Positions 1-64,000 of a stretch of DNA of 64,000 nt are shown here, piece after piece; position 1 is the stretch's first letter, and each line of letters opens with the position of its first letter. Under the pieces are notes generated by a model. It did no database searches. It was not told where the DNA came from and saw nothing but the letters and a program-made list of their open reading frames with translations. The position numbers and the translations under genes were made by a program. The DNA comes from Flavivirga abyssicola (GTDB lineage: Bacteria > Bacteroidota > Bacteroidia > Flavobacteriales > Flavobacteriaceae). The DNA lies in the NCBI RefSeq assembly GCF_030540775.2, contig NZ_CP141266.1:4141001-4205000 (forward strand), given 5' to 3'.

Positions 1-1
1 A

Positions 2-1030
2 AAAGGCGGTGAATTTGAAAAATTTGTTCCGAAAGAAGTTAGTATTACGTACATAAACCCGTTCGATGGAATTAATAAAGTTCACCTTTTATTTTTAAGA
101 GTTCGTTTTTGGATAAATAAAAAATTGAATAAGAATAAACGATATCATAACGCTCAACTATTTTGGAAAACATTTGGTAATTCTATCCGAGCAAATAAAA
201 TTACTTGCGATACTGCTATCGCTTACAATCAAGGGTTTGCTACATACTACGTCGCAGAAAAAATCTTAGCTCAAAAAAAATACTCATGGTTAAATACAGA
301 TTATATTAAAGCAGGTTATCAAGCATCATTCGATTATAATAAATATACTCAGTTTAAAAATATAATTTGTGTTTCCAAAGAAAATGAATTAGCATTCATA
401 AAATCTAACAAAGCAAATAACAAGGTGTTACCAACAAAAATCATTAAAGATATAACCGATGATTTAGACATTAAAAAGAAATGTTTTGAAAAAACTGAAT
501 TTGATTTAAAAGTAGATGAATTCAAAATACTGACAGTAGGTCGTTTAGCAAAAGCTAAAGGCTTTGAGTTAGCTATTAAAGCTTGTAAAGTTCTGAGAAA
601 TAAAGGGATCGAACATAAATGGTATGTAATAGGCGAAGGCTCTGAGCGCGAGAACTTGGAAAGAATTATATTAGAGGAAAACTTAGAAAACACTTTTATA
701 TTATTAGGTTATAAAGAGAACCCTTATCCATACATAAATACCTGTAACATATACGTACAAACGTCATTGTTTGAAGGGTTAGGGCTTACTGTGATTGAGG
801 CTGCAATTTTGCAAAAACCAATTGTAACGACTAATTTCCCAACAGCACCGTCTTTAATAACTCATAATGAAACTGGGCTTATTTGCAAGATGGATCCGCA
901 TGATATTGCTGATAATATTTTGGTATATATTGAAAATAAAGAATTTAAAAATAAAATCATAAATAACTTATCGAAATTGAAAAATGATGATAAAGAGAAG
1001 TCATTAGTAAAATTCAATAAATTAATTTAA
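2..1030 (+). CDS. Glycosyltransferase family 4 (5' end outside window)
   Basis: The reading frame is open from base 2, with no in-frame stop before the TTG at 125, so the start lies upstream of the window. The visible C-terminal part has the GT4 nucleotide-sugar fold: a LTVGRLAKAKGFELAI strand-loop, then a YINTCNIYVQTSLFEGLGLTV segment whose acidic residues and the following VIEA form the E-x7-E motif of retaining GT-B enzymes. It probably adds one sugar to a lipid-linked repeat unit in the cytoplasm. It is followed after 25 bp by another GT4 gene in the same direction, so it belongs to the same operon. Donor and acceptor cannot be read from the sequence. Confidence 0.9.
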   Translation, partial: KGGEFEKFVPKEVSITYINPFDGINKVHLLFLRVRFWINKKLNKNKRYHNAQLFWKTFGNSIRANKITCDTAIAYNQGFATYYVAEKILAQKKYSWLNTDYIKAGYQASFDYNKYTQFKNIICVSKENELAFIKSNKANNKVLPTKIIKDITDDLDIKKKCFEKTEFDLKVDEFKILTVGRLAKAKGFELAIKACKVLRNKGIEHKWYVIGEGSERENLERIILEENLENTFILLGYKENPYPYINTCNIYVQTSLFEGLGLTVIEAAILQKPIVTTNFPTAPSLITHNETGLICKMDPHDIADNILVYIENKEFKNKIINNLSKLKNDDKEKSLVKFNKLI

Positions 1031-1055
1031 ATAAAAAACTATTAATATTACTAAA

Positions 1056-2165
1056 ATGAAACTTCTATATATTACAAATGGTGTTGATGGATCTGGAGGT
1101 TTAGAACGTGTTTTATCAATAAAAGCAAGTTATTTAGCAGATGTTTTAGGATATGACGTAGATATAATTACGCTTAACCAATTAAGTTCTTCACTATTCT
1201 ATAATTTTAGCGATAAAATAAGGTTTCATAATATAGAAGCCAATGGTAATGTTTTTAAATACATTAAAAGTTATACAAGTGGTATACGAAATAAGGTAAA
1301 AGAAATAAAACCTGATATTATTTTAGTATGTGATGATGGTCTAAAAGGTTTTTTTTTACCACGTCTATTAGGTAAGTCTTCGATTATGATATACGAAAGG
1401 CATGCCTCGAAAGATATCATTAAAAAAACCGATACTCCAAATATTCTTCAGAAGCTAAAATTTAAAATGTTGAATTTATTGATGCATAAAGGTGCTAAAG
1501 CATTTAATGCCTTTATTGTTTTGACAAATGATAATTTAAATGAATGGCCTCTTAAAAATTTACATGTTATCGCTAACCCCCTTTCTTTTTATCCACAAGA
1601 AAGAGCTCCTTTAGCTAAAAGAAATGTTATTAGTGTTGGTAATCATGGGTTTCAAAAAGGCTATGACAGGTTATTAGAAAGTTGGAAACTAGTAGTAAGT
1701 AAATACCCAAACTGGAATTTGGAAATATATGGAAAAATAGATGCTCAAAAAAAACATATTAAATTAGCTGATGACTTAGGAATTAAAAAGAATATTTCTT
1801 TTTTCAATCCAGTTAAAAATATTCAAGATAAATATAAAGAGGCTTCAATATATGCTATGTCTTCTAGGTCTGAAGGTTTTGGCATGGTGCTAATTGAAGC
1901 TATGGCTTTTGGACTTCCATGTGTTGCATATGATTGCCCATGTGGACCAAAAGATATTATTACAGAAAACAAAGATGGTTTTTTAATAGAAAATGGAAAT
2001 ATTAATGAATTTGCAAATAAATTAATCCTTCTAATGAAAGAACAAGAATTGCGCTCTAAAATGGGATTAAATGCAAGGGAAACTGCCAAGAAATATTTAG
2101 CTGAAAATATTATGTTAAAGTGGGATGAGTTGTTTAAAAATCTAAAAAAACAAAATAATTTATGA
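1056..2165 (+). CDS. Glycosyltransferase family 4
   Basis: The 369-aa product has the two-Rossmann GT-B architecture of GT4 enzymes. The N-terminal acceptor domain begins with a glycine-rich ITNGVDGSGGLERVL loop. The C-terminal donor domain has the EGFGMVLIEAMAFGLPCVAYD motif split around the catalytic E-x7-E pair, followed by CGPKDII, a variant common in GalNAc/GlcNAc-type transferases such as PglH relatives (family inference). There is no signal peptide or membrane span, so it is a cytoplasmic or peripheral enzyme of repeat-unit assembly. The stop overlaps the next start in an ATGA junction, which indicates translational coupling with the following glycosyltransferase. Sugar specificity is unknown. 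Confidence 0.92.
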   Translation: MKLLYITNGVDGSGGLERVLSIKASYLADVLGYDVDIITLNQLSSSLFYNFSDKIRFHNIEANGNVFKYIKSYTSGIRNKVKEIKPDIILVCDDGLKGFFLPRLLGKSSIMIYERHASKDIIKKTDTPNILQKLKFKMLNLLMHKGAKAFNAFIVLTNDNLNEWPLKNLHVIANPLSFYPQERAPLAKRNVISVGNHGFQKGYDRLLESWKLVVSKYPNWNLEIYGKIDAQKKHIKLADDLGIKKNISFFNPVKNIQDKYKEASIYAMSSRSEGFGMVLIEAMAFGLPCVAYDCPCGPKDIITENKDGFLIENGNINEFANKLILLMKEQELRSKMGLNARETAKKYLAENIMLKWDELFKNLKKQNNL

Positions 2166-3373
2166 AAAATATCCTTTTAATTATGCCTTATGGTAGTGTT
2201 GGTGGTATGGAGAGGTTAGCATTGTCTTTTCATAGCCACTATAAAAAAAAAGGGGATAACGTTAAAGCCATAAAGTTTATAAAACTACAATCTGATATTA
2301 TAAATTTTGGAGAAGACGAACTATATTTTAAAGACAAAGATTTTTATCAAATGTCAAAGTCTGAACGTTTTAAGTTTTATTTAACCGCTCCTAAGCTTAT
2401 ACGTAAAGTTATAAAAGAAGAAAAAATAACCCATTCAATTGCTTTTGGAGATATGGCTAATTTTTTTAGTTCATTAACATTCACAAAAGAATTTAAAATT
2501 GCTAGCATTCATGCTTTAAAAAGTGTTGAGTTTTCAAATAAATCATTCCTTAATTCTATATTTAAATTAAGTTATAAAACTACTTATTATTTCATTGATA
2601 AGGTAGTTTGTATAAGTAAAGATATCAAGCAAGATTTAATAAGTAAATGTGGTTTTAAGTTTGCTAATAAATTAAATGTTATATATAACCCTCATGATTT
2701 AGAAGAAATAAATAGGTTGTCAAAATTACAAATAGACGACTCAAAAGAATTAGAACTTTTTTCTGAAACTGAAAATCTGGTTCTCTTTTTAGGCCGTTTA
2801 TCAATTCAAAAATCTCCTTGGCATCTTATCAAAGCCTTTTCATTGGTTTTAGCAGAAAACCCAAATTCCAAACTCGTTTTTATAGGAGATGGAGATAATG
2901 AGGTCCGAGAACATCTAAATAAATTAATTGACGAGCTTAATATTTCTAAAAATGTTGTGTTTTTAGGTAGAAAAAGTAATCCTTATAACTACTTATCTAA
3001 AGCTAAGTTATTAGTGCTTTCTTCTCATTATGAAGGAACTCCAAATGTTATAGTAGAGTCTATATGTGTTGAAACTCCTATAGTTTCTTCTTTTTGCACC
3101 AAAGGGATTACTGAGCTTATGGGGTTTTCTAATATCACAGAAGTAAATGATAACATTGAAACAGAAAGCGGTATTGTAACACCTAATCTTTTTTTTGGTA
3201 AATTAGGCATCCCTACAAGTAATCAATTTATTGAAGAAGAAATAAAGTTATCTAAAGCTATAAAATCTGTAATTAAGTCTAATAAGTATCAAAGTGTATT
3301 GAAAAAAAATAAGGATTCTTTACTTGCCAAATTCGATATAGATATAGTCACAAAAGAATACTTGAAAAGTTAA
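2162..3373 (+). CDS. Glycosyltransferase family 4
   Basis: The 403-aa GT-B enzyme overlaps the previous gene by four bases (ATGA). The N-terminus MPYGSVGGMERLALSF matches the acceptor-domain glycine loop. The donor domain has LVLFLGRLSIQKSPWHLIKAF and then SSHYEGTPNVIVESICVETP, the E-x7-E region, with an asparagine-valine variation often seen in polysaccharide GT4 enzymes. About 20 extra residues around the VTPNLFFGK segment lie inside the donor domain. It is the third GT4 in a row, so the repeat unit made here probably has at least four sugars once the GT2 enzyme downstream is counted (inference). Confidence 0.92.
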   Translation: MKNILLIMPYGSVGGMERLALSFHSHYKKKGDNVKAIKFIKLQSDIINFGEDELYFKDKDFYQMSKSERFKFYLTAPKLIRKVIKEEKITHSIAFGDMANFFSSLTFTKEFKIASIHALKSVEFSNKSFLNSIFKLSYKTTYYFIDKVVCISKDIKQDLISKCGFKFANKLNVIYNPHDLEEINRLSKLQIDDSKELELFSETENLVLFLGRLSIQKSPWHLIKAFSLVLAENPNSKLVFIGDGDNEVREHLNKLIDELNISKNVVFLGRKSNPYNYLSKAKLLVLSSHYEGTPNVIVESICVETPIVSSFCTKGITELMGFSNITEVNDNIETESGIVTPNLFFGKLGIPTSNQFIEEEIKLSKAIKSVIKSNKYQSVLKKNKDSLLAKFDIDIVTKEYLKS

Positions 3374-3395
3374 AATATATTAATTTATAACCAAC

Positions 3396-4490
3396 ATGAT
3401 AAATTTTATCCCCTTAGAATATTATTATTCTCTTTATATTAATTTAATGTTGTTTTTGGTTCTATTTACAATTTTTCATGCCTTACTTTTAAATTTAGAT
3501 GATACAAAAAACGTTAAATATTTAAGCTTTACGGGTAATTTAATTTTTCTTTTTTTAGTTGTATATATTGGTCTAAGACCAATAAGTGGCATGTATTTCG
3601 TTGATATGGCTACTTATGCGAGGCATTATTATAATTATGCATATGGGGCTCCTATTCTCTCAAGCCATGATTTAGGGTTTCATGCTTTTATGAAGTTTTG
3701 CTCTGGATGGATGCCTATTCATTTATTCTTTCTGGTTTGTGCATTTCTTTATATTTATCCCATGTATTATATTTCGAAACGCTTTTTTGGAAAATATTGG
3801 TTTTATTCTTTTCTAATGTTTGTTGTATCATTTTCATTTTGGACATACGGTGTAAACGGAATTAGAAATGGAATTGCTACTTCAATTTTTTTACTTGCCT
3901 TTTCTGTTAAGGATAAAAAAATCTTGATGGCATTGTTAATGCTTTTAGCTTGCTCTTTTCACAAAACACTTATGCTTCCTACACTAGCCTATATCGCAAC
4001 TATTTTTTACAATAATCCAAAAACATATTTAAAAATTTGGCTTATAGCCATTCCTTTATCATTGTTTTTAGGTTTTGTATGGATTTCTCTTTTCACAAAA
4101 CTTGGCTTTGGAGATGACAGATTAGGTGGCTACTTAACTGGAGAAAAAGATGCGAAATTCGAGAATGTAGGATTTAGATGGGATTTCTTAATTTATAGCA
4201 GTTCCGCTGTTTTTGCAGGATGGTATTTTATATTCAAAAAGAAATTTGTTGACCAAAACTATTATAGACTTTTTAATATCTATTTAATTTGTAATGCCTT
4301 CTGGATTTTAGTTATAAGAGCTAATTTTTCGAATAGATTTGCATATATTTCATGGTTTATGATGTCTATCATTGTTGTTTATCCCTATTTAAAATCTCGA
4401 TTTTTTGAAAAGCAAAACTTAGCTTTAAGTAAAGTTATATTTCTTTATTTTGCTTTTACATACCTAATGTCATATGTATATTATGCTTAA
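3396..4490 (+). CDS. EpsG/Wzy-like polysaccharide polymerase, membrane protein
   Basis: The 364-aa protein is almost entirely hydrophobic, with roughly ten membrane segments. It carries the short polar signature RPISGMYFVDMATYARHYYN in the first periplasmic loop, where EpsG-family proteins place an R-x(n)-D-x-x-x-Y pattern, and a later GIRNGIATSIFLLAFS segment typical of the same family. EpsG proteins polymerise exported lipid-linked repeat units, taking the place of Wzy. Position supports this: it sits among glycosyltransferases with spacings of 22 and 10 bp. A Wzy-type O-antigen polymerase of another subfamily is the only serious alternative. Confidence 0.82.
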   Translation: MINFIPLEYYYSLYINLMLFLVLFTIFHALLLNLDDTKNVKYLSFTGNLIFLFLVVYIGLRPISGMYFVDMATYARHYYNYAYGAPILSSHDLGFHAFMKFCSGWMPIHLFFLVCAFLYIYPMYYISKRFFGKYWFYSFLMFVVSFSFWTYGVNGIRNGIATSIFLLAFSVKDKKILMALLMLLACSFHKTLMLPTLAYIATIFYNNPKTYLKIWLIAIPLSLFLGFVWISLFTKLGFGDDRLGGYLTGEKDAKFENVGFRWDFLIYSSSAVFAGWYFIFKKKFVDQNYYRLFNIYLICNAFWILVIRANFSNRFAYISWFMMSIIVVYPYLKSRFFEKQNLALSKVIFLYFAFTYLMSYVYYA

Positions 4491-4500
4491 AAATTTTTAA

Positions 4501-5406
4501 ATGAAAAAAATAACTGTTTTTACACCAACTTTCAATAGAGCATATTGTTTGCCTCAATGTTATAATAGTTTGATAAAACAAACTAGCCAGGATTTTTTAT
4601 GGTTGATTATTGATGATGGCTCTACAGATAATACTAGAGAGCTTGTTGAAAGTTGGATTAATGAAGAAAAAATATCTATTCAGTACCATTACCAAGAAAA
4701 TCAAGGCATGCATGGTGCACATAATTCTGCATACAGCTTAATAAATACAGAACTCAACGTCTGTATTGACTCTGATGATTTTATGCCAGACAATGCCATA
4801 GAAAGAATACTCACATTATGGCAGAAACATGGCAATGAAAAATATGCTGGTATTATAGGTCTAGATATAGATAGACAAGGAAATATTATAGGTACTCCAT
4901 TTCCTGAAAACCTGAAAGAATGTAAATATTATCAATTAAAAAGTAAATATAATGTTGTTGGCGACAAAAAATTTGTTTATCGTACCGAAGTAATAAAAAA
5001 ATATCCTGACTATCCTATTTTTAAAGAAGAACGTTTTGTTCCTCTTGGGTATAAATATATGCTAATTGATCAAGATTATTGGTTGCTATGCTTTAATGAG
5101 GTTTTTTGCGATGTTGAATACATGGAAGATGGTTCAAGTTTAAATATTTTTAACCAATATAAAAAACACCCCAAAGGGTTTGCGCATGAACGTAAACAAC
5201 GTATGAAATATTCATATACCTTAAAAGAAAAATTTAAAAATGCCATTCACTACGTATCAAGTAGTATTATGATTAATAATTGGAAGTTTATTAATGATTC
5301 TCCCAAAAAAATCCTAACAATTATAGCCATACCTTTTGGAGTTATTCTATATTTCTATATTATGAAAACCACGAATAAAGGTGTTATGAAAAAAAGTAAA
5401 GAATAA
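4501..5406 (+). CDS. Glycosyltransferase family 2
   Basis: The 301-aa protein opens with the GT-A fold of family 2: MKKITVFTPTFNRAYCLPQC, then the nucleotide-binding DDGSTDN at residues 38-44 and the metal-binding DSDD at 90-93. A single hydrophobic stretch near residues 260-285 probably anchors the C-terminus to the inner membrane. It adds one sugar with inversion, donor unknown. The gene begins 10 bp after the polymerase gene and is followed after 7 bp by an acyltransferase, so it is part of the same operon. Confidence 0.92.
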   Translation: MKKITVFTPTFNRAYCLPQCYNSLIKQTSQDFLWLIIDDGSTDNTRELVESWINEEKISIQYHYQENQGMHGAHNSAYSLINTELNVCIDSDDFMPDNAIERILTLWQKHGNEKYAGIIGLDIDRQGNIIGTPFPENLKECKYYQLKSKYNVVGDKKFVYRTEVIKKYPDYPIFKEERFVPLGYKYMLIDQDYWLLCFNEVFCDVEYMEDGSSLNIFNQYKKHPKGFAHERKQRMKYSYTLKEKFKNAIHYVSSSIMINNWKFINDSPKKILTIIAIPFGVILYFYIMKTTNKGVMKKSKE

Positions 5407-5413
5407 ATATACA

Positions 5414-5986
5414 ATGGCTAACAGCGGTAGAGAAAAATTAAAGAAATTCAATCTTATTATTAAACTCTTAGTGATTCTTAATAGGGTTGTACCTAGGTTT
5501 ATAAATAAAAGATTATTTATTTATTCTCGAAATATATCGGGTAGAATAGGTATGTTAATTAGATTTGTGATGTTCAAAAATCTATCACTATCATGTGGCG
5601 ATAATGTTTCCATACATGAAGGGGTTTTTTTAAAAGGTTTAAATACTATGGAAATAGGTACTAATGTTAGTATACATTCTATGTGCTATATAGACGGTAC
5701 TGGCGGTTTAAAGATAGGTGATAACGTATCTATAGCTCACTCAAGTACAATTATGACAACTGGCCATACTTATGATGATATATCTATTCCAATTAAATAT
5801 AATAATGCCACTATGGATCCTGTATTATTAGAAGATGATATATGGATTGGTGCTGGCTGTAGGATTTTAAGTGGGGTAACTATAGGCACCAGGAGTATCA
5901 TTGCAGCTGGAGCTGTTGTAAATAAAGTTGTCGAATCAAATAGTATAGTAGGCGGTATACCTGCAAAAATTATTAAAAAAATATAA
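5414..5986 (+). CDS. Hexapeptide-repeat acyltransferase (LbH fold, WbbJ/maltose acetyltransferase type)
   Basis: The 190-aa protein has imperfect hexapeptide repeats from about residue 60 to the end (IGTNVSI, IGDNVSI, IGTRSII, VGGIPAK), forming a left-handed beta-helix. His118 in TTGHTYDD is the expected catalytic histidine of this family. The last segment GGIPAKIIKKI is the classic C-terminus of sugar O-acetyltransferases. It probably O-acetylates a sugar of the repeat unit using acetyl-CoA. It is the last plus-strand gene before a convergent gene at 6033. Confidence 0.9.
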   Translation: MANSGREKLKKFNLIIKLLVILNRVVPRFINKRLFIYSRNISGRIGMLIRFVMFKNLSLSCGDNVSIHEGVFLKGLNTMEIGTNVSIHSMCYIDGTGGLKIGDNVSIAHSSTIMTTGHTYDDISIPIKYNNATMDPVLLEDDIWIGAGCRILSGVTIGTRSIIAAGAVVNKVVESNSIVGGIPAKIIKKI

Positions 5987-6032
5987 GCTTATTTAATTAG
6001 TGTTTTTGTATTTATAACTGTTATATCTGGTT

Positions 6033-7997
6033 TTAATTACAAGTATTATTTTCCATAACAATAGAGTTATTATCATTACCAGATCCCTCCAATACGTCTA
6101 TACATTCTACATTTTGCGGAGCACTCATTATATTACCTCTAAGAGCTATGTTAGAGTTATCAGTTCTCAAATATAACGGAGGCTTGCTGTTTGATGTAAT
6201 TGTATTACCAATAATATTTATATTAGAGCAAGTATAAAATTCAAAATTTCTATTAAAAGAATTTTCAATTAAATCAATATTATTAGAAGTAGTCATAGTT
6301 GTTGTATTTCCCCCTAAAATAGTATTTCCTTTAAACTCAAGTAAGTAGTTCGCAGACTCAGCAGTGCTATTAACATTTTGAAAAACAACACCAAACCTTA
6401 CTACATCAACATTATTATCTCTAACAATAACATTATTTATTTCTGCTGCCATTGAAATACCAGCACTTCTATCTGCATTACTTTTAATAGTATTTCCATA
6501 TACTTCACTGTTTTCAATACCAGCAACACCTCCAACGGCTATACCTCGTCCACAATTATTAATAGTATTACCATAAACTTTCATATTTGAGTTTGAGACT
6601 GAAATACCAGTTGAAAAATCAGTAACAGTATTGTCATATACATCATTACTATGTACTGCACTACCTCTATCTGCACGCCCAGTAATGATTCCTGAACCAT
6701 TAGATTTCATAATATCCGACTTGGCAACAAGATCATTATTTCTAACTACACATTCAGTTGCACTTTGCAAGACAATTGGGTTTTCTAAAGTATTACCTTC
6801 TATTGTTACTCTATCTCCAATTGCAACTATAAAAGCTCCTTTTCTACTTCCTCTCTCTCTATTATTTCTTAAAATAATATTTTCTGCTAATTCATTTGGC
6901 TTTAATGCTTCAATATCAAGCCCCCAACCTGGAGCAGTACCTTGAGACTTTGAAGTATTAATACTAGCATCAATGAAATCAGAATCTTCAATAGTCATTC
7001 CGTCTACTGCCGTTATTGAAACGTTATTTCTCCTATTTCTAATAAATTTACATCCAGTTACTAATAAATCTTTAGTTGGTCTATAATCTGGGTTAACTGC
7101 ATGTCCCTCTCCTTGTATATCCAAACCGTCTCCCATTGCATCCATCATTGTTACATTTTTAACTAATACAGAATTACCTCCCCTAATAGTAAGTAAATGT
7201 CCCCAATCATGAACTGGGTATTGAGAATAATCATGTTCGTCTCTATCTCCATGTAGGTTCCCTCCTTCTATGAGAATATTAGAACCTAAATGTACCGACA
7301 ATAAGGTACTATAAGGATAATCATTAGGTTGAACTCTTAGGTGCGTATTATCGGTCATGATAAAATTAAAGTCCGATGGAATTTTAACAGCCTGAAGTAC
7401 TGGCATAGCATTGCTAGCATCTCCTTCTACTTTAAAATACGCGTCAATTTCATCAATTTTAAAAGTTGTAACTCCTAAATCTTTCGATTGAATCATTAAC
7501 TCATTTAATATATCTTTATTCTTTTTGGCAATTCCATCAGATACTTTACCTTCAACAATACCCCATCTTTTAGGATCAAAGTGAAAAATAGGATCTTTTA
7601 CTTGAGGATTTGCCCCTACTATATTTAGCGTAAAATTTAATAGTTCACCACCTATAATTCCATTATCTCCAAAATTAAGTGTCCCATTTATAATATCACC
7701 ACCTTCATATTGTATGGTAACATTTGAGGGGAGATTTACGGTTTTACCGTCTAAATCCATAATACAATTTATTATTATTGTAGAATTTGGGGTTACATTA
7801 TCTAATGTAAAATCACATGGTAAAGTAGTATCGGTATTTCCAGGATCTGTGTCATCTGGGGGAGTATCTTCGTTATCTATTGGTTTTTCATCTTCAACAA
7901 CTTCAGCAACTTCAACAAACAATTCTTCGTTATTACAAGCTGTTAATGATAGGGTTAATAGTAAAATAAATAACGCGTGTTTCAAAATCTCTTTCAT
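6033..7997 (-). CDS. Right-handed parallel beta-helix surface lipoprotein
   Basis: I chose the ATG at 7997, giving 654 aa, because it places a normal lipoprotein signal peptide at the N-terminus: MKEILKHALFILLLTLSLTAC, with lipobox LTAC. An upstream ATG at 8036 would add 13 residues before it. The cysteine is followed by NNEE, an acidic run like the surface-export signal of flavobacterial lipoproteins. A Thr/Asp/Pro-rich linker follows, then from about residue 250 to the end many PbH1-type repeats of the form (V/I)xxNxI/TxxN, as in pectate-lyase-like and NosD-like folds. Such proteins bind or cleave acidic polysaccharides, so it may trim or anchor the glycan made by this locus. Catalytic residues could not be assigned. 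It is the only minus-strand gene in the first 36 kb. Confidence 0.85.
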   Translation of the reverse strand: MKEILKHALFILLLTLSLTACNNEELFVEVAEVVEDEKPIDNEDTPPDDTDPGNTDTTLPCDFTLDNVTPNSTIIINCIMDLDGKTVNLPSNVTIQYEGGDIINGTLNFGDNGIIGGELLNFTLNIVGANPQVKDPIFHFDPKRWGIVEGKVSDGIAKKNKDILNELMIQSKDLGVTTFKIDEIDAYFKVEGDASNAMPVLQAVKIPSDFNFIMTDNTHLRVQPNDYPYSTLLSVHLGSNILIEGGNLHGDRDEHDYSQYPVHDWGHLLTIRGGNSVLVKNVTMMDAMGDGLDIQGEGHAVNPDYRPTKDLLVTGCKFIRNRRNNVSITAVDGMTIEDSDFIDASINTSKSQGTAPGWGLDIEALKPNELAENIILRNNRERGSRKGAFIVAIGDRVTIEGNTLENPIVLQSATECVVRNNDLVAKSDIMKSNGSGIITGRADRGSAVHSNDVYDNTVTDFSTGISVSNSNMKVYGNTINNCGRGIAVGGVAGIENSEVYGNTIKSNADRSAGISMAAEINNVIVRDNNVDVVRFGVVFQNVNSTAESANYLLEFKGNTILGGNTTTMTTSNNIDLIENSFNRNFEFYTCSNINIIGNTITSNSKPPLYLRTDNSNIALRGNIMSAPQNVECIDVLEGSGNDNNSIVMENNTCN

Positions 7998-8508
7998 AAT
8001 AATCATGATTTGGGGTGTTAGTAAATCTCTATTCAATAGTAAAAATAATTAAAAAAACATCGTTTAAATGATTTATTTTTTCGACAAATTACATTCTTAT
8101 TTTAAATTTTTATCGACAAAAGGCAATTTTAAACGATTAAATGTTCTTCAAAAACTTTAACCTGCTCATATATACGCGTCAAAATTTTATTTGGATTACT
8201 TAATTAAAAAATAATTAAGAGCAAATTTAACTTAATAAAAGGATATTTTAGAAAAATTGTTAATAACCTTTAATAAGTTTTAAACATTTTTTAGCCTTAT
8301 AATCAATCATATAAGTGTTTTTCTAATGTGTTAAAAATAATTTTCACATAGTTCTTTTTAATTATTTATCCTTATATCAATCAAATAATTCTTCAAACCT
8401 TATTACACCGAATATTTTCGTTTTTTCATAGAATAAATTACTGATATTTAAAATGAATATTATAAGTTAGCCGCATAATTATTGCCCCTCAATAAATTTA
8501 TTTTTCAT
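7998..8508. other. Long divergent intergenic region
   Basis: About 510 bp of very AT-rich sequence separates the beta-helix lipoprotein gene from the adenylation operon. No ORF of credible composition was found on either strand. On the minus strand one match to the Bacteroidota -7 pattern TAnnTTTG (TAAATTTG, 8229 down to 8222) could serve the lipoprotein gene with a leader of about 220 nt, but I see no well-placed -33 TTG. No clear promoter for the plus-strand operon was recognised. The length suggests regulation, but nothing more specific can be supported. Confidence 0.4.
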
Positions 8509-9993
8509 ATGAACTTAACATTCGAAATACAATCGTCTATTCTTGATAATTACAGAAATAATGCTTTTTATATAAACAATACATATTATACTTATAAAGA
8601 TTTAGCTCAAATAATATCAAATATAAGAAGTGAATTAAAAATAAACGTAAAGAAGACCGAGCACTTTATTGGATTAATTACTAATGATGATATTTACACG
8701 TATGCTTCGATAATTGCACTATGGCTAGAAGGTAAAGCTTATGTACCCTTAAATCCAGAATTTCCAAAAGACAGAAACTTGTCAGTAATCAAACAAGCTA
8801 ATGTTATTACAGTTCTTGATTCTTCACTAGATAGCGCTTTTAACAGTGTTAATTCGATAATGACCAAAAAACTTAGTGATTCGAAGATTGATTTACACCC
8901 TATTAAAATATCAAATGAAGATTTTGCTTACATATTTTTCACCTCAGGAACAACAGGTACACCTAAAGGAGTTCCTATTACTTTTGGAAACCTATCTGGT
9001 TTTATTGATGCTCAATGGGCATTAGATTATACAATCACCGAGAATGATAAATGTTTACAGATGTTCGAATTAACCTTCGACTTATCTGTTGTGTCATATC
9101 TAGCACCTTTACTTAAAGGAGCTTGTATTTATACAATACCAAAAGATGAAATTAAATATAGTTATATTTTTGAACTTATGGAAGATCATGAATTGACTTA
9201 TTCGTTAATGGTTCCCTCTATATTACATTATTTAAGACCTTATTTTGATGAAATAAATTGTCCATCAATGAAATATAGTTTGTTTTGTGGAGAAGCTTTA
9301 CCGTTAGACGTTACAGAAGAATGGAGTAAGTGCATCCCTAATGCAACCATTGCTAATGTATATGGACCAACAGAATGTACTATTTACTGCATGGATTATA
9401 CATATAAAAGAGATGTTGAAAACAAAGCACATAATGGTGTTTTAACCATAGGCAAAGACATGAAAAACACATCTACCATAATAGTAGATGATAATAACAA
9501 TGAAGTTGAAACTGGAAAAGAGGGCGAACTTTGCTTAAGCGGAATACAGCTAACTCCTGGCTATTGGAAAAATGAAGAAAAAAACAAAGAAGTCTTTTTT
9601 AATAAAATGCATAATGGAAAAGAAACTAGGTTTTATAGAACGGGCGACCTATGTCGTGCCGATGAAGATGGAGATGTTTTATATTTAGGCAGAGTTGATT
9701 TTCAAGCTAAAATTCAAGGATTTAGAGTAGAATTATCTGAAATAGAATTTCATGCTAAAGCTGCATTGAATAAAGCTAATGCCATAGCTATTGCTTTTAC
9801 TAATAATATCCATAATACAGAAATAGGTTTGGTTATTGAATCGGAACCTATGGATACTAAACAATTGATAGAAAATTTAAATCTTAAATTACCTAAGTAC
9901 ATGATTCCAACACAAATAAAATTTATTGGAAACTTTCCTTTGAACACAAATGGAAAAACAGATAGAAATAAATTAACAGAACTTTTTATTTAA
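8509..9993 (+). CDS. DltA-like amino-acid adenylating enzyme (stand-alone A domain)
   Basis: Start chosen at ATG 8509; an in-frame TTG at 8482 only adds nine residues without homology. The 494-aa enzyme has the adenylation core motifs: A3 SGTTGTPKG at 146-154, YGPTE at 285-289, YRTGDL at 376-381, GRVDFQAK-GFRVELSEIE at 394-413 and the A10 lysine in NGKTDR near 483. The Asp of the A4 motif (FELTFDLS) that holds the alpha-amino group in amino-acid-activating domains is present. Overall length and the DFQ-K-G-R-EL-EIE form match DltA (D-alanine:carrier ligase) better than NRPS modules or CoA ligases. A carrier-protein gene follows after 13 bp. The amino acid activated cannot be told by eye. A close relative lies at 28100. 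Confidence 0.9.
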   Translation: MNLTFEIQSSILDNYRNNAFYINNTYYTYKDLAQIISNIRSELKINVKKTEHFIGLITNDDIYTYASIIALWLEGKAYVPLNPEFPKDRNLSVIKQANVITVLDSSLDSAFNSVNSIMTKKLSDSKIDLHPIKISNEDFAYIFFTSGTTGTPKGVPITFGNLSGFIDAQWALDYTITENDKCLQMFELTFDLSVVSYLAPLLKGACIYTIPKDEIKYSYIFELMEDHELTYSLMVPSILHYLRPYFDEINCPSMKYSLFCGEALPLDVTEEWSKCIPNATIANVYGPTECTIYCMDYTYKRDVENKAHNGVLTIGKDMKNTSTIIVDDNNNEVETGKEGELCLSGIQLTPGYWKNEEKNKEVFFNKMHNGKETRFYRTGDLCRADEDGDVLYLGRVDFQAKIQGFRVELSEIEFHAKAALNKANAIAIAFTNNIHNTEIGLVIESEPMDTKQLIENLNLKLPKYMIPTQIKFIGNFPLNTNGKTDRNKLTELFI

Positions 9994-10006
9994 TAAAATA
10001 GATAAT

Positions 10007-10246
10007 ATGGAGACCTTAACAATAAAAGAAAATATAAGTGATGTATTAAAATCTATTTTGGGGCATAATAACTTTGAAATGCGCGATGAATTAACAGCTA
10101 AGGATGTAGACGGATGGGATTCATTATCGCATATGATGATTATTACTAAAATAGAGGAAGCTTTCAATATTAAATTTAAGCTTAGAGACTTAAATAAACT
10201 TAAAAACATGGGCTCGTTAGTGGCTGTGATACAAAGCAAAATATAA
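10007..10246 (+). CDS. Acyl/aminoacyl carrier protein (DltC-like)
   Basis: The 79-aa acidic helical protein has the phosphopantetheine attachment motif DVDGWDSLSHMM, with the serine of GWDS as the modified residue. Size and position between an adenylating enzyme and an MBOAT protein are those of DltC, so it probably carries an aminoacyl thioester made by the upstream enzyme. It is nearly matched in sequence by the second carrier at 29602, especially around the DVDGW motif and the following MMIIT-IE helix. It would need a phosphopantetheinyl transferase from elsewhere in the genome. Confidence 0.92.
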   Translation: METLTIKENISDVLKSILGHNNFEMRDELTAKDVDGWDSLSHMMIITKIEEAFNIKFKLRDLNKLKNMGSLVAVIQSKI

Positions 10247-10256
10247 TTAACAAACT

Positions 10257-11702
10257 GTGGTATTTAACTCATTTAATTTTGTTGCTTTTATAATACCAGT
10301 ACTTTTTGTTTACTGGTTATTTTTTAAGAAAAGCAAAGTATTTCAAAATATACTATTATTAATCTCTAGCTTAATTTTTTATGCATGGGCAGACTGGAGG
10401 TTTTTAATTCTACTTTTAATAAGTATCCTGCTTAATTATTATTTAGGAAAAAAAATCAGCAATACTACAAATGAGATTATACAAAGACGTTTTTTGTATA
10501 TGGGCTTAATATTTAATATTGGGCTTTTGTTATACTTCAAATATTTTAATTTTTTCTATGACGGATTTGTAGGAATTTTAAATATTTTTGGAGCCACTGC
10601 TAGTTACAGTACACTCTCAATATTACTTCCACTCGGAATTAGTTTTTTCAGTTTCCAAACATTGGGCTATCTTATAGATATCTATGACGAGGAAATTGAG
10701 TCTAGCGATAACCTTTTGGAATTTTCAGTTTTTGTAAGCTATTTTCCAAAAATCCTTTCTGGTCCTATTGAAAGAGCTTCAAAAATGATGCCTCAAGTTC
10801 AAGAGAAAAGAAATTTTTCTTACCCTGTTTTTGTTGATGGACTCAGGCAAATTTTATGGGGGCTATTTGCCAAAATTGTTATTGCAGAAAATTGTGCATC
10901 TATAGTAAACCCTATTTTTAATGACTACGGAAATCAATCTGGAAGCGTATTACTTTTAGGAACATTTTTTTATGCCATCCAATTATATGCTGATTTTTCT
11001 GGATATTCCAATATGGCAATAGGTATATCAAAGCTCTTTGGTATTCAATTAATGCGTAATTTTTCAACGCCCTTCTTTTCAACTAATATTAGTGATTTTT
11101 GGAGAAAGTGGCACATTTCTTTAACCACTTGGATGATGGATTATGTATTTACACCACTATCATTTAGTCTAAGAAATTATCAAAAAAAAGGATTGATCAT
11201 TTCTATTATTACAACATTTGTTCTTGTTGGTTTTTGGCATGGAGCTAATTGGACATTTGTGTTTTATGGATTGCTCCATGGGGTATATTTTATTCCATTA
11301 GTATATTCTGGTAAAATGAACACATCGGAAATAGTAGCAAAAGGTAAGTTTTTGCCATCTTTTGCTGAGCTTATAAAAATGATCTTGTTATTTATTTTAA
11401 TAATGCTCACTGATGTATTTTTTAGAGTTAATAATGTTTCGGATGCTTTTGACTATATATTTTTAATTTTTTCTAATGGTCTTTTTAGTTTTCCTTTAGA
11501 AGTTTTAAGCTCAAATTATTTAATAACCATAGTTTTGTTATGCTTTTTTATACTTGTAGAATGGTTGCATAGAGAAAAACTTCATGATTTTGAGATAAGT
11601 AGATATAATTTTTTAATCAGATGGAGCTTATATGTATTCATTTTTTTATTAATCTTATTTTTTGGTAAAAGTGCAGAAACCTTTATTTATTTTCAATTTT
11701 AA
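10257..11702 (+). CDS. MBOAT-family O-acyltransferase (DltB/AlgI-like)
   Basis: The gene starts with GTG at 10257 (MVFNSFNFVAF). The 481-aa polytopic protein shows both histidine sites of the MBOAT family: FWRKWHISLTTW (first His) and GFWHGANWTFVFYGLLHG (second His). In DltB these correspond to the pair lining the transmembrane tunnel. It is placed directly after an adenylating enzyme and its carrier, the order seen in dlt operons, so I infer that it moves an aminoacyl group from the carrier across the inner membrane to a glycan. O-acetylation as in AlgI is the alternative. The gene ends in the FIYFQF C-terminus shared by all three MBOATs here, and an SGNH-like gene follows after 5 bp. Confidence 0.9.
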   Translation: MVFNSFNFVAFIIPVLFVYWLFFKKSKVFQNILLLISSLIFYAWADWRFLILLLISILLNYYLGKKISNTTNEIIQRRFLYMGLIFNIGLLLYFKYFNFFYDGFVGILNIFGATASYSTLSILLPLGISFFSFQTLGYLIDIYDEEIESSDNLLEFSVFVSYFPKILSGPIERASKMMPQVQEKRNFSYPVFVDGLRQILWGLFAKIVIAENCASIVNPIFNDYGNQSGSVLLLGTFFYAIQLYADFSGYSNMAIGISKLFGIQLMRNFSTPFFSTNISDFWRKWHISLTTWMMDYVFTPLSFSLRNYQKKGLIISIITTFVLVGFWHGANWTFVFYGLLHGVYFIPLVYSGKMNTSEIVAKGKFLPSFAELIKMILLFILIMLTDVFFRVNNVSDAFDYIFLIFSNGLFSFPLEVLSSNYLITIVLLCFFILVEWLHREKLHDFEISRYNFLIRWSLYVFIFLLILFFGKSAETFIYFQF

Positions 11703-11707
11703 ATATT

Positions 11708-12625
11708 ATGAAAACTTTATTTATAAAATTAGGGTTGTTTTCTATGATATGTTTAGCTATTCTAACATATATTTTAATGAATTATGGAGGTAACGTTGAC
11801 TATTTTTATGAAAAATTCACAACACCCAAAGTAAAATCAATGATTATAGGGGACTCAAGAAGTTTTCAAGGAGTCCAGCCTAGTATAATTAATCAATATT
11901 TCCATAACAGCAAGAAGTATGGTCTTCCTATTTTAAATTATAGCTTTACAGGATCTCAAGCCATATCTGGACCTTTATATACAGAAAGTATACTAAAAAA
12001 ATTAGACAAGAAGACAACCAATGGGTTATTCATTATATCTATTACACCCGATTTCTTGACTTCTAAAGTAGGTTTTAGAAATGATCTAGGAGAATTTAGA
12101 GAAGCTAATCAACCTCCTCATAATATGGATATAGTTGATGTCAATCCAAATTATGAATATTTATTAAAAAACATTGCTTATTTTCATTTTAAGGCCTTAT
12201 TTAGAAAGAATTCCAAAACGCATAAAGATGGTTGGTTAGAGGAGTCCAATTTACCTACAGATACTTTAGTTTTTAATACATGGAGAAAACATCAAATAGA
12301 TTTATTTCTCGAAGATAGAAATATGTACAAAATATCAGATTTCAGAGTCAATAGTTTTAATGTTCTTATTAAAGAATTAAAAAAATATGGAGAAGTCTAT
12401 TTAATAAGAATGCCTATAAGTAAGGAGTTTCTAACCCTTGAAAATTCGTACTACCCAAAACTAAGTACTATTGTTGATTCTATAGCAAAGATAAACGAAA
12501 TACCATTTTTTAATTTTAATAATTCGGATAAGCTTCAATACAAAACATACGATGGTCATCATATAGATAAATATGGTGGTGGAAAATTCACGAAAGCTCT
12601 TTGTGACTCAATAACTCAGAAGTAA
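11708..12625 (+). CDS. DltD/SGNH-like membrane-anchored partner of MBOAT
   Basis: The 305-aa protein has an N-terminal signal anchor (residues 5-25) and an extracytoplasmic domain. MIIGDSRSFQG puts a GDSR serine at residue 50, and the C-terminus has TYDGHHIDKYG with Asp282 and His284/285, the Ser and Asp-x-x-His elements of SGNH-like hydrolases and of DltD. Such proteins pair with MBOAT enzymes and complete acyl transfer to the glycan in the periplasm. It follows the MBOAT gene by 5 bp. Similarity to the product of 14098 is clear at both motifs. Acyl donor and acceptor are unknown. Confidence 0.78.
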   Translation: MKTLFIKLGLFSMICLAILTYILMNYGGNVDYFYEKFTTPKVKSMIIGDSRSFQGVQPSIINQYFHNSKKYGLPILNYSFTGSQAISGPLYTESILKKLDKKTTNGLFIISITPDFLTSKVGFRNDLGEFREANQPPHNMDIVDVNPNYEYLLKNIAYFHFKALFRKNSKTHKDGWLEESNLPTDTLVFNTWRKHQIDLFLEDRNMYKISDFRVNSFNVLIKELKKYGEVYLIRMPISKEFLTLENSYYPKLSTIVDSIAKINEIPFFNFNNSDKLQYKTYDGHHIDKYGGGKFTKALCDSITQK

Positions 12626-12643
12626 TTCAATATTTAATATTTT

Positions 12644-14092
12644 ATGCTATTCAACTCGTTTGAATTCTTGCTTTTCTTTCCAATAATGATTATTGGTTTC
12701 TATACGTTACCCCATAAAAACAGATGGCTATGGCTTCTTTTAGGGAGTTATTTTTTTTATATGGTTCATGAACCATCATTAGCCTTACTTCTTATTATCT
12801 CAACTACCGTAGACTATTTTTGTGCCCTAAAAATGCCTAATGCTTCTTATAGAATAAAAAAATATCTTCTTTGCACAAGCATTTTCACCAATATTGGCAT
12901 CCTTTTTTCATTTAAATATTTGTTCTTTTTTACTTCATCAATAGAAGGAATATTTAAATTCTTTGGTTTAAATATTATTGATACTAGTCATACCGGAGCC
13001 TATAATTTTAATCAAATACTATTACCTGTTGGTATAAGCTTTTATACCTTTCAAACACTTAGTTATACTATAGATGTGTACAGGGGTAAAATTTCGCCTG
13101 AAAAACATTTTGGAGTTTTTGCACTCTATGTGTCGTTTTTTCCTCAATTAGTTGCAGGCCCCATAGAACGTGCCTCTAGACTAATTCCACAATTAAAAAA
13201 AGAAATAAGCATTCATTTGCCAAATTTAAAAAAAGGACTTATAATGATAGCTTGGGGATTTTTCTTGAAGGTTGTTGTTGCCGATAGGTTAGGTGTTTAT
13301 GTTGATGCTGCTTTTGAAGATCCTGAGTTTAATCATGGACTCCCTCTATTTATTGGTTCATTTTTCTTTGCTTTTCAGATTTATTACGATTTCTCTGCTT
13401 ATACATCAATAGCAATTGGTACAGCCAAAACAATGGGATTTGATTTAATTCAAAATTTTAACAAACCATATTTCGCCACATCGATTTCAGAATTTTGGAA
13501 ACGGTGGCATATTTCTTTAATGGATTGGCTTAAAGACTACATTTTTATACCCTTAGGAGGTTCTAGATGCTCTAAGTTAAAAGTTGTAAGAAATGTGCTT
13601 ATTTTATTTTTTATTGTAGGCTTATGGCACGGTGCTAATTGGACTTTTGTTATTTGGGGCATATTGAATGCTGTACTCCTTATTATAGAATTTAGCACCA
13701 ACGGTATTAGAAAATTAATTTTTAAAACCCTTAAGGTTCCTAAAACTATAATTAAAATATTGGGGTGGTGTTCTTTAGCCATATGCCTTAGCATACCTTT
13801 AATCTTTTTTAGATCCCCTTCTATAACTGATGCTTTTCTATATTTTAAAAGTATGTTTAACATTACAGGTTTGCATGTTAACATATTGAATAATTATTTT
13901 GAACTTATTTTAAACTTTATCTTTATAATAGGTATTCAAACAATCCATTACTTTAAAGGAAATGATAAAATTCATGAATTGGTTCTAAATAAATCAACGG
14001 CAGTGAGATGGTCAATATATTTGAGCTATATTTTAGTTATAGTTTTATTTGCTATTAATCGTCAAAATACATTTATATATTTTCAATTTTAA
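12644..14092 (+). CDS. MBOAT-family O-acyltransferase, second copy
   Basis: The 482-aa protein is a paralogue of the MBOAT at 10257 and has both catalytic-site histidines: FWKRWHISLMDW and GLWHGANWTFVIWG. The later LHG seen in the first copy is changed to LNA, which is outside the two catalytic positions. A GGSR-type cytoplasmic loop (IPLGGSRCSKLKVVRN) matches AlgI-like members more closely than the first copy does. It is paired with its own DltD-like gene at 14098, 5 bp downstream. It could add a second acyl group, perhaps acetyl, or the same group at another position. Confidence 0.88.
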   Translation: MLFNSFEFLLFFPIMIIGFYTLPHKNRWLWLLLGSYFFYMVHEPSLALLLIISTTVDYFCALKMPNASYRIKKYLLCTSIFTNIGILFSFKYLFFFTSSIEGIFKFFGLNIIDTSHTGAYNFNQILLPVGISFYTFQTLSYTIDVYRGKISPEKHFGVFALYVSFFPQLVAGPIERASRLIPQLKKEISIHLPNLKKGLIMIAWGFFLKVVVADRLGVYVDAAFEDPEFNHGLPLFIGSFFFAFQIYYDFSAYTSIAIGTAKTMGFDLIQNFNKPYFATSISEFWKRWHISLMDWLKDYIFIPLGGSRCSKLKVVRNVLILFFIVGLWHGANWTFVIWGILNAVLLIIEFSTNGIRKLIFKTLKVPKTIIKILGWCSLAICLSIPLIFFRSPSITDAFLYFKSMFNITGLHVNILNNYFELILNFIFIIGIQTIHYFKGNDKIHELVLNKSTAVRWSIYLSYILVIVLFAINRQNTFIYFQF

Positions 14093-14097
14093 CGGTT

Positions 14098-15060
14098 ATG
14101 AAGGATTTTGTTTTTAAAATAGTCATTTTCTGTATTTTATTTGCTGCTGTTTATGCATTTTTTGTGGATAAGCTTTCAAAAGAATATGTAGACCCTTACT
14201 ATAATAAATTTTCTCAAGAAGCCAATGGTTTAATTTTAGGGTTGTCTCGCGCAAGTGAAGGCATTTCTCCTGAAATTATTGAAGAAGAATTAAATAACTG
14301 TTCATTTGAAAAACCAATTGTGAATTTTGCAATGAATACGGTTCAATCATCTTATGGTGAAATATATTTAAGAGGAATAAAGAAAAAGTTAAAACCGAAT
14401 TCTAAAAATGGTCTTTTTATAGTTTCAATTTCCCCAGGAAGTTTTACTGCGCCTTTTGGCATGAACGATAAAAACATTTTCGACATGGATAAAGAAGGTA
14501 TTATTGGTAAAATAGATAATTTCACATCAGCGCCAAACTATAGCTATATTGTTAGCACCTACCCGCTTCCTTTATATAATACGTTGCATGATTTTGATAA
14601 ATGGGATCATCATAAACCACATCCAAGTGGGTGGAATGAAATCACGCAAAATGGTAGATTTAACAAGATTGGAGAAAATGATATCAATCACTGGAAATCG
14701 TTAACAATCAGATACTATAAACGAAAAGTCGAGAAAGAACAATTTTCGAATTACCGCTTAAATTATTTTATAAAGACTATTCAATATTTAAAAACAATTG
14801 GCAATGTCTTCATTGTTCGTTTACCTGCAGATACTGATATTATAAAAACAGAAAATGATTTATGGAAAGGTTTTGACAAACAATTTGATAGTATTTCAAA
14901 ACAACATGATGTTAAGTTTTTAAATTACTCATCATTGGGTAGTGACTATAAAACTTATGACGGGTCTCATATGTTATCCACTAGTGCAAAGAAATTCTCT
15001 AAGCTATTGGGTAAGGATATCAGAAATAGTTTAATGGAAAGGAATAAATATGGTAAATAA
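14098..15060 (+). CDS. DltD/SGNH-like membrane-anchored partner of MBOAT, second copy
   Basis: The 320-aa protein has a signal anchor at residues 5-22. It has LILGLSRASEG, in which the serine of GLSR (residue 50) aligns with GDSR of the first copy, and a C-terminal TYDGSHMLS that provides the Asp-x-x-His pair. The GDS aspartate is replaced by leucine. The architecture is otherwise the same as the product of 11708, so the MBOAT-plus-partner unit has been duplicated as a block. The 3' end overlaps the first GNAT gene by 11 bp, which ties the acyl-export genes and the GNAT array into one transcript. Confidence 0.75.
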   Translation: MKDFVFKIVIFCILFAAVYAFFVDKLSKEYVDPYYNKFSQEANGLILGLSRASEGISPEIIEEELNNCSFEKPIVNFAMNTVQSSYGEIYLRGIKKKLKPNSKNGLFIVSISPGSFTAPFGMNDKNIFDMDKEGIIGKIDNFTSAPNYSYIVSTYPLPLYNTLHDFDKWDHHKPHPSGWNEITQNGRFNKIGENDINHWKSLTIRYYKRKVEKEQFSNYRLNYFIKTIQYLKTIGNVFIVRLPADTDIIKTENDLWKGFDKQFDSISKQHDVKFLNYSSLGSDYKTYDGSHMLSTSAKKFSKLLGKDIRNSLMERNKYGK

Positions 15061-16063
15061 CAAAACCCCTTATTTACGTAAAACTTTTAGGTCTATTTGG
15101 CTAAAACACTTCAACAATAGCGAAAAGCCATTTGATTTTAGTTTTGTTGATACACTTACTTTTGTAAAACATAAAAAACTACCTGTATATTGCAATACAG
15201 GAGGCACTAATACAAAAGGGATTTCATATAATTTATCTAATAACATTTATAATGATTATAAAAATAATGTTTTCATAATCTTTGATGTTCCTGCATTTAA
15301 TGTAGAAAATAATATTAAAAATGAAGATTTAAATTGTTATAAAATCAAACAGTATCCTGGATACATATGCGATCTGCAAAGATACAATACACTTGAAGAG
15401 TATCTACTTGAAGTTATTAGTAAAAAAAGCCGCTATAAATTCAACAGTTACAAACGCAAACTAGAAGCTTCATGTGATGTGCATTATAAAATGTTTTTAG
15501 ATGATATAACTCCAGAAGCTTATGAAGACATCTTTTATCATTTTAAACGGCTTCTCAAAAAACGATTTTTTGATAAGAAAACGGTAAATAATAATTTAAA
15601 TCCTGAGGAATGGAATTTTTATAAAGAAGTTACATTACCTATGCTCTTGAAAAAACAAGCTGGACTTTTTGTAGTATACGATAAAGACAAACCTATTGCT
15701 ATTACCTTAATTAATTTGTCAAATGATACCATGATAGATGTTATTAGGGTTTTCGATATTGACTACAAAAGGTTTAGACTGGGTACCGTTAGTATTATGA
15801 AGCAATTAGAATGGTGTTTTGAAAATAATTTTAAGACTTTAGACTTTTCTAAAGGCTATTTTGAATATAAGCAACGATGGGCAAACAAGCCATATTGGTT
15901 TGAATACCATATTTTTTATGATAAAAAATCAGTTATAGCCAAAACGCTAGCATGGATTTATAAGAATTTCTTTGCCTTTAAATTATTTCTTAGAAAAAAA
16001 CATATTACAAATCTTATTCATGAGATCTGCTTTTTTCTAAACAAAAAGAGATATGCTGAATAA
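15050..16063 (+). CDS. GNAT acyltransferase of the CelD/FemAB type, array member 1
   Basis: The 337-aa protein is the first of six consecutive paralogues. Shared signature elements are SKKSRYKFNSYKRKLE at 124-139, KPIAITL at 214-220, FDIDYKRFRLG at 235-245 and LDFSKGYFEYKQRW at 264-277. The last corresponds to the DFGRGDxxYKxxW motif of the GNAT-like Acetyltransf_6 domain found in cellulose-biosynthesis CelD proteins and related to FemAB aminoacyltransferases. No signal peptide or membrane span is present, so it acts in the cytoplasm. It lacks the extra C-terminal domain found in members 3-7. Acceptor is probably an amino or hydroxyl group of a sugar; donor could be acyl-CoA or the aminoacyl carrier protein (inference). 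Confidence 0.82.
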   Translation: MVNNKTPYLRKTFRSIWLKHFNNSEKPFDFSFVDTLTFVKHKKLPVYCNTGGTNTKGISYNLSNNIYNDYKNNVFIIFDVPAFNVENNIKNEDLNCYKIKQYPGYICDLQRYNTLEEYLLEVISKKSRYKFNSYKRKLEASCDVHYKMFLDDITPEAYEDIFYHFKRLLKKRFFDKKTVNNNLNPEEWNFYKEVTLPMLLKKQAGLFVVYDKDKPIAITLINLSNDTMIDVIRVFDIDYKRFRLGTVSIMKQLEWCFENNFKTLDFSKGYFEYKQRWANKPYWFEYHIFYDKKSVIAKTLAWIYKNFFAFKLFLRKKHITNLIHEICFFLNKKRYAE

Positions 16064-16106
16064 ATATTGAGTAAATTAAGCCATTAACAAAGACCAATCT
16101 GTTTAG

Positions 16107-17063
16107 ATGATCCACAAGCTTTTTTCTATTCGAAACAGTCATTTAATTTTTGATTTATTTTTAAATAAAAAAATAAGTTCATTATACGATGCTAAAGTTT
16201 TTAATACATTAACACAAAATAGCTTCAGCATTGAAAATATTGGTAAAGGGAACTTCAAAAACATCTATCTAATCAAAGATATCCCCAATTATTTAAGTTT
16301 TACCCTTCATTTTAAAGACTCTTCCTTTAAATTAAAAAAAATATTACAATACAAAGGGTATTTGATAAAGACAGAAGGTTTTGTAGATGTTAATAACTTT
16401 ATAAATAGCACTCTAAATAAAAGAAACAAGAAAAATTTAAAGGCAAAAACAAACAAACTTTATAGGAACCACAATATTAGATCACATTTTTTTTTCGGAC
16501 AAATAGATAAACAAGACTACGAAATTCTTTTTGAGGATTTCTACAGGTTACTCGAAACAAGATTTAAAAAGAAGAAGGTACATAACCGTTATTTATTGAA
16601 TTGGGACGATTTAAAAGCTTCTACTTTTCAAAAAATATTAGATAAAAAAGCTTCTTTACATGTTATCTACGATGACTTAAAACCTATTGCAATAACCCTG
16701 AATTTCCATTTAAGCGATATCGTTTTTAGTCATATTCAAACCTATGATGTGGATTATTCCAAATATAACATGGGAGATATAAGTATGGTAAATCATATTG
16801 AATGGTTAATACACAACAATATTGCCATATTTGATCTTTCTATGGGACATACTTATTATAAAGAAAAGTGGAGCAATCATCAGTATTATTTTTTCCATCA
16901 CATTTTTTATAATAAAAAATCAATACTATCAATACTATTCGCTAAGATTATTACGCACGAACTAAAACTCTTGCAATTTTTAAGAGATAAAAATATAATT
17001 GGTAATTTTTTTGTGTTTGATAAGCTTCTTTACATTTATAAAAGCAAAGTAGTAAGACCCTAG
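16107..17063 (+). CDS. GNAT acyltransferase of the CelD/FemAB type, array member 2
   Basis: This is the shortest array member, 318 aa, and lacks the C-terminal domain. It keeps KPIAITLNFH, YDVDYSKYNMG and FDLSMGHTYYKEKW, so the GNAT core is intact. The N-terminal arginine-rich stretch is changed (KRNKKNLKAKTNKLYRN), and the usual CFxIxY strand after it is altered to IRSHFFFGQI, so its acceptor may differ from those of its neighbours. It sits 43 bp after member 1 and 4 bp before member 3. Function beyond acyl transfer cannot be stated. Confidence 0.8.
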   Translation: MIHKLFSIRNSHLIFDLFLNKKISSLYDAKVFNTLTQNSFSIENIGKGNFKNIYLIKDIPNYLSFTLHFKDSSFKLKKILQYKGYLIKTEGFVDVNNFINSTLNKRNKKNLKAKTNKLYRNHNIRSHFFFGQIDKQDYEILFEDFYRLLETRFKKKKVHNRYLLNWDDLKASTFQKILDKKASLHVIYDDLKPIAITLNFHLSDIVFSHIQTYDVDYSKYNMGDISMVNHIEWLIHNNIAIFDLSMGHTYYKEKWSNHQYYFFHHIFYNKKSILSILFAKIITHELKLLQFLRDKNIIGNFFVFDKLLYIYKSKVVRP

Positions 17064-17067
17064 TAGC

Positions 17068-18258
17068 ATGCTAAAAAAAATACTACCAGAAAGTTTAGAC
17101 GTATTAAGTACTTTTTTAGAAAGAAAAGTAGCATTGCCTATTTATAGTGCTATTATAAATAATATTTCAGGTACGCCCATTTATAAAAATACAAAGTTAG
17201 AACTTAAAGACAAAAGCTTTTTGTACTGTATTTATGATTTTCCCAGCTATTTAAGTGGGACTATTACAAACACAAATTGGAAATTAAAAATTATAAATAC
17301 CTATAAGGGATCATTAATTCTACTTAAAAACTATAAAGGCACAGACCATTATTTAAAGCATAAATTTAGTTCTGGAAGACGATCGAAATTTAGAACCTAC
17401 CAACGGAGGTTGGAAACATGTTTCGATATCGAGTACAAAAGTTACTTTGGGGCTATTTCAAAAGACGAATACGACTTTCTTTTTGAAACATTTCATAAGA
17501 TGATTAAAAATCGGTTTCTGGAAAAAAAAATACAGAATTACGATTTATCCCGATGGGATATTTACTACGACATAGCCTATCCACTTATAAATAGTAAGGA
17601 AGCCGCTTTATTTGTTATTTATAATGATAAAAAGCCTATTAGTATTTGTTTAAACTTAGTAAGAAATAAAACTATTTACGGTTATGTAAGGACTTATGAT
17701 ATTGATTACTCTAAATTCTACATAGGATTTACAGATTTCATAAAACAGTTAGATTGGTGCTTTGACAATAAAATTGAGATTTTCGATTTACTTAAAGGAA
17801 ATTATCCCTATAAAACTAAATTAATTGATACCCAATATAATTTTCAAAAGCATATTCTTTACAACTCAAAGTCAATTTTAGCAAGCATTTCAGCAAATCT
17901 AATAGTGACAAGAACACGTGTTTTCTATACATTGGTGCGTTTTTTAAAGAAGTTGAATTTTAATATACTATACCATAATTTTTTAAAATATAGATATAGA
18001 AATAGAGAATTAAGTAATATGGATACCAGTTCAAGAAAAATAGTTATTGAAAAGCTTGAGCTAATGGATTCAAATGCCAATTTAACTAATATTGACATAA
18101 ATAATGAAACATTTAGCCATTTAAAAAGACCCGTATATAATTTTTTATATGCCAATCAGGAATCAATAAATACCATTGAAGTTTTTAAATTTCAAAAGGA
18201 AAGAGATGTTTATATTATAAAAGGAAAAAATAATATATCGAAAATTACTTTTCAATAG
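17068..18258 (+). CDS. GNAT acyltransferase of the CelD/FemAB type, array member 3
   Basis: This 396-aa paralogue has KPISICLNL, YDIDYSKFYIG and FDLLKGNYPYKTKL. The tryptophan that usually ends the last motif (YKxKW) is leucine here, a change at a core position. It is the first member with the extra C-terminal domain of about 70 residues, recognised by LKRPVYNFLYANQESINTI and a terminal IIKGKNNISKITF strand. The SSGRRSKFRTYQRRLE region is a good match to the array consensus. Spacing to the next gene is 6 bp. Confidence 0.82.
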   Translation: MLKKILPESLDVLSTFLERKVALPIYSAIINNISGTPIYKNTKLELKDKSFLYCIYDFPSYLSGTITNTNWKLKIINTYKGSLILLKNYKGTDHYLKHKFSSGRRSKFRTYQRRLETCFDIEYKSYFGAISKDEYDFLFETFHKMIKNRFLEKKIQNYDLSRWDIYYDIAYPLINSKEAALFVIYNDKKPISICLNLVRNKTIYGYVRTYDIDYSKFYIGFTDFIKQLDWCFDNKIEIFDLLKGNYPYKTKLIDTQYNFQKHILYNSKSILASISANLIVTRTRVFYTLVRFLKKLNFNILYHNFLKYRYRNRELSNMDTSSRKIVIEKLELMDSNANLTNIDINNETFSHLKRPVYNFLYANQESINTIEVFKFQKERDVYIIKGKNNISKITFQ

Positions 18259-18264
18259 GTCTTT

Positions 18265-19440
18265 ATGGGAATTATTAAAAACATAACATTTTTAAAAGCG
18301 TTTTTAGCAAAAAGTAGCCTCCCTCCTATCTATGGTTCAATTTCAGATAATAAAGGTTTCGATTACAAAGCGGAAACTAGTAAAACCCTACATACAAATA
18401 AACAAGTATTTTTAATAAAAGATATACCAGATTATTTGCACGTAGATATTAAAGAAACAGAAAACAAAACTTCCCTGTCTAAAATAAAAACCCTAAAAGG
18501 TCATTTGATAGATTTCCAATTATTTAAAGGTTTTCCCGATTATTTAGAACAAAATTTTAGTGCCAAGAGCAGATCTAACCTAAGACGTTATCAAAATAGA
18601 TTAGAAACTTGTTTTAATATTAATTATATCTGCTATTATGGAGCCATTCCCAAGCCAGAATATGATAACCTTTTTGTTGTTTTAAAGCATCTATTATTAA
18701 GAAGGTTCAATGAAAAACAAGAGGTGAATTATGAATTGCAACATTTGAATGAATTCCATGATATTGTATATGATTTAGTGCTTAATAAAAAAGCAAGTAT
18801 ATATGTTATATATGATGGGCAAAAGCCTATAAGCATTCGAATAAATATGCATAAAGAGCGATTGAGTTTTTATATTATTAGTGGCTATGACATTGATTAT
18901 TCTAAGTTTCATTTAGGTGCTATAGATATGCTTAAAAGTATTGAGTGGTGTTTCAATAATGATTTTGAAGTTTATGATCTTTTAAAAGGTTACGATTATT
19001 ACAAAGTAAAATGGGCGACAACATGCTACCATTATTATAATCATATTGTTTATAATTCGAGTTCGATTAAAGCGTCCTTCATTGGGAAATTAGCTTATAT
19101 AAAAGAAGTCATTAAATACAAATGCTATACAGCCACTAAAAACTCAAAGCTATATTTCGCATATAAGAAAATTAACAAAAAAATATTTGGAATAACACGT
19201 AGTGATAATAAAAAATCAACGTTTATCATTTCCAATCCTACCAAAAATGACATAAGGAATATAGCTTTGATAGATATTGAAAAAAATAATGACTATGCCT
19301 TTTTAAGAAAGGCTTTATACGATTTTTTATTTATATCTAAAGAATCCACTAATAATGTATCTGTTTATAAATTTAATAATTCACAAAATACGTTTTTAAT
19401 AAAGTCTAAAAACCAAAGCCAATTAGTAACAATAGATTAA
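18265..19440 (+). CDS. GNAT acyltransferase of the CelD/FemAB type, array member 4
   Basis: This 391-aa paralogue has a complete core: SKSRSNLRRYQNRLE, CYYGAI, KPISIRINM, YDIDYSKFHLG and YDLLKGYDYYKVKW. The C-terminal domain is present (FLRKALYDFLFISKESTNN, ending in a short strand). Members 3 and 4 share the DLLKG form of the last motif, which suggests that they are a recent duplicate pair. The gene lies 25 bp before member 5. The likely role is transfer of an acyl or aminoacyl group to a sugar nucleotide or lipid-linked sugar in the cytoplasm. Confidence 0.82.
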   Translation: MGIIKNITFLKAFLAKSSLPPIYGSISDNKGFDYKAETSKTLHTNKQVFLIKDIPDYLHVDIKETENKTSLSKIKTLKGHLIDFQLFKGFPDYLEQNFSAKSRSNLRRYQNRLETCFNINYICYYGAIPKPEYDNLFVVLKHLLLRRFNEKQEVNYELQHLNEFHDIVYDLVLNKKASIYVIYDGQKPISIRINMHKERLSFYIISGYDIDYSKFHLGAIDMLKSIEWCFNNDFEVYDLLKGYDYYKVKWATTCYHYYNHIVYNSSSIKASFIGKLAYIKEVIKYKCYTATKNSKLYFAYKKINKKIFGITRSDNKKSTFIISNPTKNDIRNIALIDIEKNNDYAFLRKALYDFLFISKESTNNVSVYKFNNSQNTFLIKSKNQSQLVTID

Positions 19441-19465
19441 AAATGAAGAAATAGTTGTGTCATAA

Positions 19466-20674
19466 ATGGAAATAAATAAAAAACATATCAACGTAAGTTT
19501 TTTTCTGGACATCTTCTTTAAAGAAGAGGGCTTCCCCACTTTTTATAAAAAAGTGATCAATTCGTTTACAGAAAGGGTTATTTATAGAACAAATTCTAAT
19601 TCCAATTTTAAAATAAAACAATCAATATATAGTATTAGTGATGTTCCTGATTATTTTTCAACCGAGCTTATTAATACAGATAAGCATTTAAAACAGTTAA
19701 CAACTTCGCTATATGCTGGTTATTTAATAAACTTAACAGCTTTCAAAGACTTAGAAGACTACTTAAATAATAAATTAGGCAGACCCAGAAAATCCCAATT
19801 AAAAAGGTACAGAAAACGATTGGATTTATGTATGGCTCCAGAATACAAAATATTCTACGGAGATATCTCAAAAGATGACTACCACTTACTTTTTAAGAAT
19901 TTATTCTCAATGACTGAACGGCGTTTTGATCAAAAAGAAGAATTGAATTTTGAATTGCCTTATTTAGAATTATATAAAGAGATCATGTATTCATTGATAT
20001 TAAATAAAAAAGCCTGCATATTTGCTATATATCATAACAATATCCCCATTAACATCTCTCTAAACTTTATTGATGAAGATACTGTTTTTCATTGGAATAG
20101 TTGTTACGATATAGACTATCAAATGTTTAATTTAGGGCACATCAATATGATAAATCACTTAGAATGGGCTTTTCAAAACAACTTTAAACTTTTTGATATG
20201 GGTAGAGGTGATTTTTTGCATAAACGAAAATATGTCAATGAAAATTATATGTATAGAGAGCAAGTTATATACAATTCAAAGTCATTACAAGCTTCAATGA
20301 TAGCACACATTAAAATAATAAAATTGAAAACCAGATTTGGGCTAATTCAATTTCTAAAAAAAACTAAAATGCATTTATGGTATAGTAAATATGTTAAATA
20401 TAAATACAGACTCATCAAAGCCAAAAGTAAACCACCTAAAGAAATAAAATTTAATATGGATAATACGGTTTCAGAAATACCAGAGCTTAAGAGCTTAAAT
20501 ACAATAGATCTTAGCAAAGGAGAATACAGGTTTTTAATAAAACCATTAAATTATTTTCTACATAAATGTCAAGAATTCGTAAATAATGTTAATATATACA
20601 AAGACATCGATAATAAGGGGACTTTTTATTTTAAAGGTTTAAAAAGTGTACAAAAAATAGTAATTGCAGATTAA
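19466..20674 (+). CDS. GNAT acyltransferase of the CelD/FemAB type, array member 5
   Basis: This is the longest array member, 402 aa. The core is recognisable (GRPRKSQLKRYRKRLD, IFYGDI, IPINISLNF, YDIDYQMFNLG), and the last motif is FDMGRGDFLHKRKY. That keeps the GRGD form of CelD-like proteins but replaces YK and the final tryptophan with HK and tyrosine. A lysine-rich linker (about residues 300-335) joins the C-terminal domain (FLIKPLNYFLHKCQEFVNN). The next gene's ATG lies 26 bp past the stop. Confidence 0.8.
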   Translation: MEINKKHINVSFFLDIFFKEEGFPTFYKKVINSFTERVIYRTNSNSNFKIKQSIYSISDVPDYFSTELINTDKHLKQLTTSLYAGYLINLTAFKDLEDYLNNKLGRPRKSQLKRYRKRLDLCMAPEYKIFYGDISKDDYHLLFKNLFSMTERRFDQKEELNFELPYLELYKEIMYSLILNKKACIFAIYHNNIPINISLNFIDEDTVFHWNSCYDIDYQMFNLGHINMINHLEWAFQNNFKLFDMGRGDFLHKRKYVNENYMYREQVIYNSKSLQASMIAHIKIIKLKTRFGLIQFLKKTKMHLWYSKYVKYKYRLIKAKSKPPKEIKFNMDNTVSEIPELKSLNTIDLSKGEYRFLIKPLNYFLHKCQEFVNNVNIYKDIDNKGTFYFKGLKSVQKIVIAD

Positions 20675-20699
20675 ATTAATTTTTAATTTGAAAAATTCA

Positions 20700-21851
20700 A
20701 TGGACAAAAAAAATAAAATAGTAATCTTTCCTCTTCTATTTAGAACACCAGAGATTAACCATCTTTATAAAAGTATTGAGTATTTTGGACTAAACATTTT
20801 AAATAAAAACTCCGAAGTTTTAAAAAACAGCATATTTACATTCAGATTAGTTCCAGAATATTTTAAGTTCAACTTAAGAGACACCACATTTAGAAGTAAA
20901 ACAATCCCACAGTACAATTGGGGTTATTCGATATTACTCAATACTTCCGATTCTATTGATGCTTATATGCAACGTCATTTTAATTCCAAAAAGAGAAACA
21001 TTCTAACAAGATATGTCAAGCGATTGGAATTATGTTTCAACATAAAGTACAGCATGTTTTATGGAGCAATTTCTTCGACAGATTACAACTTCATCATGCA
21101 GTCACTACACAATATGATTGTTAATAGGTTTAAAGAACGAAATGAAACACACAAAAACCTGTTTGAATGGCAGGCATTAGTCGAAAATACTTACCAAAAA
21201 ATCCTAAACAAAGAGGCCTCATTATTTGTTATTTATAATGAAGATGAGCCCATAGAGGTTTCATTAAATTATCATTTTGATAAAGTCTTATTTAGTTATA
21301 TTTCATCATTTAATATTAATTATTCAAAGTTTGGATTAGGTCATATCGAAATATATAAGCAAATCGAATGGTGTGCCAATAACGCCTATAAGCTTTTTGA
21401 AATGGGTGTTGGAGGCATGGATTACAAAAGAAGGTGGAGCAATAATGTTTATAGATATAATCATCACGTGGTCTACAAGAATTCATCTTTCCAAGCAAAA
21501 TTCCAAGCACAATTAATTATGATGAAAATCCGAATTAAAGAATTCCTTAAATCCAAAGGTTTAAACGAAATTTATCCAAAAATTAATAGATTTTTTACAA
21601 AGAAACAAGATAAGCAAAGTAATATTGCACTGTCTAAAATTAAAGTAATTAATGATCTAGACATGGCTAATCTTGAAGAAATACAACAAAATAAATTAGA
21701 CGAAAAGGATTTTTTGCAAAAGTATATATACGATTTTTTATATACTACAACAGGGCATATTAATGATGTGAAGATATATAAATACACTACCGAACGTTCA
21801 TTTTTAATTAAAGGTATAAAGAGCTATCAAAAAGTAACATGCCATGTTTAA
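20700..21851 (+). CDS. GNAT acyltransferase of the CelD/FemAB type, array member 6
   Basis: I start this at ATG 20700 (MDKKNKIVIF), giving 383 aa. An in-frame TTG at 20664 lies inside the previous gene and only adds non-conserved residues. The core has KKRNILTRYVKRLELCF, MFYGAI, EPIEVSLNY, FNINYSKFGLG and FEMGVGGMDYKRRW, and the C-terminal domain has FLQKYIYDFLYTTTGHIND. The MG-G form and the HIEIYKQIEWC helix make it the closest relative in the array of the distant seventh copy at 34568. It is the last array gene, followed by a 152-bp gap with a possible promoter. Confidence 0.82.
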   Translation: MDKKNKIVIFPLLFRTPEINHLYKSIEYFGLNILNKNSEVLKNSIFTFRLVPEYFKFNLRDTTFRSKTIPQYNWGYSILLNTSDSIDAYMQRHFNSKKRNILTRYVKRLELCFNIKYSMFYGAISSTDYNFIMQSLHNMIVNRFKERNETHKNLFEWQALVENTYQKILNKEASLFVIYNEDEPIEVSLNYHFDKVLFSYISSFNINYSKFGLGHIEIYKQIEWCANNAYKLFEMGVGGMDYKRRWSNNVYRYNHHVVYKNSSFQAKFQAQLIMMKIRIKEFLKSKGLNEIYPKINRFFTKKQDKQSNIALSKIKVINDLDMANLEEIQQNKLDEKDFLQKYIYDFLYTTTGHINDVKIYKYTTERSFLIKGIKSYQKVTCHV

Positions 21852-21957
21852 TTTTTATTTTAGCTATAGCATAATAAAATACCTCCTAATCAAAACGCTG
21901 TTTATCTTAAAACTCAGTAATAGAAAGAGAAAAGCAAATCAAAACTAATTACTTTTA

Positions 21958-21965
21958 TATATTTG
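21958..21965 (+). promoter_or_regulatory. Possible -7 promoter element
   Basis: TATATTTG fits the Bacteroidota -7 consensus TAnnTTTG and lies 38 bp before the glycosyltransferase start at 22004, in the first gap over 100 bp after the GNAT array. No clear TTG is seen around the -33 position, so this is a weak internal promoter candidate. Confidence 0.35.
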
Positions 21966-22003
21966 TCACCGCACAATTAATAGGTTAAAGCATAACCGGT
22001 TTT

Positions 22004-23161
22004 ATGAAAAAGAAAATTATTCGAGTCACTACAGTTCCATTGTCGTTGAGTGGCTTGCTACAAGGACAATTAAAATTTATGTCTAACTATTTTGATATAG
22101 TAGCAGTATCATCAAAAGGAAAAGACAATGCATTAGCAAGAGTGTCGGCGTATGAAAATGTTCCAACCATAGCGGTTGAAATGACAAGAAAAATAACACC
22201 GTTTAAAGATCTTTTTGCTGTGTGGCAGCTCTATAAAGTGTTTAAAAAAGAAAAGCCCTTTATTGTGCATTCTCACACACCAAAAGCTGGAACATTGTCT
22301 ATGCTTGCAGCAAAAATGGCAAAAGTACCACATAGACTACATACCATAGCAGGCCTCCCTCTTGTTGAAGCCACAGGTTTTAAACGACTCATTCTCAATA
22401 CTGTTGAAAAAATAACTTATAGATGCGCAACCAAGATATATCCAAACTCGTATGGGTTGGTAGATATTATTTTAGAAAACAATTTCACAAAAAAAGATAA
22501 GTTAAAAGTTATAGCCAATGGAAGCACAAATGGTATAGATACTTCATATTTTGATCCAACAATTTTTAATGATAAAAATAAAATACTCGAACTTAAAAAA
22601 AATTTAAATATTTTAGAAGGTGATTTTGTATTTGTGTATACTGGCAGATTGGTTACCGATAAGGGGATAAACGAATTGATGATAGCTTTTGACAAAATAA
22701 GCAAAGAACACAAAAAGATAAAACTATTACTAGTAGGAACATATGAAAATGAATTAGATCCGCTTTTACCAAAGTCAATGGACATAATAGAAAATAACAA
22801 AAATGTCGCTTGTACTGGCTGGGTAGACGATGTAAGACCTTATTTTGCGATATCCAACGCTTTGGTCTTCCCTAGTTATCGAGAAGGTTTTCCAAATGTA
22901 GTTATGCAATCTGGAGCTATGGAATTACCAAGTATTGTCACAAATATTAACGGTTGTAATGAAATAATTGAACATAAAAAACATGGATTTATTATTCCTG
23001 TAAAAGATGAGAAAGCAATCTATGAATCCATGAACTACATATTATCACACCAAGAAGAAATTATAAAAATGGGGTTACAATCTAGAGCTAATATAGTTTC
23101 TAAATTTGAACGAAAAAGAGTCTGGGATGCTTTGCTTGCTGAGTATCAAGGTTTAAATTAA
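22004..23161 (+). CDS. Glycosyltransferase family 4 (PglA-like)
   Basis: The 385-aa GT-B enzyme begins KKIIRVTTVPLSLSGLLQGQ, the N-terminus typical of the Bacteroidota and Campylobacter PglA-like transferases that add the second sugar to an undecaprenyl-diphosphate-linked amino sugar. Further motifs are VHSHTPKAG in the acceptor domain, FVYTGRLVTDKGINELM, and FPSYREGFPNVVMQSGAMEL, which carries the first Glu of the E-x7-E pattern. In the second position the sequence has QSGAME. Its position before initiating transferases of the PglC type supports a role in early repeat-unit assembly. It opens a second run of plus-strand genes up to 36807. Confidence 0.9.
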   Translation: MKKKIIRVTTVPLSLSGLLQGQLKFMSNYFDIVAVSSKGKDNALARVSAYENVPTIAVEMTRKITPFKDLFAVWQLYKVFKKEKPFIVHSHTPKAGTLSMLAAKMAKVPHRLHTIAGLPLVEATGFKRLILNTVEKITYRCATKIYPNSYGLVDIILENNFTKKDKLKVIANGSTNGIDTSYFDPTIFNDKNKILELKKNLNILEGDFVFVYTGRLVTDKGINELMIAFDKISKEHKKIKLLLVGTYENELDPLLPKSMDIIENNKNVACTGWVDDVRPYFAISNALVFPSYREGFPNVVMQSGAMELPSIVTNINGCNEIIEHKKHGFIIPVKDEKAIYESMNYILSHQEEIIKMGLQSRANIVSKFERKRVWDALLAEYQGLN

Positions 23162-23269
23162 ATATCTTAATAGCGTTTAAGTTAAAAATTAGTAGCTATA
23201 TCTTTTACGGGTGGTGGGATTATTCAAAAGTGAAATTGTTAATTTTATTAATTTAACCATAAAAATTTA

Positions 23270-24313
23270 ATGTTCTTAAGACTTACACATTTAAAAGTAT
23301 TTATAAAAGATAAAAATAAAAAAGGGTGGTTAAAGGTATTTAAAGAGTCACTACATTTTGCATGGATAAAAAAAGAACTCCCTATTGATTATTTTAGAAA
23401 ATTTCTGTACCGCAAAGATGTTACAGATTATAGAAATTATTTAAGTCTAAAACAATATTACAGTATTATTCAATCTCCCAAGATGTTTATTCCTGAGATA
23501 TCATCTATTTCAGATAACAAACTAAGTTTTGCTCTTTATTGTGAAAAAAACAATTTACCAACGCCAATTTTAGTAAGTTACAATTTAAATAGTAGCTTTT
23601 TTTTTAATGGAACCATTATTACAATAAATACGAAACCAGACCTTATTTCTTTTTTTGAAAGCATATTTAAAAATAATAAACAAGAAAAATTGTTTTTAAA
23701 ACTTTTCAATGGTTTTGGAGGAAAAGGTTGCATCCTTTTAGAAAGAAAAAAACTAAAAGTTCAAATAGAAAAGTTTGGAGATTCCATATTAAAAAACTGC
23801 TATGTACACCAAGAAGTTATTATTCAACATCCAGATGTAAATAAAATATACCCAAGTTCTGTAAACACCTTGAGAATAGATACCTATATAGATAAACAAC
23901 AAAATATTCATGTACTATCTGCACTCATGCGTTTTGGAATTGGAGGTAGTTTCACAGACAATGCCAGTACTGGAGGTCTCTATATTTCGGTAAATACAGA
24001 GACCGGTAAGCTTCAGGGAAAAGGGAGGCAAGATATTATTAAGGGAGGCAAAGAATTCACTAAACATCCAGACTCCAATACTGTATTAAACGGATATAAA
24101 ATACCTTTTGTTACAGAATCTTGTAACTTAGTTAAACTTGCTAGTAAAAGTTTACCAAATAAAATTATTGGTTGGGATATTGCAATTACTAAAAATGGTC
24201 CAGTAATTATTGAAGGTAATTACGGACCATCTTTGCATATGACAGACGTTGCCTATGGCGGTTATTGTAAACATGAAAAAATTCAAGAAATTTTAAAAGA
24301 AATTAAAAACTAA
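23270..24313 (+). CDS. Sugar-transfer-associated ATP-grasp protein
   Basis: The 347-aa protein has an ATP-grasp fold of the type found in polysaccharide clusters (ATPgrasp_ST family, by recall): EKLFLKLFNGFGGKGCILLE as the glycine-rich nucleotide loop, SVNTLRIDTY in the central domain, NASTGGLYISV, and IIGWDIAITKNGPVIIEGN with the metal-binding Glu-x-Asn pair near the C-terminus. ATP-grasp enzymes join a carboxylate to an amine through an acyl phosphate, so this one may attach an amino acid to a uronic acid or to an acyl group of the glycan (inference). The next gene starts 1 bp after its stop, so the two are coupled. Confidence 0.82.
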   Translation: MFLRLTHLKVFIKDKNKKGWLKVFKESLHFAWIKKELPIDYFRKFLYRKDVTDYRNYLSLKQYYSIIQSPKMFIPEISSISDNKLSFALYCEKNNLPTPILVSYNLNSSFFFNGTIITINTKPDLISFFESIFKNNKQEKLFLKLFNGFGGKGCILLERKKLKVQIEKFGDSILKNCYVHQEVIIQHPDVNKIYPSSVNTLRIDTYIDKQQNIHVLSALMRFGIGGSFTDNASTGGLYISVNTETGKLQGKGRQDIIKGGKEFTKHPDSNTVLNGYKIPFVTESCNLVKLASKSLPNKIIGWDIAITKNGPVIIEGNYGPSLHMTDVAYGGYCKHEKIQEILKEIKN

Positions 24314-24314
24314 A

Positions 24315-25628
24315 ATGAAATTATTAATATCATTTTTAGAATATCTAAGATTTATATCCTTTTGGTTTTTAGACATGATTAAAGGATTAAAAATAACACG
24401 TCACTATAAGGAGATTTCTTATATTTTAGAAAATTTCTCTACACCCAAATCAAAAGCTCTCAGAGAAAAAAAATTAATGGAATTAATAAATCATGCTAAT
24501 AAGCATACCTTATTCTATAAGAATTATAAAAAAATACAAGACTTTCCAGTAATTAACAAGAACATTTTAAGAGCTCGCATTAAAGAATTTAAATCGAGTA
24601 GTTTTACAAATAAAAAAACAAGAATAGTTTCAACTAGTGGCTCTACTGGCAGTGCTTTAAAAATCAATCAAAATCGAAATAAAGTTTCTAGAAATATAGC
24701 AGACTCTATTTACTTCGGAAAATTAGCGGGTTTTAAGATTGGATATAAACTTTTATATTTAAGACACTGGGACGATTTACTAAGAAAGCCTTTTTTCACA
24801 AAGTTTGCACAGAATATTGAAGAACTAGAAGTTGTTAATCTTAACGACTCATATGTAGAAAGTATTATAAATAAAATTAAGTATGATAAATCTTCAAAAG
24901 GTTGGTTAGGATACTCATCTGGATATGAACTCATATGTAAGTATCTTGATAAAACAAAATCTAAACCTATAAACAGTTATGTAAAATCAATTATAGCAAT
25001 GTCTGAGGGTCTTAATAAATACACAAAAAGATCTATGCGTAAATATTTTAATGCACATGTGGTTTCTAGATACTCAAATACTGAAAACGGAATAATAGCC
25101 CAGCAAAAAATAAATAGTGATAGTTTCTCAATAAATTGGGCGAGTTTTTATGTAGAGATCTTTAAAATAGATGAGGATGTTCCAGTAACAAATGGTGAAG
25201 CAGGAAGAATAATTATTACTGATTTACATAATTATGCCATCCCTTTAATACGCTATGATACAGGTGATGTAGGGACTATTAACTACGAGGTTAGTCCTCC
25301 TTTGCTAAAAAATATAGAAGGAAGAAAAGCTGACATCATATATAATACAAAAGGAGAAATCGTTTCTTCTTTTATAGTTGCTAATGTTGTAGAATATGAA
25401 GGTATCATTCAAGGTCAACTAATTCAAGAAACCCAAAAGGAATATTTATTAAAACTTAATGTTGCTAACGAGTTTAAACAAGAAGTCGATATCATTAATG
25501 AATTTAAAGGTTATTTAGGTAATGATGCAGAATTAAAAATTGGCTATGTAGATGAAATTCCATTACTGGCATCAGGAAAAAGAAAGGCTACAATAAATAA
25601 TTATTACAAAAGTAATCCAAGTCAATAA
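24315..25628 (+). CDS. CapK/PaaK-like adenylate-forming enzyme
   Basis: The 437-aa protein belongs to the adenylate-forming superfamily in its phenylacetate-CoA-ligase/CapK branch: STSGSTGSALKI at 106-117 is the phosphate-binding loop, followed by SRYSNTENGI and IRYDTGDVG. The C-terminal small domain has the SGKRK lysine region. CapK proteins occur in capsule clusters, but their substrates are largely unknown. The start is 1 bp after the ATP-grasp stop, so I infer that the two act on the same carboxylic acid or amino acid. No carrier or CoA-binding partner is adjacent. Confidence 0.83.
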   Translation: MKLLISFLEYLRFISFWFLDMIKGLKITRHYKEISYILENFSTPKSKALREKKLMELINHANKHTLFYKNYKKIQDFPVINKNILRARIKEFKSSSFTNKKTRIVSTSGSTGSALKINQNRNKVSRNIADSIYFGKLAGFKIGYKLLYLRHWDDLLRKPFFTKFAQNIEELEVVNLNDSYVESIINKIKYDKSSKGWLGYSSGYELICKYLDKTKSKPINSYVKSIIAMSEGLNKYTKRSMRKYFNAHVVSRYSNTENGIIAQQKINSDSFSINWASFYVEIFKIDEDVPVTNGEAGRIIITDLHNYAIPLIRYDTGDVGTINYEVSPPLLKNIEGRKADIIYNTKGEIVSSFIVANVVEYEGIIQGQLIQETQKEYLLKLNVANEFKQEVDIINEFKGYLGNDAELKIGYVDEIPLLASGKRKATINNYYKSNPSQ

Positions 25629-25763
25629 TAAACAAACACCTTAACGATAAAAAATGAAAAATAACGGAAATAACAATTTCTAATACGTTAGTTCTATATA
25701 TAATCATATATTTGGATTTAAAATTAATAGCAGCAAAATAGAGTATAATTAAACCTTTGGAGT

Positions 25764-26372
25764 TTGTATAAAACTATATTTAAAAGACTATTTGATTTAT
25801 TTTTTGCCATTTTTGGTTTAATTATATTTTCGCCATTATTTTTAGTAATCACTACTTTTCTATTTATATCTAATAAAGGGAGCGTCTTTTTTCTTCAAAA
25901 AAGGCCAGGGGAAAATGAAGTTTTTTTTCATATCATTAAATACAAAACCATGAATGACAAAAAAGATAAAGAAGGTGTCTTATTACCTGATTCTGAAAGA
26001 TTAACCAAACTTGGTCGAATATTAAGAAAAACATCTTTAGATGAACTTCCTCAACTCATAAATGTTCTAATTGGTAATATGAGTTTTATAGGACCTAGAC
26101 CTTTACTAATACGCTATATACCTTATTATACCGAACTTGAAAGAAAGAGACATTCTGTTAAACCTGGTATTACTGGTTTGGCACAAATATCTGGTAGAAA
26201 TTTATTAGACTGGAATAGCAGGCTAAAAAAAGATATCGAATATGTTGAAAACTTAAGCTTTTTGCTTGACTTGAGCATATTTCTTAAAACTATAAAAAAG
26301 GTAATAATATCAAAAGATGTTATTGCTGTTCCAAATTCAGTTATAGAAGATCTAGATGCAGAAAGAAAATAA
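25764..26372 (+). CDS. Initiating phosphoglycosyl transferase (PglC/WcaJ C-terminal type), copy 1
   Basis: The 202-aa protein must start at TTG 25764, because an in-frame stop lies at 25746 and no ATG occurs before the conserved N-terminus YKTIFKRLFDLFFA. One membrane helix (residues 8-35) is followed by the catalytic domain with the Asp93-Glu94 dyad in KTSLDELPQ, the PRP motif (SFIGPRPLL) and KPGITGLAQISGRN. It transfers a phosphosugar from UDP-sugar to undecaprenyl phosphate, the first step of repeat-unit assembly. The 3' end overlaps the formyltransferase gene by 17 bp. A second copy is at 30592. Confidence 0.92.
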   Translation: MYKTIFKRLFDLFFAIFGLIIFSPLFLVITTFLFISNKGSVFFLQKRPGENEVFFHIIKYKTMNDKKDKEGVLLPDSERLTKLGRILRKTSLDELPQLINVLIGNMSFIGPRPLLIRYIPYYTELERKRHSVKPGITGLAQISGRNLLDWNSRLKKDIEYVENLSFLLDLSIFLKTIKKVIISKDVIAVPNSVIEDLDAERK

Positions 26373-26964
26373 TATAAATTGGGCTATTTTAGTTACTGGT
26401 TGGGGAAGAAATGCTAAAGACACCATTGAAGCTTTTCAAAATGGAAAACTAAAAAAGTCCTCTATAAAATTAGTTGTATATGAAGCCGAACCTTGTGGGG
26501 CAAAAATGTTAGCCGAAAAATATCAAATAGAAACCCTTAAACTTATAAAGTCAGACTTTTCAAATTTAATCAGCTACCAAAAAGCACTAATTGAAGAAAT
26601 AAAGAAAAGAGAAATTGACTATATATTTATGCTAAACTATAAATACTATATAAAGAAGGACATGTTACTTTCTTTCCCTAATAGAATTATCAATATTCAC
26701 CCATCATTATTTCCTAGCTTTTTAGCAACAAAAACAGCTATACAAGATGCAATTGATTATGGCGTAAAAATAACAGGTATTACAACTCATATAATCGATC
26801 ATAATATTGATCAAGGAATCATACTTTGCCAAAAAGCAATTAAGATCAAAGATAGAGATACGTTTGATTCATTATACAAAAAATTCGCAAAAGAAGGCAT
26901 CATTATAATAATAAAAACCATACGTAAAATTGAAAAAGAGCATTTCAAAAATTTAAAAACATAG
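26356..26964 (+). CDS. PurN/Fmt-like formyltransferase, probably sugar N-formyltransferase
   Basis: The 202-aa protein has the formyltransferase catalytic domain: IINIHPSLFP supplies Asn113 and His115, and HIIDHNIDQG carries the third catalytic Asp (152). These are the Asn-His-Asp triad of enzymes using N10-formyltetrahydrofolate. It lacks the C-terminal tRNA-binding domain of Fmt, and it overlaps an initiating glycosyl transferase by 17 bp. A role in N-formylation of an amino sugar in this polysaccharide is therefore much more likely than purine synthesis or initiator-tRNA formylation (inference). If so, some residue of the glycan is an N-formamido sugar. Confidence 0.85.
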   Translation: MQKENNINWAILVTGWGRNAKDTIEAFQNGKLKKSSIKLVVYEAEPCGAKMLAEKYQIETLKLIKSDFSNLISYQKALIEEIKKREIDYIFMLNYKYYIKKDMLLSFPNRIINIHPSLFPSFLATKTAIQDAIDYGVKITGITTHIIDHNIDQGIILCQKAIKIKDRDTFDSLYKKFAKEGIIIIIKTIRKIEKEHFKNLKT

Positions 26965-26986
26965 CCATTTTTAATAAAACAATTTG

Positions 26987-28081
26987 ATGAATCAAGAAAT
27001 AAAGGTTGAAGGTTTAACTAAAAAAATGTTGCAAGTTGCCGTTGATCGTAACATTTATTGGAAAAATGGGCTTGCTCCTTTGCCAAAGAGTAAAGCTCTG
27101 TGGTTATTGACAAACCCACGAATTGAAGAAGATGATTATTGTTGTTTAATAGCTAAGGAAGGCGAAAAAATGATTTCTTTCATTTACATGATTCCCGATT
27201 TTATGAACACTAAAAACAACTCAATCGAAAAAGTGTATTGGATGATTTTATGGTGGGTAAATCCAAAGTATAAAAAAACAGTTCTAGGGACTTATGCTTT
27301 TTTAGAAGCACTAAGATTGACTGATAATAAAATAATAATAAAATCATACGCTGAACATATTGGAGATTTTTATAAAAAACAACCTTTTACAGTTATTGCA
27401 TCACGATTAAGGTATACCATATTTTTAAGTGTAGACCCTTCTATGGTAATTGGAAGGTTTAAGTTTTTAAAACCTTTTAAAGCTATTCTTGATAAATTTG
27501 ATTATATAATAGCTTCAATTACAAATAAAATTAATTATAATAAATTTAAAAAAAGCACTAAAGACCTTGAATATCATTATATTAATGAATTAGATGAGGA
27601 TGTTTGGAATTTTATCAAACCCTTATGTGAAAGTGATTTAATTTTAAAATCAAAAGAATATATAAATTGGCAAATAGATAATAGACAGTATACCCAATTT
27701 ATTATACAAAAACAACAATATCAATCTTTAGGAACTGGTACTAGTACTAACATACATATACACAATTTAAAAATTATTAATAACAAAAAAATAATAGGCT
27801 TTTTATCTTATGTAATTAATTACAATGAATTCAATGTAAAGTATTTTTTAGTTGAAAAAGAAGAAAATTATGATTTATGTGTAAATGCTTTGATTGAAAA
27901 TTTTATAAAAAAGAAAGCTAAATTTATATTTACCGATGATACTAAACTAGCAGAAAACATAAAAACACGTTTTTTAACCATTTTTACCCATAAAGTTGTA
28001 AAAAAAGGATTAGCCCACAATAGTTTAAGATTGAATATGGAAAAAGTAAATCTTTTAAATAGAGACGGTCATTTTTATTAA
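26987..28081 (+). CDS. GNAT-like protein of unknown specificity
   Basis: The start is taken at ATG 26987 rather than the TTG immediately before it, giving 364 aa. The N-terminal half reads like an acyltransferase fold (CCLIAKEGEKMISFIYM, then VYWMILWWVNPKYKKT and a helix), and the second half has IIGFLSYVINYNEFNVKYFLV followed by a helix, a pattern compatible with two GNAT-like domains. The array motifs FDIDY and DxxKG are absent, so it is not a member of the array family. It sits between the formyltransferase and the second adenylating enzyme. Function is not assigned. Confidence 0.7.
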   Translation: MNQEIKVEGLTKKMLQVAVDRNIYWKNGLAPLPKSKALWLLTNPRIEEDDYCCLIAKEGEKMISFIYMIPDFMNTKNNSIEKVYWMILWWVNPKYKKTVLGTYAFLEALRLTDNKIIIKSYAEHIGDFYKKQPFTVIASRLRYTIFLSVDPSMVIGRFKFLKPFKAILDKFDYIIASITNKINYNKFKKSTKDLEYHYINELDEDVWNFIKPLCESDLILKSKEYINWQIDNRQYTQFIIQKQQYQSLGTGTSTNIHIHNLKIINNKKIIGFLSYVINYNEFNVKYFLVEKEENYDLCVNALIENFIKKKAKFIFTDDTKLAENIKTRFLTIFTHKVVKKGLAHNSLRLNMEKVNLLNRDGHFY

Positions 28082-28099
28082 TAATTTGACTATATAATA

Positions 28100-29596
28100 A
28101 TGGAATTTATAAAAAGCATACAGAAATCAATAGAAAAAAATGCAGAGCATAACTCACTATGTATCAGTAATATTTATTTTACATATAAAGATTTTGAAAT
28201 TGAAGTTAGAAAAATCAGGCAAGCTATTGTAAACACCATTGAAGAAAACGAAAAGTTAATTGGCTTAGTTACTAATGATGATATTCAGACATATGCCAGT
28301 ATTGTTGCACTTTGGTTAGAAGGAAAAGCTTACGTGCCTGTAAACCCAGAAACACCCTTAGACAGAAACCATCATATTTTTGAATTAACAAAAACCAAGT
28401 ATGTCATTGATTCTTCAAAAGAATCCATTTATAATGATTACAAAGTCATCAATTCAAGTATTCTAGAAGACCTCCACCCTAGCCTAAGTCCAAAAGATTT
28501 CTCAGGAGAGCATTTAGCATATATTTTATTCACTTCAGGTACAACTGGTGTGCCAAAAGGAGTCCCTATTACATTTAATAATGTACAAGCTTTGGTAAAT
28601 GCCGTAGATTCAGAGCCAGAATTTAATCTAAATAATACAGACAGATGTCTTCAAATGTTCGAGTTAACGTTTGATTTTTCTGTTGTTACCTATTTATTTC
28701 CTTTGTTGGCAGGGTCATGTATGTATACCATACCAAAAGGAGCTATAAAATATTTTTATGTTTTCAAACTTATCAAAGAGAAAGCACTAACAGTTCTTAC
28801 TATGGTACCGTCAATAATTAATTACTTACGTCCTTATTTTCCAGAAATCAATGAAGAATCTGTAAGGTATTGTAGTTTTGGAGGCGGTGCCCTACATAGT
28901 GATATAGCAAAAGAATGGAGTGAATGTTTACCTAATTGTAAAATATTTAACTATTACGGACCAACTGAGTTTACTGTTTATAGCGGCTTTTATCCCTACC
29001 ATAAAGATACGCATACAAAAGCCTATAATGGCATAATTGCCATTGGAACACCTCAAAAAGACACGCTATACCTTGTTGTAAACGAAAATAATGAAGAAGT
29101 TTCTATTGGTAAAACAGGAGAACTTTGCTTAGGAGGTCCACAAATAACACCAGGATATTGGAAAAATGAAGAAAGAAATAAACAAAGTTTTTTTGTTAGA
29201 AACGAAAATGGTAAAGATATAAGGTATTACAAAACAGGGGATTTATGCATAAAGGATAAGGACAATAATTTTCTTTATGTGGGTAGAGCTGATTTTCAAG
29301 TAAAAATTAGAGGGTATCGTGTCGAGCTATCAGAAATTGAATTTCATGCCAAATCAAAATCTGAAAAAAAAGTCAATATAGTTGCTTTAGATATTAATAA
29401 TAAACTTGGTAATGCCGAACTAGGATTGGCTATTGAATCTGAACCTTTTGATACCTCATATATTTTTGAGTATATGAAAACTAAAATGCCAAATTATATG
29501 ATTCCGATGCATGTCAGGTTCATAAAAAATTTTCCACACAGTATTAACGGTAAAATTGATAGAAAAGAATTAAAAAAACATTTCGATATAAAATAA
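28100..29596 (+). CDS. DltA-like amino-acid adenylating enzyme, second copy
   Basis: The 498-aa enzyme is a clear paralogue of the product of 8509. Its motifs are SGTTGVPKG at 146-154, FELTFDFS with the amino-group-binding Asp, YYGPTE at 286-290, YYKTGDL, GRADFQVK and GYRVELSEIE, and NGKIDR near the C-terminus. The binding-pocket region differs (YCSFGGGALHSD versus YSLFCGEALPLD in copy 1), so it may activate a different amino acid. It is followed 5 bp later by its own carrier gene, but unlike copy 1 no MBOAT follows. Its product may therefore go to cytoplasmic GNAT enzymes (inference). Confidence 0.9.
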   Translation: MEFIKSIQKSIEKNAEHNSLCISNIYFTYKDFEIEVRKIRQAIVNTIEENEKLIGLVTNDDIQTYASIVALWLEGKAYVPVNPETPLDRNHHIFELTKTKYVIDSSKESIYNDYKVINSSILEDLHPSLSPKDFSGEHLAYILFTSGTTGVPKGVPITFNNVQALVNAVDSEPEFNLNNTDRCLQMFELTFDFSVVTYLFPLLAGSCMYTIPKGAIKYFYVFKLIKEKALTVLTMVPSIINYLRPYFPEINEESVRYCSFGGGALHSDIAKEWSECLPNCKIFNYYGPTEFTVYSGFYPYHKDTHTKAYNGIIAIGTPQKDTLYLVVNENNEEVSIGKTGELCLGGPQITPGYWKNEERNKQSFFVRNENGKDIRYYKTGDLCIKDKDNNFLYVGRADFQVKIRGYRVELSEIEFHAKSKSEKKVNIVALDINNKLGNAELGLAIESEPFDTSYIFEYMKTKMPNYMIPMHVRFIKNFPHSINGKIDRKELKKHFDIK

Positions 29597-29601
29597 AACT
29601 T

Positions 29602-29850
29602 ATGAGTAGAGAAGAAATTTTAACAAAAGTCACTAAAGTATTTTCAGGAGTATTAGAGCATAATAATTTTGAACTTACAAATACAACAACAGCAGAAGAT
29701 GTTGATGGTTGGGAATCAATTACACATATGATGATTATTACTGAGATTGAAAAAACCTTTGATATTAAATTTAAGTTAATGGATCTAATGAATATGGACA
29801 GTGTTGGGGATTTATTAAACACTATTGAAACAGAATTGTCAATAAATTAG
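29602..29850 (+). CDS. Acyl/aminoacyl carrier protein, second copy
   Basis: The 82-aa acidic protein has DVDGWESITHMM, with the phosphopantetheine-accepting serine in GWES. It closely resembles the carrier at 10007. Paired with the adenylating enzyme 5 bp upstream, it forms a second activation module. The next gene encodes a PglD-like acetyltransferase rather than an MBOAT. Confidence 0.92.
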   Translation: MSREEILTKVTKVFSGVLEHNNFELTNTTTAEDVDGWESITHMMIITEIEKTFDIKFKLMDLMNMDSVGDLLNTIETELSIN

Positions 29851-29892
29851 TAACTTCATCATTATTAACCCTCTCCCCAAAAAATAATAAAG

Positions 29893-30561
29893 GTGAAAAA
29901 AATAGTAATTATTGGCGCATCAGGTCACGCGAAAGTTATAATCGATATCATTGAAAAACGAAATGAGTATCAAATTATTGGACTTATTGATTCTTACAAA
30001 AATGCTAATCAAAAAATAATGGGTTATAGCATTTTAGGAAAAGAAGATTTAATACCAGAGTTGATAGAAAAAGAAAAAATTGTTGGAGGGGTTATCGCTA
30101 TTGGAGATAATTGGTCAAGAAATAAAGTGAGGGATATTATTAAAAAAGTTGCTCCAGAATTTAAGTTTTTACCAGCTATACACCCAAACGCAATTTTATG
30201 TAACAATATAAAAATAGAACCTGGCGTCGTTATAATGGCTGGGGCAATAGTAAATACTGAAGCTAAAATAGCCCCCTTTTGTATTTTAAATACAAATTCG
30301 TCTTTAGGACACGATAGTATTATGCATAGCTTTTCCAGTTTGGCTCCCAACGCAACCATTGGCGGGAATGTTAGCATAGGCGAATTTTCGGCAGTGTCTA
30401 TAGGAGCAACGATTATTCAGGATATAAACATAGGGACGCATACTGTTATTGGGGCTGGAACTTTAGCTCTGGAAGATATAGGAAATAACCTTCTAGTATA
30501 TGGTGTACCAGGAAAAAAGATTAGGGATAGACAAATAGGAGAACCATATTTAGCAAAATAA
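29893..30561 (+). CDS. PglD-like sugar N-acyltransferase, copy 1
   Basis: The gene starts with GTG 29893 (MKKIVIIGASGHAKVI). The 222-aa product has the two parts of PglD-type enzymes: an N-terminal Rossmann-like UDP-sugar-binding domain with GASGHAKV at 8-15, and a left-handed beta-helix from about residue 95. His140 in LGHDSIMH is the expected catalytic base. Such enzymes acylate the 4-amino group of UDP-4-amino-trideoxy sugars using acetyl-CoA. Because an aminoacyl carrier gene lies directly upstream, an aminoacyl donor is worth considering, but acetyl-CoA is the default. The amino-sugar aminotransferase usually found beside it is absent. Confidence 0.88.
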   Translation: MKKIVIIGASGHAKVIIDIIEKRNEYQIIGLIDSYKNANQKIMGYSILGKEDLIPELIEKEKIVGGVIAIGDNWSRNKVRDIIKKVAPEFKFLPAIHPNAILCNNIKIEPGVVIMAGAIVNTEAKIAPFCILNTNSSLGHDSIMHSFSSLAPNATIGGNVSIGEFSAVSIGATIIQDINIGTHTVIGAGTLALEDIGNNLLVYGVPGKKIRDRQIGEPYLAK

Positions 30562-30591
30562 TATGTTTTTTAAACAAATAAGAATTATTTA

Positions 30592-31194
30592 ATGTACTCA
30601 TTATTTTTTAAACATTTTCTGGACTTTTTAATTTCAGTAATAGGCTTAATCGTTTTATCTCCGCTGATTTTAATTATTATAATGGTATTAATCTTTACCA
30701 ATAAAGGTAAACCCTTTTTTTTACAGCAAAGACCAGGCAAAGACGGAAAGCTTTTTAAGATTATAAAATTTAAAACGATGACGGATTTAAATCCGAATTC
30801 TAAAAAGGGTGAGCATAGCCTTAGTCGTGTTACAAAGCCAGGAGCTTTTATAAGAAAATATTCGTTAGATGAAGTTTTACAGCTTGTCAATGTTTTAAAA
30901 GGAGATATGAGTATCATTGGCCCGAGACCTTTATTGGTAGAATATTTACCATTATATAACGATGTTCAAAAAACAAGACACCATGTTAGACCAGGTATTA
31001 CTGGATGGGCACAAGTAAAAGGAAGGAATGCATTAAGTTGGGATCAAAAATTCGGATATGATGTATGGTATGTAAAGAATTTAAGCTTAAGCTTAGATGT
31101 GAAAATTTTTTTCCTAACAGTTCTCAAAGTTATTAAAAAAGACGGGGTTAATACTAATGAAAATATGACTATGCCTACATGGAAAGGTAATTAA
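30592..31194 (+). CDS. Initiating phosphoglycosyl transferase (PglC type), copy 2
   Basis: The 200-aa protein has one membrane helix (residues 9-36) and the PglC core: Asp93-Glu94 in KYSLDEVLQL, SIIGPRPLLVEY, and VRPGITGWAQVKGRN. In copy 1 the corresponding segment is TGLAQISGRN; the tryptophan form here is the common PglC form. Having a second initiating enzyme in one locus suggests two different first sugars or two glycans. It is sandwiched between two PglD-like genes. The last 20 residues (TNENMTMPTWKGN) match the Bacteroidota branch of this family. Confidence 0.92.
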   Translation: MYSLFFKHFLDFLISVIGLIVLSPLILIIIMVLIFTNKGKPFFLQQRPGKDGKLFKIIKFKTMTDLNPNSKKGEHSLSRVTKPGAFIRKYSLDEVLQLVNVLKGDMSIIGPRPLLVEYLPLYNDVQKTRHHVRPGITGWAQVKGRNALSWDQKFGYDVWYVKNLSLSLDVKIFFLTVLKVIKKDGVNTNENMTMPTWKGN

Positions 31195-31244
31195 GGTATA
31201 AAAATGTTTACAAAATTCGATTAATAAAAGAATCAACCTATAAA

Positions 31245-31868
31245 ATGAAAAATAAAGTAAGAATATATGGTGCTGGTGGTCACTCTCAAGTAATAAAAGA
31301 AGTTTTAGAGATTAATAATTATATAGTCACAGATACTTTTGATGACAAGCCAGAAGGTGTTCACCATGCCTCTAAAAATGTTGCTGGTGGCGCTAGAAAA
31401 AACCTAAACACTTTTCCTCATGAAGGCGATCCTGTAATTATAGCTGTTGGAATAAATGCGGAACGTGCAGAAATTGCTGGTTTTCTAAATTGTACTTATG
31501 AGAAAGCGATTCATCAATCGGCCATTATTTCAAATACGACAAAAATTGATGAAGGTACCGTGGTGTTCGCAGGCGCTATTATTCAACCCAACACTTCTAT
31601 CGGGAAACATGTCATTATAAATACTGGTGCAAGTGTTGATCATGATAACGTTATTGGTGATTATGCCCATATCTCTCCTAAAGCAGCCTTATGTGGTCAT
31701 GTAGAAGTTGGAGAAGGATCTCATGTAGGTGTTGGCGCTGTAGTAATACCAAAAGTAAAAATTGGTAAATGGTGTACTATTGGTGCCGGAACGATTGTAT
31801 TAAAAGATGTCCCTGATTATTCAACTGTTGTTGGAAATCCAGGAAAAGTAATAAAAACTAAAAAGTAG
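31245..31868 (+). CDS. PglD-like sugar N-acyltransferase, copy 2
   Basis: The 207-aa protein has the same two-part layout as the product of 29893: an N-terminal YGAGGHSQVIKEV nucleotide-sugar-binding loop and C-terminal hexapeptide repeats ending in VVGNPGKVIK. The catalytic His is His133 in VDHDN. It is typical of flavobacterial acetyltransferases placed after a PglC-like enzyme, probably acetylating the 4-amino group of a UDP-trideoxy sugar. No aminotransferase follows; instead an FAD-binding fusion gene starts 7 bp later. Confidence 0.9.
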   Translation: MKNKVRIYGAGGHSQVIKEVLEINNYIVTDTFDDKPEGVHHASKNVAGGARKNLNTFPHEGDPVIIAVGINAERAEIAGFLNCTYEKAIHQSAIISNTTKIDEGTVVFAGAIIQPNTSIGKHVIINTGASVDHDNVIGDYAHISPKAALCGHVEVGEGSHVGVGAVVIPKVKIGKWCTIGAGTIVLKDVPDYSTVVGNPGKVIKTKK

Positions 31869-31875
31869 AGTTAAG

Positions 31876-34539
31876 TTGGAAACACATAAAAAAATATCAG
31901 ATATTACATTTATTGGTTCTGGGATTTCAACCTCTTTCAGTATTATAAATTTTTTGGATCAGATCAATAATGAAGTTCATGTTGATAGTAAAATATCCAT
32001 CAGCATTATTGAAAAATATTCTGAATTCAACATTGGTATTCCATACGGTACGAGATCTGGCTTCTCAACCCTTTTAATAACTTCTTTGAGGAATTTTTTA
32101 ATAGAACCAGAACTTGGTTTGTTTATAAAGTGGCTCAATAAAAATAAAACTTGGCTTTTAAATGAATTTGAAAAAGAAGGGGGTGCATTATCTAAAAAAT
32201 GGCTTTTAGATAATGAAGAAAAGATCAGTAATAATAACTGGGAAGATCTTTTTATCCCACGACGCTTTTTTGGCTGCTATATTAATTTAAGAGTTAACAA
32301 TAAAATAAAAGAACTTACAGAGAAAGGACTTGTTAATGTTAACTTCGTTACTGGAGAAGTAATAGATCTAGATAAAAACAAATCCAACTATAAAATATTT
32401 CTAGAGAACGGTACAGAAATAAGTGCTAAAAAAGTAGTCTTATCTGTGGGGTCATTGCCAATAAATTATCTATGGAGAAACAAGGATCTCATCGAAGAGA
32501 AAAACTTGCTGTTTGTTAATAATCCTTATAAACCAGAATTAAAAGTTATTCTAGAAAAGGTAGAGAATTTTATTAATAACAGAGATGGGGAAGTAACAAA
32601 TGTACTAATCGTTGGGGCTAATGCTAGTGCTTTAGAATTAATCTATAAGCTTAACGATTATACAAAAAACAAGCATAATGAAACTAATTTCACTTTCCTT
32701 TCAACACATGGTACGGTTCCTGATGCTGTAATTGATTTCGAAAAACAGAAAGAGTTTGTTCCAAATCATTTAAATGAATTAAAAAAAGAGAAAAAAATAA
32801 CGGCTAAAGCGATAGCTGAAGCGACTTTTAAAGATCTGGATTCTGCCGATCAAATTAACTTGGGAGCAGCATCTACGGTTGAAATAATTTCAAAATATTT
32901 TGGGGTCTTACTTGAAACCCTCAGCTCAAAAGAGCTTAAAAAATTCGCTTGCAAGTATGGCAATCAAATAGGAAGAAGGCAACGTTGTGCAGGTTTACAC
33001 TACTCAAATGTTATAACAGGGTTAGAAAAAGAAAATAGGTTTGAACATATACGAGGCCGATTCAATGATTTAGTGGAATCAGACGCTAATGGGAATTATA
33101 GTTTGAAATATCTGGATACTTCCACAAAAAAGGAAAAAACACATGATAAACATTTTCATTTAGTTGTTAATTGTGTTGGAAGCAAAAATTTAGATAAAGA
33201 TGACATTCCAGCAATACACCAAAATTTAATAAGAAAAGGTTACTGTATTCCTAATGAATCTAAAATTGGATTCCATGTAAACGATTCACTAGAAGCTAGT
33301 AAAGACCTCTACATTATGGGACCTATGTTAGCAGGAAATGTCATAGAAAAAAAACCTATATGGCACGTAGAACACTGTGGAAGAATTATAGGGCTATCTA
33401 AAATTTTATCAAAAATTATAGCTGATGACTTATTTAAGCCCAAGAATTACAAACCAAAAGATTATAAGTTAGTAGTTAATAATTTAGATAATGATTTAGA
33501 TATCATTAAATATAAAAAATTATTAAAGGAGAATTGGAATAATAATATTTACTATGCCTATGATCATTTAAAGTATTTTGAAAAAAATAAAAGTACTTTA
33601 AAATATTTTCTATTTGAAGTTAATGGTTTTCCTAAAATATTAATGCCCATTATTTTACGGATAGTAAAATCAAAAGAAACTAATTCGGAATACTTTGATG
33701 CTATTACGCCTTATGGATATAATGGACCACTATATAATGATGCCACTGAATTAGATTTAAAAGAGTTCTGGAAAGCTGTAGATAATTGGTACAAAAAGAA
33801 CAATGTCATCACTGAGTTTATTAGATTTAGTTTAAACAAAAATTATCTGGGTTATACAGGGTTGTTGATCAATTCACTTTCGAATGTAAAAGGTATACTT
33901 TATAATGATTTTGAAAAACAATGGGATGCGTTTTCATCCAAAGTAAGAAATAATTACCGTAAAGCTATTTCATTTAAATTGGGATTGAAAATTTTTAATA
34001 ATACTGATATTAATGAGGATGTAATCAAGATTTTTTTCGACATTTATACCGAAACCATGGTAAGGCATAATGCCAAAAAAATATATTTTTTCTCTTTAGA
34101 GTATTTCAAGAACTTAATTCTTAACAATGTTGATGAGTTTGCTATCGCTATGGCTTATCAGGGTGATATCCCTGTTTCGGCCGAACTCATCATAAAAAAC
34201 GGCACCACATTCTTTGCTTTTCTAGGAGGAACAGATTCTAATTATTATAACCAGAGACCTAATGATTTTTTAAGGGTAGAAATTATTAAATGGGCTATCA
34301 AAAATAATTTTAAACAATACATACTCGGTGGAGGATTGAAAAATAATGATGGATTATATAAGAGTAAAAAAGCACTTTTCCCTAAAGATGAAGATGTAAC
34401 ATTTTATACTGGTAGGAAAATAATTGATTATAAAGCCTACGACAAGCTCTGTGAAAACCATATGGATGATTATGCTAATATCCATGAAGAGGAATTAAAA
34501 AATTACTTTTTTCCATTATATCGATTTAATAATAGATAA
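31876..34539 (+). CDS. FAD/NAD(P)-binding protein fused to a FemAB/GNAT-like acyltransferase
   Basis: Start is TTG 31876, because the frame has a stop 22 bp upstream and no ATG. Residues 1 to about 525 form a flavoprotein-like domain of the YdhS/NAD_binding_9 type: the dinucleotide loop ITFIGSGISTSF at 10-21, a second Rossmann motif VLIVGANASALEL at 243-255, and LVVNCVG at 429-435. Residues 545-887 are a FemAB/GNAT-like domain with YGYNGPLY, IPVSAELI and a glycine-rich YILGGGLKNNDGLYKSK motif, clearly related to the product of 35761. The fusion suggests that an oxidised or otherwise redox-modified acyl group is handed straight to a transferase (inference). The flavin substrate is unknown. Confidence 0.82.
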   Translation: METHKKISDITFIGSGISTSFSIINFLDQINNEVHVDSKISISIIEKYSEFNIGIPYGTRSGFSTLLITSLRNFLIEPELGLFIKWLNKNKTWLLNEFEKEGGALSKKWLLDNEEKISNNNWEDLFIPRRFFGCYINLRVNNKIKELTEKGLVNVNFVTGEVIDLDKNKSNYKIFLENGTEISAKKVVLSVGSLPINYLWRNKDLIEEKNLLFVNNPYKPELKVILEKVENFINNRDGEVTNVLIVGANASALELIYKLNDYTKNKHNETNFTFLSTHGTVPDAVIDFEKQKEFVPNHLNELKKEKKITAKAIAEATFKDLDSADQINLGAASTVEIISKYFGVLLETLSSKELKKFACKYGNQIGRRQRCAGLHYSNVITGLEKENRFEHIRGRFNDLVESDANGNYSLKYLDTSTKKEKTHDKHFHLVVNCVGSKNLDKDDIPAIHQNLIRKGYCIPNESKIGFHVNDSLEASKDLYIMGPMLAGNVIEKKPIWHVEHCGRIIGLSKILSKIIADDLFKPKNYKPKDYKLVVNNLDNDLDIIKYKKLLKENWNNNIYYAYDHLKYFEKNKSTLKYFLFEVNGFPKILMPIILRIVKSKETNSEYFDAITPYGYNGPLYNDATELDLKEFWKAVDNWYKKNNVITEFIRFSLNKNYLGYTGLLINSLSNVKGILYNDFEKQWDAFSSKVRNNYRKAISFKLGLKIFNNTDINEDVIKIFFDIYTETMVRHNAKKIYFFSLEYFKNLILNNVDEFAIAMAYQGDIPVSAELIIKNGTTFFAFLGGTDSNYYNQRPNDFLRVEIIKWAIKNNFKQYILGGGLKNNDGLYKSKKALFPKDEDVTFYTGRKIIDYKAYDKLCENHMDDYANIHEEELKNYFFPLYRFNNR

Positions 34540-34567
34540 AAACATATAAGCCCTAGCCTCCCCTATA

Positions 34568-35713
34568 ATGACTAAAAAAAATAGCGATTTCTTTTTTGAA
34601 TATTATGAAAAAAGTAACATTCCAGATACTTTTAATGAGGTTTTGCATGTACAAGAACAAAAAACTTTTATTAATTCTAATTATGATGTAGACAAAAATT
34701 TAGATATTATTAATTCTATATTTTTTGTGCCAAATTATATTGTTCCCAAAATTGATAGTAAACTCTTTAATATAAAAAAAGTTACTCAATTCTTCAAGGG
34801 GTATACCATTTTATTGGATGGATTTGCCTCTGTTGATGAATATTTGAAATTCCGATTCAAAAAAAATGCTAAATCTATTCTCAAAAGAGTTAAAAGGTTA
34901 GAGTTGTGTTTTCCTGTTAGCTACCAGTTTTATTATGGAAATATTTCTGAGGATGATTATGATCTTTTAATGAACACGCTTAAAAAGATGATCATAAATA
35001 GGTTTAAACAAAGAGATGATGTTAGTCAAAACCTTCTAAACTGGGATCATTATCATAAAATATTTTTTAATTTAATTAATGAAAAAAAAGCATCCCTTTT
35101 CGTCATTAAAAATGATACAGAGCCCATATGCATATCTATAAGCAATCATTATAACGGAAAGTTATTTAGTTCTGTGTCTTCATACGATATCGATTATGGT
35201 AAATTTAGTTTAGGAAATATTGAAATCTATAAAAAATTAGAATGGTGTATTGAAAATGGGCATAATGCTTATGAAATGGGTATGGGGGATTTAAGCTATA
35301 AGCGTGAGTGGTCTAATAATATATATAATTTCGAACATCAAATTATATATCCCAAGAAATCATTTTTTGTAATTATACTGGCAAACATTGAATACCTTAA
35401 AGTATTAACCAAAGAAGAGATATACAAAATAGCATATGTGAAATATAAAGCTTGGAAAGCAAAACGTAAAAAACCAAAACCTTTTCTGGCAAAATATACT
35501 ACATCAAAATTTGATAGTGAATCAAACATTGAAAATTTAATAGTAGTAGATGTTAATTTAGAAAATTATCATTTTTTAAGAAAACCTTTTTTCGATTTCT
35601 TGTATTCAAACATGGAAAATATTAATACTGTAACGGTATATGAGGTTTCAAAACACACAAAAACATATTTAATCGTTGGAAAAACAAACAGGCAACAAGT
35701 TATTTTTATATAA
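34568..35713 (+). CDS. GNAT acyltransferase of the CelD/FemAB type, dispersed array member 7
   Basis: The 381-aa protein is homologous to the six-gene array at 15050-21851: KKNAKSILKRVKRLELCF, FYYGNI, EPICISISN, YDIDYGKFSLG and YEMGMGDLSYKREW. It has the C-terminal extra domain (FLRKPFFDFLYSNMENINT). The GNIEIYKKLEWC helix is most like member 6 (GHIEIYKQIEWC), so it probably arose from that gene and moved about 13 kb. It sits between the FAD fusion and a stand-alone FemAB-like gene, which places both acyltransferase families side by side. Confidence 0.82.
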   Translation: MTKKNSDFFFEYYEKSNIPDTFNEVLHVQEQKTFINSNYDVDKNLDIINSIFFVPNYIVPKIDSKLFNIKKVTQFFKGYTILLDGFASVDEYLKFRFKKNAKSILKRVKRLELCFPVSYQFYYGNISEDDYDLLMNTLKKMIINRFKQRDDVSQNLLNWDHYHKIFFNLINEKKASLFVIKNDTEPICISISNHYNGKLFSSVSSYDIDYGKFSLGNIEIYKKLEWCIENGHNAYEMGMGDLSYKREWSNNIYNFEHQIIYPKKSFFVIILANIEYLKVLTKEEIYKIAYVKYKAWKAKRKKPKPFLAKYTTSKFDSESNIENLIVVDVNLENYHFLRKPFFDFLYSNMENINTVTVYEVSKHTKTYLIVGKTNRQQVIFI

Positions 35714-35760
35714 TTATATAACCAATTTTAAATAGATGTAGCAGGAATTAAACTCAAAGC

Positions 35761-36807
35761 ATGGGACGTAAATTAATAGCAAATTTAAAGGTTATCCATA
35801 AAAAAACAGAATGGCACAATACGCTAGATGATATTGGCTATTATGATTTTTATCACACTTATGATTATCATTATTTATCTAAATTACATGATGAAAAAGC
35901 TGTTTTGCTTAAATATACTGAAGGAAATAAAGTTATCTGTTTTCCTTTCTTGATAAGAAAAATTAACGATACAGATTATTTTGATGCCACATCTGTATAT
36001 GGATATGCAGGTCCTTTACAAAAGAATCTTGATAAAAATTTTGACAACAACCTCTTTTCAAAAGCACTAAACAATTATTTTGTTCAGGAAAATATTATTT
36101 CGGTCTTTTCAAGGTTAAACCCATTTATTCATAATCAAGAACTCATATTAAAAAATATAGGTAAAATAAAAGAACTAGGTAATGTAGTTAATATCGATTT
36201 AACCCTACCTCTGGAAAAACAACGTGCATCCTATTCTAAAATTACGAAACGTTACATAAATAAATGCAGAAAACAATGCCATGTAGTAAGAAGTAATTGT
36301 CCGTCAGATATAGACAGTTTTGTAAATCTATATTATGAAAATATGGATCGTGTTAACGCAAAAGAAAATTATTATTTTTCAAAGGACTATTTTTTAAAAT
36401 TTGTAACCAGTAATGACTATGAAACGGATATCTTATTTGCGGTTTTAAAAGATACAAATGAAATCATTTCTTCTGCACTGATGGTAAAAACAAATAACGT
36501 TGTTCAATATCATCTTTCCGGAACCAAGGCTGAATTTTTAGACCTTTCCCCTATTCGCTTGCTAATTGATGAAATGAGAATTATTTCTAAAAATGAAAAT
36601 AAAACTTTTTTTAACCTTGGGGGAGGATTAGGCAATTCTGATGATGGGCTGTTTAGGTTTAAATCTTCATTTTCTAAAGACTTTAAACCTTTTAAAATAT
36701 GGAAGCATATAATAAACAAAAAAGTCTATGATAGCTTAGTAGAAGAATACGTACCTCCAGGTTGTGATTTCGATTTTTTCCCACTATATAGATGCAATAG
36801 ATTGTAA
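35761..36807 (+). CDS. FemAB-like acyl/aminoacyltransferase
   Basis: The 348-aa protein resembles the C-terminal half of the 887-aa fusion and FemA/FemB-type aminoacyltransferases. Shared elements are VYGYAGPLQ in the N-terminal subdomain, KITKRYINKCRKQC, a GNAT beta-strand region ISSALMVKTNNVVQYHLSG, and FNLGGGLGNSDDGLFRFKSSFS near the end. There is no signal peptide, so it is cytoplasmic. FemAB enzymes move amino acids from aminoacyl-tRNA to lipid-linked peptidoglycan precursors; relatives in polysaccharide loci probably acylate sugars. The 3' end converges on a minus-strand gene after 18 bp. Confidence 0.8.
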   Translation: MGRKLIANLKVIHKKTEWHNTLDDIGYYDFYHTYDYHYLSKLHDEKAVLLKYTEGNKVICFPFLIRKINDTDYFDATSVYGYAGPLQKNLDKNFDNNLFSKALNNYFVQENIISVFSRLNPFIHNQELILKNIGKIKELGNVVNIDLTLPLEKQRASYSKITKRYINKCRKQCHVVRSNCPSDIDSFVNLYYENMDRVNAKENYYFSKDYFLKFVTSNDYETDILFAVLKDTNEIISSALMVKTNNVVQYHLSGTKAEFLDLSPIRLLIDEMRIISKNENKTFFNLGGGLGNSDDGLFRFKSSFSKDFKPFKIWKHIINKKVYDSLVEEYVPPGCDFDFFPLYRCNRL

Positions 36808-36825
36808 ATAGCAATGAAATGACAA

Positions 36826-37773
36826 TTATTGCTTTACATAATCAGCTATTAATTCTGCGATTATTTCCCTACCATGATTGTTCCAATGCCTATCATATAT
36901 CAATGTTGTAGGTGATTTAGAAGTATTTAAAGGCTTGTACATGTCAATGTATTTAAAATTGTTGCTATGTAGATAATCTAAAAATAATTTAGGTGTAATT
37001 TTGGTATCTAAAAGAAATACAAAGCGTTCTTTGTCATAACCATACTTATCGATTAGACTTTTAAAGTTTTTGATATAAGTACGATGCTTTGCCTCAATAT
37101 CTTCTTCTGTTATAACTTTCTCCGGAACTAATTTCTGCTTTTTTCCAAAAGATGCAAGCTTACCTGCCAGCTTCCATAAAGGTTCCAATACGCCTATATT
37201 TTGAGTATAAACCAAAAGTTTAATTTCGCGTGCCTTTTTATATAAAGGAGATTCTAAATGCATCCTATCTTGGACAACTTGATACTCCCCTCTTAGCAAA
37301 TCATTTTCAAACTTCAGCCCCAGAACAACATAATCTATTTTATCAAAAGTTTCCTTATAAGCACTAATTAAATGCAATTGATCTGCTAAATCATAACCAG
37401 CATACCCATATTCGTAAACCTCAATACCTGCTACCCTATTTTCAATCTTTTTACCTATGGAATTATAATAATTTTGATGAAACCCTTCAATAAAAGAATC
37501 ACCAACCAGCGCAATCTCTTTTTTTTCTTTAGTAGGTACAAACTCTCTGTATGAATTATAACCAGACTTGTTTATATAAAATTTAGAAAAATTTTGTCGT
37601 CGATTCCCCGTTACAGAATAACCTTCTTGGTTTGGCACCCACTTTTCTACTTTATGTTTATCGATAAATCGTGAAGGATTATCTTTTGCTAAATGAAAAA
37701 CACGAACAATAACCTCCAAGGCTATTAAAATCAAAATAGCATATAAAACAGTTTTTAAAAATAATTTTTTCAT
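36826..37773 (-). CDS. SGNH-like membrane-anchored protein, partner of third MBOAT
   Basis: The 315-aa protein has an N-terminal signal anchor (residues 6-25) and an SGNH/AlgX-J-like extracytoplasmic domain. IALVGDSFIEGFH places the nucleophile serine at 93, and IYDRHWNNHGREI near the C-terminus supplies the Asp/His block. It follows the MBOAT gene 37779-39230 on the same strand by 5 bp, so the two form a pair. The GDSF and DRHWN forms are closer to alginate or peptidoglycan O-acetylation partners than the GDSR/GLSR copies at 11708 and 14098, so this pair may do ordinary O-acetylation (inference). Confidence 0.8.
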   Translation of the reverse strand: MKKLFLKTVLYAILILIALEVIVRVFHLAKDNPSRFIDKHKVEKWVPNQEGYSVTGNRRQNFSKFYINKSGYNSYREFVPTKEKKEIALVGDSFIEGFHQNYYNSIGKKIENRVAGIEVYEYGYAGYDLADQLHLISAYKETFDKIDYVVLGLKFENDLLRGEYQVVQDRMHLESPLYKKAREIKLLVYTQNIGVLEPLWKLAGKLASFGKKQKLVPEKVITEEDIEAKHRTYIKNFKSLIDKYGYDKERFVFLLDTKITPKLFLDYLHSNNFKYIDMYKPLNTSKSPTTLIYDRHWNNHGREIIAELIADYVKQ

Positions 37774-37778
37774 CTTAG

Positions 37779-39230
37779 TTAAAATTGAAAATAAATAAAT
37801 GACCTGTCAATATTACTATCATAAAATAGAAGCATACCCAAAATAACTACAGTATAAACAATAAACCTAACTATTTTAGATTTAAATTTAAACGGAGAGC
37901 GTTCATCTTTTCTAATACGGTATTCATATAAAACAAACAATGCTATAAGGATATAATAATCAATCATTCTATATCCCATCGGGTGATTATATACTTCATA
38001 AGTGAAATTAGATAATATTCTCTTTATAAATGCAAATGCATCTGTAATCGATTCCGATCTAAAAAATATTCTAGAAAATGTAACAATAGAAAATGTAAGT
38101 AATACTTGCCCTATTTCAACTAAAGAAGGAAAGAATGTATTCTCCCCTACTACACTGTTTTTATACATAGTATTTCTTCCCATTAAAAAAACAGGAATAA
38201 ATGCTAAAGCGTGAAATGCACCCCAGAAAATAAAGGTCCAATTTGCTCCATGCCAAAAACCACTAACCAAGAAAATAATAATAATATTTCTAACAGATTT
38301 TAGTTTACTTACTCTAGATCCGCCTAGTGGTATGTATACATAATGCCTGAACCAAGTAGAGAGAGAGACATGCCAACGTTGCCAATATTCAGCGACATTT
38401 CTAGAGAAATTTGGAAACTTAAAATTAGATTTTAATTCTATACCAAATAATTTAGCTGTACCAATAGCTATATCTGAATAACCACTAAAATCACCATATA
38501 CTTGAAAACTAAATAAAGTAACACCTAAAATAAGAGTAGATGCGGGATACGAGGTGTAATTAGCAAAAATATCATCTACTATTGGAGCTAAAGCATCAGC
38601 TATAACAACTTTTTTAAATAATCCCCATAATATTAGTTTTAAACCACTAACAGATTGATCATAACTAAATTCCCTCTTATTAGTGATTTGAGAAAGCAAA
38701 TTCGAAGCCCTTTCAATAGGGCCGGCGACTAACTGGGGAAAGAAACTTACAAAAGCGGCAAAAGACAGGAAATCTTTAGTGGGTTTGAGTTTGTTATAGT
38801 AAATATCAAAGGAATATGACATCGTTTGAAACGTATAAAAAGAAATACCTACAGGAAGTATAACATTTAAAGTCCATGTACTTTTTATTTGGTATCCAAA
38901 CATGGAAAACATATCTATCCATGAGTCTACGAAAAAGTTGTAATATTTAAAAAAACCTAAAAGTCCTACGTTAAATAAAACACTAATCCAAAGCCATTGT
39001 TTTCTTTTTGATTGTTTTGTATGGGAATCTATCATAATCCCAACAAGATAATCTACCGTTGTACTTAATAGAATTAAAGAAAGAAACCTCCAATCCCACC
39101 AGCCATAAAAAATGTAGCTAACAACAAGTAAAAAAATATTTTGAATTTTAACATGCTTCTTAAAAAGAAGCCAATAAAGAACAAAGACTATGAAAAGAAA
39201 TATAAAAAAATCTAAAGAGTTAAATACCAT
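37779..39230 (-). CDS. MBOAT-family O-acyltransferase, third copy (AlgI-like)
   Basis: The 483-aa polytopic protein starts MVFNSLDFFIFLF and has both family histidines in YWQRWHVSLSTW and GFWHGANWTFIFWG, the loop IPLGGSRVSKLKSVRN and the common C-terminus SFIYFQF. The GGSR loop and overall length match AlgI-type O-acetyltransferases. With the SGNH gene downstream it forms a two-gene minus-strand operon that closes the polysaccharide locus. The acceptor is presumably the same exported glycan, but peptidoglycan or another polymer cannot be excluded. Confidence 0.88.
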   Translation of the reverse strand: MVFNSLDFFIFLFIVFVLYWLLFKKHVKIQNIFLLVVSYIFYGWWDWRFLSLILLSTTVDYLVGIMIDSHTKQSKRKQWLWISVLFNVGLLGFFKYYNFFVDSWIDMFSMFGYQIKSTWTLNVILPVGISFYTFQTMSYSFDIYYNKLKPTKDFLSFAAFVSFFPQLVAGPIERASNLLSQITNKREFSYDQSVSGLKLILWGLFKKVVIADALAPIVDDIFANYTSYPASTLILGVTLFSFQVYGDFSGYSDIAIGTAKLFGIELKSNFKFPNFSRNVAEYWQRWHVSLSTWFRHYVYIPLGGSRVSKLKSVRNIIIIFLVSGFWHGANWTFIFWGAFHALAFIPVFLMGRNTMYKNSVVGENTFFPSLVEIGQVLLTFSIVTFSRIFFRSESITDAFAFIKRILSNFTYEVYNHPMGYRMIDYYILIALFVLYEYRIRKDERSPFKFKSKIVRFIVYTVVILGMLLFYDSNIDRSFIYFQF

Positions 39231-39511
39231 GTATTATTCAATTAAAATTTTGATAGTCGAAATATCGATAAATGTCTTACAACCCATTTGGAATATCAAA
39301 ATTAATCTTTGAATTACATGATTATCATACCAATAACACAAAATGAGCTTTACACTTCATCGATATATATGATATCATAAAGTTGATATGTCGAAATAAT
39401 TGATCAATTAATCTAAGTAATATGATTATAGGGGTATAACATTAGTAATTTTGATATTTTTATCCAGTAGAAATAAAGTTTTACACTATTTTCAAAACAA
39501 AACTATATAAA
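39231..39511. promoter_or_regulatory. Divergent regulatory region with palindromes and a direct repeat
   Basis: This 281-bp gap lies between the third MBOAT operon (minus) and the oxygenase gene (plus). It has two perfect palindromes, TATGATATCATA at 39368-39379 and TAATTGATCAATTA at 39397-39410. It also has a spaced direct repeat of TTGATA-TCGAAATA (39250-39264 and 39383-39398). On the minus strand TAATTTTG (39304 down to 39297) fits the -7 consensus for the MBOAT operon. The density of symmetric sites suggests operators for one or more regulators, none identified. Confidence 0.4.
39446..39453 (+). promoter_or_regulatory. Possible -7 promoter element for the oxygenase gene
   Basis: TAATTTTG fits TAnnTTTG and ends 58 bp before the ATG at 39512. 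No exact -33 TTG is seen, so support is partial. Confidence 0.35.
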
Positions 39512-40354
39512 ATGAATATAGTATCTGAGATATTAGACCAAAGTCAGCCTATTGAAGAAATATCATCCATAGATGCAACTTCTTTTAAAAAGGACTATTT
39601 TAAAAAGAAAAAGCCTGTCATCATAAAAGGGCTAGCCAAAGAATGGGAAGCTTCAAAAAAGTGGAACCTAGACTTTTTTCTGGGTCTTAAAGACGATAAG
39701 GATGTATACTTACTATCAGATAATTTTATTCAGGATGATAACAGATACAGGAAGGCATCCTTTAAAGACTATATAAAGCAATTAAAGGATGCCGAGGATA
39801 CTAACAAAAATTTCAAAGATTATTTAACAACATTAGATATTTTTGAATATTATCCTGAGCTTAAAAATCATATTGATTTTTCTTTTTTTGAAAAGCACAC
39901 AAAAGTAAATGATATAACAGCTTGGATTGGCCCAGCTGGAACCATATCCGGCTTTCATGCAGATACAGCTAATAATGTATATGCTCAAATAAGAGGAAAA
40001 AAAATGTTCATAATTTCTTCAACAAAATTTAATAAAACGATGTACCCAAGTAGTAAGCACATTTACGGTGCTGTAGCTAGCGATGTTGATATTAATAATT
40101 TTGATAAGGATAAATTCCCTAAGTTTATGAAAAATGACTTTAAAAGTGTTATTCTAGAGCCAGGAGATGTGTTATTTGTACCGCAAAATTGGTGGCATTA
40201 TGTGCAAGCCCTTGATTCTTCAATAAGCATTAGTAATTTTGGTTATACAAAATTTGAAGTTTATAGTTTAAAATTCAAAGAACGAATCATACAGTCTTTG
40301 CATAAAAGAGGCTATTATAAAGCTAATAACTGCTTCTGTTGTGAAAAAAGTTAA
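39512..40354 (+). CDS. JmjC/cupin-like Fe(II)/2-oxoglutarate oxygenase
   Basis: The 280-aa protein has the cupin_8/JmjC fold. ISGFHADTANN gives His149 and Asp151, and QNWWHYVQAL gives His229: the complete 2-His-1-carboxylate iron site. An RGKKMFIISS strand between them carries the expected 2-oxoglutarate-binding lysine region. It begins KPVIIKG, as in FIH-like hydroxylases. The C-terminus ends in a small cysteine cluster (Cys274, 276, 277). Family members hydroxylate proteins, amino acids or small molecules. Its target here is unknown; its position beside the glycan locus makes an amino-acid substituent possible but unproven. A strong terminator follows directly. Confidence 0.85.
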   Translation: MNIVSEILDQSQPIEEISSIDATSFKKDYFKKKKPVIIKGLAKEWEASKKWNLDFFLGLKDDKDVYLLSDNFIQDDNRYRKASFKDYIKQLKDAEDTNKNFKDYLTTLDIFEYYPELKNHIDFSFFEKHTKVNDITAWIGPAGTISGFHADTANNVYAQIRGKKMFIISSTKFNKTMYPSSKHIYGAVASDVDINNFDKDKFPKFMKNDFKSVILEPGDVLFVPQNWWHYVQALDSSISISNFGYTKFEVYSLKFKERIIQSLHKRGYYKANNCFCCEKS

Positions 40355-40399
40355 TAACATAAAAAAGCTCTTTTGTTTAAAAGAGCTTTTTTATGTTAT
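40354..40399. terminator. Bidirectional Rho-independent terminator
   Basis: Perfect 21-bp inverted arms (40354-40374 and 40379-40399) with a 4-nt loop. The stem has a GC-containing AGCTC core flanked by A and T runs on both sides, so it can stop transcription from the oxygenase gene and from the convergent Lrp gene. Confidence 0.85.
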
Positions 40400-40427
40400 A
40401 TGTTGCTATAAAAGAATTAATACAAGA

Positions 40428-40907
40428 CTACATATTTTTAAATATAGAATGCATTAAACGTTTTTTATCATTTATACTTTCCTCTAAAGATATCATAGTT
40501 TCTGTCCTATATACACCTTCTATATCATCCAACAGAAAAATAACTTCTTTAGCATGCTCGGTACTTTTAGCTCTAATTTTACAGAAAATATTAAATTTTC
40601 CTGTAGTAATATGTGCTACAGTAACATATGGAATTTCATTGATGCGCTCTAAAACAAACTTAGTTTGAGACGTATTATTTAAATACACCCCTACATATGC
40701 TATAAATGAATAACCAAGCTTTTTATAATCTAGCATTAATGAAGAACCTTTTATAATTCCAGATTCTTCCATTTTCTTTACACGAACATGTACTGTACCT
40801 GCAGAGATTAATAGTTTCTTTGCAATGTCTGTAAATGGTATTCTTGTGTTATCAATTAACATATCAAGAATTTGGTGGTCGATTTCGTCTAATTTTATTT
40901 TCCCCAT
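40428..40907 (-). CDS. Lrp/AsnC-family transcriptional regulator
   Basis: The 159-aa protein has the N-terminal helix-turn-helix of Lrp/AsnC regulators (DEIDHQILDMLIDNTRIPFT, then LLISAGTVHVRVKKMEESGII). The C-terminal RAM ligand-binding domain has IAYVGVYL and the CKIRA and GVYRTETMISL strands. Such proteins sense amino acids and bind as dimers or octamers. The gene lies 70 bp after the M14 peptidase gene on the same strand. A regulator answering to amino acids next to a locus with two amino-acid-activating modules is suggestive but may be chance. Confidence 0.92.
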   Translation of the reverse strand: MGKIKLDEIDHQILDMLIDNTRIPFTDIAKKLLISAGTVHVRVKKMEESGIIKGSSLMLDYKKLGYSFIAYVGVYLNNTSQTKFVLERINEIPYVTVAHITTGKFNIFCKIRAKSTEHAKEVIFLLDDIEGVYRTETMISLEESINDKKRLMHSIFKNM

Positions 40908-40977
40908 AATTAAGTATTCTTAAATAAAAAGTAAAATTAATACATTTTCATTAATAATTATGCATTATTCATATGTT

Positions 40978-42135
40978 TTATTTCGATATTAATGCGATTT
41001 TCTCATTATTTATTATTACGAAAACGTTTTCGTAATTGATTTCCACCAATTGATTGTCAATATTCAATACCTCAAAACCATTGGCATTGATTTCTTTATG
41101 CCCATAAAAAGCATCTAAATTTTCAATTTTTTCAATTTTAGGAATAAATTCAATTTTATTATCGATTAACTTTTCCTGGTATTGAATTGCTATGTCATTA
41201 ATTTTTTCATTAGAATGACCAGAAACCTTAGCATTTCTTATAATGACATCGAAAAAACATTTTTCATTTTCTGGTATTTCTAAATAAGGTTTATAATCAT
41301 CCCCTTTAACAGCATTATTAGCAATATAGTTTAACGATGAAATATATGAGATGTAAATAAGTTCTCGGGTAACTTCCCTCCCATAATCATCTTTATAATG
41401 ACCCGCTTCAAATAAAATTGTTGGGATATTTTCATTTTGAAATGTATCCCCAACACAATTTAAATTAAATGCATCATCATATACCCCAACTTGATTAGGA
41501 ATAACTTTTTGTAAAGCATTATTCATAATACTAATAACTTCCATAGCAACTTTTCTATTAGGAGTTATTGTACAGGCTTCATCTTGTGCAGGTGCTAAAA
41601 ATGATACTGTTGCTGATTTATTGGTATTTCCAGTGCTAAAAATAGTTCGTTGGCCATGTAAATTAAAGCAAAAATGAGGTTTAAAAGATTCAAAGGTAGC
41701 TCTTAAAATTTTACTCTCTGGCTGAGATAAATTTTGAGCGTCTCTATTTAAATCAACCTTGTTAGCATTTATCCGCATGTAAGCCTCAGCGCCATCTGGA
41801 TTTAGTATAGGTATAATATATAAAGTACAGGCTTCTAAAATGTTTTTGCAACTAGTATCTGAAACTAAAAGCGTGTTTAATAGGTCAAACAAAGCTTTAG
41901 TCGTGGTCGACTCGTTACCATGCATCTGTGACCACATTAAAATTCGCTTTTTTCCTTCACCAACTTTAAATCCGTAAATAGGCTTGTTTAAAACCGATTT
42001 ACCAATGGTTTCCATAGCAATATATTCTTTTAGGTTGTTTAAGAGAGGCTCTATGTGCTTGTTGGTTATATAACGGTGTGATAAGTTGGTTTCTTTATGT
42101 TTTAAAAACAAAGATTTTATTTCTTCTACTTGCAT
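40978..42135 (-). CDS. M14-family zinc carboxypeptidase
   Basis: The 385-aa protein has the M14 catalytic core: SQMHGNEST with zinc ligands His72 and Glu75, LNRDA with substrate-binding Arg131, FNLHGQ with third ligand His160, and TILFEAGHY with the catalytic Glu243. No signal peptide is visible (it begins MQVEEIKSLFLKHKE), so it should act in the cytoplasm, possibly on peptides or on gamma-linked amino acids. A promoter fits immediately upstream. The Lrp gene follows, so the two may be cotranscribed. Confidence 0.9.
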   Translation of the reverse strand: MQVEEIKSLFLKHKETNLSHRYITNKHIEPLLNNLKEYIAMETIGKSVLNKPIYGFKVGEGKKRILMWSQMHGNESTTTKALFDLLNTLLVSDTSCKNILEACTLYIIPILNPDGAEAYMRINANKVDLNRDAQNLSQPESKILRATFESFKPHFCFNLHGQRTIFSTGNTNKSATVSFLAPAQDEACTITPNRKVAMEVISIMNNALQKVIPNQVGVYDDAFNLNCVGDTFQNENIPTILFEAGHYKDDYGREVTRELIYISYISSLNYIANNAVKGDDYKPYLEIPENEKCFFDVIIRNAKVSGHSNEKINDIAIQYQEKLIDNKIEFIPKIEKIENLDAFYGHKEINANGFEVLNIDNQLVEINYENVFVIINNEKIALISK

Positions 42136-42153
42136 GCTGTTTTTTTATGTTGA

Positions 42154-42180
42154 CAAAGTTAAACAATTACTTATTCACAA
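42154..42180 (-). promoter_or_regulatory. Promoter for the M14 peptidase gene
   Basis: On the minus strand TAACTTTG (42161 down to 42154) fits the -7 consensus, with a TTG (42180 down to 42178) 16 bp upstream. The peptidase ATG begins at 42135, giving a leader of roughly 12 nt. Confidence 0.55.
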
Positions 42181-42388
42181 ATGTAAACACTTGAAATAAA
42201 CCAAATGTTTACATTTTTATACAGCTTTTTAGCAAATATGTTACAGTTGTTTACTGAAATATTATTTATATTATTTAAATAACATAAAATACTAATAATT
42301 AGTATTTTAATTATTAGTATATAAAGTAAATATATAAATAATACTCCATATAATCTTAGAGATACTCTGTGATTTCAAATAAATTAAT

Positions 42389-42396
42389 TACATTTG
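42389..42396 (+). promoter_or_regulatory. Possible -7 promoter element for the XRE gene
   Basis: TACATTTG fits TAnnTTTG and lies 28 bp before the ATG at 42425. The -33 TTG is not exact. The upstream stretch 42270-42350 is extremely AT-rich, with repeated TTAGTAT units. Confidence 0.45.
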
Positions 42397-42424
42397 TAAA
42401 AACAACAACACAACACAGTTTACA

Positions 42425-42805
42425 ATGATAAACACAGGTGATTTTGTAAACAGATTGCAAAAAATAATGGATTACTATGGGGAATCTGCTTCCTCTTTTG
42501 CTGAGAAAATTGGTGTACAGCGTTCAAGTATTTCTCATATATTATCTGGTAGAAATAAACCCAGCTTAGACTTTATCTTAAAAACCCTTTCATCCTTTCC
42601 AGAAGTTGATTTATATTGGCTATTAAATGGCAAAGGAGATTTTCCCTCAAAAAGTAACCTTAAAGAGCCTAAACCCAATCCTGAAAAAGAAACAGATCTT
42701 TTCTCTATAAATGAAAAATTGCCAGTTAAAACGCCTAATGATAAGGACATTGAGCGTATTGTTATTTTTTATTCTGACGGAAGTTTTAAAAACTTTGAGA
42801 ATTAG
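42425..42805 (+). CDS. XRE-family helix-turn-helix regulator
   Basis: The 126-aa protein has a cro/C1-type helix-turn-helix at about residues 8-65: FVNRLQKIMDYYGESASSFA, then QRSSISHILSGRNKPSLDFI and LYWLLNGKGDFP. The C-terminal half is polar and probably flexible, ending with a short strand, IERIVIFYSDGSFKNF. This form, with a phenylalanine-rich tail, is common in Flavobacteriaceae as a stand-alone gene. There is no toxin gene beside it and no phage gene nearby, so neither a toxin-antitoxin pair nor a prophage repressor is supported. Confidence 0.85.
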   Translation: MINTGDFVNRLQKIMDYYGESASSFAEKIGVQRSSISHILSGRNKPSLDFILKTLSSFPEVDLYWLLNGKGDFPSKSNLKEPKPNPEKETDLFSINEKLPVKTPNDKDIERIVIFYSDGSFKNFEN

Positions 42806-42826
42806 TACAATTCTTTAGTAAATTTG
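42795..42826 (+). promoter_or_regulatory. Promoter for the small lipoprotein gene
   Basis: TTG at 42795-42797, a 21-bp spacer and TAAATTTG at 42819-42826 form a full Bacteroidota promoter. It overlaps the 3' end of the XRE gene and sits 16 bp before the ATG at 42843. Confidence 0.6.
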
Positions 42827-42842
42827 CGCCTAAATTTATTAT

Positions 42843-43211
42843 ATGAAATTTTTATTCCTAATACTTTTATTAAGTGTTGTTAGTTGTTATGAAACAACTC
42901 GTGATTGTAAGGACTATAAAACTGGGGAATTCTATAGTGAAGTAATTATTAATGATGAACTATTTACATCTAAATTCAAAAGAACAAACGAGTTGCAGGT
43001 TGAAGTTTACAATAATAAAATTGATTCGTCTAAATTACGTTGGATTAATGACTGCGAAGTTATTTTTAAAACAATCAAACCTAAAAACATGGCGGAACAA
43101 AAAGATATTCATTTAAAAATTTTAACAACAACAGATTCTTCTTATACTTATGAATATTCCTATGTAGGCGAAACGAAAAAGCAAAAAGGTATTGCCTACA
43201 GAGTTAAGTAA
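42843..43211 (+). CDS. Small lipoprotein of unknown function
   Basis: The 122-aa product has a lipoprotein signal, MKFLFLILLLSVVSCYETT, with lipobox VVSC. The mature part is about 107 residues with beta-strand character, and it has a second and third cysteine at the DCKDY and NDCEVIF segments that could form a disulfide. I recognise it as a conserved flavobacterial type but know no function. It ends 3 bp before the convergent gene at 43215. Confidence 0.75.
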   Translation: MKFLFLILLLSVVSCYETTRDCKDYKTGEFYSEVIINDELFTSKFKRTNELQVEVYNNKIDSSKLRWINDCEVIFKTIKPKNMAEQKDIHLKILTTTDSSYTYEYSYVGETKKQKGIAYRVK

Positions 43212-43214
43212 ACA

Positions 43215-43718
43215 CTATCTGTCAAATGGATATAAGAAATACTCAACTAGATTAAATTTAAGCTGTTTATCTTCAGTTATCTCATACGTTAAAAAGATTT
43301 CTCCCCAATACTCACCATCGGAAAAATCAGCAATTATCCATTTATGATTTAACATTTTCACAGTATTAATCATCATCTTTCTACCTTCACTAGCCACATA
43401 AGGCACAATAGGATGCTCTCCTTTAACTTCATTTAACTTGTAAAGTTCATCTTTTATAAAAGGAATCAATTCAGATATATTATAACCATCATTTTCAAAA
43501 TAACTAATGGCATCTTCATTTCTATCTAAATTAAAATGCGAAAGCTTCAAAATATCATCTTGTAAAACCGCTACCGAATCTTTGTATTTTTCTAATGCTG
43601 TTTTTTGAGTAGTGAGCTTATTATTAATATCTTCAAATACCCGTTTTGAATTTACATACTGAAATAAGACCAATAATGCCGCAAAAACGAACAAATACAT
43701 AAAAATTCTTTGTTTCAT
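43215..43718 (-). CDS. Membrane-anchored protein of unknown function
   Basis: The 167-aa protein has one N-terminal membrane helix (residues 4-22), a coiled-coil-like stretch at about 28-62 (KLTTQKTALEKYKDSVAVLQ) and a C-terminal globular part with strands (HKWIIADFSDGEYWGEIFLT). It has no catalytic motif that I recognise. It lies 10 bp downstream of the metallo-hydrolase gene on the same strand, so the two are probably cotranscribed. Confidence 0.7.
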   Translation of the reverse strand: MKQRIFMYLFVFAALLVLFQYVNSKRVFEDINNKLTTQKTALEKYKDSVAVLQDDILKLSHFNLDRNEDAISYFENDGYNISELIPFIKDELYKLNEVKGEHPIVPYVASEGRKMMINTVKMLNHKWIIADFSDGEYWGEIFLTYEITEDKQLKFNLVEYFLYPFDR

Positions 43719-43728
43719 ACTTTTTAAT

Positions 43729-44541
43729 TTAAATTGTTATTTCTAAATCATCATATGCTAAAAAAACATTCTCAGGTAACATTTTCTCTACATCTTCATG
43801 AAACCCAAGTAAATGACTAATATGGGTTAAGTAAGCCTTTCCCGGTTTTACTTTGTTAATAAACTGCAATGCCTCTTCTAAATTAAAATGTGAACGATGC
43901 GAATCTATTCTTAAAGCATTGACAACTAATATTTTTACACCTATAATTTTTTCAATCTCCTTATCTGAGACCGTTTTCATATCGGTTAAATAAGCAAAAT
44001 CATTAAACCTATAACCAAATACCTGTAGCTTGTCATGCAAACCATTAACAGGGACTACTTTCATATTTTTTAATTTAAATGATTTATTTTTTACTCGATT
44101 GGTAATTACAGTTGGAGCTCCTGGGTATTTGTTTTTTGTAGCAAAAATATAATCAAACCGTTTTCGCAATGATTTTAATACACGCTTATGCGCATAAATA
44201 GGAATATCGCCTTGCTTAAAATAAAAAGGCCTAATATCATCCAGCCCCAATACATGATCGGAATGTTCATGAGTAAAAACAATACCATCAATTCTATCAC
44301 ATTCAGCTCTTAGCATTTGATATCTGAAATCCGGTCCACAATCAATCACATACGTATAATTATCCCAAGCCACTAAAACAGAAACACGCAATCTTTTATC
44401 TTTAGAATTTGTGCTTAAACAAACAGGATGCTTGCTTCCAATAATTGGAATACCTTGAGATGTTCCTGTTCCTAAAAAAGTTACTTTCAACTGCGTTAAG
44501 TTTTGCACAAAAATAGCGTTATTTTTTTGTTTACTATACAT
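43729..44541 (-). CDS. MBL-fold metallo-hydrolase (PhnP-like phosphodiesterase type)
   Basis: The core begins VTFLGTGTSQGIP and has THEHSDHVLGLDD, the zinc-binding HxHxDH motif, with further ligands in YLTD, DSHRSH and THISH. The layout matches PhnP-like cyclic phosphodiesterases. As drawn from ATG 44541 the protein is 270 aa, but the first 17 residues are not conserved-looking. A TTG at 44490 would start it at LKVTFLGTG, where most relatives begin. The ATG also lies inside the promoter of the divergent gene, so the shorter form is plausible. The physiological substrate is unknown. Confidence 0.88.
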   Translation of the reverse strand: MYSKQKNNAIFVQNLTQLKVTFLGTGTSQGIPIIGSKHPVCLSTNSKDKRLRVSVLVAWDNYTYVIDCGPDFRYQMLRAECDRIDGIVFTHEHSDHVLGLDDIRPFYFKQGDIPIYAHKRVLKSLRKRFDYIFATKNKYPGAPTVITNRVKNKSFKLKNMKVVPVNGLHDKLQVFGYRFNDFAYLTDMKTVSDKEIEKIIGVKILVVNALRIDSHRSHFNLEEALQFINKVKPGKAYLTHISHLLGFHEDVEKMLPENVFLAYDDLEITI

Positions 44542-44555
44542 ATTTAATACCTTTG
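44527..44555 (+). promoter_or_regulatory. Promoter for the gene at 44583
   Basis: TTG at 44527-44529, an 18-bp spacer and TACCTTTG at 44548-44555 form a near-ideal Bacteroidota promoter. Predicted transcription starts about 20 bp before the ATG. Confidence 0.65.
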
Positions 44556-44582
44556 TAGCAGGACAAACAACCAGTAAATAAT

Positions 44583-46043
44583 ATGGAAATAACCATAAAG
44601 GGTGATAAAGAATTTAATGATGTTCCTTCGTTGAAATCGAAGGCACTTCGTATTAATTTAAACGAAAATATCTACGGAACATTTGCAGAAATTGGGGCAG
44701 GTCAAGAGACTTGTCGTCATTTTTTTAGAGCTGGTGGGGCTTCAGGAACCATTGCAAAAGCAATGTCTGCTTATGACAAGGATTTTAGTGATGCTGTTTA
44801 TGGAGCTGAAGACGACGGACGTTATGTAACGGAAGCCCGTTTAAGAAAGATGCTGAGCCATGAAATGGATCTCATGGAAACAAGGCTAACAAGAGAAAAA
44901 CATCCAAATAAAATATTTTTCACATACGCTAACACTGTTGCTACAATAGACTTTGCGAAGCAATTCAAAGGTCATGGATGGGTTGGTATTAAATATCAAG
45001 TTGAAGCTACTGGTGATTACAATGAGATTCTTTTACATCTTAGATTTAAAGAAACAGATGCGCGCTTACAGCAAGAAACACTTGGTGTATTAGGTACAAA
45101 TCTTATATATGGTGCGTTTTATAAATATAACGAACCTAAAAAATTGCTGCGCTATTTATACGACCATTTAGACAAAGATCAATTAGAAATTGACACTATC
45201 AATTTTTCTGGACCAGCTTTTCAAAATATTGATAACCGCTTAATGAGTTTACAACTTGTTAAAAATGGTATGACTGATGCTGTAGTGTTTGGCCCTGATG
45301 GAACAAATGTGCTTCCTGCAAGAGTTTTTTACAAAAAGAACATTTTAGCCCTACGAGGTAGTTTCAGACCTGTAACTAAGGTAAATATGGCTATGTATGA
45401 GAAGTCGTACGAAATGTTTATAAAAGAAAGCAAAGTTAATCCTGATAAAACCGTAGTCGTTTTTGAAATTACACTATCTAATTTAAGAGCAGAAGGAGAA
45501 ATTGACGAGCAAGATTTTATAGATAGAGCAGATTTATTATGCTCTCTAGGACAATCTGTTATGATTTCTAACTTCCAGGAATACTTTAGGGTTGTTGAGT
45601 ACTTTTCTAATTACACCAAAGCCAGAATGGGATTAGCTATGGGGGTTAGTAATTTGGTTGATATTTTTGATGAAAAATACTATCGCCATATCAGTGGCGG
45701 CATCCTTGAGGCATTTGGTAAATTATTTTTCAAAGACTTAAAGGTTTACCTATACCCAATGTTAGATCATGAAACTGGAGAATTAATTAATAGTGAAAAT
45801 TTAAAAGTATATCCACGTATGAAAGAATTATATAAATTCTTTAAATACAATGGAAAGGTAATCGACATAGAAGATTACGACAAAAGCATCATGAGTATAT
45901 TCTCTCGCGAAATTTTACGTATGATTTCTGAAGGTGAACGCGGATGGGAAGATATGGTGCCAGAAGGCACGGCAGACTTAATTAAAGATTATCGTTTATT
46001 TGGGTATACCAGAAAACCTTTAACCCTATCTAAACGTAAATAG
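44583..46043 (+). CDS. Conserved Bacteroidota protein of unknown function
   Basis: The 486-aa soluble protein has a highly conserved-looking N-terminus (INLNENIYGTFAEIGAGQET, HFFRAGGASGTIAKAMSAYD) and a central region with FKGHGWVGIKYQ and MTDAVVFGPDGTNVLP. It has no signal peptide and no membrane span. I recognise it as a single-copy flavobacterial protein whose relatives carry inconsistent database names; nothing in the sequence supports a receptor or nucleotidyltransferase motif. A strong promoter precedes it and a REP-like hairpin follows. The function should be treated as open. Confidence 0.85.
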   Translation: MEITIKGDKEFNDVPSLKSKALRINLNENIYGTFAEIGAGQETCRHFFRAGGASGTIAKAMSAYDKDFSDAVYGAEDDGRYVTEARLRKMLSHEMDLMETRLTREKHPNKIFFTYANTVATIDFAKQFKGHGWVGIKYQVEATGDYNEILLHLRFKETDARLQQETLGVLGTNLIYGAFYKYNEPKKLLRYLYDHLDKDQLEIDTINFSGPAFQNIDNRLMSLQLVKNGMTDAVVFGPDGTNVLPARVFYKKNILALRGSFRPVTKVNMAMYEKSYEMFIKESKVNPDKTVVVFEITLSNLRAEGEIDEQDFIDRADLLCSLGQSVMISNFQEYFRVVEYFSNYTKARMGLAMGVSNLVDIFDEKYYRHISGGILEAFGKLFFKDLKVYLYPMLDHETGELINSENLKVYPRMKELYKFFKYNGKVIDIEDYDKSIMSIFSREILRMISEGERGWEDMVPEGTADLIKDYRLFGYTRKPLTLSKRK

Positions 46044-46079
46044 ATAATTACAGCTAGTTTTATAATATCAAAACCTAAA

Positions 46080-46150
46080 ATGTCATTCAGAGCGTAGCGA
46101 AGAACCTCATAAATAAAGCATAAGATTCTTCGCTACGCTCTGAATGACAT
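46080..46150. repeat. REP-like palindromic element
   Basis: Two perfectly complementary 25-bp arms (46080-46104 and 46126-46150) flank a 21-bp loop. The core TTCGCTACGCTCTGAATGAC resembles dispersed palindromes common in flavobacterial genomes (recall, not searched). It lies between two convergent genes and could fold into a hairpin that ends transcription or protects mRNA. It has no coding capacity. Confidence 0.85.
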
Positions 46151-46168
46151 GCTTTTAGGCAGGCTTTT

Positions 46169-46621
46169 TTATTCTAATATTTGGGCTGCATGTATTTTCG
46201 CTTTTACTTTATCGATAACTTTTTCAATCACTCCTTCTTCGTTAATAACGAAAGTAATACGGTGGATACCATCAAAAGTGCGTCCCATAAATTTTTTCTC
46301 TCCCCAAACACCAAAAGCATTAATAACGTCCTTATCAACATCTGCTAATAACGGATATGGAAAATTAAATTTCTTTTTAAAATTTGATTGTTTCTTTTGA
46401 GTGTCCGCGCTAACGCCTAAAATCTCATAACCCTTTTCTTTCAAGACAGTATACTCATCCCGTAAATTACAAGCTTCTACTGTACATGTTGGGGTATTCG
46501 CTTTTGGATAAAAGAAAACCACTAATTTTTTACCTTTAAAATCTGATAATTTAACCGTATTTCCTAGCTCGTCTAAAGCTTCAAAATTTGGTGCCTTATC
46601 TCCTACTTTTAATGTGTTCAT
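46169..46621 (-). CDS. bcp: Thioredoxin-dependent peroxiredoxin Bcp
   Basis: The 150-aa protein is an AhpC/TSA-type peroxiredoxin: VGDKAPNFEALDELG at the start, FFYPKANTPTCTVEAC with the peroxidatic Cys46 and the resolving Cys51 five residues later (the BCP/PrxQ arrangement), and later RITFVINEEGVIEKV. It reduces hydroperoxides in the cytoplasm using thioredoxin. It is divergent from nth with a short shared upstream region of about 35 bp. Confidence 0.95.
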   Translation of the reverse strand: MNTLKVGDKAPNFEALDELGNTVKLSDFKGKKLVVFFYPKANTPTCTVEACNLRDEYTVLKEKGYEILGVSADTQKKQSNFKKKFNFPYPLLADVDKDVINAFGVWGEKKFMGRTFDGIHRITFVINEEGVIEKVIDKVKAKIHAAQILE

Positions 46622-46627
46622 ATTTTA

Positions 46628-46635
46628 TAACTTTG
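46628..46635 (+). promoter_or_regulatory. Possible -7 promoter element for nth
   Basis: TAACTTTG fits TAnnTTTG and lies 21 bp before the nth ATG at 46657. This also argues that the ATG at 46657 is the true start rather than an upstream in-frame start at 46588, which would lie before the promoter. Confidence 0.45.
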
Positions 46636-46656
46636 TTATTGCTAAAATACAAACGA

Positions 46657-47316
46657 ATGACCAAACAAGAAAGAGTAAACTTTGTTATTAATACACTTTA
46701 TAAACTTTATCCGGAAATCCCTATTCCTTTAGATCATAAAGACCCTTACACCTTATTAATAGCAGTATTAATGTCTGCGCAAAGCACTGATGTAAGGGTT
46801 AATAAAATCACCCCTTTACTATTTGAAAGAGCAGACAACCCGTATGATATGGTCAAGCTTTCGGTAGAAGAAATAAGAGACATTATAAAACCCGTTGGCT
46901 TATCTCCAATGAAAAGCAAAGGCATTCACGGCTTATCGGAAATACTTATAAAAAAACATAATGGCAAAGTACCACAAAGCTTTGAAGCACTTGAAGCTTT
47001 ACCAGCCGTTGGACATAAAACAGCCAGTGTTGTTATGTCTCAAGCCTTTGGAATCCCTGCTTTTCCTGTAGATACGCACATTCATAGGTTAATGTATCGT
47101 TGGAATTTAAGTAATGGTAAAAATGTTGTACAAACAGAAAAAGACGCAAAAAGATTGTTCCCAAAAGAATTATGGAATGACTTACACCTTCAAATTATTT
47201 GGTATGGTAGAGAGTATTCACCTGCACGAGGCTGGAACCTAGATAAAGATATTATCACAAAAACAATTGGCAGGCAATCTGTTATCAATGAATATAATAA
47301 ATTAAAAAAGTCCTGA
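46657..47316 (+). CDS. nth: Endonuclease III lacking the iron-sulfur cluster
   Basis: The 219-aa protein starts MTKQERVNFVI at 46657. It has the helix-hairpin-helix motif LPAVGHKTASVV with the catalytic lysine, and VDTHIHRLMYR with the catalytic aspartate, so base excision and AP-lyase activity on oxidised pyrimidines is expected. The C-terminal part (YGREYSPARGWNLDKDIITK) contains no cysteine at all, whereas E. coli Nth has a C-x6-C-x2-C-x5-C cluster there. I believe this loss is usual in Flavobacteriia, but it was not checked. A terminator overlaps the stop region. Confidence 0.92.
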   Translation: MTKQERVNFVINTLYKLYPEIPIPLDHKDPYTLLIAVLMSAQSTDVRVNKITPLLFERADNPYDMVKLSVEEIRDIIKPVGLSPMKSKGIHGLSEILIKKHNGKVPQSFEALEALPAVGHKTASVVMSQAFGIPAFPVDTHIHRLMYRWNLSNGKNVVQTEKDAKRLFPKELWNDLHLQIIWYGREYSPARGWNLDKDIITKTIGRQSVINEYNKLKKS

Positions 47317-47336
47317 TAAAAATATCAGGACTTTTT
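47305..47336 (+). terminator. Rho-independent terminator after nth
   Basis: Arms 47305-47318 and 47323-47336 pair perfectly over 14 bp (AGTCCTGATA core) with a 4-nt A loop and a run of five Ts in the 3' arm. The arm starts just inside the last nth codons. It is symmetrical enough to act in both directions, serving the small minus-strand gene as well. Confidence 0.85.
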
Positions 47337-47342
47337 GAAAAC

Positions 47343-47489
47343 TTAGTTTAGAAGCGCTTCAAACTTCAATTTATTATAATTTATAACACTTAAAGCCTTA
47401 GAATAATTTAGAAGAAAATTAATTGTTTCTTCTTTAGGTTCACGTTCATTTAAATTTTTAATAGAATTTTCAGAGTAAATTTTTGCCAT
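47343..47489 (-). CDS. 48-aa conserved-type small protein downstream of the sigma factor
   Basis: A short frame from ATG 47489 to TAA 47343 encodes 48 residues. It starts MAKIYSENSIKNLNEREP, has the helical core ETINFLLNYSKALSVINYNK and ends FEALLN. It lies 57 bp after the ECF sigma-factor gene on the same strand and ends at a terminator. Small proteins with a FLLxYSKAL core in this place recur in Flavobacteriaceae as I recall. It is predicted soluble and helical. The function is unknown; a link to the sigma factor is only positional. Confidence 0.65.
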   Translation of the reverse strand: MAKIYSENSIKNLNEREPKEETINFLLNYSKALSVINYNKLKFEALLN

Positions 47490-47546
47490 TTTATCGATTT
47501 AAATATTAATTCAAATAATAAACGTAGCAAAATTTACTTTATTGTA

Positions 47547-48131
47547 TTAGTTCGTTAAAACAATATTATGCTTTTCAATAATTTTTCTCAAATTTATTAA
47601 GGCATAACGCATTCTACCAAGAGCTGTGTTAATACTAACACCCGTTCTATCTGATATTTCTTTAAAACTCATGTCGTTATAGATACGCATCAATAACACT
47701 TCCTTCTGATCTTCCGGAAGCTCATCTACCAAACGTCTTACATCACTTTCAACCTGTTCTTTAATAATACTTTTTTCAGCATTTAAACTAGTATCGCTTA
47801 AAACAGAAAAAATACTAAACTCTCCTGCGTTATCAAATTTTGGCATTCTTTTGTTTTTTCTAAAAAAATCAATAACCAAATTATGGGATATACGCATGAC
47901 CCATGGTAAAAATTTACCTTCTTCATTATAAGAGCCACGCTTAAGAGTTCTAATAACTTTTATAAAAGTATCTTGAAAAATATCTTCAGCAACATCTTTA
48001 TCATAAACTTTAGAATAGATAAAGCTGTAAATTTTTTGTTTGTGTCTGGTAATAAGTATTTCTAAAGCACTTTCGTTACCTTTAATATAGTTGCTAACTA
48101 GATTAGCATCAGAAATTAATTCGTATTGCAT
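47547..48131 (-). CDS. ECF-type RNA polymerase sigma factor
   Basis: The 194-aa protein has sigma region 2 (YIKGNESALEILITRHKQKI, then DVAEDIFQDTFIKVIRTL with the -10 recognition helix) and region 4 (LPEDQKEVLLMRIYNDMSFK, then GVSINTALGRMRYALINLRK). Between them is a linker of about 45 residues. No anti-sigma gene is adjacent; instead a 48-aa gene follows. This is the common single-copy flavobacterial sigma-70-family gene; its regulon is not known to me. A good promoter lies about 100 bp upstream. Confidence 0.93.
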   Translation of the reverse strand: MQYELISDANLVSNYIKGNESALEILITRHKQKIYSFIYSKVYDKDVAEDIFQDTFIKVIRTLKRGSYNEEGKFLPWVMRISHNLVIDFFRKNKRMPKFDNAGEFSIFSVLSDTSLNAEKSIIKEQVESDVRRLVDELPEDQKEVLLMRIYNDMSFKEISDRTGVSINTALGRMRYALINLRKIIEKHNIVLTN

Positions 48132-48238
48132 AATAATTACTTTTAGTGCATCGAAGAGGACTTCTTTGCTTGGGGTTACATGTTTAAAAGTAATGTTCTG
48201 CTATAGGCGAGAGTTAAAATTTAGGTTAATATTGAATT

Positions 48239-48270
48239 CAAATATAACAACAATAAACTCGAAAAAACAA
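48239..48270 (-). promoter_or_regulatory. Promoter for the sigma-factor gene
   Basis: On the minus strand TATATTTG (48246 down to 48239) has a TTG (48270 down to 48268) 21 bp upstream. The leader to ATG 48131 would be about 100 nt, long enough for regulation. Confidence 0.5.
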
Positions 48271-48337
48271 AAAAACAATCGCTTTTTTTAATATTTATTT
48301 ACAGTACAATGCATTTTTTATGCTGCAATAGTTATAG

Positions 48338-48345
48338 TATCTTTG
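48338..48345 (+). promoter_or_regulatory. -7 promoter element for uvrA
   Basis: TATCTTTG fits TAnnTTTG, 24 bp before ATG 48370. A possible TTG start codon for uvrA at 48343 lies inside this box, so it cannot be in the transcript; this decides in favour of the ATG. Confidence 0.5.
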
Positions 48346-48369
48346 CGAAATTATTCCTTTAAAAAGCCT

Positions 48370-51153
48370 ATGAATACTAATATTTCTGAAGTAGACCCTA
48401 AAGAAAACATCATCATTAAAGGTGCAAAATTGCATAACTTAAAAAATATTGATGTCGTTATACCCAGAAACAAATTGGTGGTCATTACAGGGCTATCTGG
48501 CTCTGGAAAATCTAGTTTAGCCTTCGATACGCTATACGCAGAAGGCCAACGTCGTTACGTTGAAAGCTTATCAAGTTATGCACGTCAATTTTTGGGCCGA
48601 CTAAATAAACCCAAAGTAGATTATATAAAAGGAATCGCCCCAGCCATAGCTATTGAACAAAAGGTAAATTCAACAAACCCAAGATCTACTGTTGGCACTA
48701 CTACAGAAATTTACGATTACCTAAAACTATTATTCGCAAGAATTGGTAAAACCTACTCACCTATTTCTGGTCATGAAGTAAAAAAAGACACAGTAACTGA
48801 TGTTTTAAATTATTTAAAAACATTTCCCGAAAGAGAAAAACTACTACTGCTCGCTCCTATTCATTTAGAAGAAGGTCGAAGTGTGCAAGATAAACTCAAG
48901 GCCTTACAACAACAAGGTTATGCTCGAATTAAAATAAAAGATACGGTTATTCGTATTGATGAAATTGACACACTATCAGATACAGAAAATATATTATTAG
49001 TTGTTGATAGAATTATTGTTAAAGATGAAGAAGATTTTCTTAATCGATTAGCAGACGCTATACAAACAGCCTTTTTTGAAGGTAAAGGTGAATGTATAAT
49101 AGAAATTTTAAGCAGCCACGAGCAACGTGTTTTTAGTAATAGATTTGAATTGGATGGTATTAATTTCTTAGAGCCGAACGTACATTTATTTAGCTTTAAC
49201 AACCCATACGGCGCTTGCCCTAAATGCGAAGGCTATGGGGATATTATTGGTATTGATGATGATTTAGTAATACCAAACACTGGACTTTCTGTTTATGAAA
49301 ATGCTATTTTTCCATGGCGAGGAGAAAGTATGAGTTGGTATAGAGATCAACTAGTAAACAATTCCCATAAATTTGATTTTCCTATTCACAAACCGTACTT
49401 TGAGCTAAGTGATGCTCAAAAACAACTCATTTGGAACGGAAATCAATATTTTGAAGGATTGAATTCATTTTTCGCTGAATTAGAATCAAAAGCCTATAAA
49501 ATTCAAAACCGTGTCATGTTATCTCGCTACCGCGGAAAAACAAAATGTAAGGCATGTAATGGTAAACGCTTGCGTTCTGAAGCAAATTATATAAAAATTG
49601 GAGGTGCCACTATTACAGATTTGGTAGAAATGCCTTTAGATAAATTAGCGGCGTTTTTTCAACAGCTAGAATTAAGTGATTACGACACGCAAATTGCTAC
49701 CAGACTACTAAAAGAAATTAATAATAGATTATCGTTTCTAGCAAATGTTGGTTTAGACTATTTAACACTTAATAGAAAATCAAATACCCTATCTGGAGGC
49801 GAGAGTCAACGTATCAATTTAGCCACATCTTTAGGAAGTAGTTTAGTAGGATCTATGTATATTTTAGACGAACCTAGTATTGGATTGCATCCCAAAGATA
49901 CAGAACGTTTAATTTCTGTATTAAAATCACTGAGAGACTTAGGAAACACAGTTATTGTAGTTGAGCATGATGAAGATATAATGATAGCTGCAGATAATAT
50001 AATAGATATAGGTCCTGAGGCAGGAACTTTTGGGGGTCATGTAGTTGCAAATGGTAAATATGCAGATATTTTGGCATCAGAATCTTTAACCGCTCAATAT
50101 TTAAATGAGTCATTAAAAATTGAAGTGCCAGAAAAACGAAGAACCTCAAAATACTACGTAGATATCAAGGGAGCTCGTGAAAATAATTTAAAAAACATTG
50201 ATGTTCGCTTTCCGCTAGGCATGTTAACCATAATAACCGGGGTTTCTGGTAGTGGAAAAAGCACATTAGTTAAAAAAATATTATACCCTGCATTACAAAA
50301 AAAACTAACCGATTTTGGAGATAAACCAGGCCAATTTAGCAGTTTAGATGGTAATTTTAGTAATATCAAACATATTGAGTTTGTAGACCAGAACCCTATT
50401 GGTCGTTCTTCACGCTCTAACCCCGTGACCTACATAAAAGCTTATGACGACATAAGAGCGTTATTTTCAAAACAGAAATTAAGCACCATAAGGAATTATC
50501 AGGCAAAGCATTTTTCTTTTAATGTAGATGGCGGACGTTGTGAAACTTGCAAAGGAGAAGGTGAAGTGACCATTGAAATGCAGTTCATGGCCGATGTACA
50601 TTTAGAATGCGAAACCTGTAAAGGGAAACGCTTTAAAAAAGAAGTGCTTGAGGTGACTTTTGGAGATAAAAGCATTGATGATATTTTAAATTTAACTATA
50701 GATGATGCTATTGAGTTTTTTGATAATCAGAAACAAGCCAAAATCAAAAACAAACTTCAACCCTTACAAGATGTCGGCTTAGGTTATGTGACTTTAGGGC
50801 AAAGCTCTTCTACCCTTTCTGGTGGTGAAGCACAGCGTATAAAACTAGCATCCTTCTTAGGTAAAGGAAACAAGAAAGATAAAGCACTTTTTATTTTTGA
50901 CGAACCGACTACAGGCTTGCATTTTCATGACATTCAAAAACTCCTAAAATCTTTTAATGCTTTAATTGATAATGGGCATTCTATTATAGTGGTAGAACAC
51001 AATTTAGAACTTATCAAATGTGCTGATCATATTATAGACTTAGGTCCTAAAGGTGGAGAAACTGGAGGAAACCTCGTTACCTCAGGAATTCCTGAAGACA
51101 TTATTAAAGTAAAAGCGTCTGAAACTGGAAAATATTTAAAAGATAAGCTTTAG
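48370..51153 (+). CDS. uvrA: Excinuclease ABC subunit A
   Basis: The 927-aa protein has two ABC ATPase halves: Walker A GLSGSGKSSL and signature LSGGESQRI in the first, GVSGSGKSTL and LSGGEAQRI in the second. It also has zinc-finger cysteines CPKCEGYGD, CKACNGKR, CETCKGEGE and CETCKGKR. The start is set at ATG 48370 (MNTNISEVDP) because the upstream TTG falls within the promoter. It recognises bulky DNA damage with UvrB in nucleotide excision repair. Length is normal for Bacteroidota UvrA. Confidence 0.97.
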   Translation: MNTNISEVDPKENIIIKGAKLHNLKNIDVVIPRNKLVVITGLSGSGKSSLAFDTLYAEGQRRYVESLSSYARQFLGRLNKPKVDYIKGIAPAIAIEQKVNSTNPRSTVGTTTEIYDYLKLLFARIGKTYSPISGHEVKKDTVTDVLNYLKTFPEREKLLLLAPIHLEEGRSVQDKLKALQQQGYARIKIKDTVIRIDEIDTLSDTENILLVVDRIIVKDEEDFLNRLADAIQTAFFEGKGECIIEILSSHEQRVFSNRFELDGINFLEPNVHLFSFNNPYGACPKCEGYGDIIGIDDDLVIPNTGLSVYENAIFPWRGESMSWYRDQLVNNSHKFDFPIHKPYFELSDAQKQLIWNGNQYFEGLNSFFAELESKAYKIQNRVMLSRYRGKTKCKACNGKRLRSEANYIKIGGATITDLVEMPLDKLAAFFQQLELSDYDTQIATRLLKEINNRLSFLANVGLDYLTLNRKSNTLSGGESQRINLATSLGSSLVGSMYILDEPSIGLHPKDTERLISVLKSLRDLGNTVIVVEHDEDIMIAADNIIDIGPEAGTFGGHVVANGKYADILASESLTAQYLNESLKIEVPEKRRTSKYYVDIKGARENNLKNIDVRFPLGMLTIITGVSGSGKSTLVKKILYPALQKKLTDFGDKPGQFSSLDGNFSNIKHIEFVDQNPIGRSSRSNPVTYIKAYDDIRALFSKQKLSTIRNYQAKHFSFNVDGGRCETCKGEGEVTIEMQFMADVHLECETCKGKRFKKEVLEVTFGDKSIDDILNLTIDDAIEFFDNQKQAKIKNKLQPLQDVGLGYVTLGQSSSTLSGGEAQRIKLASFLGKGNKKDKALFIFDEPTTGLHFHDIQKLLKSFNALIDNGHSIIVVEHNLELIKCADHIIDLGPKGGETGGNLVTSGIPEDIIKVKASETGKYLKDKL

Positions 51154-51172
51154 CCTCCATAAAATATGACGT

Positions 51173-52249
51173 TTAATAAAACAAGAAACCAACCAAACTA
51201 ATTATAACTATAGCTATTGGTATTACAAACATTAAATAGACAAAACTTGAAATGCTGGTTTTTATAAAACTCAAAAACCAACCATGATTGTAAAACCGTT
51301 TAATAGCAACCAATAAATAGAAAAAAGTTGATACCACAAGCAGCCAATCTATCCAAGCCGAAATCTCAAAAAAGTTATTTGCTATTAGAATTAAGCTAAA
51401 AACAGTGAATAAAAACGAGAAAAAATAAAAGCTAAACACCAGGTGATGTGCATAATGTCCACGTCTATAAAACAACAACTTTAGTATAAAAGCAAAAATC
51501 GGTAATAAAACAAATAACGAAATAGGAATCGTATCATAAACCGCTTGTAAAAGTTGTCCGCCATTACGCTGTTTGTAAAACTTAAGAACTTGCATATAGA
51601 ATTTTCTAGTAATATACCCTGCATCATCACTCATGCCCATTCCCTTATAAACCTTTGCATCAGAGGCATTAATAGCTATCAAAGAATCCACCTTTTTTTG
51701 ATCAAAATCAAAAGTTAATGTATTCGTTGTCTTTTTTTTGCTACTAGCTTTTATTAAAGAATCCAAAACTTTAACCTCAGACGCTTTCAAACCAGGAATT
51801 CCTTTTTCTTTTAAAGGTTGCAAAACACTATCAAGTTCTATAGAATCTAAAACTTGTTGTGCTTTTGCTTTTGTATCATCAGAAATTAAGGGTGTCTTTA
51901 ATGTTTTCTTCATAGAAGTATCAAAACTTTGCACTTGATCTCGGACTACTACTGTCGACAATAAAAAGAAAAACACAACTGACACAAACAAGTATAATTG
52001 AGCAGGATGTAAATACATCAAACGTTTGCCTTCTATAAATTTTTTAGCCAAATACCCTGGCTTAAACAATAAAGGCAAAAAGCTTTTAAAAAAGCGTGCA
52101 TCAAAGGAAAAATAATTACTTATTGTATTATAAAATAGCACACCAACCGTGAGATCTTCCTTGGTTTGTTGACCGCAATGCGGACAAAACTTAAATGTTT
52201 CATCAAATTGATTCTCACAATTTTTACAAGTCTCGAGGGTGGTTTTCAT
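51173..52249 (-). CDS. DUF3667-type membrane protein with N-terminal zinc ribbon
   Basis: The 358-aa protein starts with a zinc ribbon (CKNCENQFDETFKFCPHCG) followed by a conserved cytoplasmic segment (FSFDARFFKSFLPLLFKPGY) typical of DUF3667 proteins. Then come a first membrane helix (about 90-110), a polar loop rich in lysine and serine (about 120-215) and four C-terminal helices. Function is unknown; it is an inner-membrane protein. It converges on uvrA with a 19-bp gap. Confidence 0.85.
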   Translation of the reverse strand: MKTTLETCKNCENQFDETFKFCPHCGQQTKEDLTVGVLFYNTISNYFSFDARFFKSFLPLLFKPGYLAKKFIEGKRLMYLHPAQLYLFVSVVFFFLLSTVVVRDQVQSFDTSMKKTLKTPLISDDTKAKAQQVLDSIELDSVLQPLKEKGIPGLKASEVKVLDSLIKASSKKKTTNTLTFDFDQKKVDSLIAINASDAKVYKGMGMSDDAGYITRKFYMQVLKFYKQRNGGQLLQAVYDTIPISLFVLLPIFAFILKLLFYRRGHYAHHLVFSFYFFSFLFTVFSLILIANNFFEISAWIDWLLVVSTFFYLLVAIKRFYNHGWFLSFIKTSISSFVYLMFVIPIAIVIISLVGFLFY

Positions 52250-52374
52250 TAAAATAGTTAGTTTTTATAAAAATAGGAATTTTTATAAAACACCTATGAA
52301 TTCGAACAATGTTTCTTTTTGAGACCGAAACAACAAACACCATTAAACACATAAAAATCAATCACTTACATTTT

Positions 52375-52388
52375 TGGCACGCAAATTG
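52375..52388 (+). promoter_or_regulatory. Sigma-54-type promoter (-24/-12)
   Basis: TGGCACG at 52375-52381, four bases, then TTG at 52386-52388 matches the RpoN consensus TGGCACG-N4-TTGC except for the last base. A T-run precedes it. Predicted transcription begins near 52400, just before the first leader repeat, and reads into the gene at 52455. The activator is not in the window. Confidence 0.65.
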
Positions 52389-52405
52389 AAAGCTACTAAA
52401 CAAAC

Positions 52406-52438
52406 AGCGTAAGCCGAAAAGCTAAAGAGTAGGCAAAA
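52406..52438 (+). repeat. Leader repeat, copy 1
   Basis: This is a 33-nt sequence (starting AGCGTAAGCCGAAAAG) identical to 52937-52969. It lies in the predicted 5' leader of the gene at 52455, 16 bp before its ATG. Confidence 0.8.
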
Positions 52439-52454
52439 AATTAACCCCATAATC

Positions 52455-52901
52455 ATGAAAATAAAAATTACCCTATTAAGTATTTCGTTTTTTTTAATTG
52501 CAGCCTCTAGTTTTGCACAAAAAAAAACGACCCCAAAAAGTATCATAAGCAGTAAAATAGGTATCAAAAAGTATCACGATGGTGAAGAACTAAGACGTAT
52601 GCAAAAAGGTCAATTATTAGACTTATATGTAGAAAGAATTGAAGTTCTAGCCAATATATTACCATATATAGCTTTTGCCACAAAACCCGGTGTTACTATG
52701 TCTACTTTAGGTATCCCTAATAGTAATGATAACAGAAAAGCTCTTGATAATCAAATTGAAAACACTGCTAATTATGTAGAAAACACAATTGAGTTTCAAA
52801 AAGTGATTTTACCTTATTCAGATACAAGAAATTTAGTTTCTGCTGTATTGTTTTACGAAGACATAATGAAATCTATTCATACTTACGATGAATATAATTA
52901 A
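52455..52901 (+). CDS. Secreted protein of unknown function
   Basis: The 148-aa product has a standard signal peptide, MKIKITLLSISFFLIAASSFA, cut before QKK. The mature part is mostly helical (GEELRRMQKGQLLDLYVERI, and NRKALDNQIENTANYVENTI), about 125 residues with no cysteine. The gene is driven by a sigma-54-type promoter, and the whole gene is bracketed by two identical 33-nt repeats. I know no function for it; location is periplasm or outside. Confidence 0.8.
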   Translation: MKIKITLLSISFFLIAASSFAQKKTTPKSIISSKIGIKKYHDGEELRRMQKGQLLDLYVERIEVLANILPYIAFATKPGVTMSTLGIPNSNDNRKALDNQIENTANYVENTIEFQKVILPYSDTRNLVSAVLFYEDIMKSIHTYDEYN

Positions 52902-52936
52902 GAATATTTATCATACATAGACAACCATTGAACTAT

Positions 52937-52969
52937 AGCGTAAGCCGAAAAGCTAAAGAGTAGGCAAAA
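52937..52969 (+). repeat. Leader repeat, copy 2
   Basis: Identical over 33 nt to 52406-52438, with similarity extending to the next ATG at 52987. No second sigma-54 site lies in front of it. Confidence 0.8.
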
Positions 52970-52986
52970 TAATTAATCCTATAATT

Positions 52987-53703
52987 ATGAAAAGATTAGT
53001 ACTATTATTCGCAGGTTTGTTAATAGGATTAACAACTGTATCCGCAACAGAGCTAAACCACCAAAAAACAGAAAACAACTTTGATATAACGAAACGTTAT
53101 CGGTATGCACAACCTATAATGTTTGTAGAACGTGGTATTGAGTTTTTAATTTTTCCTGATGGAAGCTTTGATTTTAATACCGATACTTATAACGATTATT
53201 ACAATAATTCGTATTACAGAGGAAATTCCAGAAGAAGTTCTGTAAATGTAACCTATGGCACCAGAAAGAAAAAATACAGATACAACCCTTATCGCTACAA
53301 TAGAGGTGTTTCTATTTCGCATGGTAGAGATGGTAAAGTAAGACGCATTGGTGATGTATATATAAATTATGACAGATACGGAAAAATTAAACGTGCTGGC
53401 TCTATATATATGAATTATAACTATAGACACGGAAAACTAAAACAGGTAGGCGGCTTAAGTGTTCGTTATAATCACTGGGGAGGCATTATAAATACACGGG
53501 GACAAGTAAAAGGATATAGTGACTACTGCAATTTTTGTGGCGTACAATCTTGTTCTGTAGAGCACACATTTGGAAACAGAGACAGACATCATGACGACCA
53601 TGACGACGATGATTGGGATGATGATATTTACGATAACGATGATAACTATTACTACTTTAAACAAAATGGTAAAGTGAAAAAGCACCGAAGAAATAATAGC
53701 TAA
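52987..53703 (+). CDS. Secreted repeat protein with acidic His/Asp-rich tail
   Basis: The 238-aa product has a signal peptide (KRLVLLFAGLLIGLTTVSA), a FVERGIEFLIFPDGSFDFN segment shared with the product of 54667, a basic linker, and about three units of a roughly 20-residue repeat: (I/V)xYxxxGx(I/L)xx(V/I/A)G. The C-terminal 45 residues are extremely rich in Asp and His (RHHDDHDDDDWDDDIYDND), then turn basic. A CNFCGVQSC cluster precedes the tail. The tail could bind metal ions. It shares the leader repeat with the preceding gene and ends at a terminator. The function is unknown. Confidence 0.82.
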   Translation: MKRLVLLFAGLLIGLTTVSATELNHQKTENNFDITKRYRYAQPIMFVERGIEFLIFPDGSFDFNTDTYNDYYNNSYYRGNSRRSSVNVTYGTRKKKYRYNPYRYNRGVSISHGRDGKVRRIGDVYINYDRYGKIKRAGSIYMNYNYRHGKLKQVGGLSVRYNHWGGIINTRGQVKGYSDYCNFCGVQSCSVEHTFGNRDRHHDDHDDDDWDDDIYDNDDNYYYFKQNGKVKKHRRNNS

Positions 53704-53720
53704 TTTATTGAGCTGATTGA

Positions 53721-53751
53721 AAAAACTCGAAGTCATAAGCTTCGAGTTTTT
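53721..53751 (+). terminator. Rho-independent terminator
   Basis: Perfect 12-bp arms (53721-53732 and 53740-53751, core CTCGAAG) with a 7-nt loop and a T-run. It ends the transcript of the secreted-protein gene. Confidence 0.8.
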
Positions 53752-53873
53752 ATTTGTTCGTTTAACGGTTGGTGTAAGGATAGTTTCGTGATTAAGCAAC
53801 TAACTTAGTAAAAATGGAACGAACCAGAGGAATTTCCACGTAAACAAGAACCAAGCAATTAATTATACACGGT

Positions 53874-54459
53874 GTTGCCAGTAGTTTTTTATTCCTTTTT
53901 ATTCAGTTCAATTGCATTTGGACTTTCTGGTAATCCAATTAGTTTATCATTATAAAAGTACATATTATAAAACTCTCCTTTATTCCAACCTTTTAATAAA
54001 ATACTATCTCCTCTTTTTTCATTCATTCCCATTTCAATTATCTTCAGAGAATCTTTAGAATTTGCCGTCAATTCATATATTCCATAAGTATTTGGGTTAT
54101 TTGAAATTCTTAATTGAATATTTCGGTTTTCAATTTTGAAGTTATATCTATCTTGAGAATAAGGATGATTTTCAATCCAAGAATTCCAGAAAAATGAAAA
54201 TATCCAATAACATATTATTGCATTAACAAAGAATAAAATCGAAACCCTTCTTTTAATAAAGAAAGCAATTATTCCAATCAGAATATTCATTCCAAATATT
54301 TCAAGTCTGTAAGATTCAACTCCAACAGACATAAAAAAAATCAGGTTTAATGTTGCTAATCCAATATTTCATAAGCAAAATATCGATTAGCAAAATCAGA
54401 ACACCAATTCCAATTATTAATTTCGTTTCTGATTTCATCATTTTCAAATTACTGGCAAC
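53874..54459 (-). mobile_element. Possible gene cassette flanked by 10-bp inverted repeats
   Basis: GTTGCCAGTA at 53874-53883 and its exact complement at 54450-54459 bracket a single minus-strand gene with little extra DNA. The segment sits between two related secreted-protein genes that would otherwise be neighbours. No recombinase or transposase is present, so the element would have to be moved in trans, like an integron-type or repeat-bounded cassette. The repeat alone is short, so this remains a suggestion. Confidence 0.35.
53889..54441 (-). pseudogene. Small membrane protein gene with a frameshift in a T8 tract
   Basis: Two overlapping frames appear to be one gene. The first starts at ATG 54441, encodes 41 aa (membrane helix KLIIGIGVLILLIDILLMKY, then SNIKPDFF) and stops at 54316. 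The second, 54332 to 53889, starts inside a run of eight Ts (54340-54333 on the minus strand) and encodes 147 aa with two more helices and a soluble beta-rich C-terminus ending LPESPNAIELNKKE. Removing one T joins them into about 183 aa without a break. It may be a true mutation, phase variation, or a sequencing error. The function of the joined protein is unknown. Confidence 0.6.
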
Positions 54460-54613
54460 TACATGACATAAAATCGCTTTAATATTCTATATCAAACGCT
54501 AAACGAAGTTCGGTAATTTTTCCCACGAAAACAACACGCCCCTTTTCAAGTTAAAAAAGCTATAAACCGTTTAACTATTGATTTACAGTCGTTTAAATAT
54601 TATCATTCTTTTT

Positions 54614-54627
54614 TGGCACGCTGTTTG
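54614..54627 (+). promoter_or_regulatory. Sigma-54-type promoter (-24/-12)
   Basis: TGGCACG at 54614-54620, four bases, then TTG at 54625-54627, again preceded by a T-run, gives the same arrangement as the site at 52375. It lies 39 bp before the ATG at 54667, so the leader is short. Two CGTTTAA-type words upstream (about 54565-54595) might be activator sites. Confidence 0.65.
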
Positions 54628-54666
54628 TAATTAACAAAACGTATTCATCCATTAAAACAAATTATT

Positions 54667-55941
54667 ATGAAAAAGTTTATATTCTTAGTAGCTGGTTTAA
54701 TCCTTACAGGATTCACTGTTAATGCTACCACAACCAATACAGACGCAAATACAACATCTATTTACAGTAGAGGTTATGGCAACTCTTTCATATTTGTAGA
54801 GAACGGCATTGAGTTTTCTGTATTCCGTGATGGACAATTTGATTTTAACATACAACGCTACTGTGGTTCCAATGTAAATGTATCCATAGGAACTCCAAAT
54901 ATAAACTTCAGCTTTAATTCTGGATATGATTATAATGCCTATGTTCAATACGATGAATATGGCGCTATCATTCAGATAGAAAACACTCCTATTTATTATG
55001 ACTATTACGGACGTATTAGTCAGGTGGGAAATATAAATATTTATTACAATAATTTTGGATATGTAAATCGTGTAGGTGGATTATATGTACATTACAACCG
55101 ATACAATAGTTTCTCACACTGTTCAGGTTTTATAAATGTATATAACAGAAGTTATGTTTACAGACCATGGCACCGTTATTACAGTATTCCGTCTTATGAT
55201 TACTGTGTTGTTTACAACAGACCTTACAGACGTTATTACAGTCCAGTACGCTATACTTACAACAGACCTTTTTATAATAACTACAAGCCAAGAACAGCTA
55301 TTGCCAGCAGACGTGGTCACGTTATAACAAGAAATAGAAAATATGCTACTGTAAATAGAAGCACCAGAAATGTAACTCGTATTAACAGAAGTGCTAACAC
55401 CAGAAGAAGTGTTGCGCAAACAAATAATACAAGACGCAATAGCACTATTAACAGAAATTCTGGAAGAAATTATTCAACAGGAAATAGAAATACTACGATC
55501 AGACGCAATAACTCCAGCATAAACAGAAACACTAAAGGCAGTTCGGTTACGACCAGAAATAATACGATAAGACGTAATAGTAACACCAGAAGTACTAGAG
55601 ATTATGCGCAAAACAATAATAACACTAAAAGAACCAGAGAAAGTGTTAATAGAACAATTAAACCTAGAACTAATAGTGTAAGGACAAAAAAAACAACACA
55701 TCAACGAAAAAATATCGTTACTCAAAAACCAAGAACACAAAATACACGTACATATAACAGAAACGATAATACTAGAAATACAAAACGAGTAGCAACGCAA
55801 CGTACTACTCAAAATAAATCTAGAGTAGCGCAACGAAAAAGCGTTAATAGATCTTCTCAAAGTAACAGGCCAAGAGTTACCCAGAGTAGAAGTAAATCTA
55901 GCAATAACAATACAAGATCGACTAGTAGAAGACGATCATAA
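54667..55941 (+). CDS. Secreted repeat protein with long basic Asn/Arg/Thr-rich tail
   Basis: The 424-aa product has a signal peptide (KKFIFLVAGLILTGFTVNA) and the FVENGIEFSVFRDGQFDFN segment shared with the product of 52987. Next come three to four YxxYGxIxxV/IxN-type repeats (about 95-160) and a tyrosine-rich zone. The final 210 residues are low-complexity, dominated by Asn, Arg, Thr and Ser, with repeated RRN, NRN and TR words, and are strongly basic. No catalytic motif is visible. A basic, disordered tail could bind acidic polysaccharide or nucleic acid outside the cell (inference). It has its own sigma-54-type promoter. Confidence 0.82.
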   Translation: MKKFIFLVAGLILTGFTVNATTTNTDANTTSIYSRGYGNSFIFVENGIEFSVFRDGQFDFNIQRYCGSNVNVSIGTPNINFSFNSGYDYNAYVQYDEYGAIIQIENTPIYYDYYGRISQVGNINIYYNNFGYVNRVGGLYVHYNRYNSFSHCSGFINVYNRSYVYRPWHRYYSIPSYDYCVVYNRPYRRYYSPVRYTYNRPFYNNYKPRTAIASRRGHVITRNRKYATVNRSTRNVTRINRSANTRRSVAQTNNTRRNSTINRNSGRNYSTGNRNTTIRRNNSSINRNTKGSSVTTRNNTIRRNSNTRSTRDYAQNNNNTKRTRESVNRTIKPRTNSVRTKKTTHQRKNIVTQKPRTQNTRTYNRNDNTRNTKRVATQRTTQNKSRVAQRKSVNRSSQSNRPRVTQSRSKSSNNNTRSTSRRRS

Positions 55942-55962
55942 CAATTTTGGTTGGTTAGTTTG

Positions 55963-56009
55963 GAAAGCCCTACGATATGTTTGCCTCAAAGCGACATCGT
56001 GGGGTTTTC
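55963..56009. terminator. Terminator-like stem-loop
   Basis: Arms 55963-55976 and 55996-56009 pair over 14 bp with two G-U-type wobbles (ACGAT core) and a 19-nt loop, with a T-run in the 3' arm. It lies between convergent genes. Confidence 0.55.
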
Positions 56010-56025
56010 TGTTTGCACTAAGTAT

Positions 56026-57483
56026 TTATTTAATCTTCAAATAACGCTCAATCTGATTCGAAATATCTTCAGAAAACTTAAACCTATAAATTACAAATAG
56101 ATATAATACCGTAATTAAAGCAGACTTTAAAGCTATGTTAACGATAGGGACAAAAGGGAATTCCCAAAAATAAAACAGAAAAACACTCAAAGTTATCAAA
56201 ACAGCTATTCTAAATATATCCTTTGTAAATGGATGGATCTTAAACTTCTGATAAACAAAAAGTAGCTTGATTGAGTCATAGGCAAAAACAGCTATAGAAG
56301 TAGCCAGAGCCGCCCCATTTATACCAAATAAAGGAATAAATACAATATTTAAAACAATCATTAAAATAACCAGAGCTACCCCCAAGAATAACACGACTCT
56401 ATAGTAATCACTATTGAATAAAATAGCATTATTACCCCCTAAAAAGGCATCGTATAGCTTAGTAACACTAATTATTAGCACAACAAAAAGCCCACCCTCA
56501 AATTCTTTTGGAATTATATAGTACAACTGATTAATATTCAGTACTATCAAGAGAAATATAAACCCACTAATTATAAATAAATTCAATGAGCTTTTTCTAT
56601 ATAAATCTCCCAGTTCATCCATTTTTTTTTCATTTAAATACTTAGCCGACAAAGGCAGCAGTATTTGATGCATAGACAACTGAGGCACAGCTATAACCGT
56701 AGCTATAAATATAGCGACGTTATAATATGCAATCTCCTTAATTTCAACATAATGCCCCAACATGACTTTATCAACATCTAAAAGAATGGTCGCAATAGAT
56801 CCAGCAATAATTATTAAAAAAGAATATTTTAAAATATTCTTGAGGCCATTCACACGTTTAAATATGATTACGGGAGGCTTGATACTAAATGCGTACACGT
56901 TCATAACAAGCATTCTTAAGACATAAACACCAACCAAGCCTATCATAAATTGCTCTACATTAACTACTTTGAAATGTAAAAAAAACAATAATATCATAGT
57001 TCCTACTCGATGAAAGACTTCTTTCATAAAGTTTCCAAACACCGTTTGCATTTGCACTTTAGCCCATGCAAAAAACACTTCAAAATAAGCCAACGCGAGA
57101 GCAATTATTATAATATGCCATAAATAGTCTTTAATAATAACATTTTTTTGAGATAAAAAACTGCCGATTGCATCATAACATATGTAGTTGAAAAAACTTA
57201 AAGGAATAGTAATTATAAATGGCAAAAATAGCATAAGTGTCAAAAAGCTATTTAATGATACACGTGTTTTAAAAGACGAATAAAACTTCACCAATGTATT
57301 GTGCACTCCAAAAGCCATTAAAGGCATGATAACATAAGCCAAAGACAGCATATACCCTACCATTCCATAATATTCATCACTAAGGAATTCCGTATAAAGA
57401 AACAAGGTGTTAATAGCTCCTACAAAAAAGCCCAAATATGTTGAAAGGACATTTTTAAAAGATTGTGAGGCAACTACTCCCAT
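56026..57483 (-). CDS. Polysaccharide flippase (Wzx/MATE-like)
   Basis: The 485-aa protein has about 14 hydrophobic segments and begins SQSFKNVLSTYLGFFVGAIN, the entry typical of oligosaccharide flippases in the MOP superfamily. The conserved GINGAALATSIAVFAYD near residue 390 supports this. It would move undecaprenyl-linked oligosaccharides across the inner membrane. The main locus at 1-39230 has no flippase in view, so this protein might serve it, but it lies 17 kb away with a glycosyltransferase and YfhO, which suggests a separate glycan or glycoprotein pathway. Confidence 0.88.
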   Translation of the reverse strand: MGVVASQSFKNVLSTYLGFFVGAINTLFLYTEFLSDEYYGMVGYMLSLAYVIMPLMAFGVHNTLVKFYSSFKTRVSLNSFLTLMLFLPFIITIPLSFFNYICYDAIGSFLSQKNVIIKDYLWHIIIIALALAYFEVFFAWAKVQMQTVFGNFMKEVFHRVGTMILLFFLHFKVVNVEQFMIGLVGVYVLRMLVMNVYAFSIKPPVIIFKRVNGLKNILKYSFLIIIAGSIATILLDVDKVMLGHYVEIKEIAYYNVAIFIATVIAVPQLSMHQILLPLSAKYLNEKKMDELGDLYRKSSLNLFIISGFIFLLIVLNINQLYYIIPKEFEGGLFVVLIISVTKLYDAFLGGNNAILFNSDYYRVVLFLGVALVILMIVLNIVFIPLFGINGAALATSIAVFAYDSIKLLFVYQKFKIHPFTKDIFRIAVLITLSVFLFYFWEFPFVPIVNIALKSALITVLYLFVIYRFKFSEDISNQIERYLKIK

Positions 57484-57515
57484 TAACTTAAACTATTTAT
57501 TATGCTTATCATTAA

Positions 57516-58817
57516 TTATTTTTTAATTAGCGTTGCTAATTGCTGAGTTAATTGTTTTCTACTATATTTTTGCAAGCCAATTGGGTTTGATTGTAATTTC
57601 TTGCCCTTAAACGCTTTATAATATTCTAATATAGTCGTTTTTAGCAATTCATAATCATCGTAATTAAAGTAAGCACCTGTGTTTGTTTCCTTAATAATTT
57701 TCTCAACATCTGAAGCCTTAGGTCCTATGGCAAGGATAGGTCTATTTGAAACCATATATTCAAATAGTTTTCCAGGAATAATGCATTTGGTGTCTTCTGA
57801 ATCTATTTCCACCAACAACAATACTTGTGATTTTTTTTGAAATACAATGGCTTCTTTATGTGAAACATAACCTAATTCAAATGTACAATCACTTAAATTA
57901 TATTTCTTTATAGTTTTTAACACCTCTTCGCTAACTGCACCAATGAAATTAAGTTGAAAATCTTTTAAAAAGCCATTATTTTCTTTTCTAAGATCGCTTA
58001 ATACTTTCCACAAAACATCTGGATTTCGTTTTGACAATAAAGACCCTATATGTGCTATTGAAAATTTAACATCCAGATTAAAAGCATGAGTCGCTTCATA
58101 ATCATATCCATTCGTAATAACCTCAATAGGGCAATTTGTTATTTGCTGAAATTCTTTTTTAGTTGTAAAACTTGTTACAATTATTTGATCAGCAGTATTT
58201 AAAACCTGCTTTTCTAAAGCTATATGCTTTTTTTTAGAAGATCTACTTAGTTTTAGCTGTTTATGATAACCAATAGTCGTCCAGGGATCTCTAAAATCAG
58301 CCAACCACCTCACTCCTAACCTTTCCTTTAATTGCAAGCCTATAAGGTGCAAACTATGAGGGGGCCCAGTGGTTATTATGGTTTTTATATTATTTTCTGA
58401 AATATATTGAGAAAGATAACTCACTGAAGGCTTTACCCAACCAATCCGTGCATCTGGTATAAAGAAATTCCCTCTTATATAAAGCATCACTTTTTCAATA
58501 AAACTTTGCTTTTTATTATCTGAAATAATGCCTTTACTTATCGTTTTTGATGATTTTTTTGAAAAAAGTCCGGCTAATTTATAGGGCTCTTTTATGGGCT
58601 GTTTTAATATTGTAATATGATTTGAAACTTCAGAAACTAAACTCTCATCTACCAAAGGATAATTAGGGTTTTCTGGAATATAAACGACTGGATCGATATC
58701 GAATTCCGGCAAGTACTTAACGAATTTCAGCCAACGTTGCACCCCTGGGCCCCCAGCTGGTGGCCAATAATAGGTAATTATGAGTGTTTTTTTAAGCCCT
58801 CTCTGTCCTACGGACAT
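57516..58817 (-). CDS. Glycosyltransferase family 4-like protein
   Basis: The conserved part starts LKKTLIITYYWPPAGGPGVQ, the usual N-terminus of this Bacteroidota glycosyltransferase type. Later motifs are TTGPPHSLHLIG, WLADFRDPWTT and the donor-domain segment CIIPGKLFEYMVSNRPILAI with the catalytic-region Glu. I start it at ATG 58817 (MSVGQRG), the last start before the core. Longer frames from 58853 or 58898 would run through a repeat element and into the previous gene. It lies between YfhO and the flippase on the same strand, 32 bp from the latter. Confidence 0.88.
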   Translation of the reverse strand: MSVGQRGLKKTLIITYYWPPAGGPGVQRWLKFVKYLPEFDIDPVVYIPENPNYPLVDESLVSEVSNHITILKQPIKEPYKLAGLFSKKSSKTISKGIISDNKKQSFIEKVMLYIRGNFFIPDARIGWVKPSVSYLSQYISENNIKTIITTGPPHSLHLIGLQLKERLGVRWLADFRDPWTTIGYHKQLKLSRSSKKKHIALEKQVLNTADQIIVTSFTTKKEFQQITNCPIEVITNGYDYEATHAFNLDVKFSIAHIGSLLSKRNPDVLWKVLSDLRKENNGFLKDFQLNFIGAVSEEVLKTIKKYNLSDCTFELGYVSHKEAIVFQKKSQVLLLVEIDSEDTKCIIPGKLFEYMVSNRPILAIGPKASDVEKIIKETNTGAYFNYDDYELLKTTILEYYKAFKGKKLQSNPIGLQKYSRKQLTQQLATLIKK

Positions 58818-58853
58818 CTCTCCCAAAGGGAGGGTATCACCTTGAGAGGTCAT
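58790..58853. repeat. REP-like repeat at a gene junction
   Basis: The junction between yfhO and the glycosyltransferase gene has a GC-rich palindromic repeat with CTCTCCCAAAGGGAGGG at its core, a form of dispersed flavobacterial repeat as I recall. It supplies the TGA stop of the YfhO frame (58837-58839) and the ATG of the next gene (58817), so the two genes meet inside the element. Confidence 0.55.
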
Positions 58854-61272
58854 TTTTTTTGAATTCATAGAACAAACCTCCAAGCAGCAATATTCCAAAT
58901 AAAACAGAACTCGCTAAAGCTATACGACTACCTGTTTTAACAACATCAGGATCAAACTTAAATTCTATTGTATGATTACCTGCTGGTAGCGGCATACCTC
59001 GCAAAGTATAATTAACACGTATGTGCGAACGCTCTTCTCCATCTACAAAAGTTTTCCATCCGTTACCATAATATACCTCAGAAAAGACTGCAAAACCTTC
59101 GTTTGTATTTTTAGATTTGTACTTTAAATAATTTGGCTTAACCTCCATTAAATCAATAGATGCTAATGAATCAACTACATAATTCGTTTTTAAGTTTTTC
59201 AGTTTTTCCAAAGCTTTATGTGATGAATAAACAGCCTTGGTTTTATTCGACAAACTATCTAATTGTTTTATTTCTTCGTTTGCAGATTCAACTTTTTGCA
59301 AGCTTTGCACAAACCAAGCGTTACCATTAGCATCATCATTTTTGTAAGAAAACAAACCTTCTTTTTCATCTTGAGCTATAATATACTTTGTATTAAGCAT
59401 ATTAAGAACATTGATATTATTTTGAGAGACATAAAAATCAAAAACTTCTCTATATCGCTTTAATTCCGCAGCATTATAGCCGTTTAGTGAATTATGAAAG
59501 TACGAAGGTTTTGAAGGCCCAGAAACTAAATCAAACACTCTAAAATGCGAAGTGTCCTTTAAAATTTCTTTATCAACTTCATTTGCCTGAAATGGCTTAT
59601 TTACTTTAATTGAGGATACAAAATCATCATTATTAACATAACGCCTGTTAACCCCTACTAAATCAAAAAGAATCAATCCGCAAAACACAACTACCACCCA
59701 TTTTTCTTTTAACTTATCTCGTAAAAATGCAAAAACAGCGCCCGCAGATAACAATACTAGGATAAGTGTTCGTATAGTATCTTGTGTGAAAATGGTTTTT
59801 CTATCTTCTTTAATTGCTCTAACAAAATCCTGACCATAAGCTTGAATATACTGACCATCACTAGCTCCAACAAAATCAAACAATGAAGATTTAAATAACA
59901 AGAAGGTAATAGCTAGCCCTCCAGTAATAATTGTTGAATATTTTAACGCTTTTAACTTATCTTCCTTCTTTTCAAAGTCATTAAACAACCTCACTAATCC
60001 TAAAATTGCCAAAATAGGAATACATAACTCCAAAATAACCTGTATAGAACTAACTGCCCTAAACTTATTATAAAGTGGTACATAGTCAATAAAAAAATCG
60101 GTTAAAACCCCTAAATTCTTTCCATAAGATAATAATAGAGATAATAAAGTACCACCAACAAGCCACCATTTTAGTCGGCCTTTTACAAGAAATAATGCAA
60201 AAACAAATAAAAACAAAATAACAGCCCCAATGTATGCTGGCGCTTCAACAATTGGCTGCTCCCCCCAGTACATAGGTGCTCGTTTTGCTTCTTCTAATGC
60301 TTGTGTAGTACTAGCTCCTAATTTTCTATAAGCATCATACGTTGCAGAATCTTTACCAAGGTTTTCAAAATTCCCTCCCCCCATGAATCTTGGGATGAAA
60401 AGATTAAAAGTCTCAACAATACCATAACTGAATTGGGTAATGTAATCTCTACTTAAGCCAGAAGTCACTGGTTTTGGGGAACCATCAGGGTTTATGGTCA
60501 ACTCGCTTTTTCCGCGCGTACTTTCTTTCACATATTCCTGTGTTGCCAAAATATTTGTAGCATTCAAAGCTATTGAAAGCACAACAGCAGCAACCAAAAT
60601 CCCTATCGACTTAAAATAATGTGGTAATATTTTTTTCCTATAGGCATCAATTAAATACGCAACACCTAAAACAATGACTAGTAATAATAGATAATAAGTC
60701 ATTTGAAAATGGTTAGCTACTAATTCTAACCCCATAGCTACAGTGGTTAGCAAAAACCCTGAAATATATTTTTTTTGAAAGACAAGCAAAATACCACTTA
60801 AAACTAAAGGCATATAGGCAATAGCATGTGCCTTACTATTATGTCCTACACCTAAAATGATTATTAAATAGGTTGAAAAACCAAACGCAATGGCCCCTAG
60901 TGCAGCAAGCTTAAAGTCAACTTTTAAAACTAATAATAACACATAAAAACTTAATAGGTATAAAAACAGATAATCCGCTGGTCGGGGTAAAAACCGTAGC
61001 GTTAAATCTAATTTCTTAATATAGTTATGTGGATATCTTGCGCCCAATTGATAAGTAGGCATCCCAGCAAAAGCACTATTAGTCCAGTATGTTTCCTCCC
61101 CTGTTGCAGCTTTAAAATCTTTTTGCTGCTTGCTCATGCCTATATATTGCATGATATCACTTTGAAAGATCTGTTTTCCTTTTAAAACAGGATTAAAATA
61201 TGCTAATGAAAGTATTACAAATCCTATTAAAATTAATACATGAGGACCTATTCTTTTGATTGAAAATTGCAT
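58837..61272 (-). CDS. YfhO-family membrane protein
   Basis: The 811-aa protein has about a dozen membrane helices in the first 540 residues, then a large extracytoplasmic domain, and one C-terminal helix. It starts FSIKRIGPHVLILIGFVILS, and has QSDIMQYIGMSKQQKDF and FAGMPTYQLGARYPHNY, typical of the YfhO family, a GT-C-like group. The C-terminal RGMPLPAGNHTIEFKFDP beta segment is also characteristic. YfhO proteins are linked to glycosylation of lipoteichoic acid or envelope in Firmicutes; the role in Bacteroidota is unclear. The stop lies in a REP-like repeat. Confidence 0.9.
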   Translation of the reverse strand: MQFSIKRIGPHVLILIGFVILSLAYFNPVLKGKQIFQSDIMQYIGMSKQQKDFKAATGEETYWTNSAFAGMPTYQLGARYPHNYIKKLDLTLRFLPRPADYLFLYLLSFYVLLLVLKVDFKLAALGAIAFGFSTYLIIILGVGHNSKAHAIAYMPLVLSGILLVFQKKYISGFLLTTVAMGLELVANHFQMTYYLLLLVIVLGVAYLIDAYRKKILPHYFKSIGILVAAVVLSIALNATNILATQEYVKESTRGKSELTINPDGSPKPVTSGLSRDYITQFSYGIVETFNLFIPRFMGGGNFENLGKDSATYDAYRKLGASTTQALEEAKRAPMYWGEQPIVEAPAYIGAVILFLFVFALFLVKGRLKWWLVGGTLLSLLLSYGKNLGVLTDFFIDYVPLYNKFRAVSSIQVILELCIPILAILGLVRLFNDFEKKEDKLKALKYSTIITGGLAITFLLFKSSLFDFVGASDGQYIQAYGQDFVRAIKEDRKTIFTQDTIRTLILVLLSAGAVFAFLRDKLKEKWVVVVFCGLILFDLVGVNRRYVNNDDFVSSIKVNKPFQANEVDKEILKDTSHFRVFDLVSGPSKPSYFHNSLNGYNAAELKRYREVFDFYVSQNNINVLNMLNTKYIIAQDEKEGLFSYKNDDANGNAWFVQSLQKVESANEEIKQLDSLSNKTKAVYSSHKALEKLKNLKTNYVVDSLASIDLMEVKPNYLKYKSKNTNEGFAVFSEVYYGNGWKTFVDGEERSHIRVNYTLRGMPLPAGNHTIEFKFDPDVVKTGSRIALASSVLFGILLLGGLFYEFKKNDLSR

Positions 61273-61303
61273 GAAAGTATTTTAAAAACAATGTTTGTGA
61301 AAA

Positions 61304-61585
61304 TTAATCAATTTCTTCGTAATCGACATAATCACCCACATTTTTATTTGAGGTTTTGGTTTTGGGTATTTTATCTATAGTAACTTCGCCTTCTTTTTTT
61401 GGCTTTTCCTGTTGTTGATTTCTAAATTGACCAAATTGGTCGCCAAAACGTTGTTCTGCCTTCTTGGCAACATATTTAACAAGAAAAGGAGCAAATAAGC
61501 GTGATAAAATTTTTATTCCAAAGTAAATTAAAAGAATGATTAATATCATTCTAACAAAACCTGTTACAGATGCAAATTGTAGCAT
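61304..61585 (-). CDS. DUF4834-type small membrane protein
   Basis: I start it at ATG 61585 (MLQFASVTGFVRM), giving 93 aa, since a TTG at 61603 lies inside the -7 promoter box. It has one membrane helix (ILIILLIYFGIKILSRLFAP), an amphipathic region and a charged C-terminus (KKEGEVTIDKIPKTKTSNKN). It is a conserved flavobacterial protein next to yfhO, 31 bp upstream of it on the same strand. The function is unknown. Confidence 0.82.
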   Translation of the reverse strand: MLQFASVTGFVRMILIILLIYFGIKILSRLFAPFLVKYVAKKAEQRFGDQFGQFRNQQQEKPKKEGEVTIDKIPKTKTSNKNVGDYVDYEEID

Positions 61586-61600
61586 AAAAATTATTTTTAA

Positions 61601-61608
61601 CAAAAATA
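61601..61608 (-). promoter_or_regulatory. -7 promoter element for the DUF4834-yfhO operon
   Basis: On the minus strand TATTTTTG (61608 down to 61601) fits TAnnTTTG, 16 bp before ATG 61585. The spacing to the nearest -33 TTG (61636 down to 61634) is 25 bp, longer than ideal. Confidence 0.4.
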
Positions 61609-61662
61609 CAATTCTATACGTTTAAAAAACGTTCAAAAATGATAAAAAAAGTATAAAATATC

Positions 61663-61670
61663 TATATTTG
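61663..61670 (+). promoter_or_regulatory. Possible -7 promoter element
   Basis: TATATTTG lies 75 bp before ATG 61746 of the outer-membrane protein gene. No good -33 element is visible. Confidence 0.35.
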
Positions 61671-61745
61671 AAAAAAGTCTTAGGACTAAAATGTTATAAT
61701 AATGTATTACCAATATGTTACTAATCGCACATTAAACTCTTAATT

Positions 61746-62765
61746 ATGAACCCAATGAAATCTACCTTATGTTTTTTATTGATGTTAATTTCAATTCAAG
61801 CATACTGCCAATATACTGATGTCATTAACTCCAATAGACCTGGTGTATCAAGAAGTGCTTTTTCTGTAGGTACGAATGTTGCCCAATTAGAGGTAGGTCC
61901 TTATTTTACTAAAGAAAAAAGAACACCTGCTCCGACATACGAAGTATCTGGATTTGGAATTGATTTTGCTGCACGATACGGACTGTTATTTGAAGAGTTA
62001 GAGCTAAACATTGAAGGGACTTATCAAAACGACACAAAAACGTTTACATCTAATTTCTCTTCTGAAGAAAAGCGATCTAATTTTAAAACAATTACATTTG
62101 GAGCCAAATATCTAGTGTATGATCCTTATAAAAATTCAGAGGATAAAAAACCAAATTTATACAGCTGGAGAGCAAATCACAGCTTTAAATGGAGTTCATT
62201 AATCCCTGCAGTATCAGTGTATCTAGGAGCTAATTTTGACACAAAAAACAACCCTTATACAGCACCAGGCGTTGAAGGGTTTAGTCCCAAAATAATGGTA
62301 GCCACCCAAAACAATTTTCCTGGAGGATGGGTCTTTGTAATGAACTTAATAAAGGATAGAATTGGATCTGATCAATCAGATTTTCAATATATTTTAACAT
62401 TAACCCATTCCTTTAGCCCAAAGTGGGTTATTTTTGGTGAAACCCAAGGAATACAGAGCGATTTTTATGCCGACAATCTTTTTAGGTTTGGAGGCGCTTA
62501 CTTGTTAGGGCGTGATCTTCAATTAGACACAGCATTAACTTTTAATACTAAAGATACGCCATCAGTTTTTGGAATAAACTTTGGAGTATCCTATAGATTA
62601 GATTTCCATAAAGACAAAGAACTAAAAGATAAAGATATTGATAATGGTAACTCAGCCAAAGAAGAAGGAAAAAGAAAATCTAGACGCAATAAAAACAAAA
62701 AAGATGATGTTGACATAAATGATACAAAAAAACAAAAACGCAAACGAAAAGATATAGATTTTTGA
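61746..62765 (+). CDS. Outer-membrane transporter-like beta-barrel protein
   Basis: The 339-aa product has a signal peptide (KSTLCFLLMLISIQAYC) and a series of alternating beta strands (VAQLEVGPYF, ELELNIEGTYQND, TITFGAKYLVYDP, WVFVMNLIKDRIGSD, LTLTHSFSPKWVIFGE), as in the MetA-pathway/phenol-degradation type of outer-membrane barrel often named transporter. The last 55 residues are Lys/Asp-rich (RKSRRNKNKKDD) and follow the final strand, which is unusual for a barrel and suggests a periplasmic or surface tail. The transported substrate is unknown. Confidence 0.8.
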   Translation: MNPMKSTLCFLLMLISIQAYCQYTDVINSNRPGVSRSAFSVGTNVAQLEVGPYFTKEKRTPAPTYEVSGFGIDFAARYGLLFEELELNIEGTYQNDTKTFTSNFSSEEKRSNFKTITFGAKYLVYDPYKNSEDKKPNLYSWRANHSFKWSSLIPAVSVYLGANFDTKNNPYTAPGVEGFSPKIMVATQNNFPGGWVFVMNLIKDRIGSDQSDFQYILTLTHSFSPKWVIFGETQGIQSDFYADNLFRFGGAYLLGRDLQLDTALTFNTKDTPSVFGINFGVSYRLDFHKDKELKDKDIDNGNSAKEEGKRKSRRNKNKKDDVDINDTKKQKRKRKDIDF

Positions 62766-62772
62766 TAATGAG

Positions 62773-62926
62773 CTCATCTTGACTTTTTGTTTTTAACCGA
62801 AAATGAGATAAAATTTGTTCAGATGAGGCATTTTTTGCAAGGCATAGCAGTGCTAAGCGTAAAAAAAGTAACAAAATATGGGCGAATTTTAACCATTTTT
62901 CAGGAAATAGAAAAAGTCAAGATGAG
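62773..62926. repeat. Possible MITE/REP-like element with 16-bp inverted ends
   Basis: CTCATCTTGACTTTTT at 62773-62788 and its exact complement at 62911-62926 enclose 122 bp without an ORF. An inner TAGCA-G-TGCTA dyad lies near the middle. It fills most of the gap between the barrel gene and the GNAT gene and could be a miniature transposable element or a structured RNA region. There is no transposase. Confidence 0.55.
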
Positions 62927-62964
62927 TTCAATAAATAAGAAGCAACAGCTATCATAGCATATAT

Positions 62965-64000
62965 ATGATAATACTTAAAGAAGTACATAAAAAAAAGGAC
63001 TTAAAAGCTTTTGTTAAATTTCCTTTTAAACTTAACAAAAATTCTAAATATTGGGTACCACCAATTATTAGTGAAGAAATAAAAACCTTTAACAAAAAAG
63101 AAAACCCTGTATTTAATGACGCTGAGTCCAGGTTATTTCTAGCATACAAAAATAATGAAATTGTTGGACGCATTGCCGCCATAATAAATTGGTTAGAGGT
63201 AAAAAATCAAACTTTAAAAAAAATGCGTTTTGGTTGGTTTGATGTGATCGATGATATCGACGTTACAAAAGTTTTATTAGAGAAAGTTATAGAAATTGGA
63301 AAAGAAAACAACCTTGAATTTATTGAAGGCCCTGTTGGATTCTCTAATCTTGATAAAGTTGGTGTGGTAACAGAAGGATTTGATCAAATTGGAAGTATGA
63401 TTACATGGCATAATCCTCCTTATTATGTGACTCATTTTAAAAAACTTGGTTATGATGTTGCAAAATCGTATTCTGAGAATATTATGGAGTTTAAGAATAT
63501 TAAACGAGAATCTTTCTCTAGAATACAAGCGTTAATAAAAAAACGTTATCAACTAAGAGCTTTAACTTTTACAAAAAACAAAGATATTCTGCCCTATACG
63601 GATGAGATGTTTGATGTGTTTTCTAAATCCCATGCTGTGCTTTCAACATTTGTAGAAATAAATGATGAGCAACGTGAATATTTTAAGAAAAAATTTATTG
63701 GCTTCTTAAATCCAGAATATGTAAAATTTGTTTTAGATAAAGATGATAAGTTGATAGGCTTTGGAATAGTTACACCTTCTTACGCAAAGGCTTTGCAAAA
63801 AATGAATGGAAAGTTGTTTCCTTTTGGAATAAAACATTTATTACATGCAAAGAAACATGCAAAAACGGTTACTTTTTACTTAATTGGTGTGCTACCTGAA
63901 TATCAAAACAAAGGTGTTACTGCTATTATTTTTGATGAATTTCATAAAACATTTACAGAAAAGAACATTGAGTTATGTGTAAGAGGCCCTGAATTAGATG
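62965..64000 (+). CDS. GNAT-like protein (3' end outside window)
   Basis: An open frame from ATG 62965 runs off the window, at least 345 codons. The start MIILKEVHKKKDLKAFVKFP is followed by YWVPPII, IVGRIAAIINWLE, MRFGWFDVID and EGPVGFSNLDKVGVVTEGFD. Then come a helix-rich middle and a second acyltransferase-like block, VTFYLIGVLPEYQNKGVTAI, with the QxxGxx-type acetyl-CoA loop shape (QNKGVT). This is a well-conserved flavobacterial family of about 370 aa; some members are misnamed GTP cyclohydrolase as I recall. The substrate is unknown. Confidence 0.82.
   Translation, partial: MIILKEVHKKKDLKAFVKFPFKLNKNSKYWVPPIISEEIKTFNKKENPVFNDAESRLFLAYKNNEIVGRIAAIINWLEVKNQTLKKMRFGWFDVIDDIDVTKVLLEKVIEIGKENNLEFIEGPVGFSNLDKVGVVTEGFDQIGSMITWHNPPYYVTHFKKLGYDVAKSYSENIMEFKNIKRESFSRIQALIKKRYQLRALTFTKNKDILPYTDEMFDVFSKSHAVLSTFVEINDEQREYFKKKFIGFLNPEYVKFVLDKDDKLIGFGIVTPSYAKALQKMNGKLFPFGIKHLLHAKKHAKTVTFYLIGVLPEYQNKGVTAIIFDEFHKTFTEKNIELCVRGPELD

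Follow-up and report, generated by a model that had tools for sequence, protein, structure and literature searches.

Two putative aminoacyl-carrier modules, one Dlt-like and one with a tandem GNAT partner, in a surface polysaccharide locus of Flavivirga abyssicola

RESULTS

Two adenylation enzyme-carrier modules lie in a surface polysaccharide locus

All the genes described here belong to a surface polysaccharide locus of Flavivirga abyssicola (Flavobacteriaceae), which we analysed in a window of 64 kb, the window being the whole stretch of DNA under study. Those of Table 1 lie on the forward strand, with the exception of one carrier-less MBOAT/SGNH pair. An earlier note on this DNA had described two stand-alone adenylation enzymes with an amino-group-binding Asp, both followed by a carrier gene, two MBOAT-DltD-like pairs after the first of these modules, and seven CelD/FemAB-type GNATs with one FAD-FemAB fusion and one lone FemAB-like protein. 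We found all of these: the enzymes and carriers by PF00501, an Asp at the PheA-235 position and PF00550, and the pairs by MBOAT Pfam matches, an invariant Ser/Asp/His set and the predicted fold of D1.

Table 1. Genes of the locus, with window positions and supporting evidence
Feature	Position	Strand	Evidence
A1, stand-alone amino-acid adenylation enzyme	8509..9993	+	PF00501, 191 bits
C1, carrier	10007..10246	+	PF00550; Ser in DGWDSLS
B1, MBOAT with WHG histidine and fused C-terminal FIYFQF	10257..11702	+	PF03062, 70.5 bits
D1, membrane-anchored SGNH protein, DltD/PatB-like	11708..12625	+	triad, predicted fold
B2, second MBOAT, also with FIYFQF at its end	12644..14092	+	PF03062, 113.5 bits; 35% identical to B1
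D2, second SGNH-type partner, GLSR for GDSR	14098..15060	+	29% identical to D1
G1-G6, six CelD/FemAB-like GNATs in a row	15050..21851	+	PF13480
GT4 glycosyltransferase, sugar-transfer-associated ATP-grasp, PaaK/CapK-like ligase	22004..25628	+	PaaK-type models weak
PglC-type phosphoglycosyltransferase (PGT) 1	25764..26372	+	PF02397, 204 bits
Formyltransferase, PurN-like	26356..26964	+	profile matches
Nx, tandem GNAT, N-myristoyltransferase-like fold	26984..28081	+	AlphaFold, Foldseek, neighbourhood
A2, amino-acid adenylation enzyme, altered pocket DFVTSGYVYK	28100..29596	+	PF00501, 192.7 bits
C2, carrier	29602..29850	+	PF00550; Ser in DGWESIT
NeuD/PglD-type sugar acetyltransferase, PglC-type PGT 2, second PglD-type acetyltransferase	29893..31868	+	
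FAD-NAD(P)-binding/FemAB fusion	31876..34539	+	
Seventh array-type GNAT	34568..35713	+	PF13480
Lone FemAB-like protein	35761..36807	+	PF02388, 41 bits
Carrier-less MBOAT (FIYFQF end) and GDSL/SGNH partner	36826..39230	-	

Among the sugar genes, PGT 1 is the probable enzyme of initiating sugar transfer to a lipid carrier, and the PurN-like formyltransferase may serve in sugar N-formylation. The two PglD-type acetyltransferases scored 184 and 202 bits with the NeuD_NnaD model, above its cut-off of 161. Upstream in the genome we identified a CapD-like dehydratase, a LegC-type aminotransferase, and Wza- and Wzx-type genes; the dehydratase and the aminotransferase score below their own curated cut-offs, and thus do not fix the exact amino sugar.

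Across a comparison set of 78 related loci (L021-L098), two units recurred. One is A1-C1-MBOAT, in many cases joined by a D-type SGNH gene; the other is Nx-A2-C2. The conserved order of both modules in other genomes indicates more than chance. Neighbours were counted within 10 kb flanks of 39 A2 loci and 40 A1-labelled loci.

A1 has a DltA-like pocket

The A1 reading frame spans 8482-9993, with its first ATG at 8509. The amino-binding Asp, present in both A1 and A2, is kept in 100 of the 103 aligned A-enzyme rows; the three that lack it are distant and come from L002, L083 and L100. With the pocket positions set by hand, the code of A1 reads DLVLLCVIYK and is DltA-like, and its Cys (in FCGE) aligns with Cys269 of Bacillus cereus DltA (alignment to 3dhv/3fcc, residue counted on the alignment). 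Excerpts of PMC4176424 describe Cys269 as the determinant of D- over L-alanine, and excerpts of PMC8972799 give the DltA pocket as Leu/Met/Cys. The DltA-type pocket appeared as DLM..C in 14 and as DLV..C in 16 of 102 rows, distant Bacteroidota included. In Segatella copri, a relative carries Cys at the same pocket place (DFSQICMVFK) with an alanine racemase three genes downstream, which supports a D-alanine track.

A1 reached 281 and 273 bits with the DltA models, under their cut-offs of 476 and 560, and C1 reached 17 bits with the DltC model (cut-off 68). The best family model of both A1 and A2 was that of the amino-acid adenylation domain, at 312 and 297 bits, which misses the cut-off of 317. 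The closest PDB sequence to A1 was linear gramicidin synthase LgrA, the second module of which takes glycine, so that glycine is also a possible A1 substrate. Judged from its pocket, A1 most likely activates D-alanine, or a similar small amino acid.

These data bear on a different reading, in which small hydroxy- or fatty acids are the substrates of the A-carrier pairs, and the MBOAT/SGNH proteins and Nx are ordinary O-/N-acyltransferases working without amino acids. We hold this to be unlikely, given the conserved amino-binding Asp and the adenylation-domain model as best match, albeit under its cut-off. Hydroxyacyl Qui4N is nonetheless known from Flavobacterium O-antigen, and a Metabacillus plasmid combines a carrier, a ligase and an MBOAT/SGNH-like pair, with the Asp not seen by eye in that ligase, suggesting that non-amino-acid versions may exist. 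Fused-tail MBOAT/SGNH pairs are also described as acyl-CoA users in excerpts of PMC12148441.

The adjacent MBOAT proteins carry a fused C-terminal motif

B1 starts 10 bases past C1, and the C1-MBOAT order is conserved, which argues against a CoA-only donor for B1. Its score with the DltB model was 172 bits (cut-off 375), and the DltB structures 6bug and 8jem were matched by sequence. The WHG motif is present in 103 of 103 MBOATs longer than 420 aa in L021-L098. A FxYxxF tail ends 30 of the 33 carrier-adjacent MBOATs; the other three, one of which is a copy of the window, are cut by the locus end. This type of C-terminal motif is an acyl-tyrosine shuttle, which in Dlt is carried by a separate protein, DltX. 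We identified no DltX-like open reading frame near A1-D2 in a scan for F.Y..F ends that covered the intact motif within the 64-kb window; a DltX with a diverged motif, or one encoded outside the window, may exist. The seven segments ending near F.Y..F were the three MBOATs and four short frames more than 10 kb from B1; of these four, one lies within the FAD-FemAB gene in a different frame and the other three are minus-strand.

Neither D1 nor D2 matched a Pfam family, and D1 matched no DltD family model. Ser50, Asp282 and His285 of D1 are invariant in 26 aligned rows, and its AlphaFold model (pLDDT 87) has an SGNH fold. In the Foldseek search with D1, PatB ranked first and DltD fourth, with SGNH hydrolases between and below at modest TM-scores; the fold match thus does not separate a transferase from a hydrolase. 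Around the A1-labelled loci, an MBOAT was found in 33 of 40 and a D gene, by sequence, in 21 of 40. The B2-D2 pair has no carrier gene of its own; the donor of B2 may be a carrier or CoA.

The minus-strand MBOAT/SGNH pair was absent from the list of the earlier note. It may perform CoA-dependent O-acetylation. A minus-strand MBOAT occurs in 36 of the 39 A2 loci and a GDSL gene in 35, the latter forming one cluster that the window's own gene matches.

A2 and C2 adjoin a protein with an N-myristoyltransferase-like fold

A1 and A2 are 52% identical, and C1 and C2 49%; C2 had no match to the DltC model. A2 carries Gly where A1 and DltA have Cys, and so lacks the residue taken to mark D-alanine selectivity. 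The A2 pocket is conserved and differs from that of A1, and A2 forms its own clade of 39 rows (SH-aLRT 100 in a quick tree). In 38 of the 39 A2 loci, A2-C2 adjoins Nx, a protein that the earlier note did not name. The AlphaFold model of Nx (pLDDT 87) contains two GNAT domains in the arrangement of N-myristoyltransferase (NMT), which Foldseek matched with E 3e-11, TM 0.54 and rmsd 6.8, and weak Pfam GNAT matches occur in 23 of 33 Nx rows. In distant relatives of Nx, the partner A enzymes belong to other pocket classes.

Within the 10 kb flanks of Nx-A2-C2 we found PGT genes in 37, PglD genes in 32 and LegC-type aminotransferase genes in 20 of 39 loci. Such surroundings, with glycosyltransferase genes among them, speak against a reading in which only A1-C1 is Dlt-like and the product of A2-C2-Nx is a small aminoacyl compound or peptide with no part in the polysaccharide. 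The separate clade and pocket of A2 fit that reading, as do the six of nine A-positive family genomes with a single match at E 1e-90, each labelled A2 and with Nx; we nevertheless regard it as highly improbable.

The GNAT array is a looser companion of the adenylation modules

The seven array GNATs are paralogues with 26-38% identity. In the four Aquimarina loci examined, the FAD-FemAB fusion corresponds to a pair of adjacent genes encoding proteins of 525-531 and 361-362 aa. The motif [QR]xxGx[GA] is absent from all nine GNAT/FemAB proteins. G1 scores 29.0 bits with the arginyl-tRNA transferase domain ATE_C, above the Pfam cut-off of 25, which makes tRNA a possible donor.

The earlier note had proposed that carrier-bound amino acids are used twice, with the array GNATs as cytoplasmic users, and had called for a co-occurrence check. 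GNAT-family presence was commoner with A genes (8/9 versus 38/190 family genomes, p = 3.7e-5), as were arrays of at least three GNATs (5/9 versus 11/190, p = 1.8e-4, arrays counted by hand), and in each of the eight co-positive genomes GNATs and A genes were at most about 35 kb apart on one contig. This enrichment, which may reflect a looser link of the array to the A modules, is what favours the view that both carriers feed the seven GNATs to place many amino acids on sugars in the cytoplasm, with MBOAT/DltD attaching further ones outside. We consider that view decidedly unlikely, because the array is not a constant partner. Both A modules share a contig in 13 genomes, nine of which have a single array-type GNAT and the other four 4-7; in 11 family genomes (hand count), arrays of three or more occur where an A gene was not detected; and array GNATs lie within 10 kb in only 3 of 40 A1-labelled loci. 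The constant neighbour is Nx, and the ATE_C match of G1 points to a tRNA donor. The split between cytoplasm and outside is still the best reading, but its wiring through the array was not upheld; the array probably uses another donor, aminoacyl-tRNA or acyl-CoA, as far as its sequences and distribution suggest.

DISCUSSION

We propose that two aminoacyl-carrier tracks, a Dlt-like export track and N-acylation by A2-C2-Nx, form the modification part of this surface polysaccharide locus, a reading that we favour with some reserve and that the recurrence of A1-C1-MBOAT and Nx-A2-C2 as units supports. From the genes, their order, the conserved pockets and motifs and the folds, we infer the amino acids, acceptors and catalytic steps as follows. 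In the first track, A1 would activate a small amino acid (D-alanine being the likeliest) and load it on C1; B1 would accept the aminoacyl group from C1 and attach it, across the membrane, to the tyrosine in its C-terminal FIYFQF tail, and the D1 serine would take it to form an ester on the exported polysaccharide. Such a route would follow Dlt chemistry, except that the DltX shuttle forms part of the MBOAT. In the second track, A2, presumably derived from A1 by an ancient duplication and since altered in its pocket, would load another small amino acid on C2, from which Nx would pass it, in the cytoplasm, to a UDP-4-amino sugar of the UDP-QuiNAc4N type, acylating its free amine; a PglC-type transferase would then start the repeat unit. 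The GNAT array would act in the same locus, probably with a separate donor.

Like the Gram-positive Dlt system (DltA-DltC-DltX-DltB-DltD), the locus holds a stand-alone A enzyme with the selective Cys, a carrier, an MBOAT and an SGNH protein in one operon. Unlike Dlt, it is a Gram-negative polysaccharide locus, with the shuttle tyrosine fused to the MBOAT and DltX not found in the window, with A1, C1 and B1 under the curated DltA, DltC and DltB cut-offs, and with a duplicated A-carrier module that has another pocket and partner. XrtA/PEP-CTERM EPS loci likewise combine an AMP-forming ligase, a carrier and FemAB in one locus; however, the A enzymes scored 172 and 178 bits with the ligase model TIGR03098, far under its cut-off of 592. 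The CapD-like dehydratase and the LegC-type aminotransferase, PglD- and PglC-type genes of the Nx-A2-C2 locus resemble the bacillosamine pathway (PglF-PglE-PglD-PglC), but here N-acylation would depend on a tandem GNAT supplied by an aminoacyl carrier, whereas that pathway relies on PglD and acetyl-CoA alone.

To our knowledge, the Bordetella dra locus includes neither a second A module nor genes for polysaccharide assembly. That locus puts D-alanine in the outer membrane, as described in PMC9858536; the likeness, by description only, lies in D-alanine in a Gram-negative envelope. Gram-negative D-alanylation as such is already known from it, and the earlier note's statement that it knew of no described Gram-negative system with this combination was too strong for the Dlt part. 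PatAB/AlgI-type acetylation shares the MBOAT with a fused FxYxxF tail and a separate SGNH protein, PatB being the top fold match of D1, but differs from A1-C1-B1 in using acetyl-CoA without carrier or A enzyme, in the account excerpted from PMC12148441. In the same excerpts, MBOAT-SGNH systems fall into two types: Dlt, which is fed by a carrier and has DltX as a separate protein, and the PatA type, which has a fused tail and draws on CoA. The Flavivirga system, which looks both carrier-fed and fused-tailed, would join the two.

Tentatively, this may be a case of Gram-negative aminoacyl-carrier chemistry on both sides of the membrane in one polysaccharide pathway, combining a carrier-fed MBOAT with a fused shuttle and an A-carrier duplicate now serving an NMT-fold enzyme in the synthesis of N-aminoacyl nucleotide sugars. 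If true, it would extend D-alanylation to the exopolysaccharides of marine Bacteroidota, and would provide a case of an adenylation enzyme that switched pocket and partner after duplication.

Two adenylation-carrier modules in a surface-polysaccharide locus

The adenylation enzymes A1 and A2 are 52% identical, and the carriers that follow them, C1 and C2, are 49% identical. Both modules belong to a surface-polysaccharide locus, and every gene named in the earlier note was found in it. The genome is one contig of 4.68 Mb, with the window at 4,141,001-4,205,000, and the nearest named relatives of A1 come from Flavivirga, Gaetbulibacter and an uncultured Flavobacteriaceae (85-86% identity). An exosortase-A EPS system was rejected, as the TIGR03098 score was far under the cut-off. 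The Cupin_8/JmjC-type gene adjoining the locus has a relative in five A2 loci among the best 80 of 140.

Features of the locus and its left flank (window coordinates)
Feature	Position	Remark
CapD-like dehydratase, LegC-type aminotransferase	within 20 kb left of window	both below curated cut-offs
Dehydratase, nucleotidyltransferase, FdtA-type gene	within 20 kb left of window	putative dTDP-sugar set
Wza-type export protein, Wzx-type flippase	within 20 kb left of window	
Glycosyltransferases, EpsG-family protein	left part of window	
A1, C1	8509, 10007	adenylation enzyme, carrier
D2	14098-15060	second SGNH protein
G1-G6	15050-21851	array-type GNATs
Nx	26984-28081	tandem GNAT
A2, C2	28100, 29602	adenylation enzyme, carrier
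FAD-NAD(P)-binding/FemAB fusion	31876-34539	
Seventh array-type GNAT	34568-35713	
Third MBOAT, GDSL partner	36826-39230 (-)	without carrier
Cupin_8/JmjC-type gene	39512-40354	

Relatives were ranked by likeness to A1/A2, and the best 80 of 140 loci were taken with 10 kb flanks each. Neighbourhood counts rest on the 78 of these (L021-L098) that were annotated with the window genes; L099 and L100 (28% and 26% identity) lie outside the counts. Among the 78 loci, Nx was present in 38 of the 39 with an A2-labelled gene, the sole exception (L083) having an atypical A without the Asp. These 39 loci also carried a carrier (39/39), a PglC-type transferase (37/39) and a PglD-type gene (32/39). The 40 A1-labelled loci, which take in distant classes, carried a carrier (39/40), an MBOAT (33/40) and a DltD/PatB-like SGNH protein (D) detected by sequence (21/40); some of those lacking a detected D have another ORF with SGNH-like motifs downstream of the MBOAT.

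A quick tree was built from 82 A proteins, with rows of L001-L020, L083, L099 and L100 omitted; in it the 39 A2 rows formed a single clade (support 100). A Flavobacteriaceae A1 clade (20 rows, support 98) adjoined it, and Cys-type A1 enzymes from other Bacteroidota fell outside both. This pattern and the differing neighbours suggest that A2 would most simply be a duplicate with an altered pocket and partner.

Other arrangements were also observed. In L037 and L038, MAGs labelled as Chlorobiota and Bacteroidetes, a single set of carrier, MBOAT and D genes is preceded by a tandem of A genes whose pockets differ (DLMLLCVIFK and DFVY[IV]GILFK). In L125 (G070), another C-B-D set that lacks an A gene of its own lies downstream of A1-C1-B-D, an arrangement that suggests a single loader serving two transfer units.

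Specificity pockets and candidate substrates

The specificity positions, chosen manually on A1, were taken from a 102-row alignment, in which four rows are repeat copies of window genes. The A1-class pocket DL[VM]LLCVI[YF]K was found in 29/102 rows, with the Cys kept in five further single rows, and the A2-class pocket DFV[TS]SGY[VI]YK in 46/102. The distant loci L041, L074, L080 and L087 also retain the A1-class pocket. A further conserved class, DVQAITFIYK, occurs in L081, L084, L097, L086, L088 and L078 (Bacteroidales and Lutibacter), with neighbours that are at times Nx-like and at times MBOAT.

Counted on the alignment, the A1 Cys matches Cys269 of B. cereus DltA, the residue tied to selection of D- over L-alanine (PMC4176424, PMC8972799). 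An A relative on a Segatella copri plasmid (L101, pocket DFSQICMVFK) has Cys at the same place; it belongs to a polysaccharide locus with phosphonate genes, and the genes after it encode a carrier, an AAC(3)-like transferase and an alanine racemase. An automatic tool labels this racemase vanT-like (37.5% identity). Based on the Cys269 match and the racemase neighbourhood, D-alanine is the favoured candidate substrate of A1. The main alternative is glycine, because the best PDB sequence match of A1 is LgrA, whose module 2 takes glycine. A2 is predicted to take an amino acid, probably a small one. When reference dltA was sought on plasmids, none was so named among the 40 matches listed of 2403 records, which comprised NRPS, other ligases and the Segatella relative.

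Nx as a candidate cytoplasmic N-acyltransferase

The Nx model shows two GNAT domains (pLDDT 87), with an N-myristoyltransferase as top Foldseek match (E 3e-11, TM 0.54, rmsd 6.8); a sequence search of the PDB gave no convincing match. An acyl-CoA P-loop pattern, too loose to indicate the donor, matched 5/53 Nx-labelled ORFs including the window Nx. Since amino-sugar and PglC-type genes surround Nx, its simplest role would be N-acylation of a nucleotide 4-amino sugar, with loaded C2 as the donor.

A probable carrier-fed MBOAT with a fused shuttle motif

According to PMC12148441, the FXYXXF acyl-shuttle motif belongs to a separate DltX in carrier-fed Dlt, and systems that lack a carrier have it as part of the MBOAT itself. 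The motif was fused at the end of 30/33 carrier-adjacent MBOATs, the remaining three being cut by the locus end. It was likewise fused in 74/76 MBOATs not beside a carrier, and therefore the tail alone is no marker of carrier use. In the window, seven ORF segments have a motif of this kind near their end. Three are the MBOATs; the other four are short segments more than 10 kb from B1, the first MBOAT, and none of them resembles DltX. The genes A1-C1-B1-D1-B2-D2, which include both MBOAT/SGNH pairs, are separated by 5-18 bases.

Ser, Asp and His were invariant in all 26 aligned rows of D proteins; in D2, GLSR replaces the usual GDS block I and the serine is retained. A sequence search of the D proteins found no DltD family match. 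In the fold search, the D1 model (pLDDT 87) matched PatB best and DltD ranked fourth; SGNH hydrolases ranked both between these two and after DltD, and the TM-scores were modest, so the fold fits a DltD-type transferase and an SGNH hydrolase alike. A carrier-adjacent MBOAT with its own shuttle motif, and no DltX-like ORF among the short segments, would represent a type intermediate between Dlt and carrier-less fused systems. This type may extend beyond the present group: on a Metabacillus plasmid (L103, 4108-8451), a carrier gene is followed directly by genes for an AMP ligase, an MBOAT that ends with FIYGGF, and an SGNH-like partner; visual inspection of the ligase showed no amino-acid Asp.

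The third MBOAT in the window ends FIYFQF. A minus-strand MBOAT/GDSL pair at the locus end was found in 35-36 of 39 A2 loci (within 78 of the best 80 of 140 loci), and the window pair is possibly for O-acetylation.

The GNAT array as an optional addition

The earlier note had proposed that the carriers feed the GNAT array as well as the MBOAT/DltD proteins. Array-type GNATs (E 1e-25) were found in at least 46 and A genes (E 1e-90) in at least 9 of 199 family genomes, lower bounds because up to nine and seven candidates per genome were scored, respectively. Array-type GNATs were present in at least 8/9 A-positive versus at least 38/190 other genomes (p = 3.7e-5), and arrays with three or more members, by manual count, in at least 5/9 versus at least 11/190 (p = 1.8e-4). 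These counts show that the two are associated across the family, and the array association speaks for the proposal. However, it is weakened by a comparison of 13 genomes in which a single contig carries both A modules: nine, all Aquimarina, have exactly one array-type GNAT, and the other four have 4, 6, 7 and 7. Gaps between the two loci in 6/13 genomes (five of 0.5-2.1 kb, one of about 12 kb) possibly hide genes. Moreover, array GNATs within 10 kb were present in only 3/40 A1-labelled loci (within 78 of the best 80 of 140 loci). On these two counts, the array is better read as an optional addition than as the defining carrier user, and we consider a carrier-fed array unlikely. The genes listed in the earlier note are confirmed and its wiring is supported in part, Nx rather than the array being the constant neighbour of A2-C2.

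The pattern [QR]xxGx[GA] was found in none of the nine GNAT/FemAB proteins and G1 exceeds the Pfam cut-off of ATE_C, making aminoacyl-tRNA a possible array donor; G1 had no convincing PDB match by sequence. As in the window, the FAD-NAD(P)-binding and FemAB domains form one protein in L055 and L077, whereas two neighbouring genes encode them in the four Aquimarina loci that were inspected, suggesting that they act together.

Relation to known systems

Gram-negative D-alanylation is already known from the Bordetella dra locus (PMC9858536). A literature search of open-access papers found no published counterpart of this locus, which is best filed as a Dlt/MBOAT-SGNH-type system joined to a second, retargeted adenylation-carrier module. 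Our best explanation, which we hold to be moderately probable, is that A1-C1 would serve Dlt-like transfer outside the cell and A2-C2-Nx would serve N-acylation in the cytoplasm.
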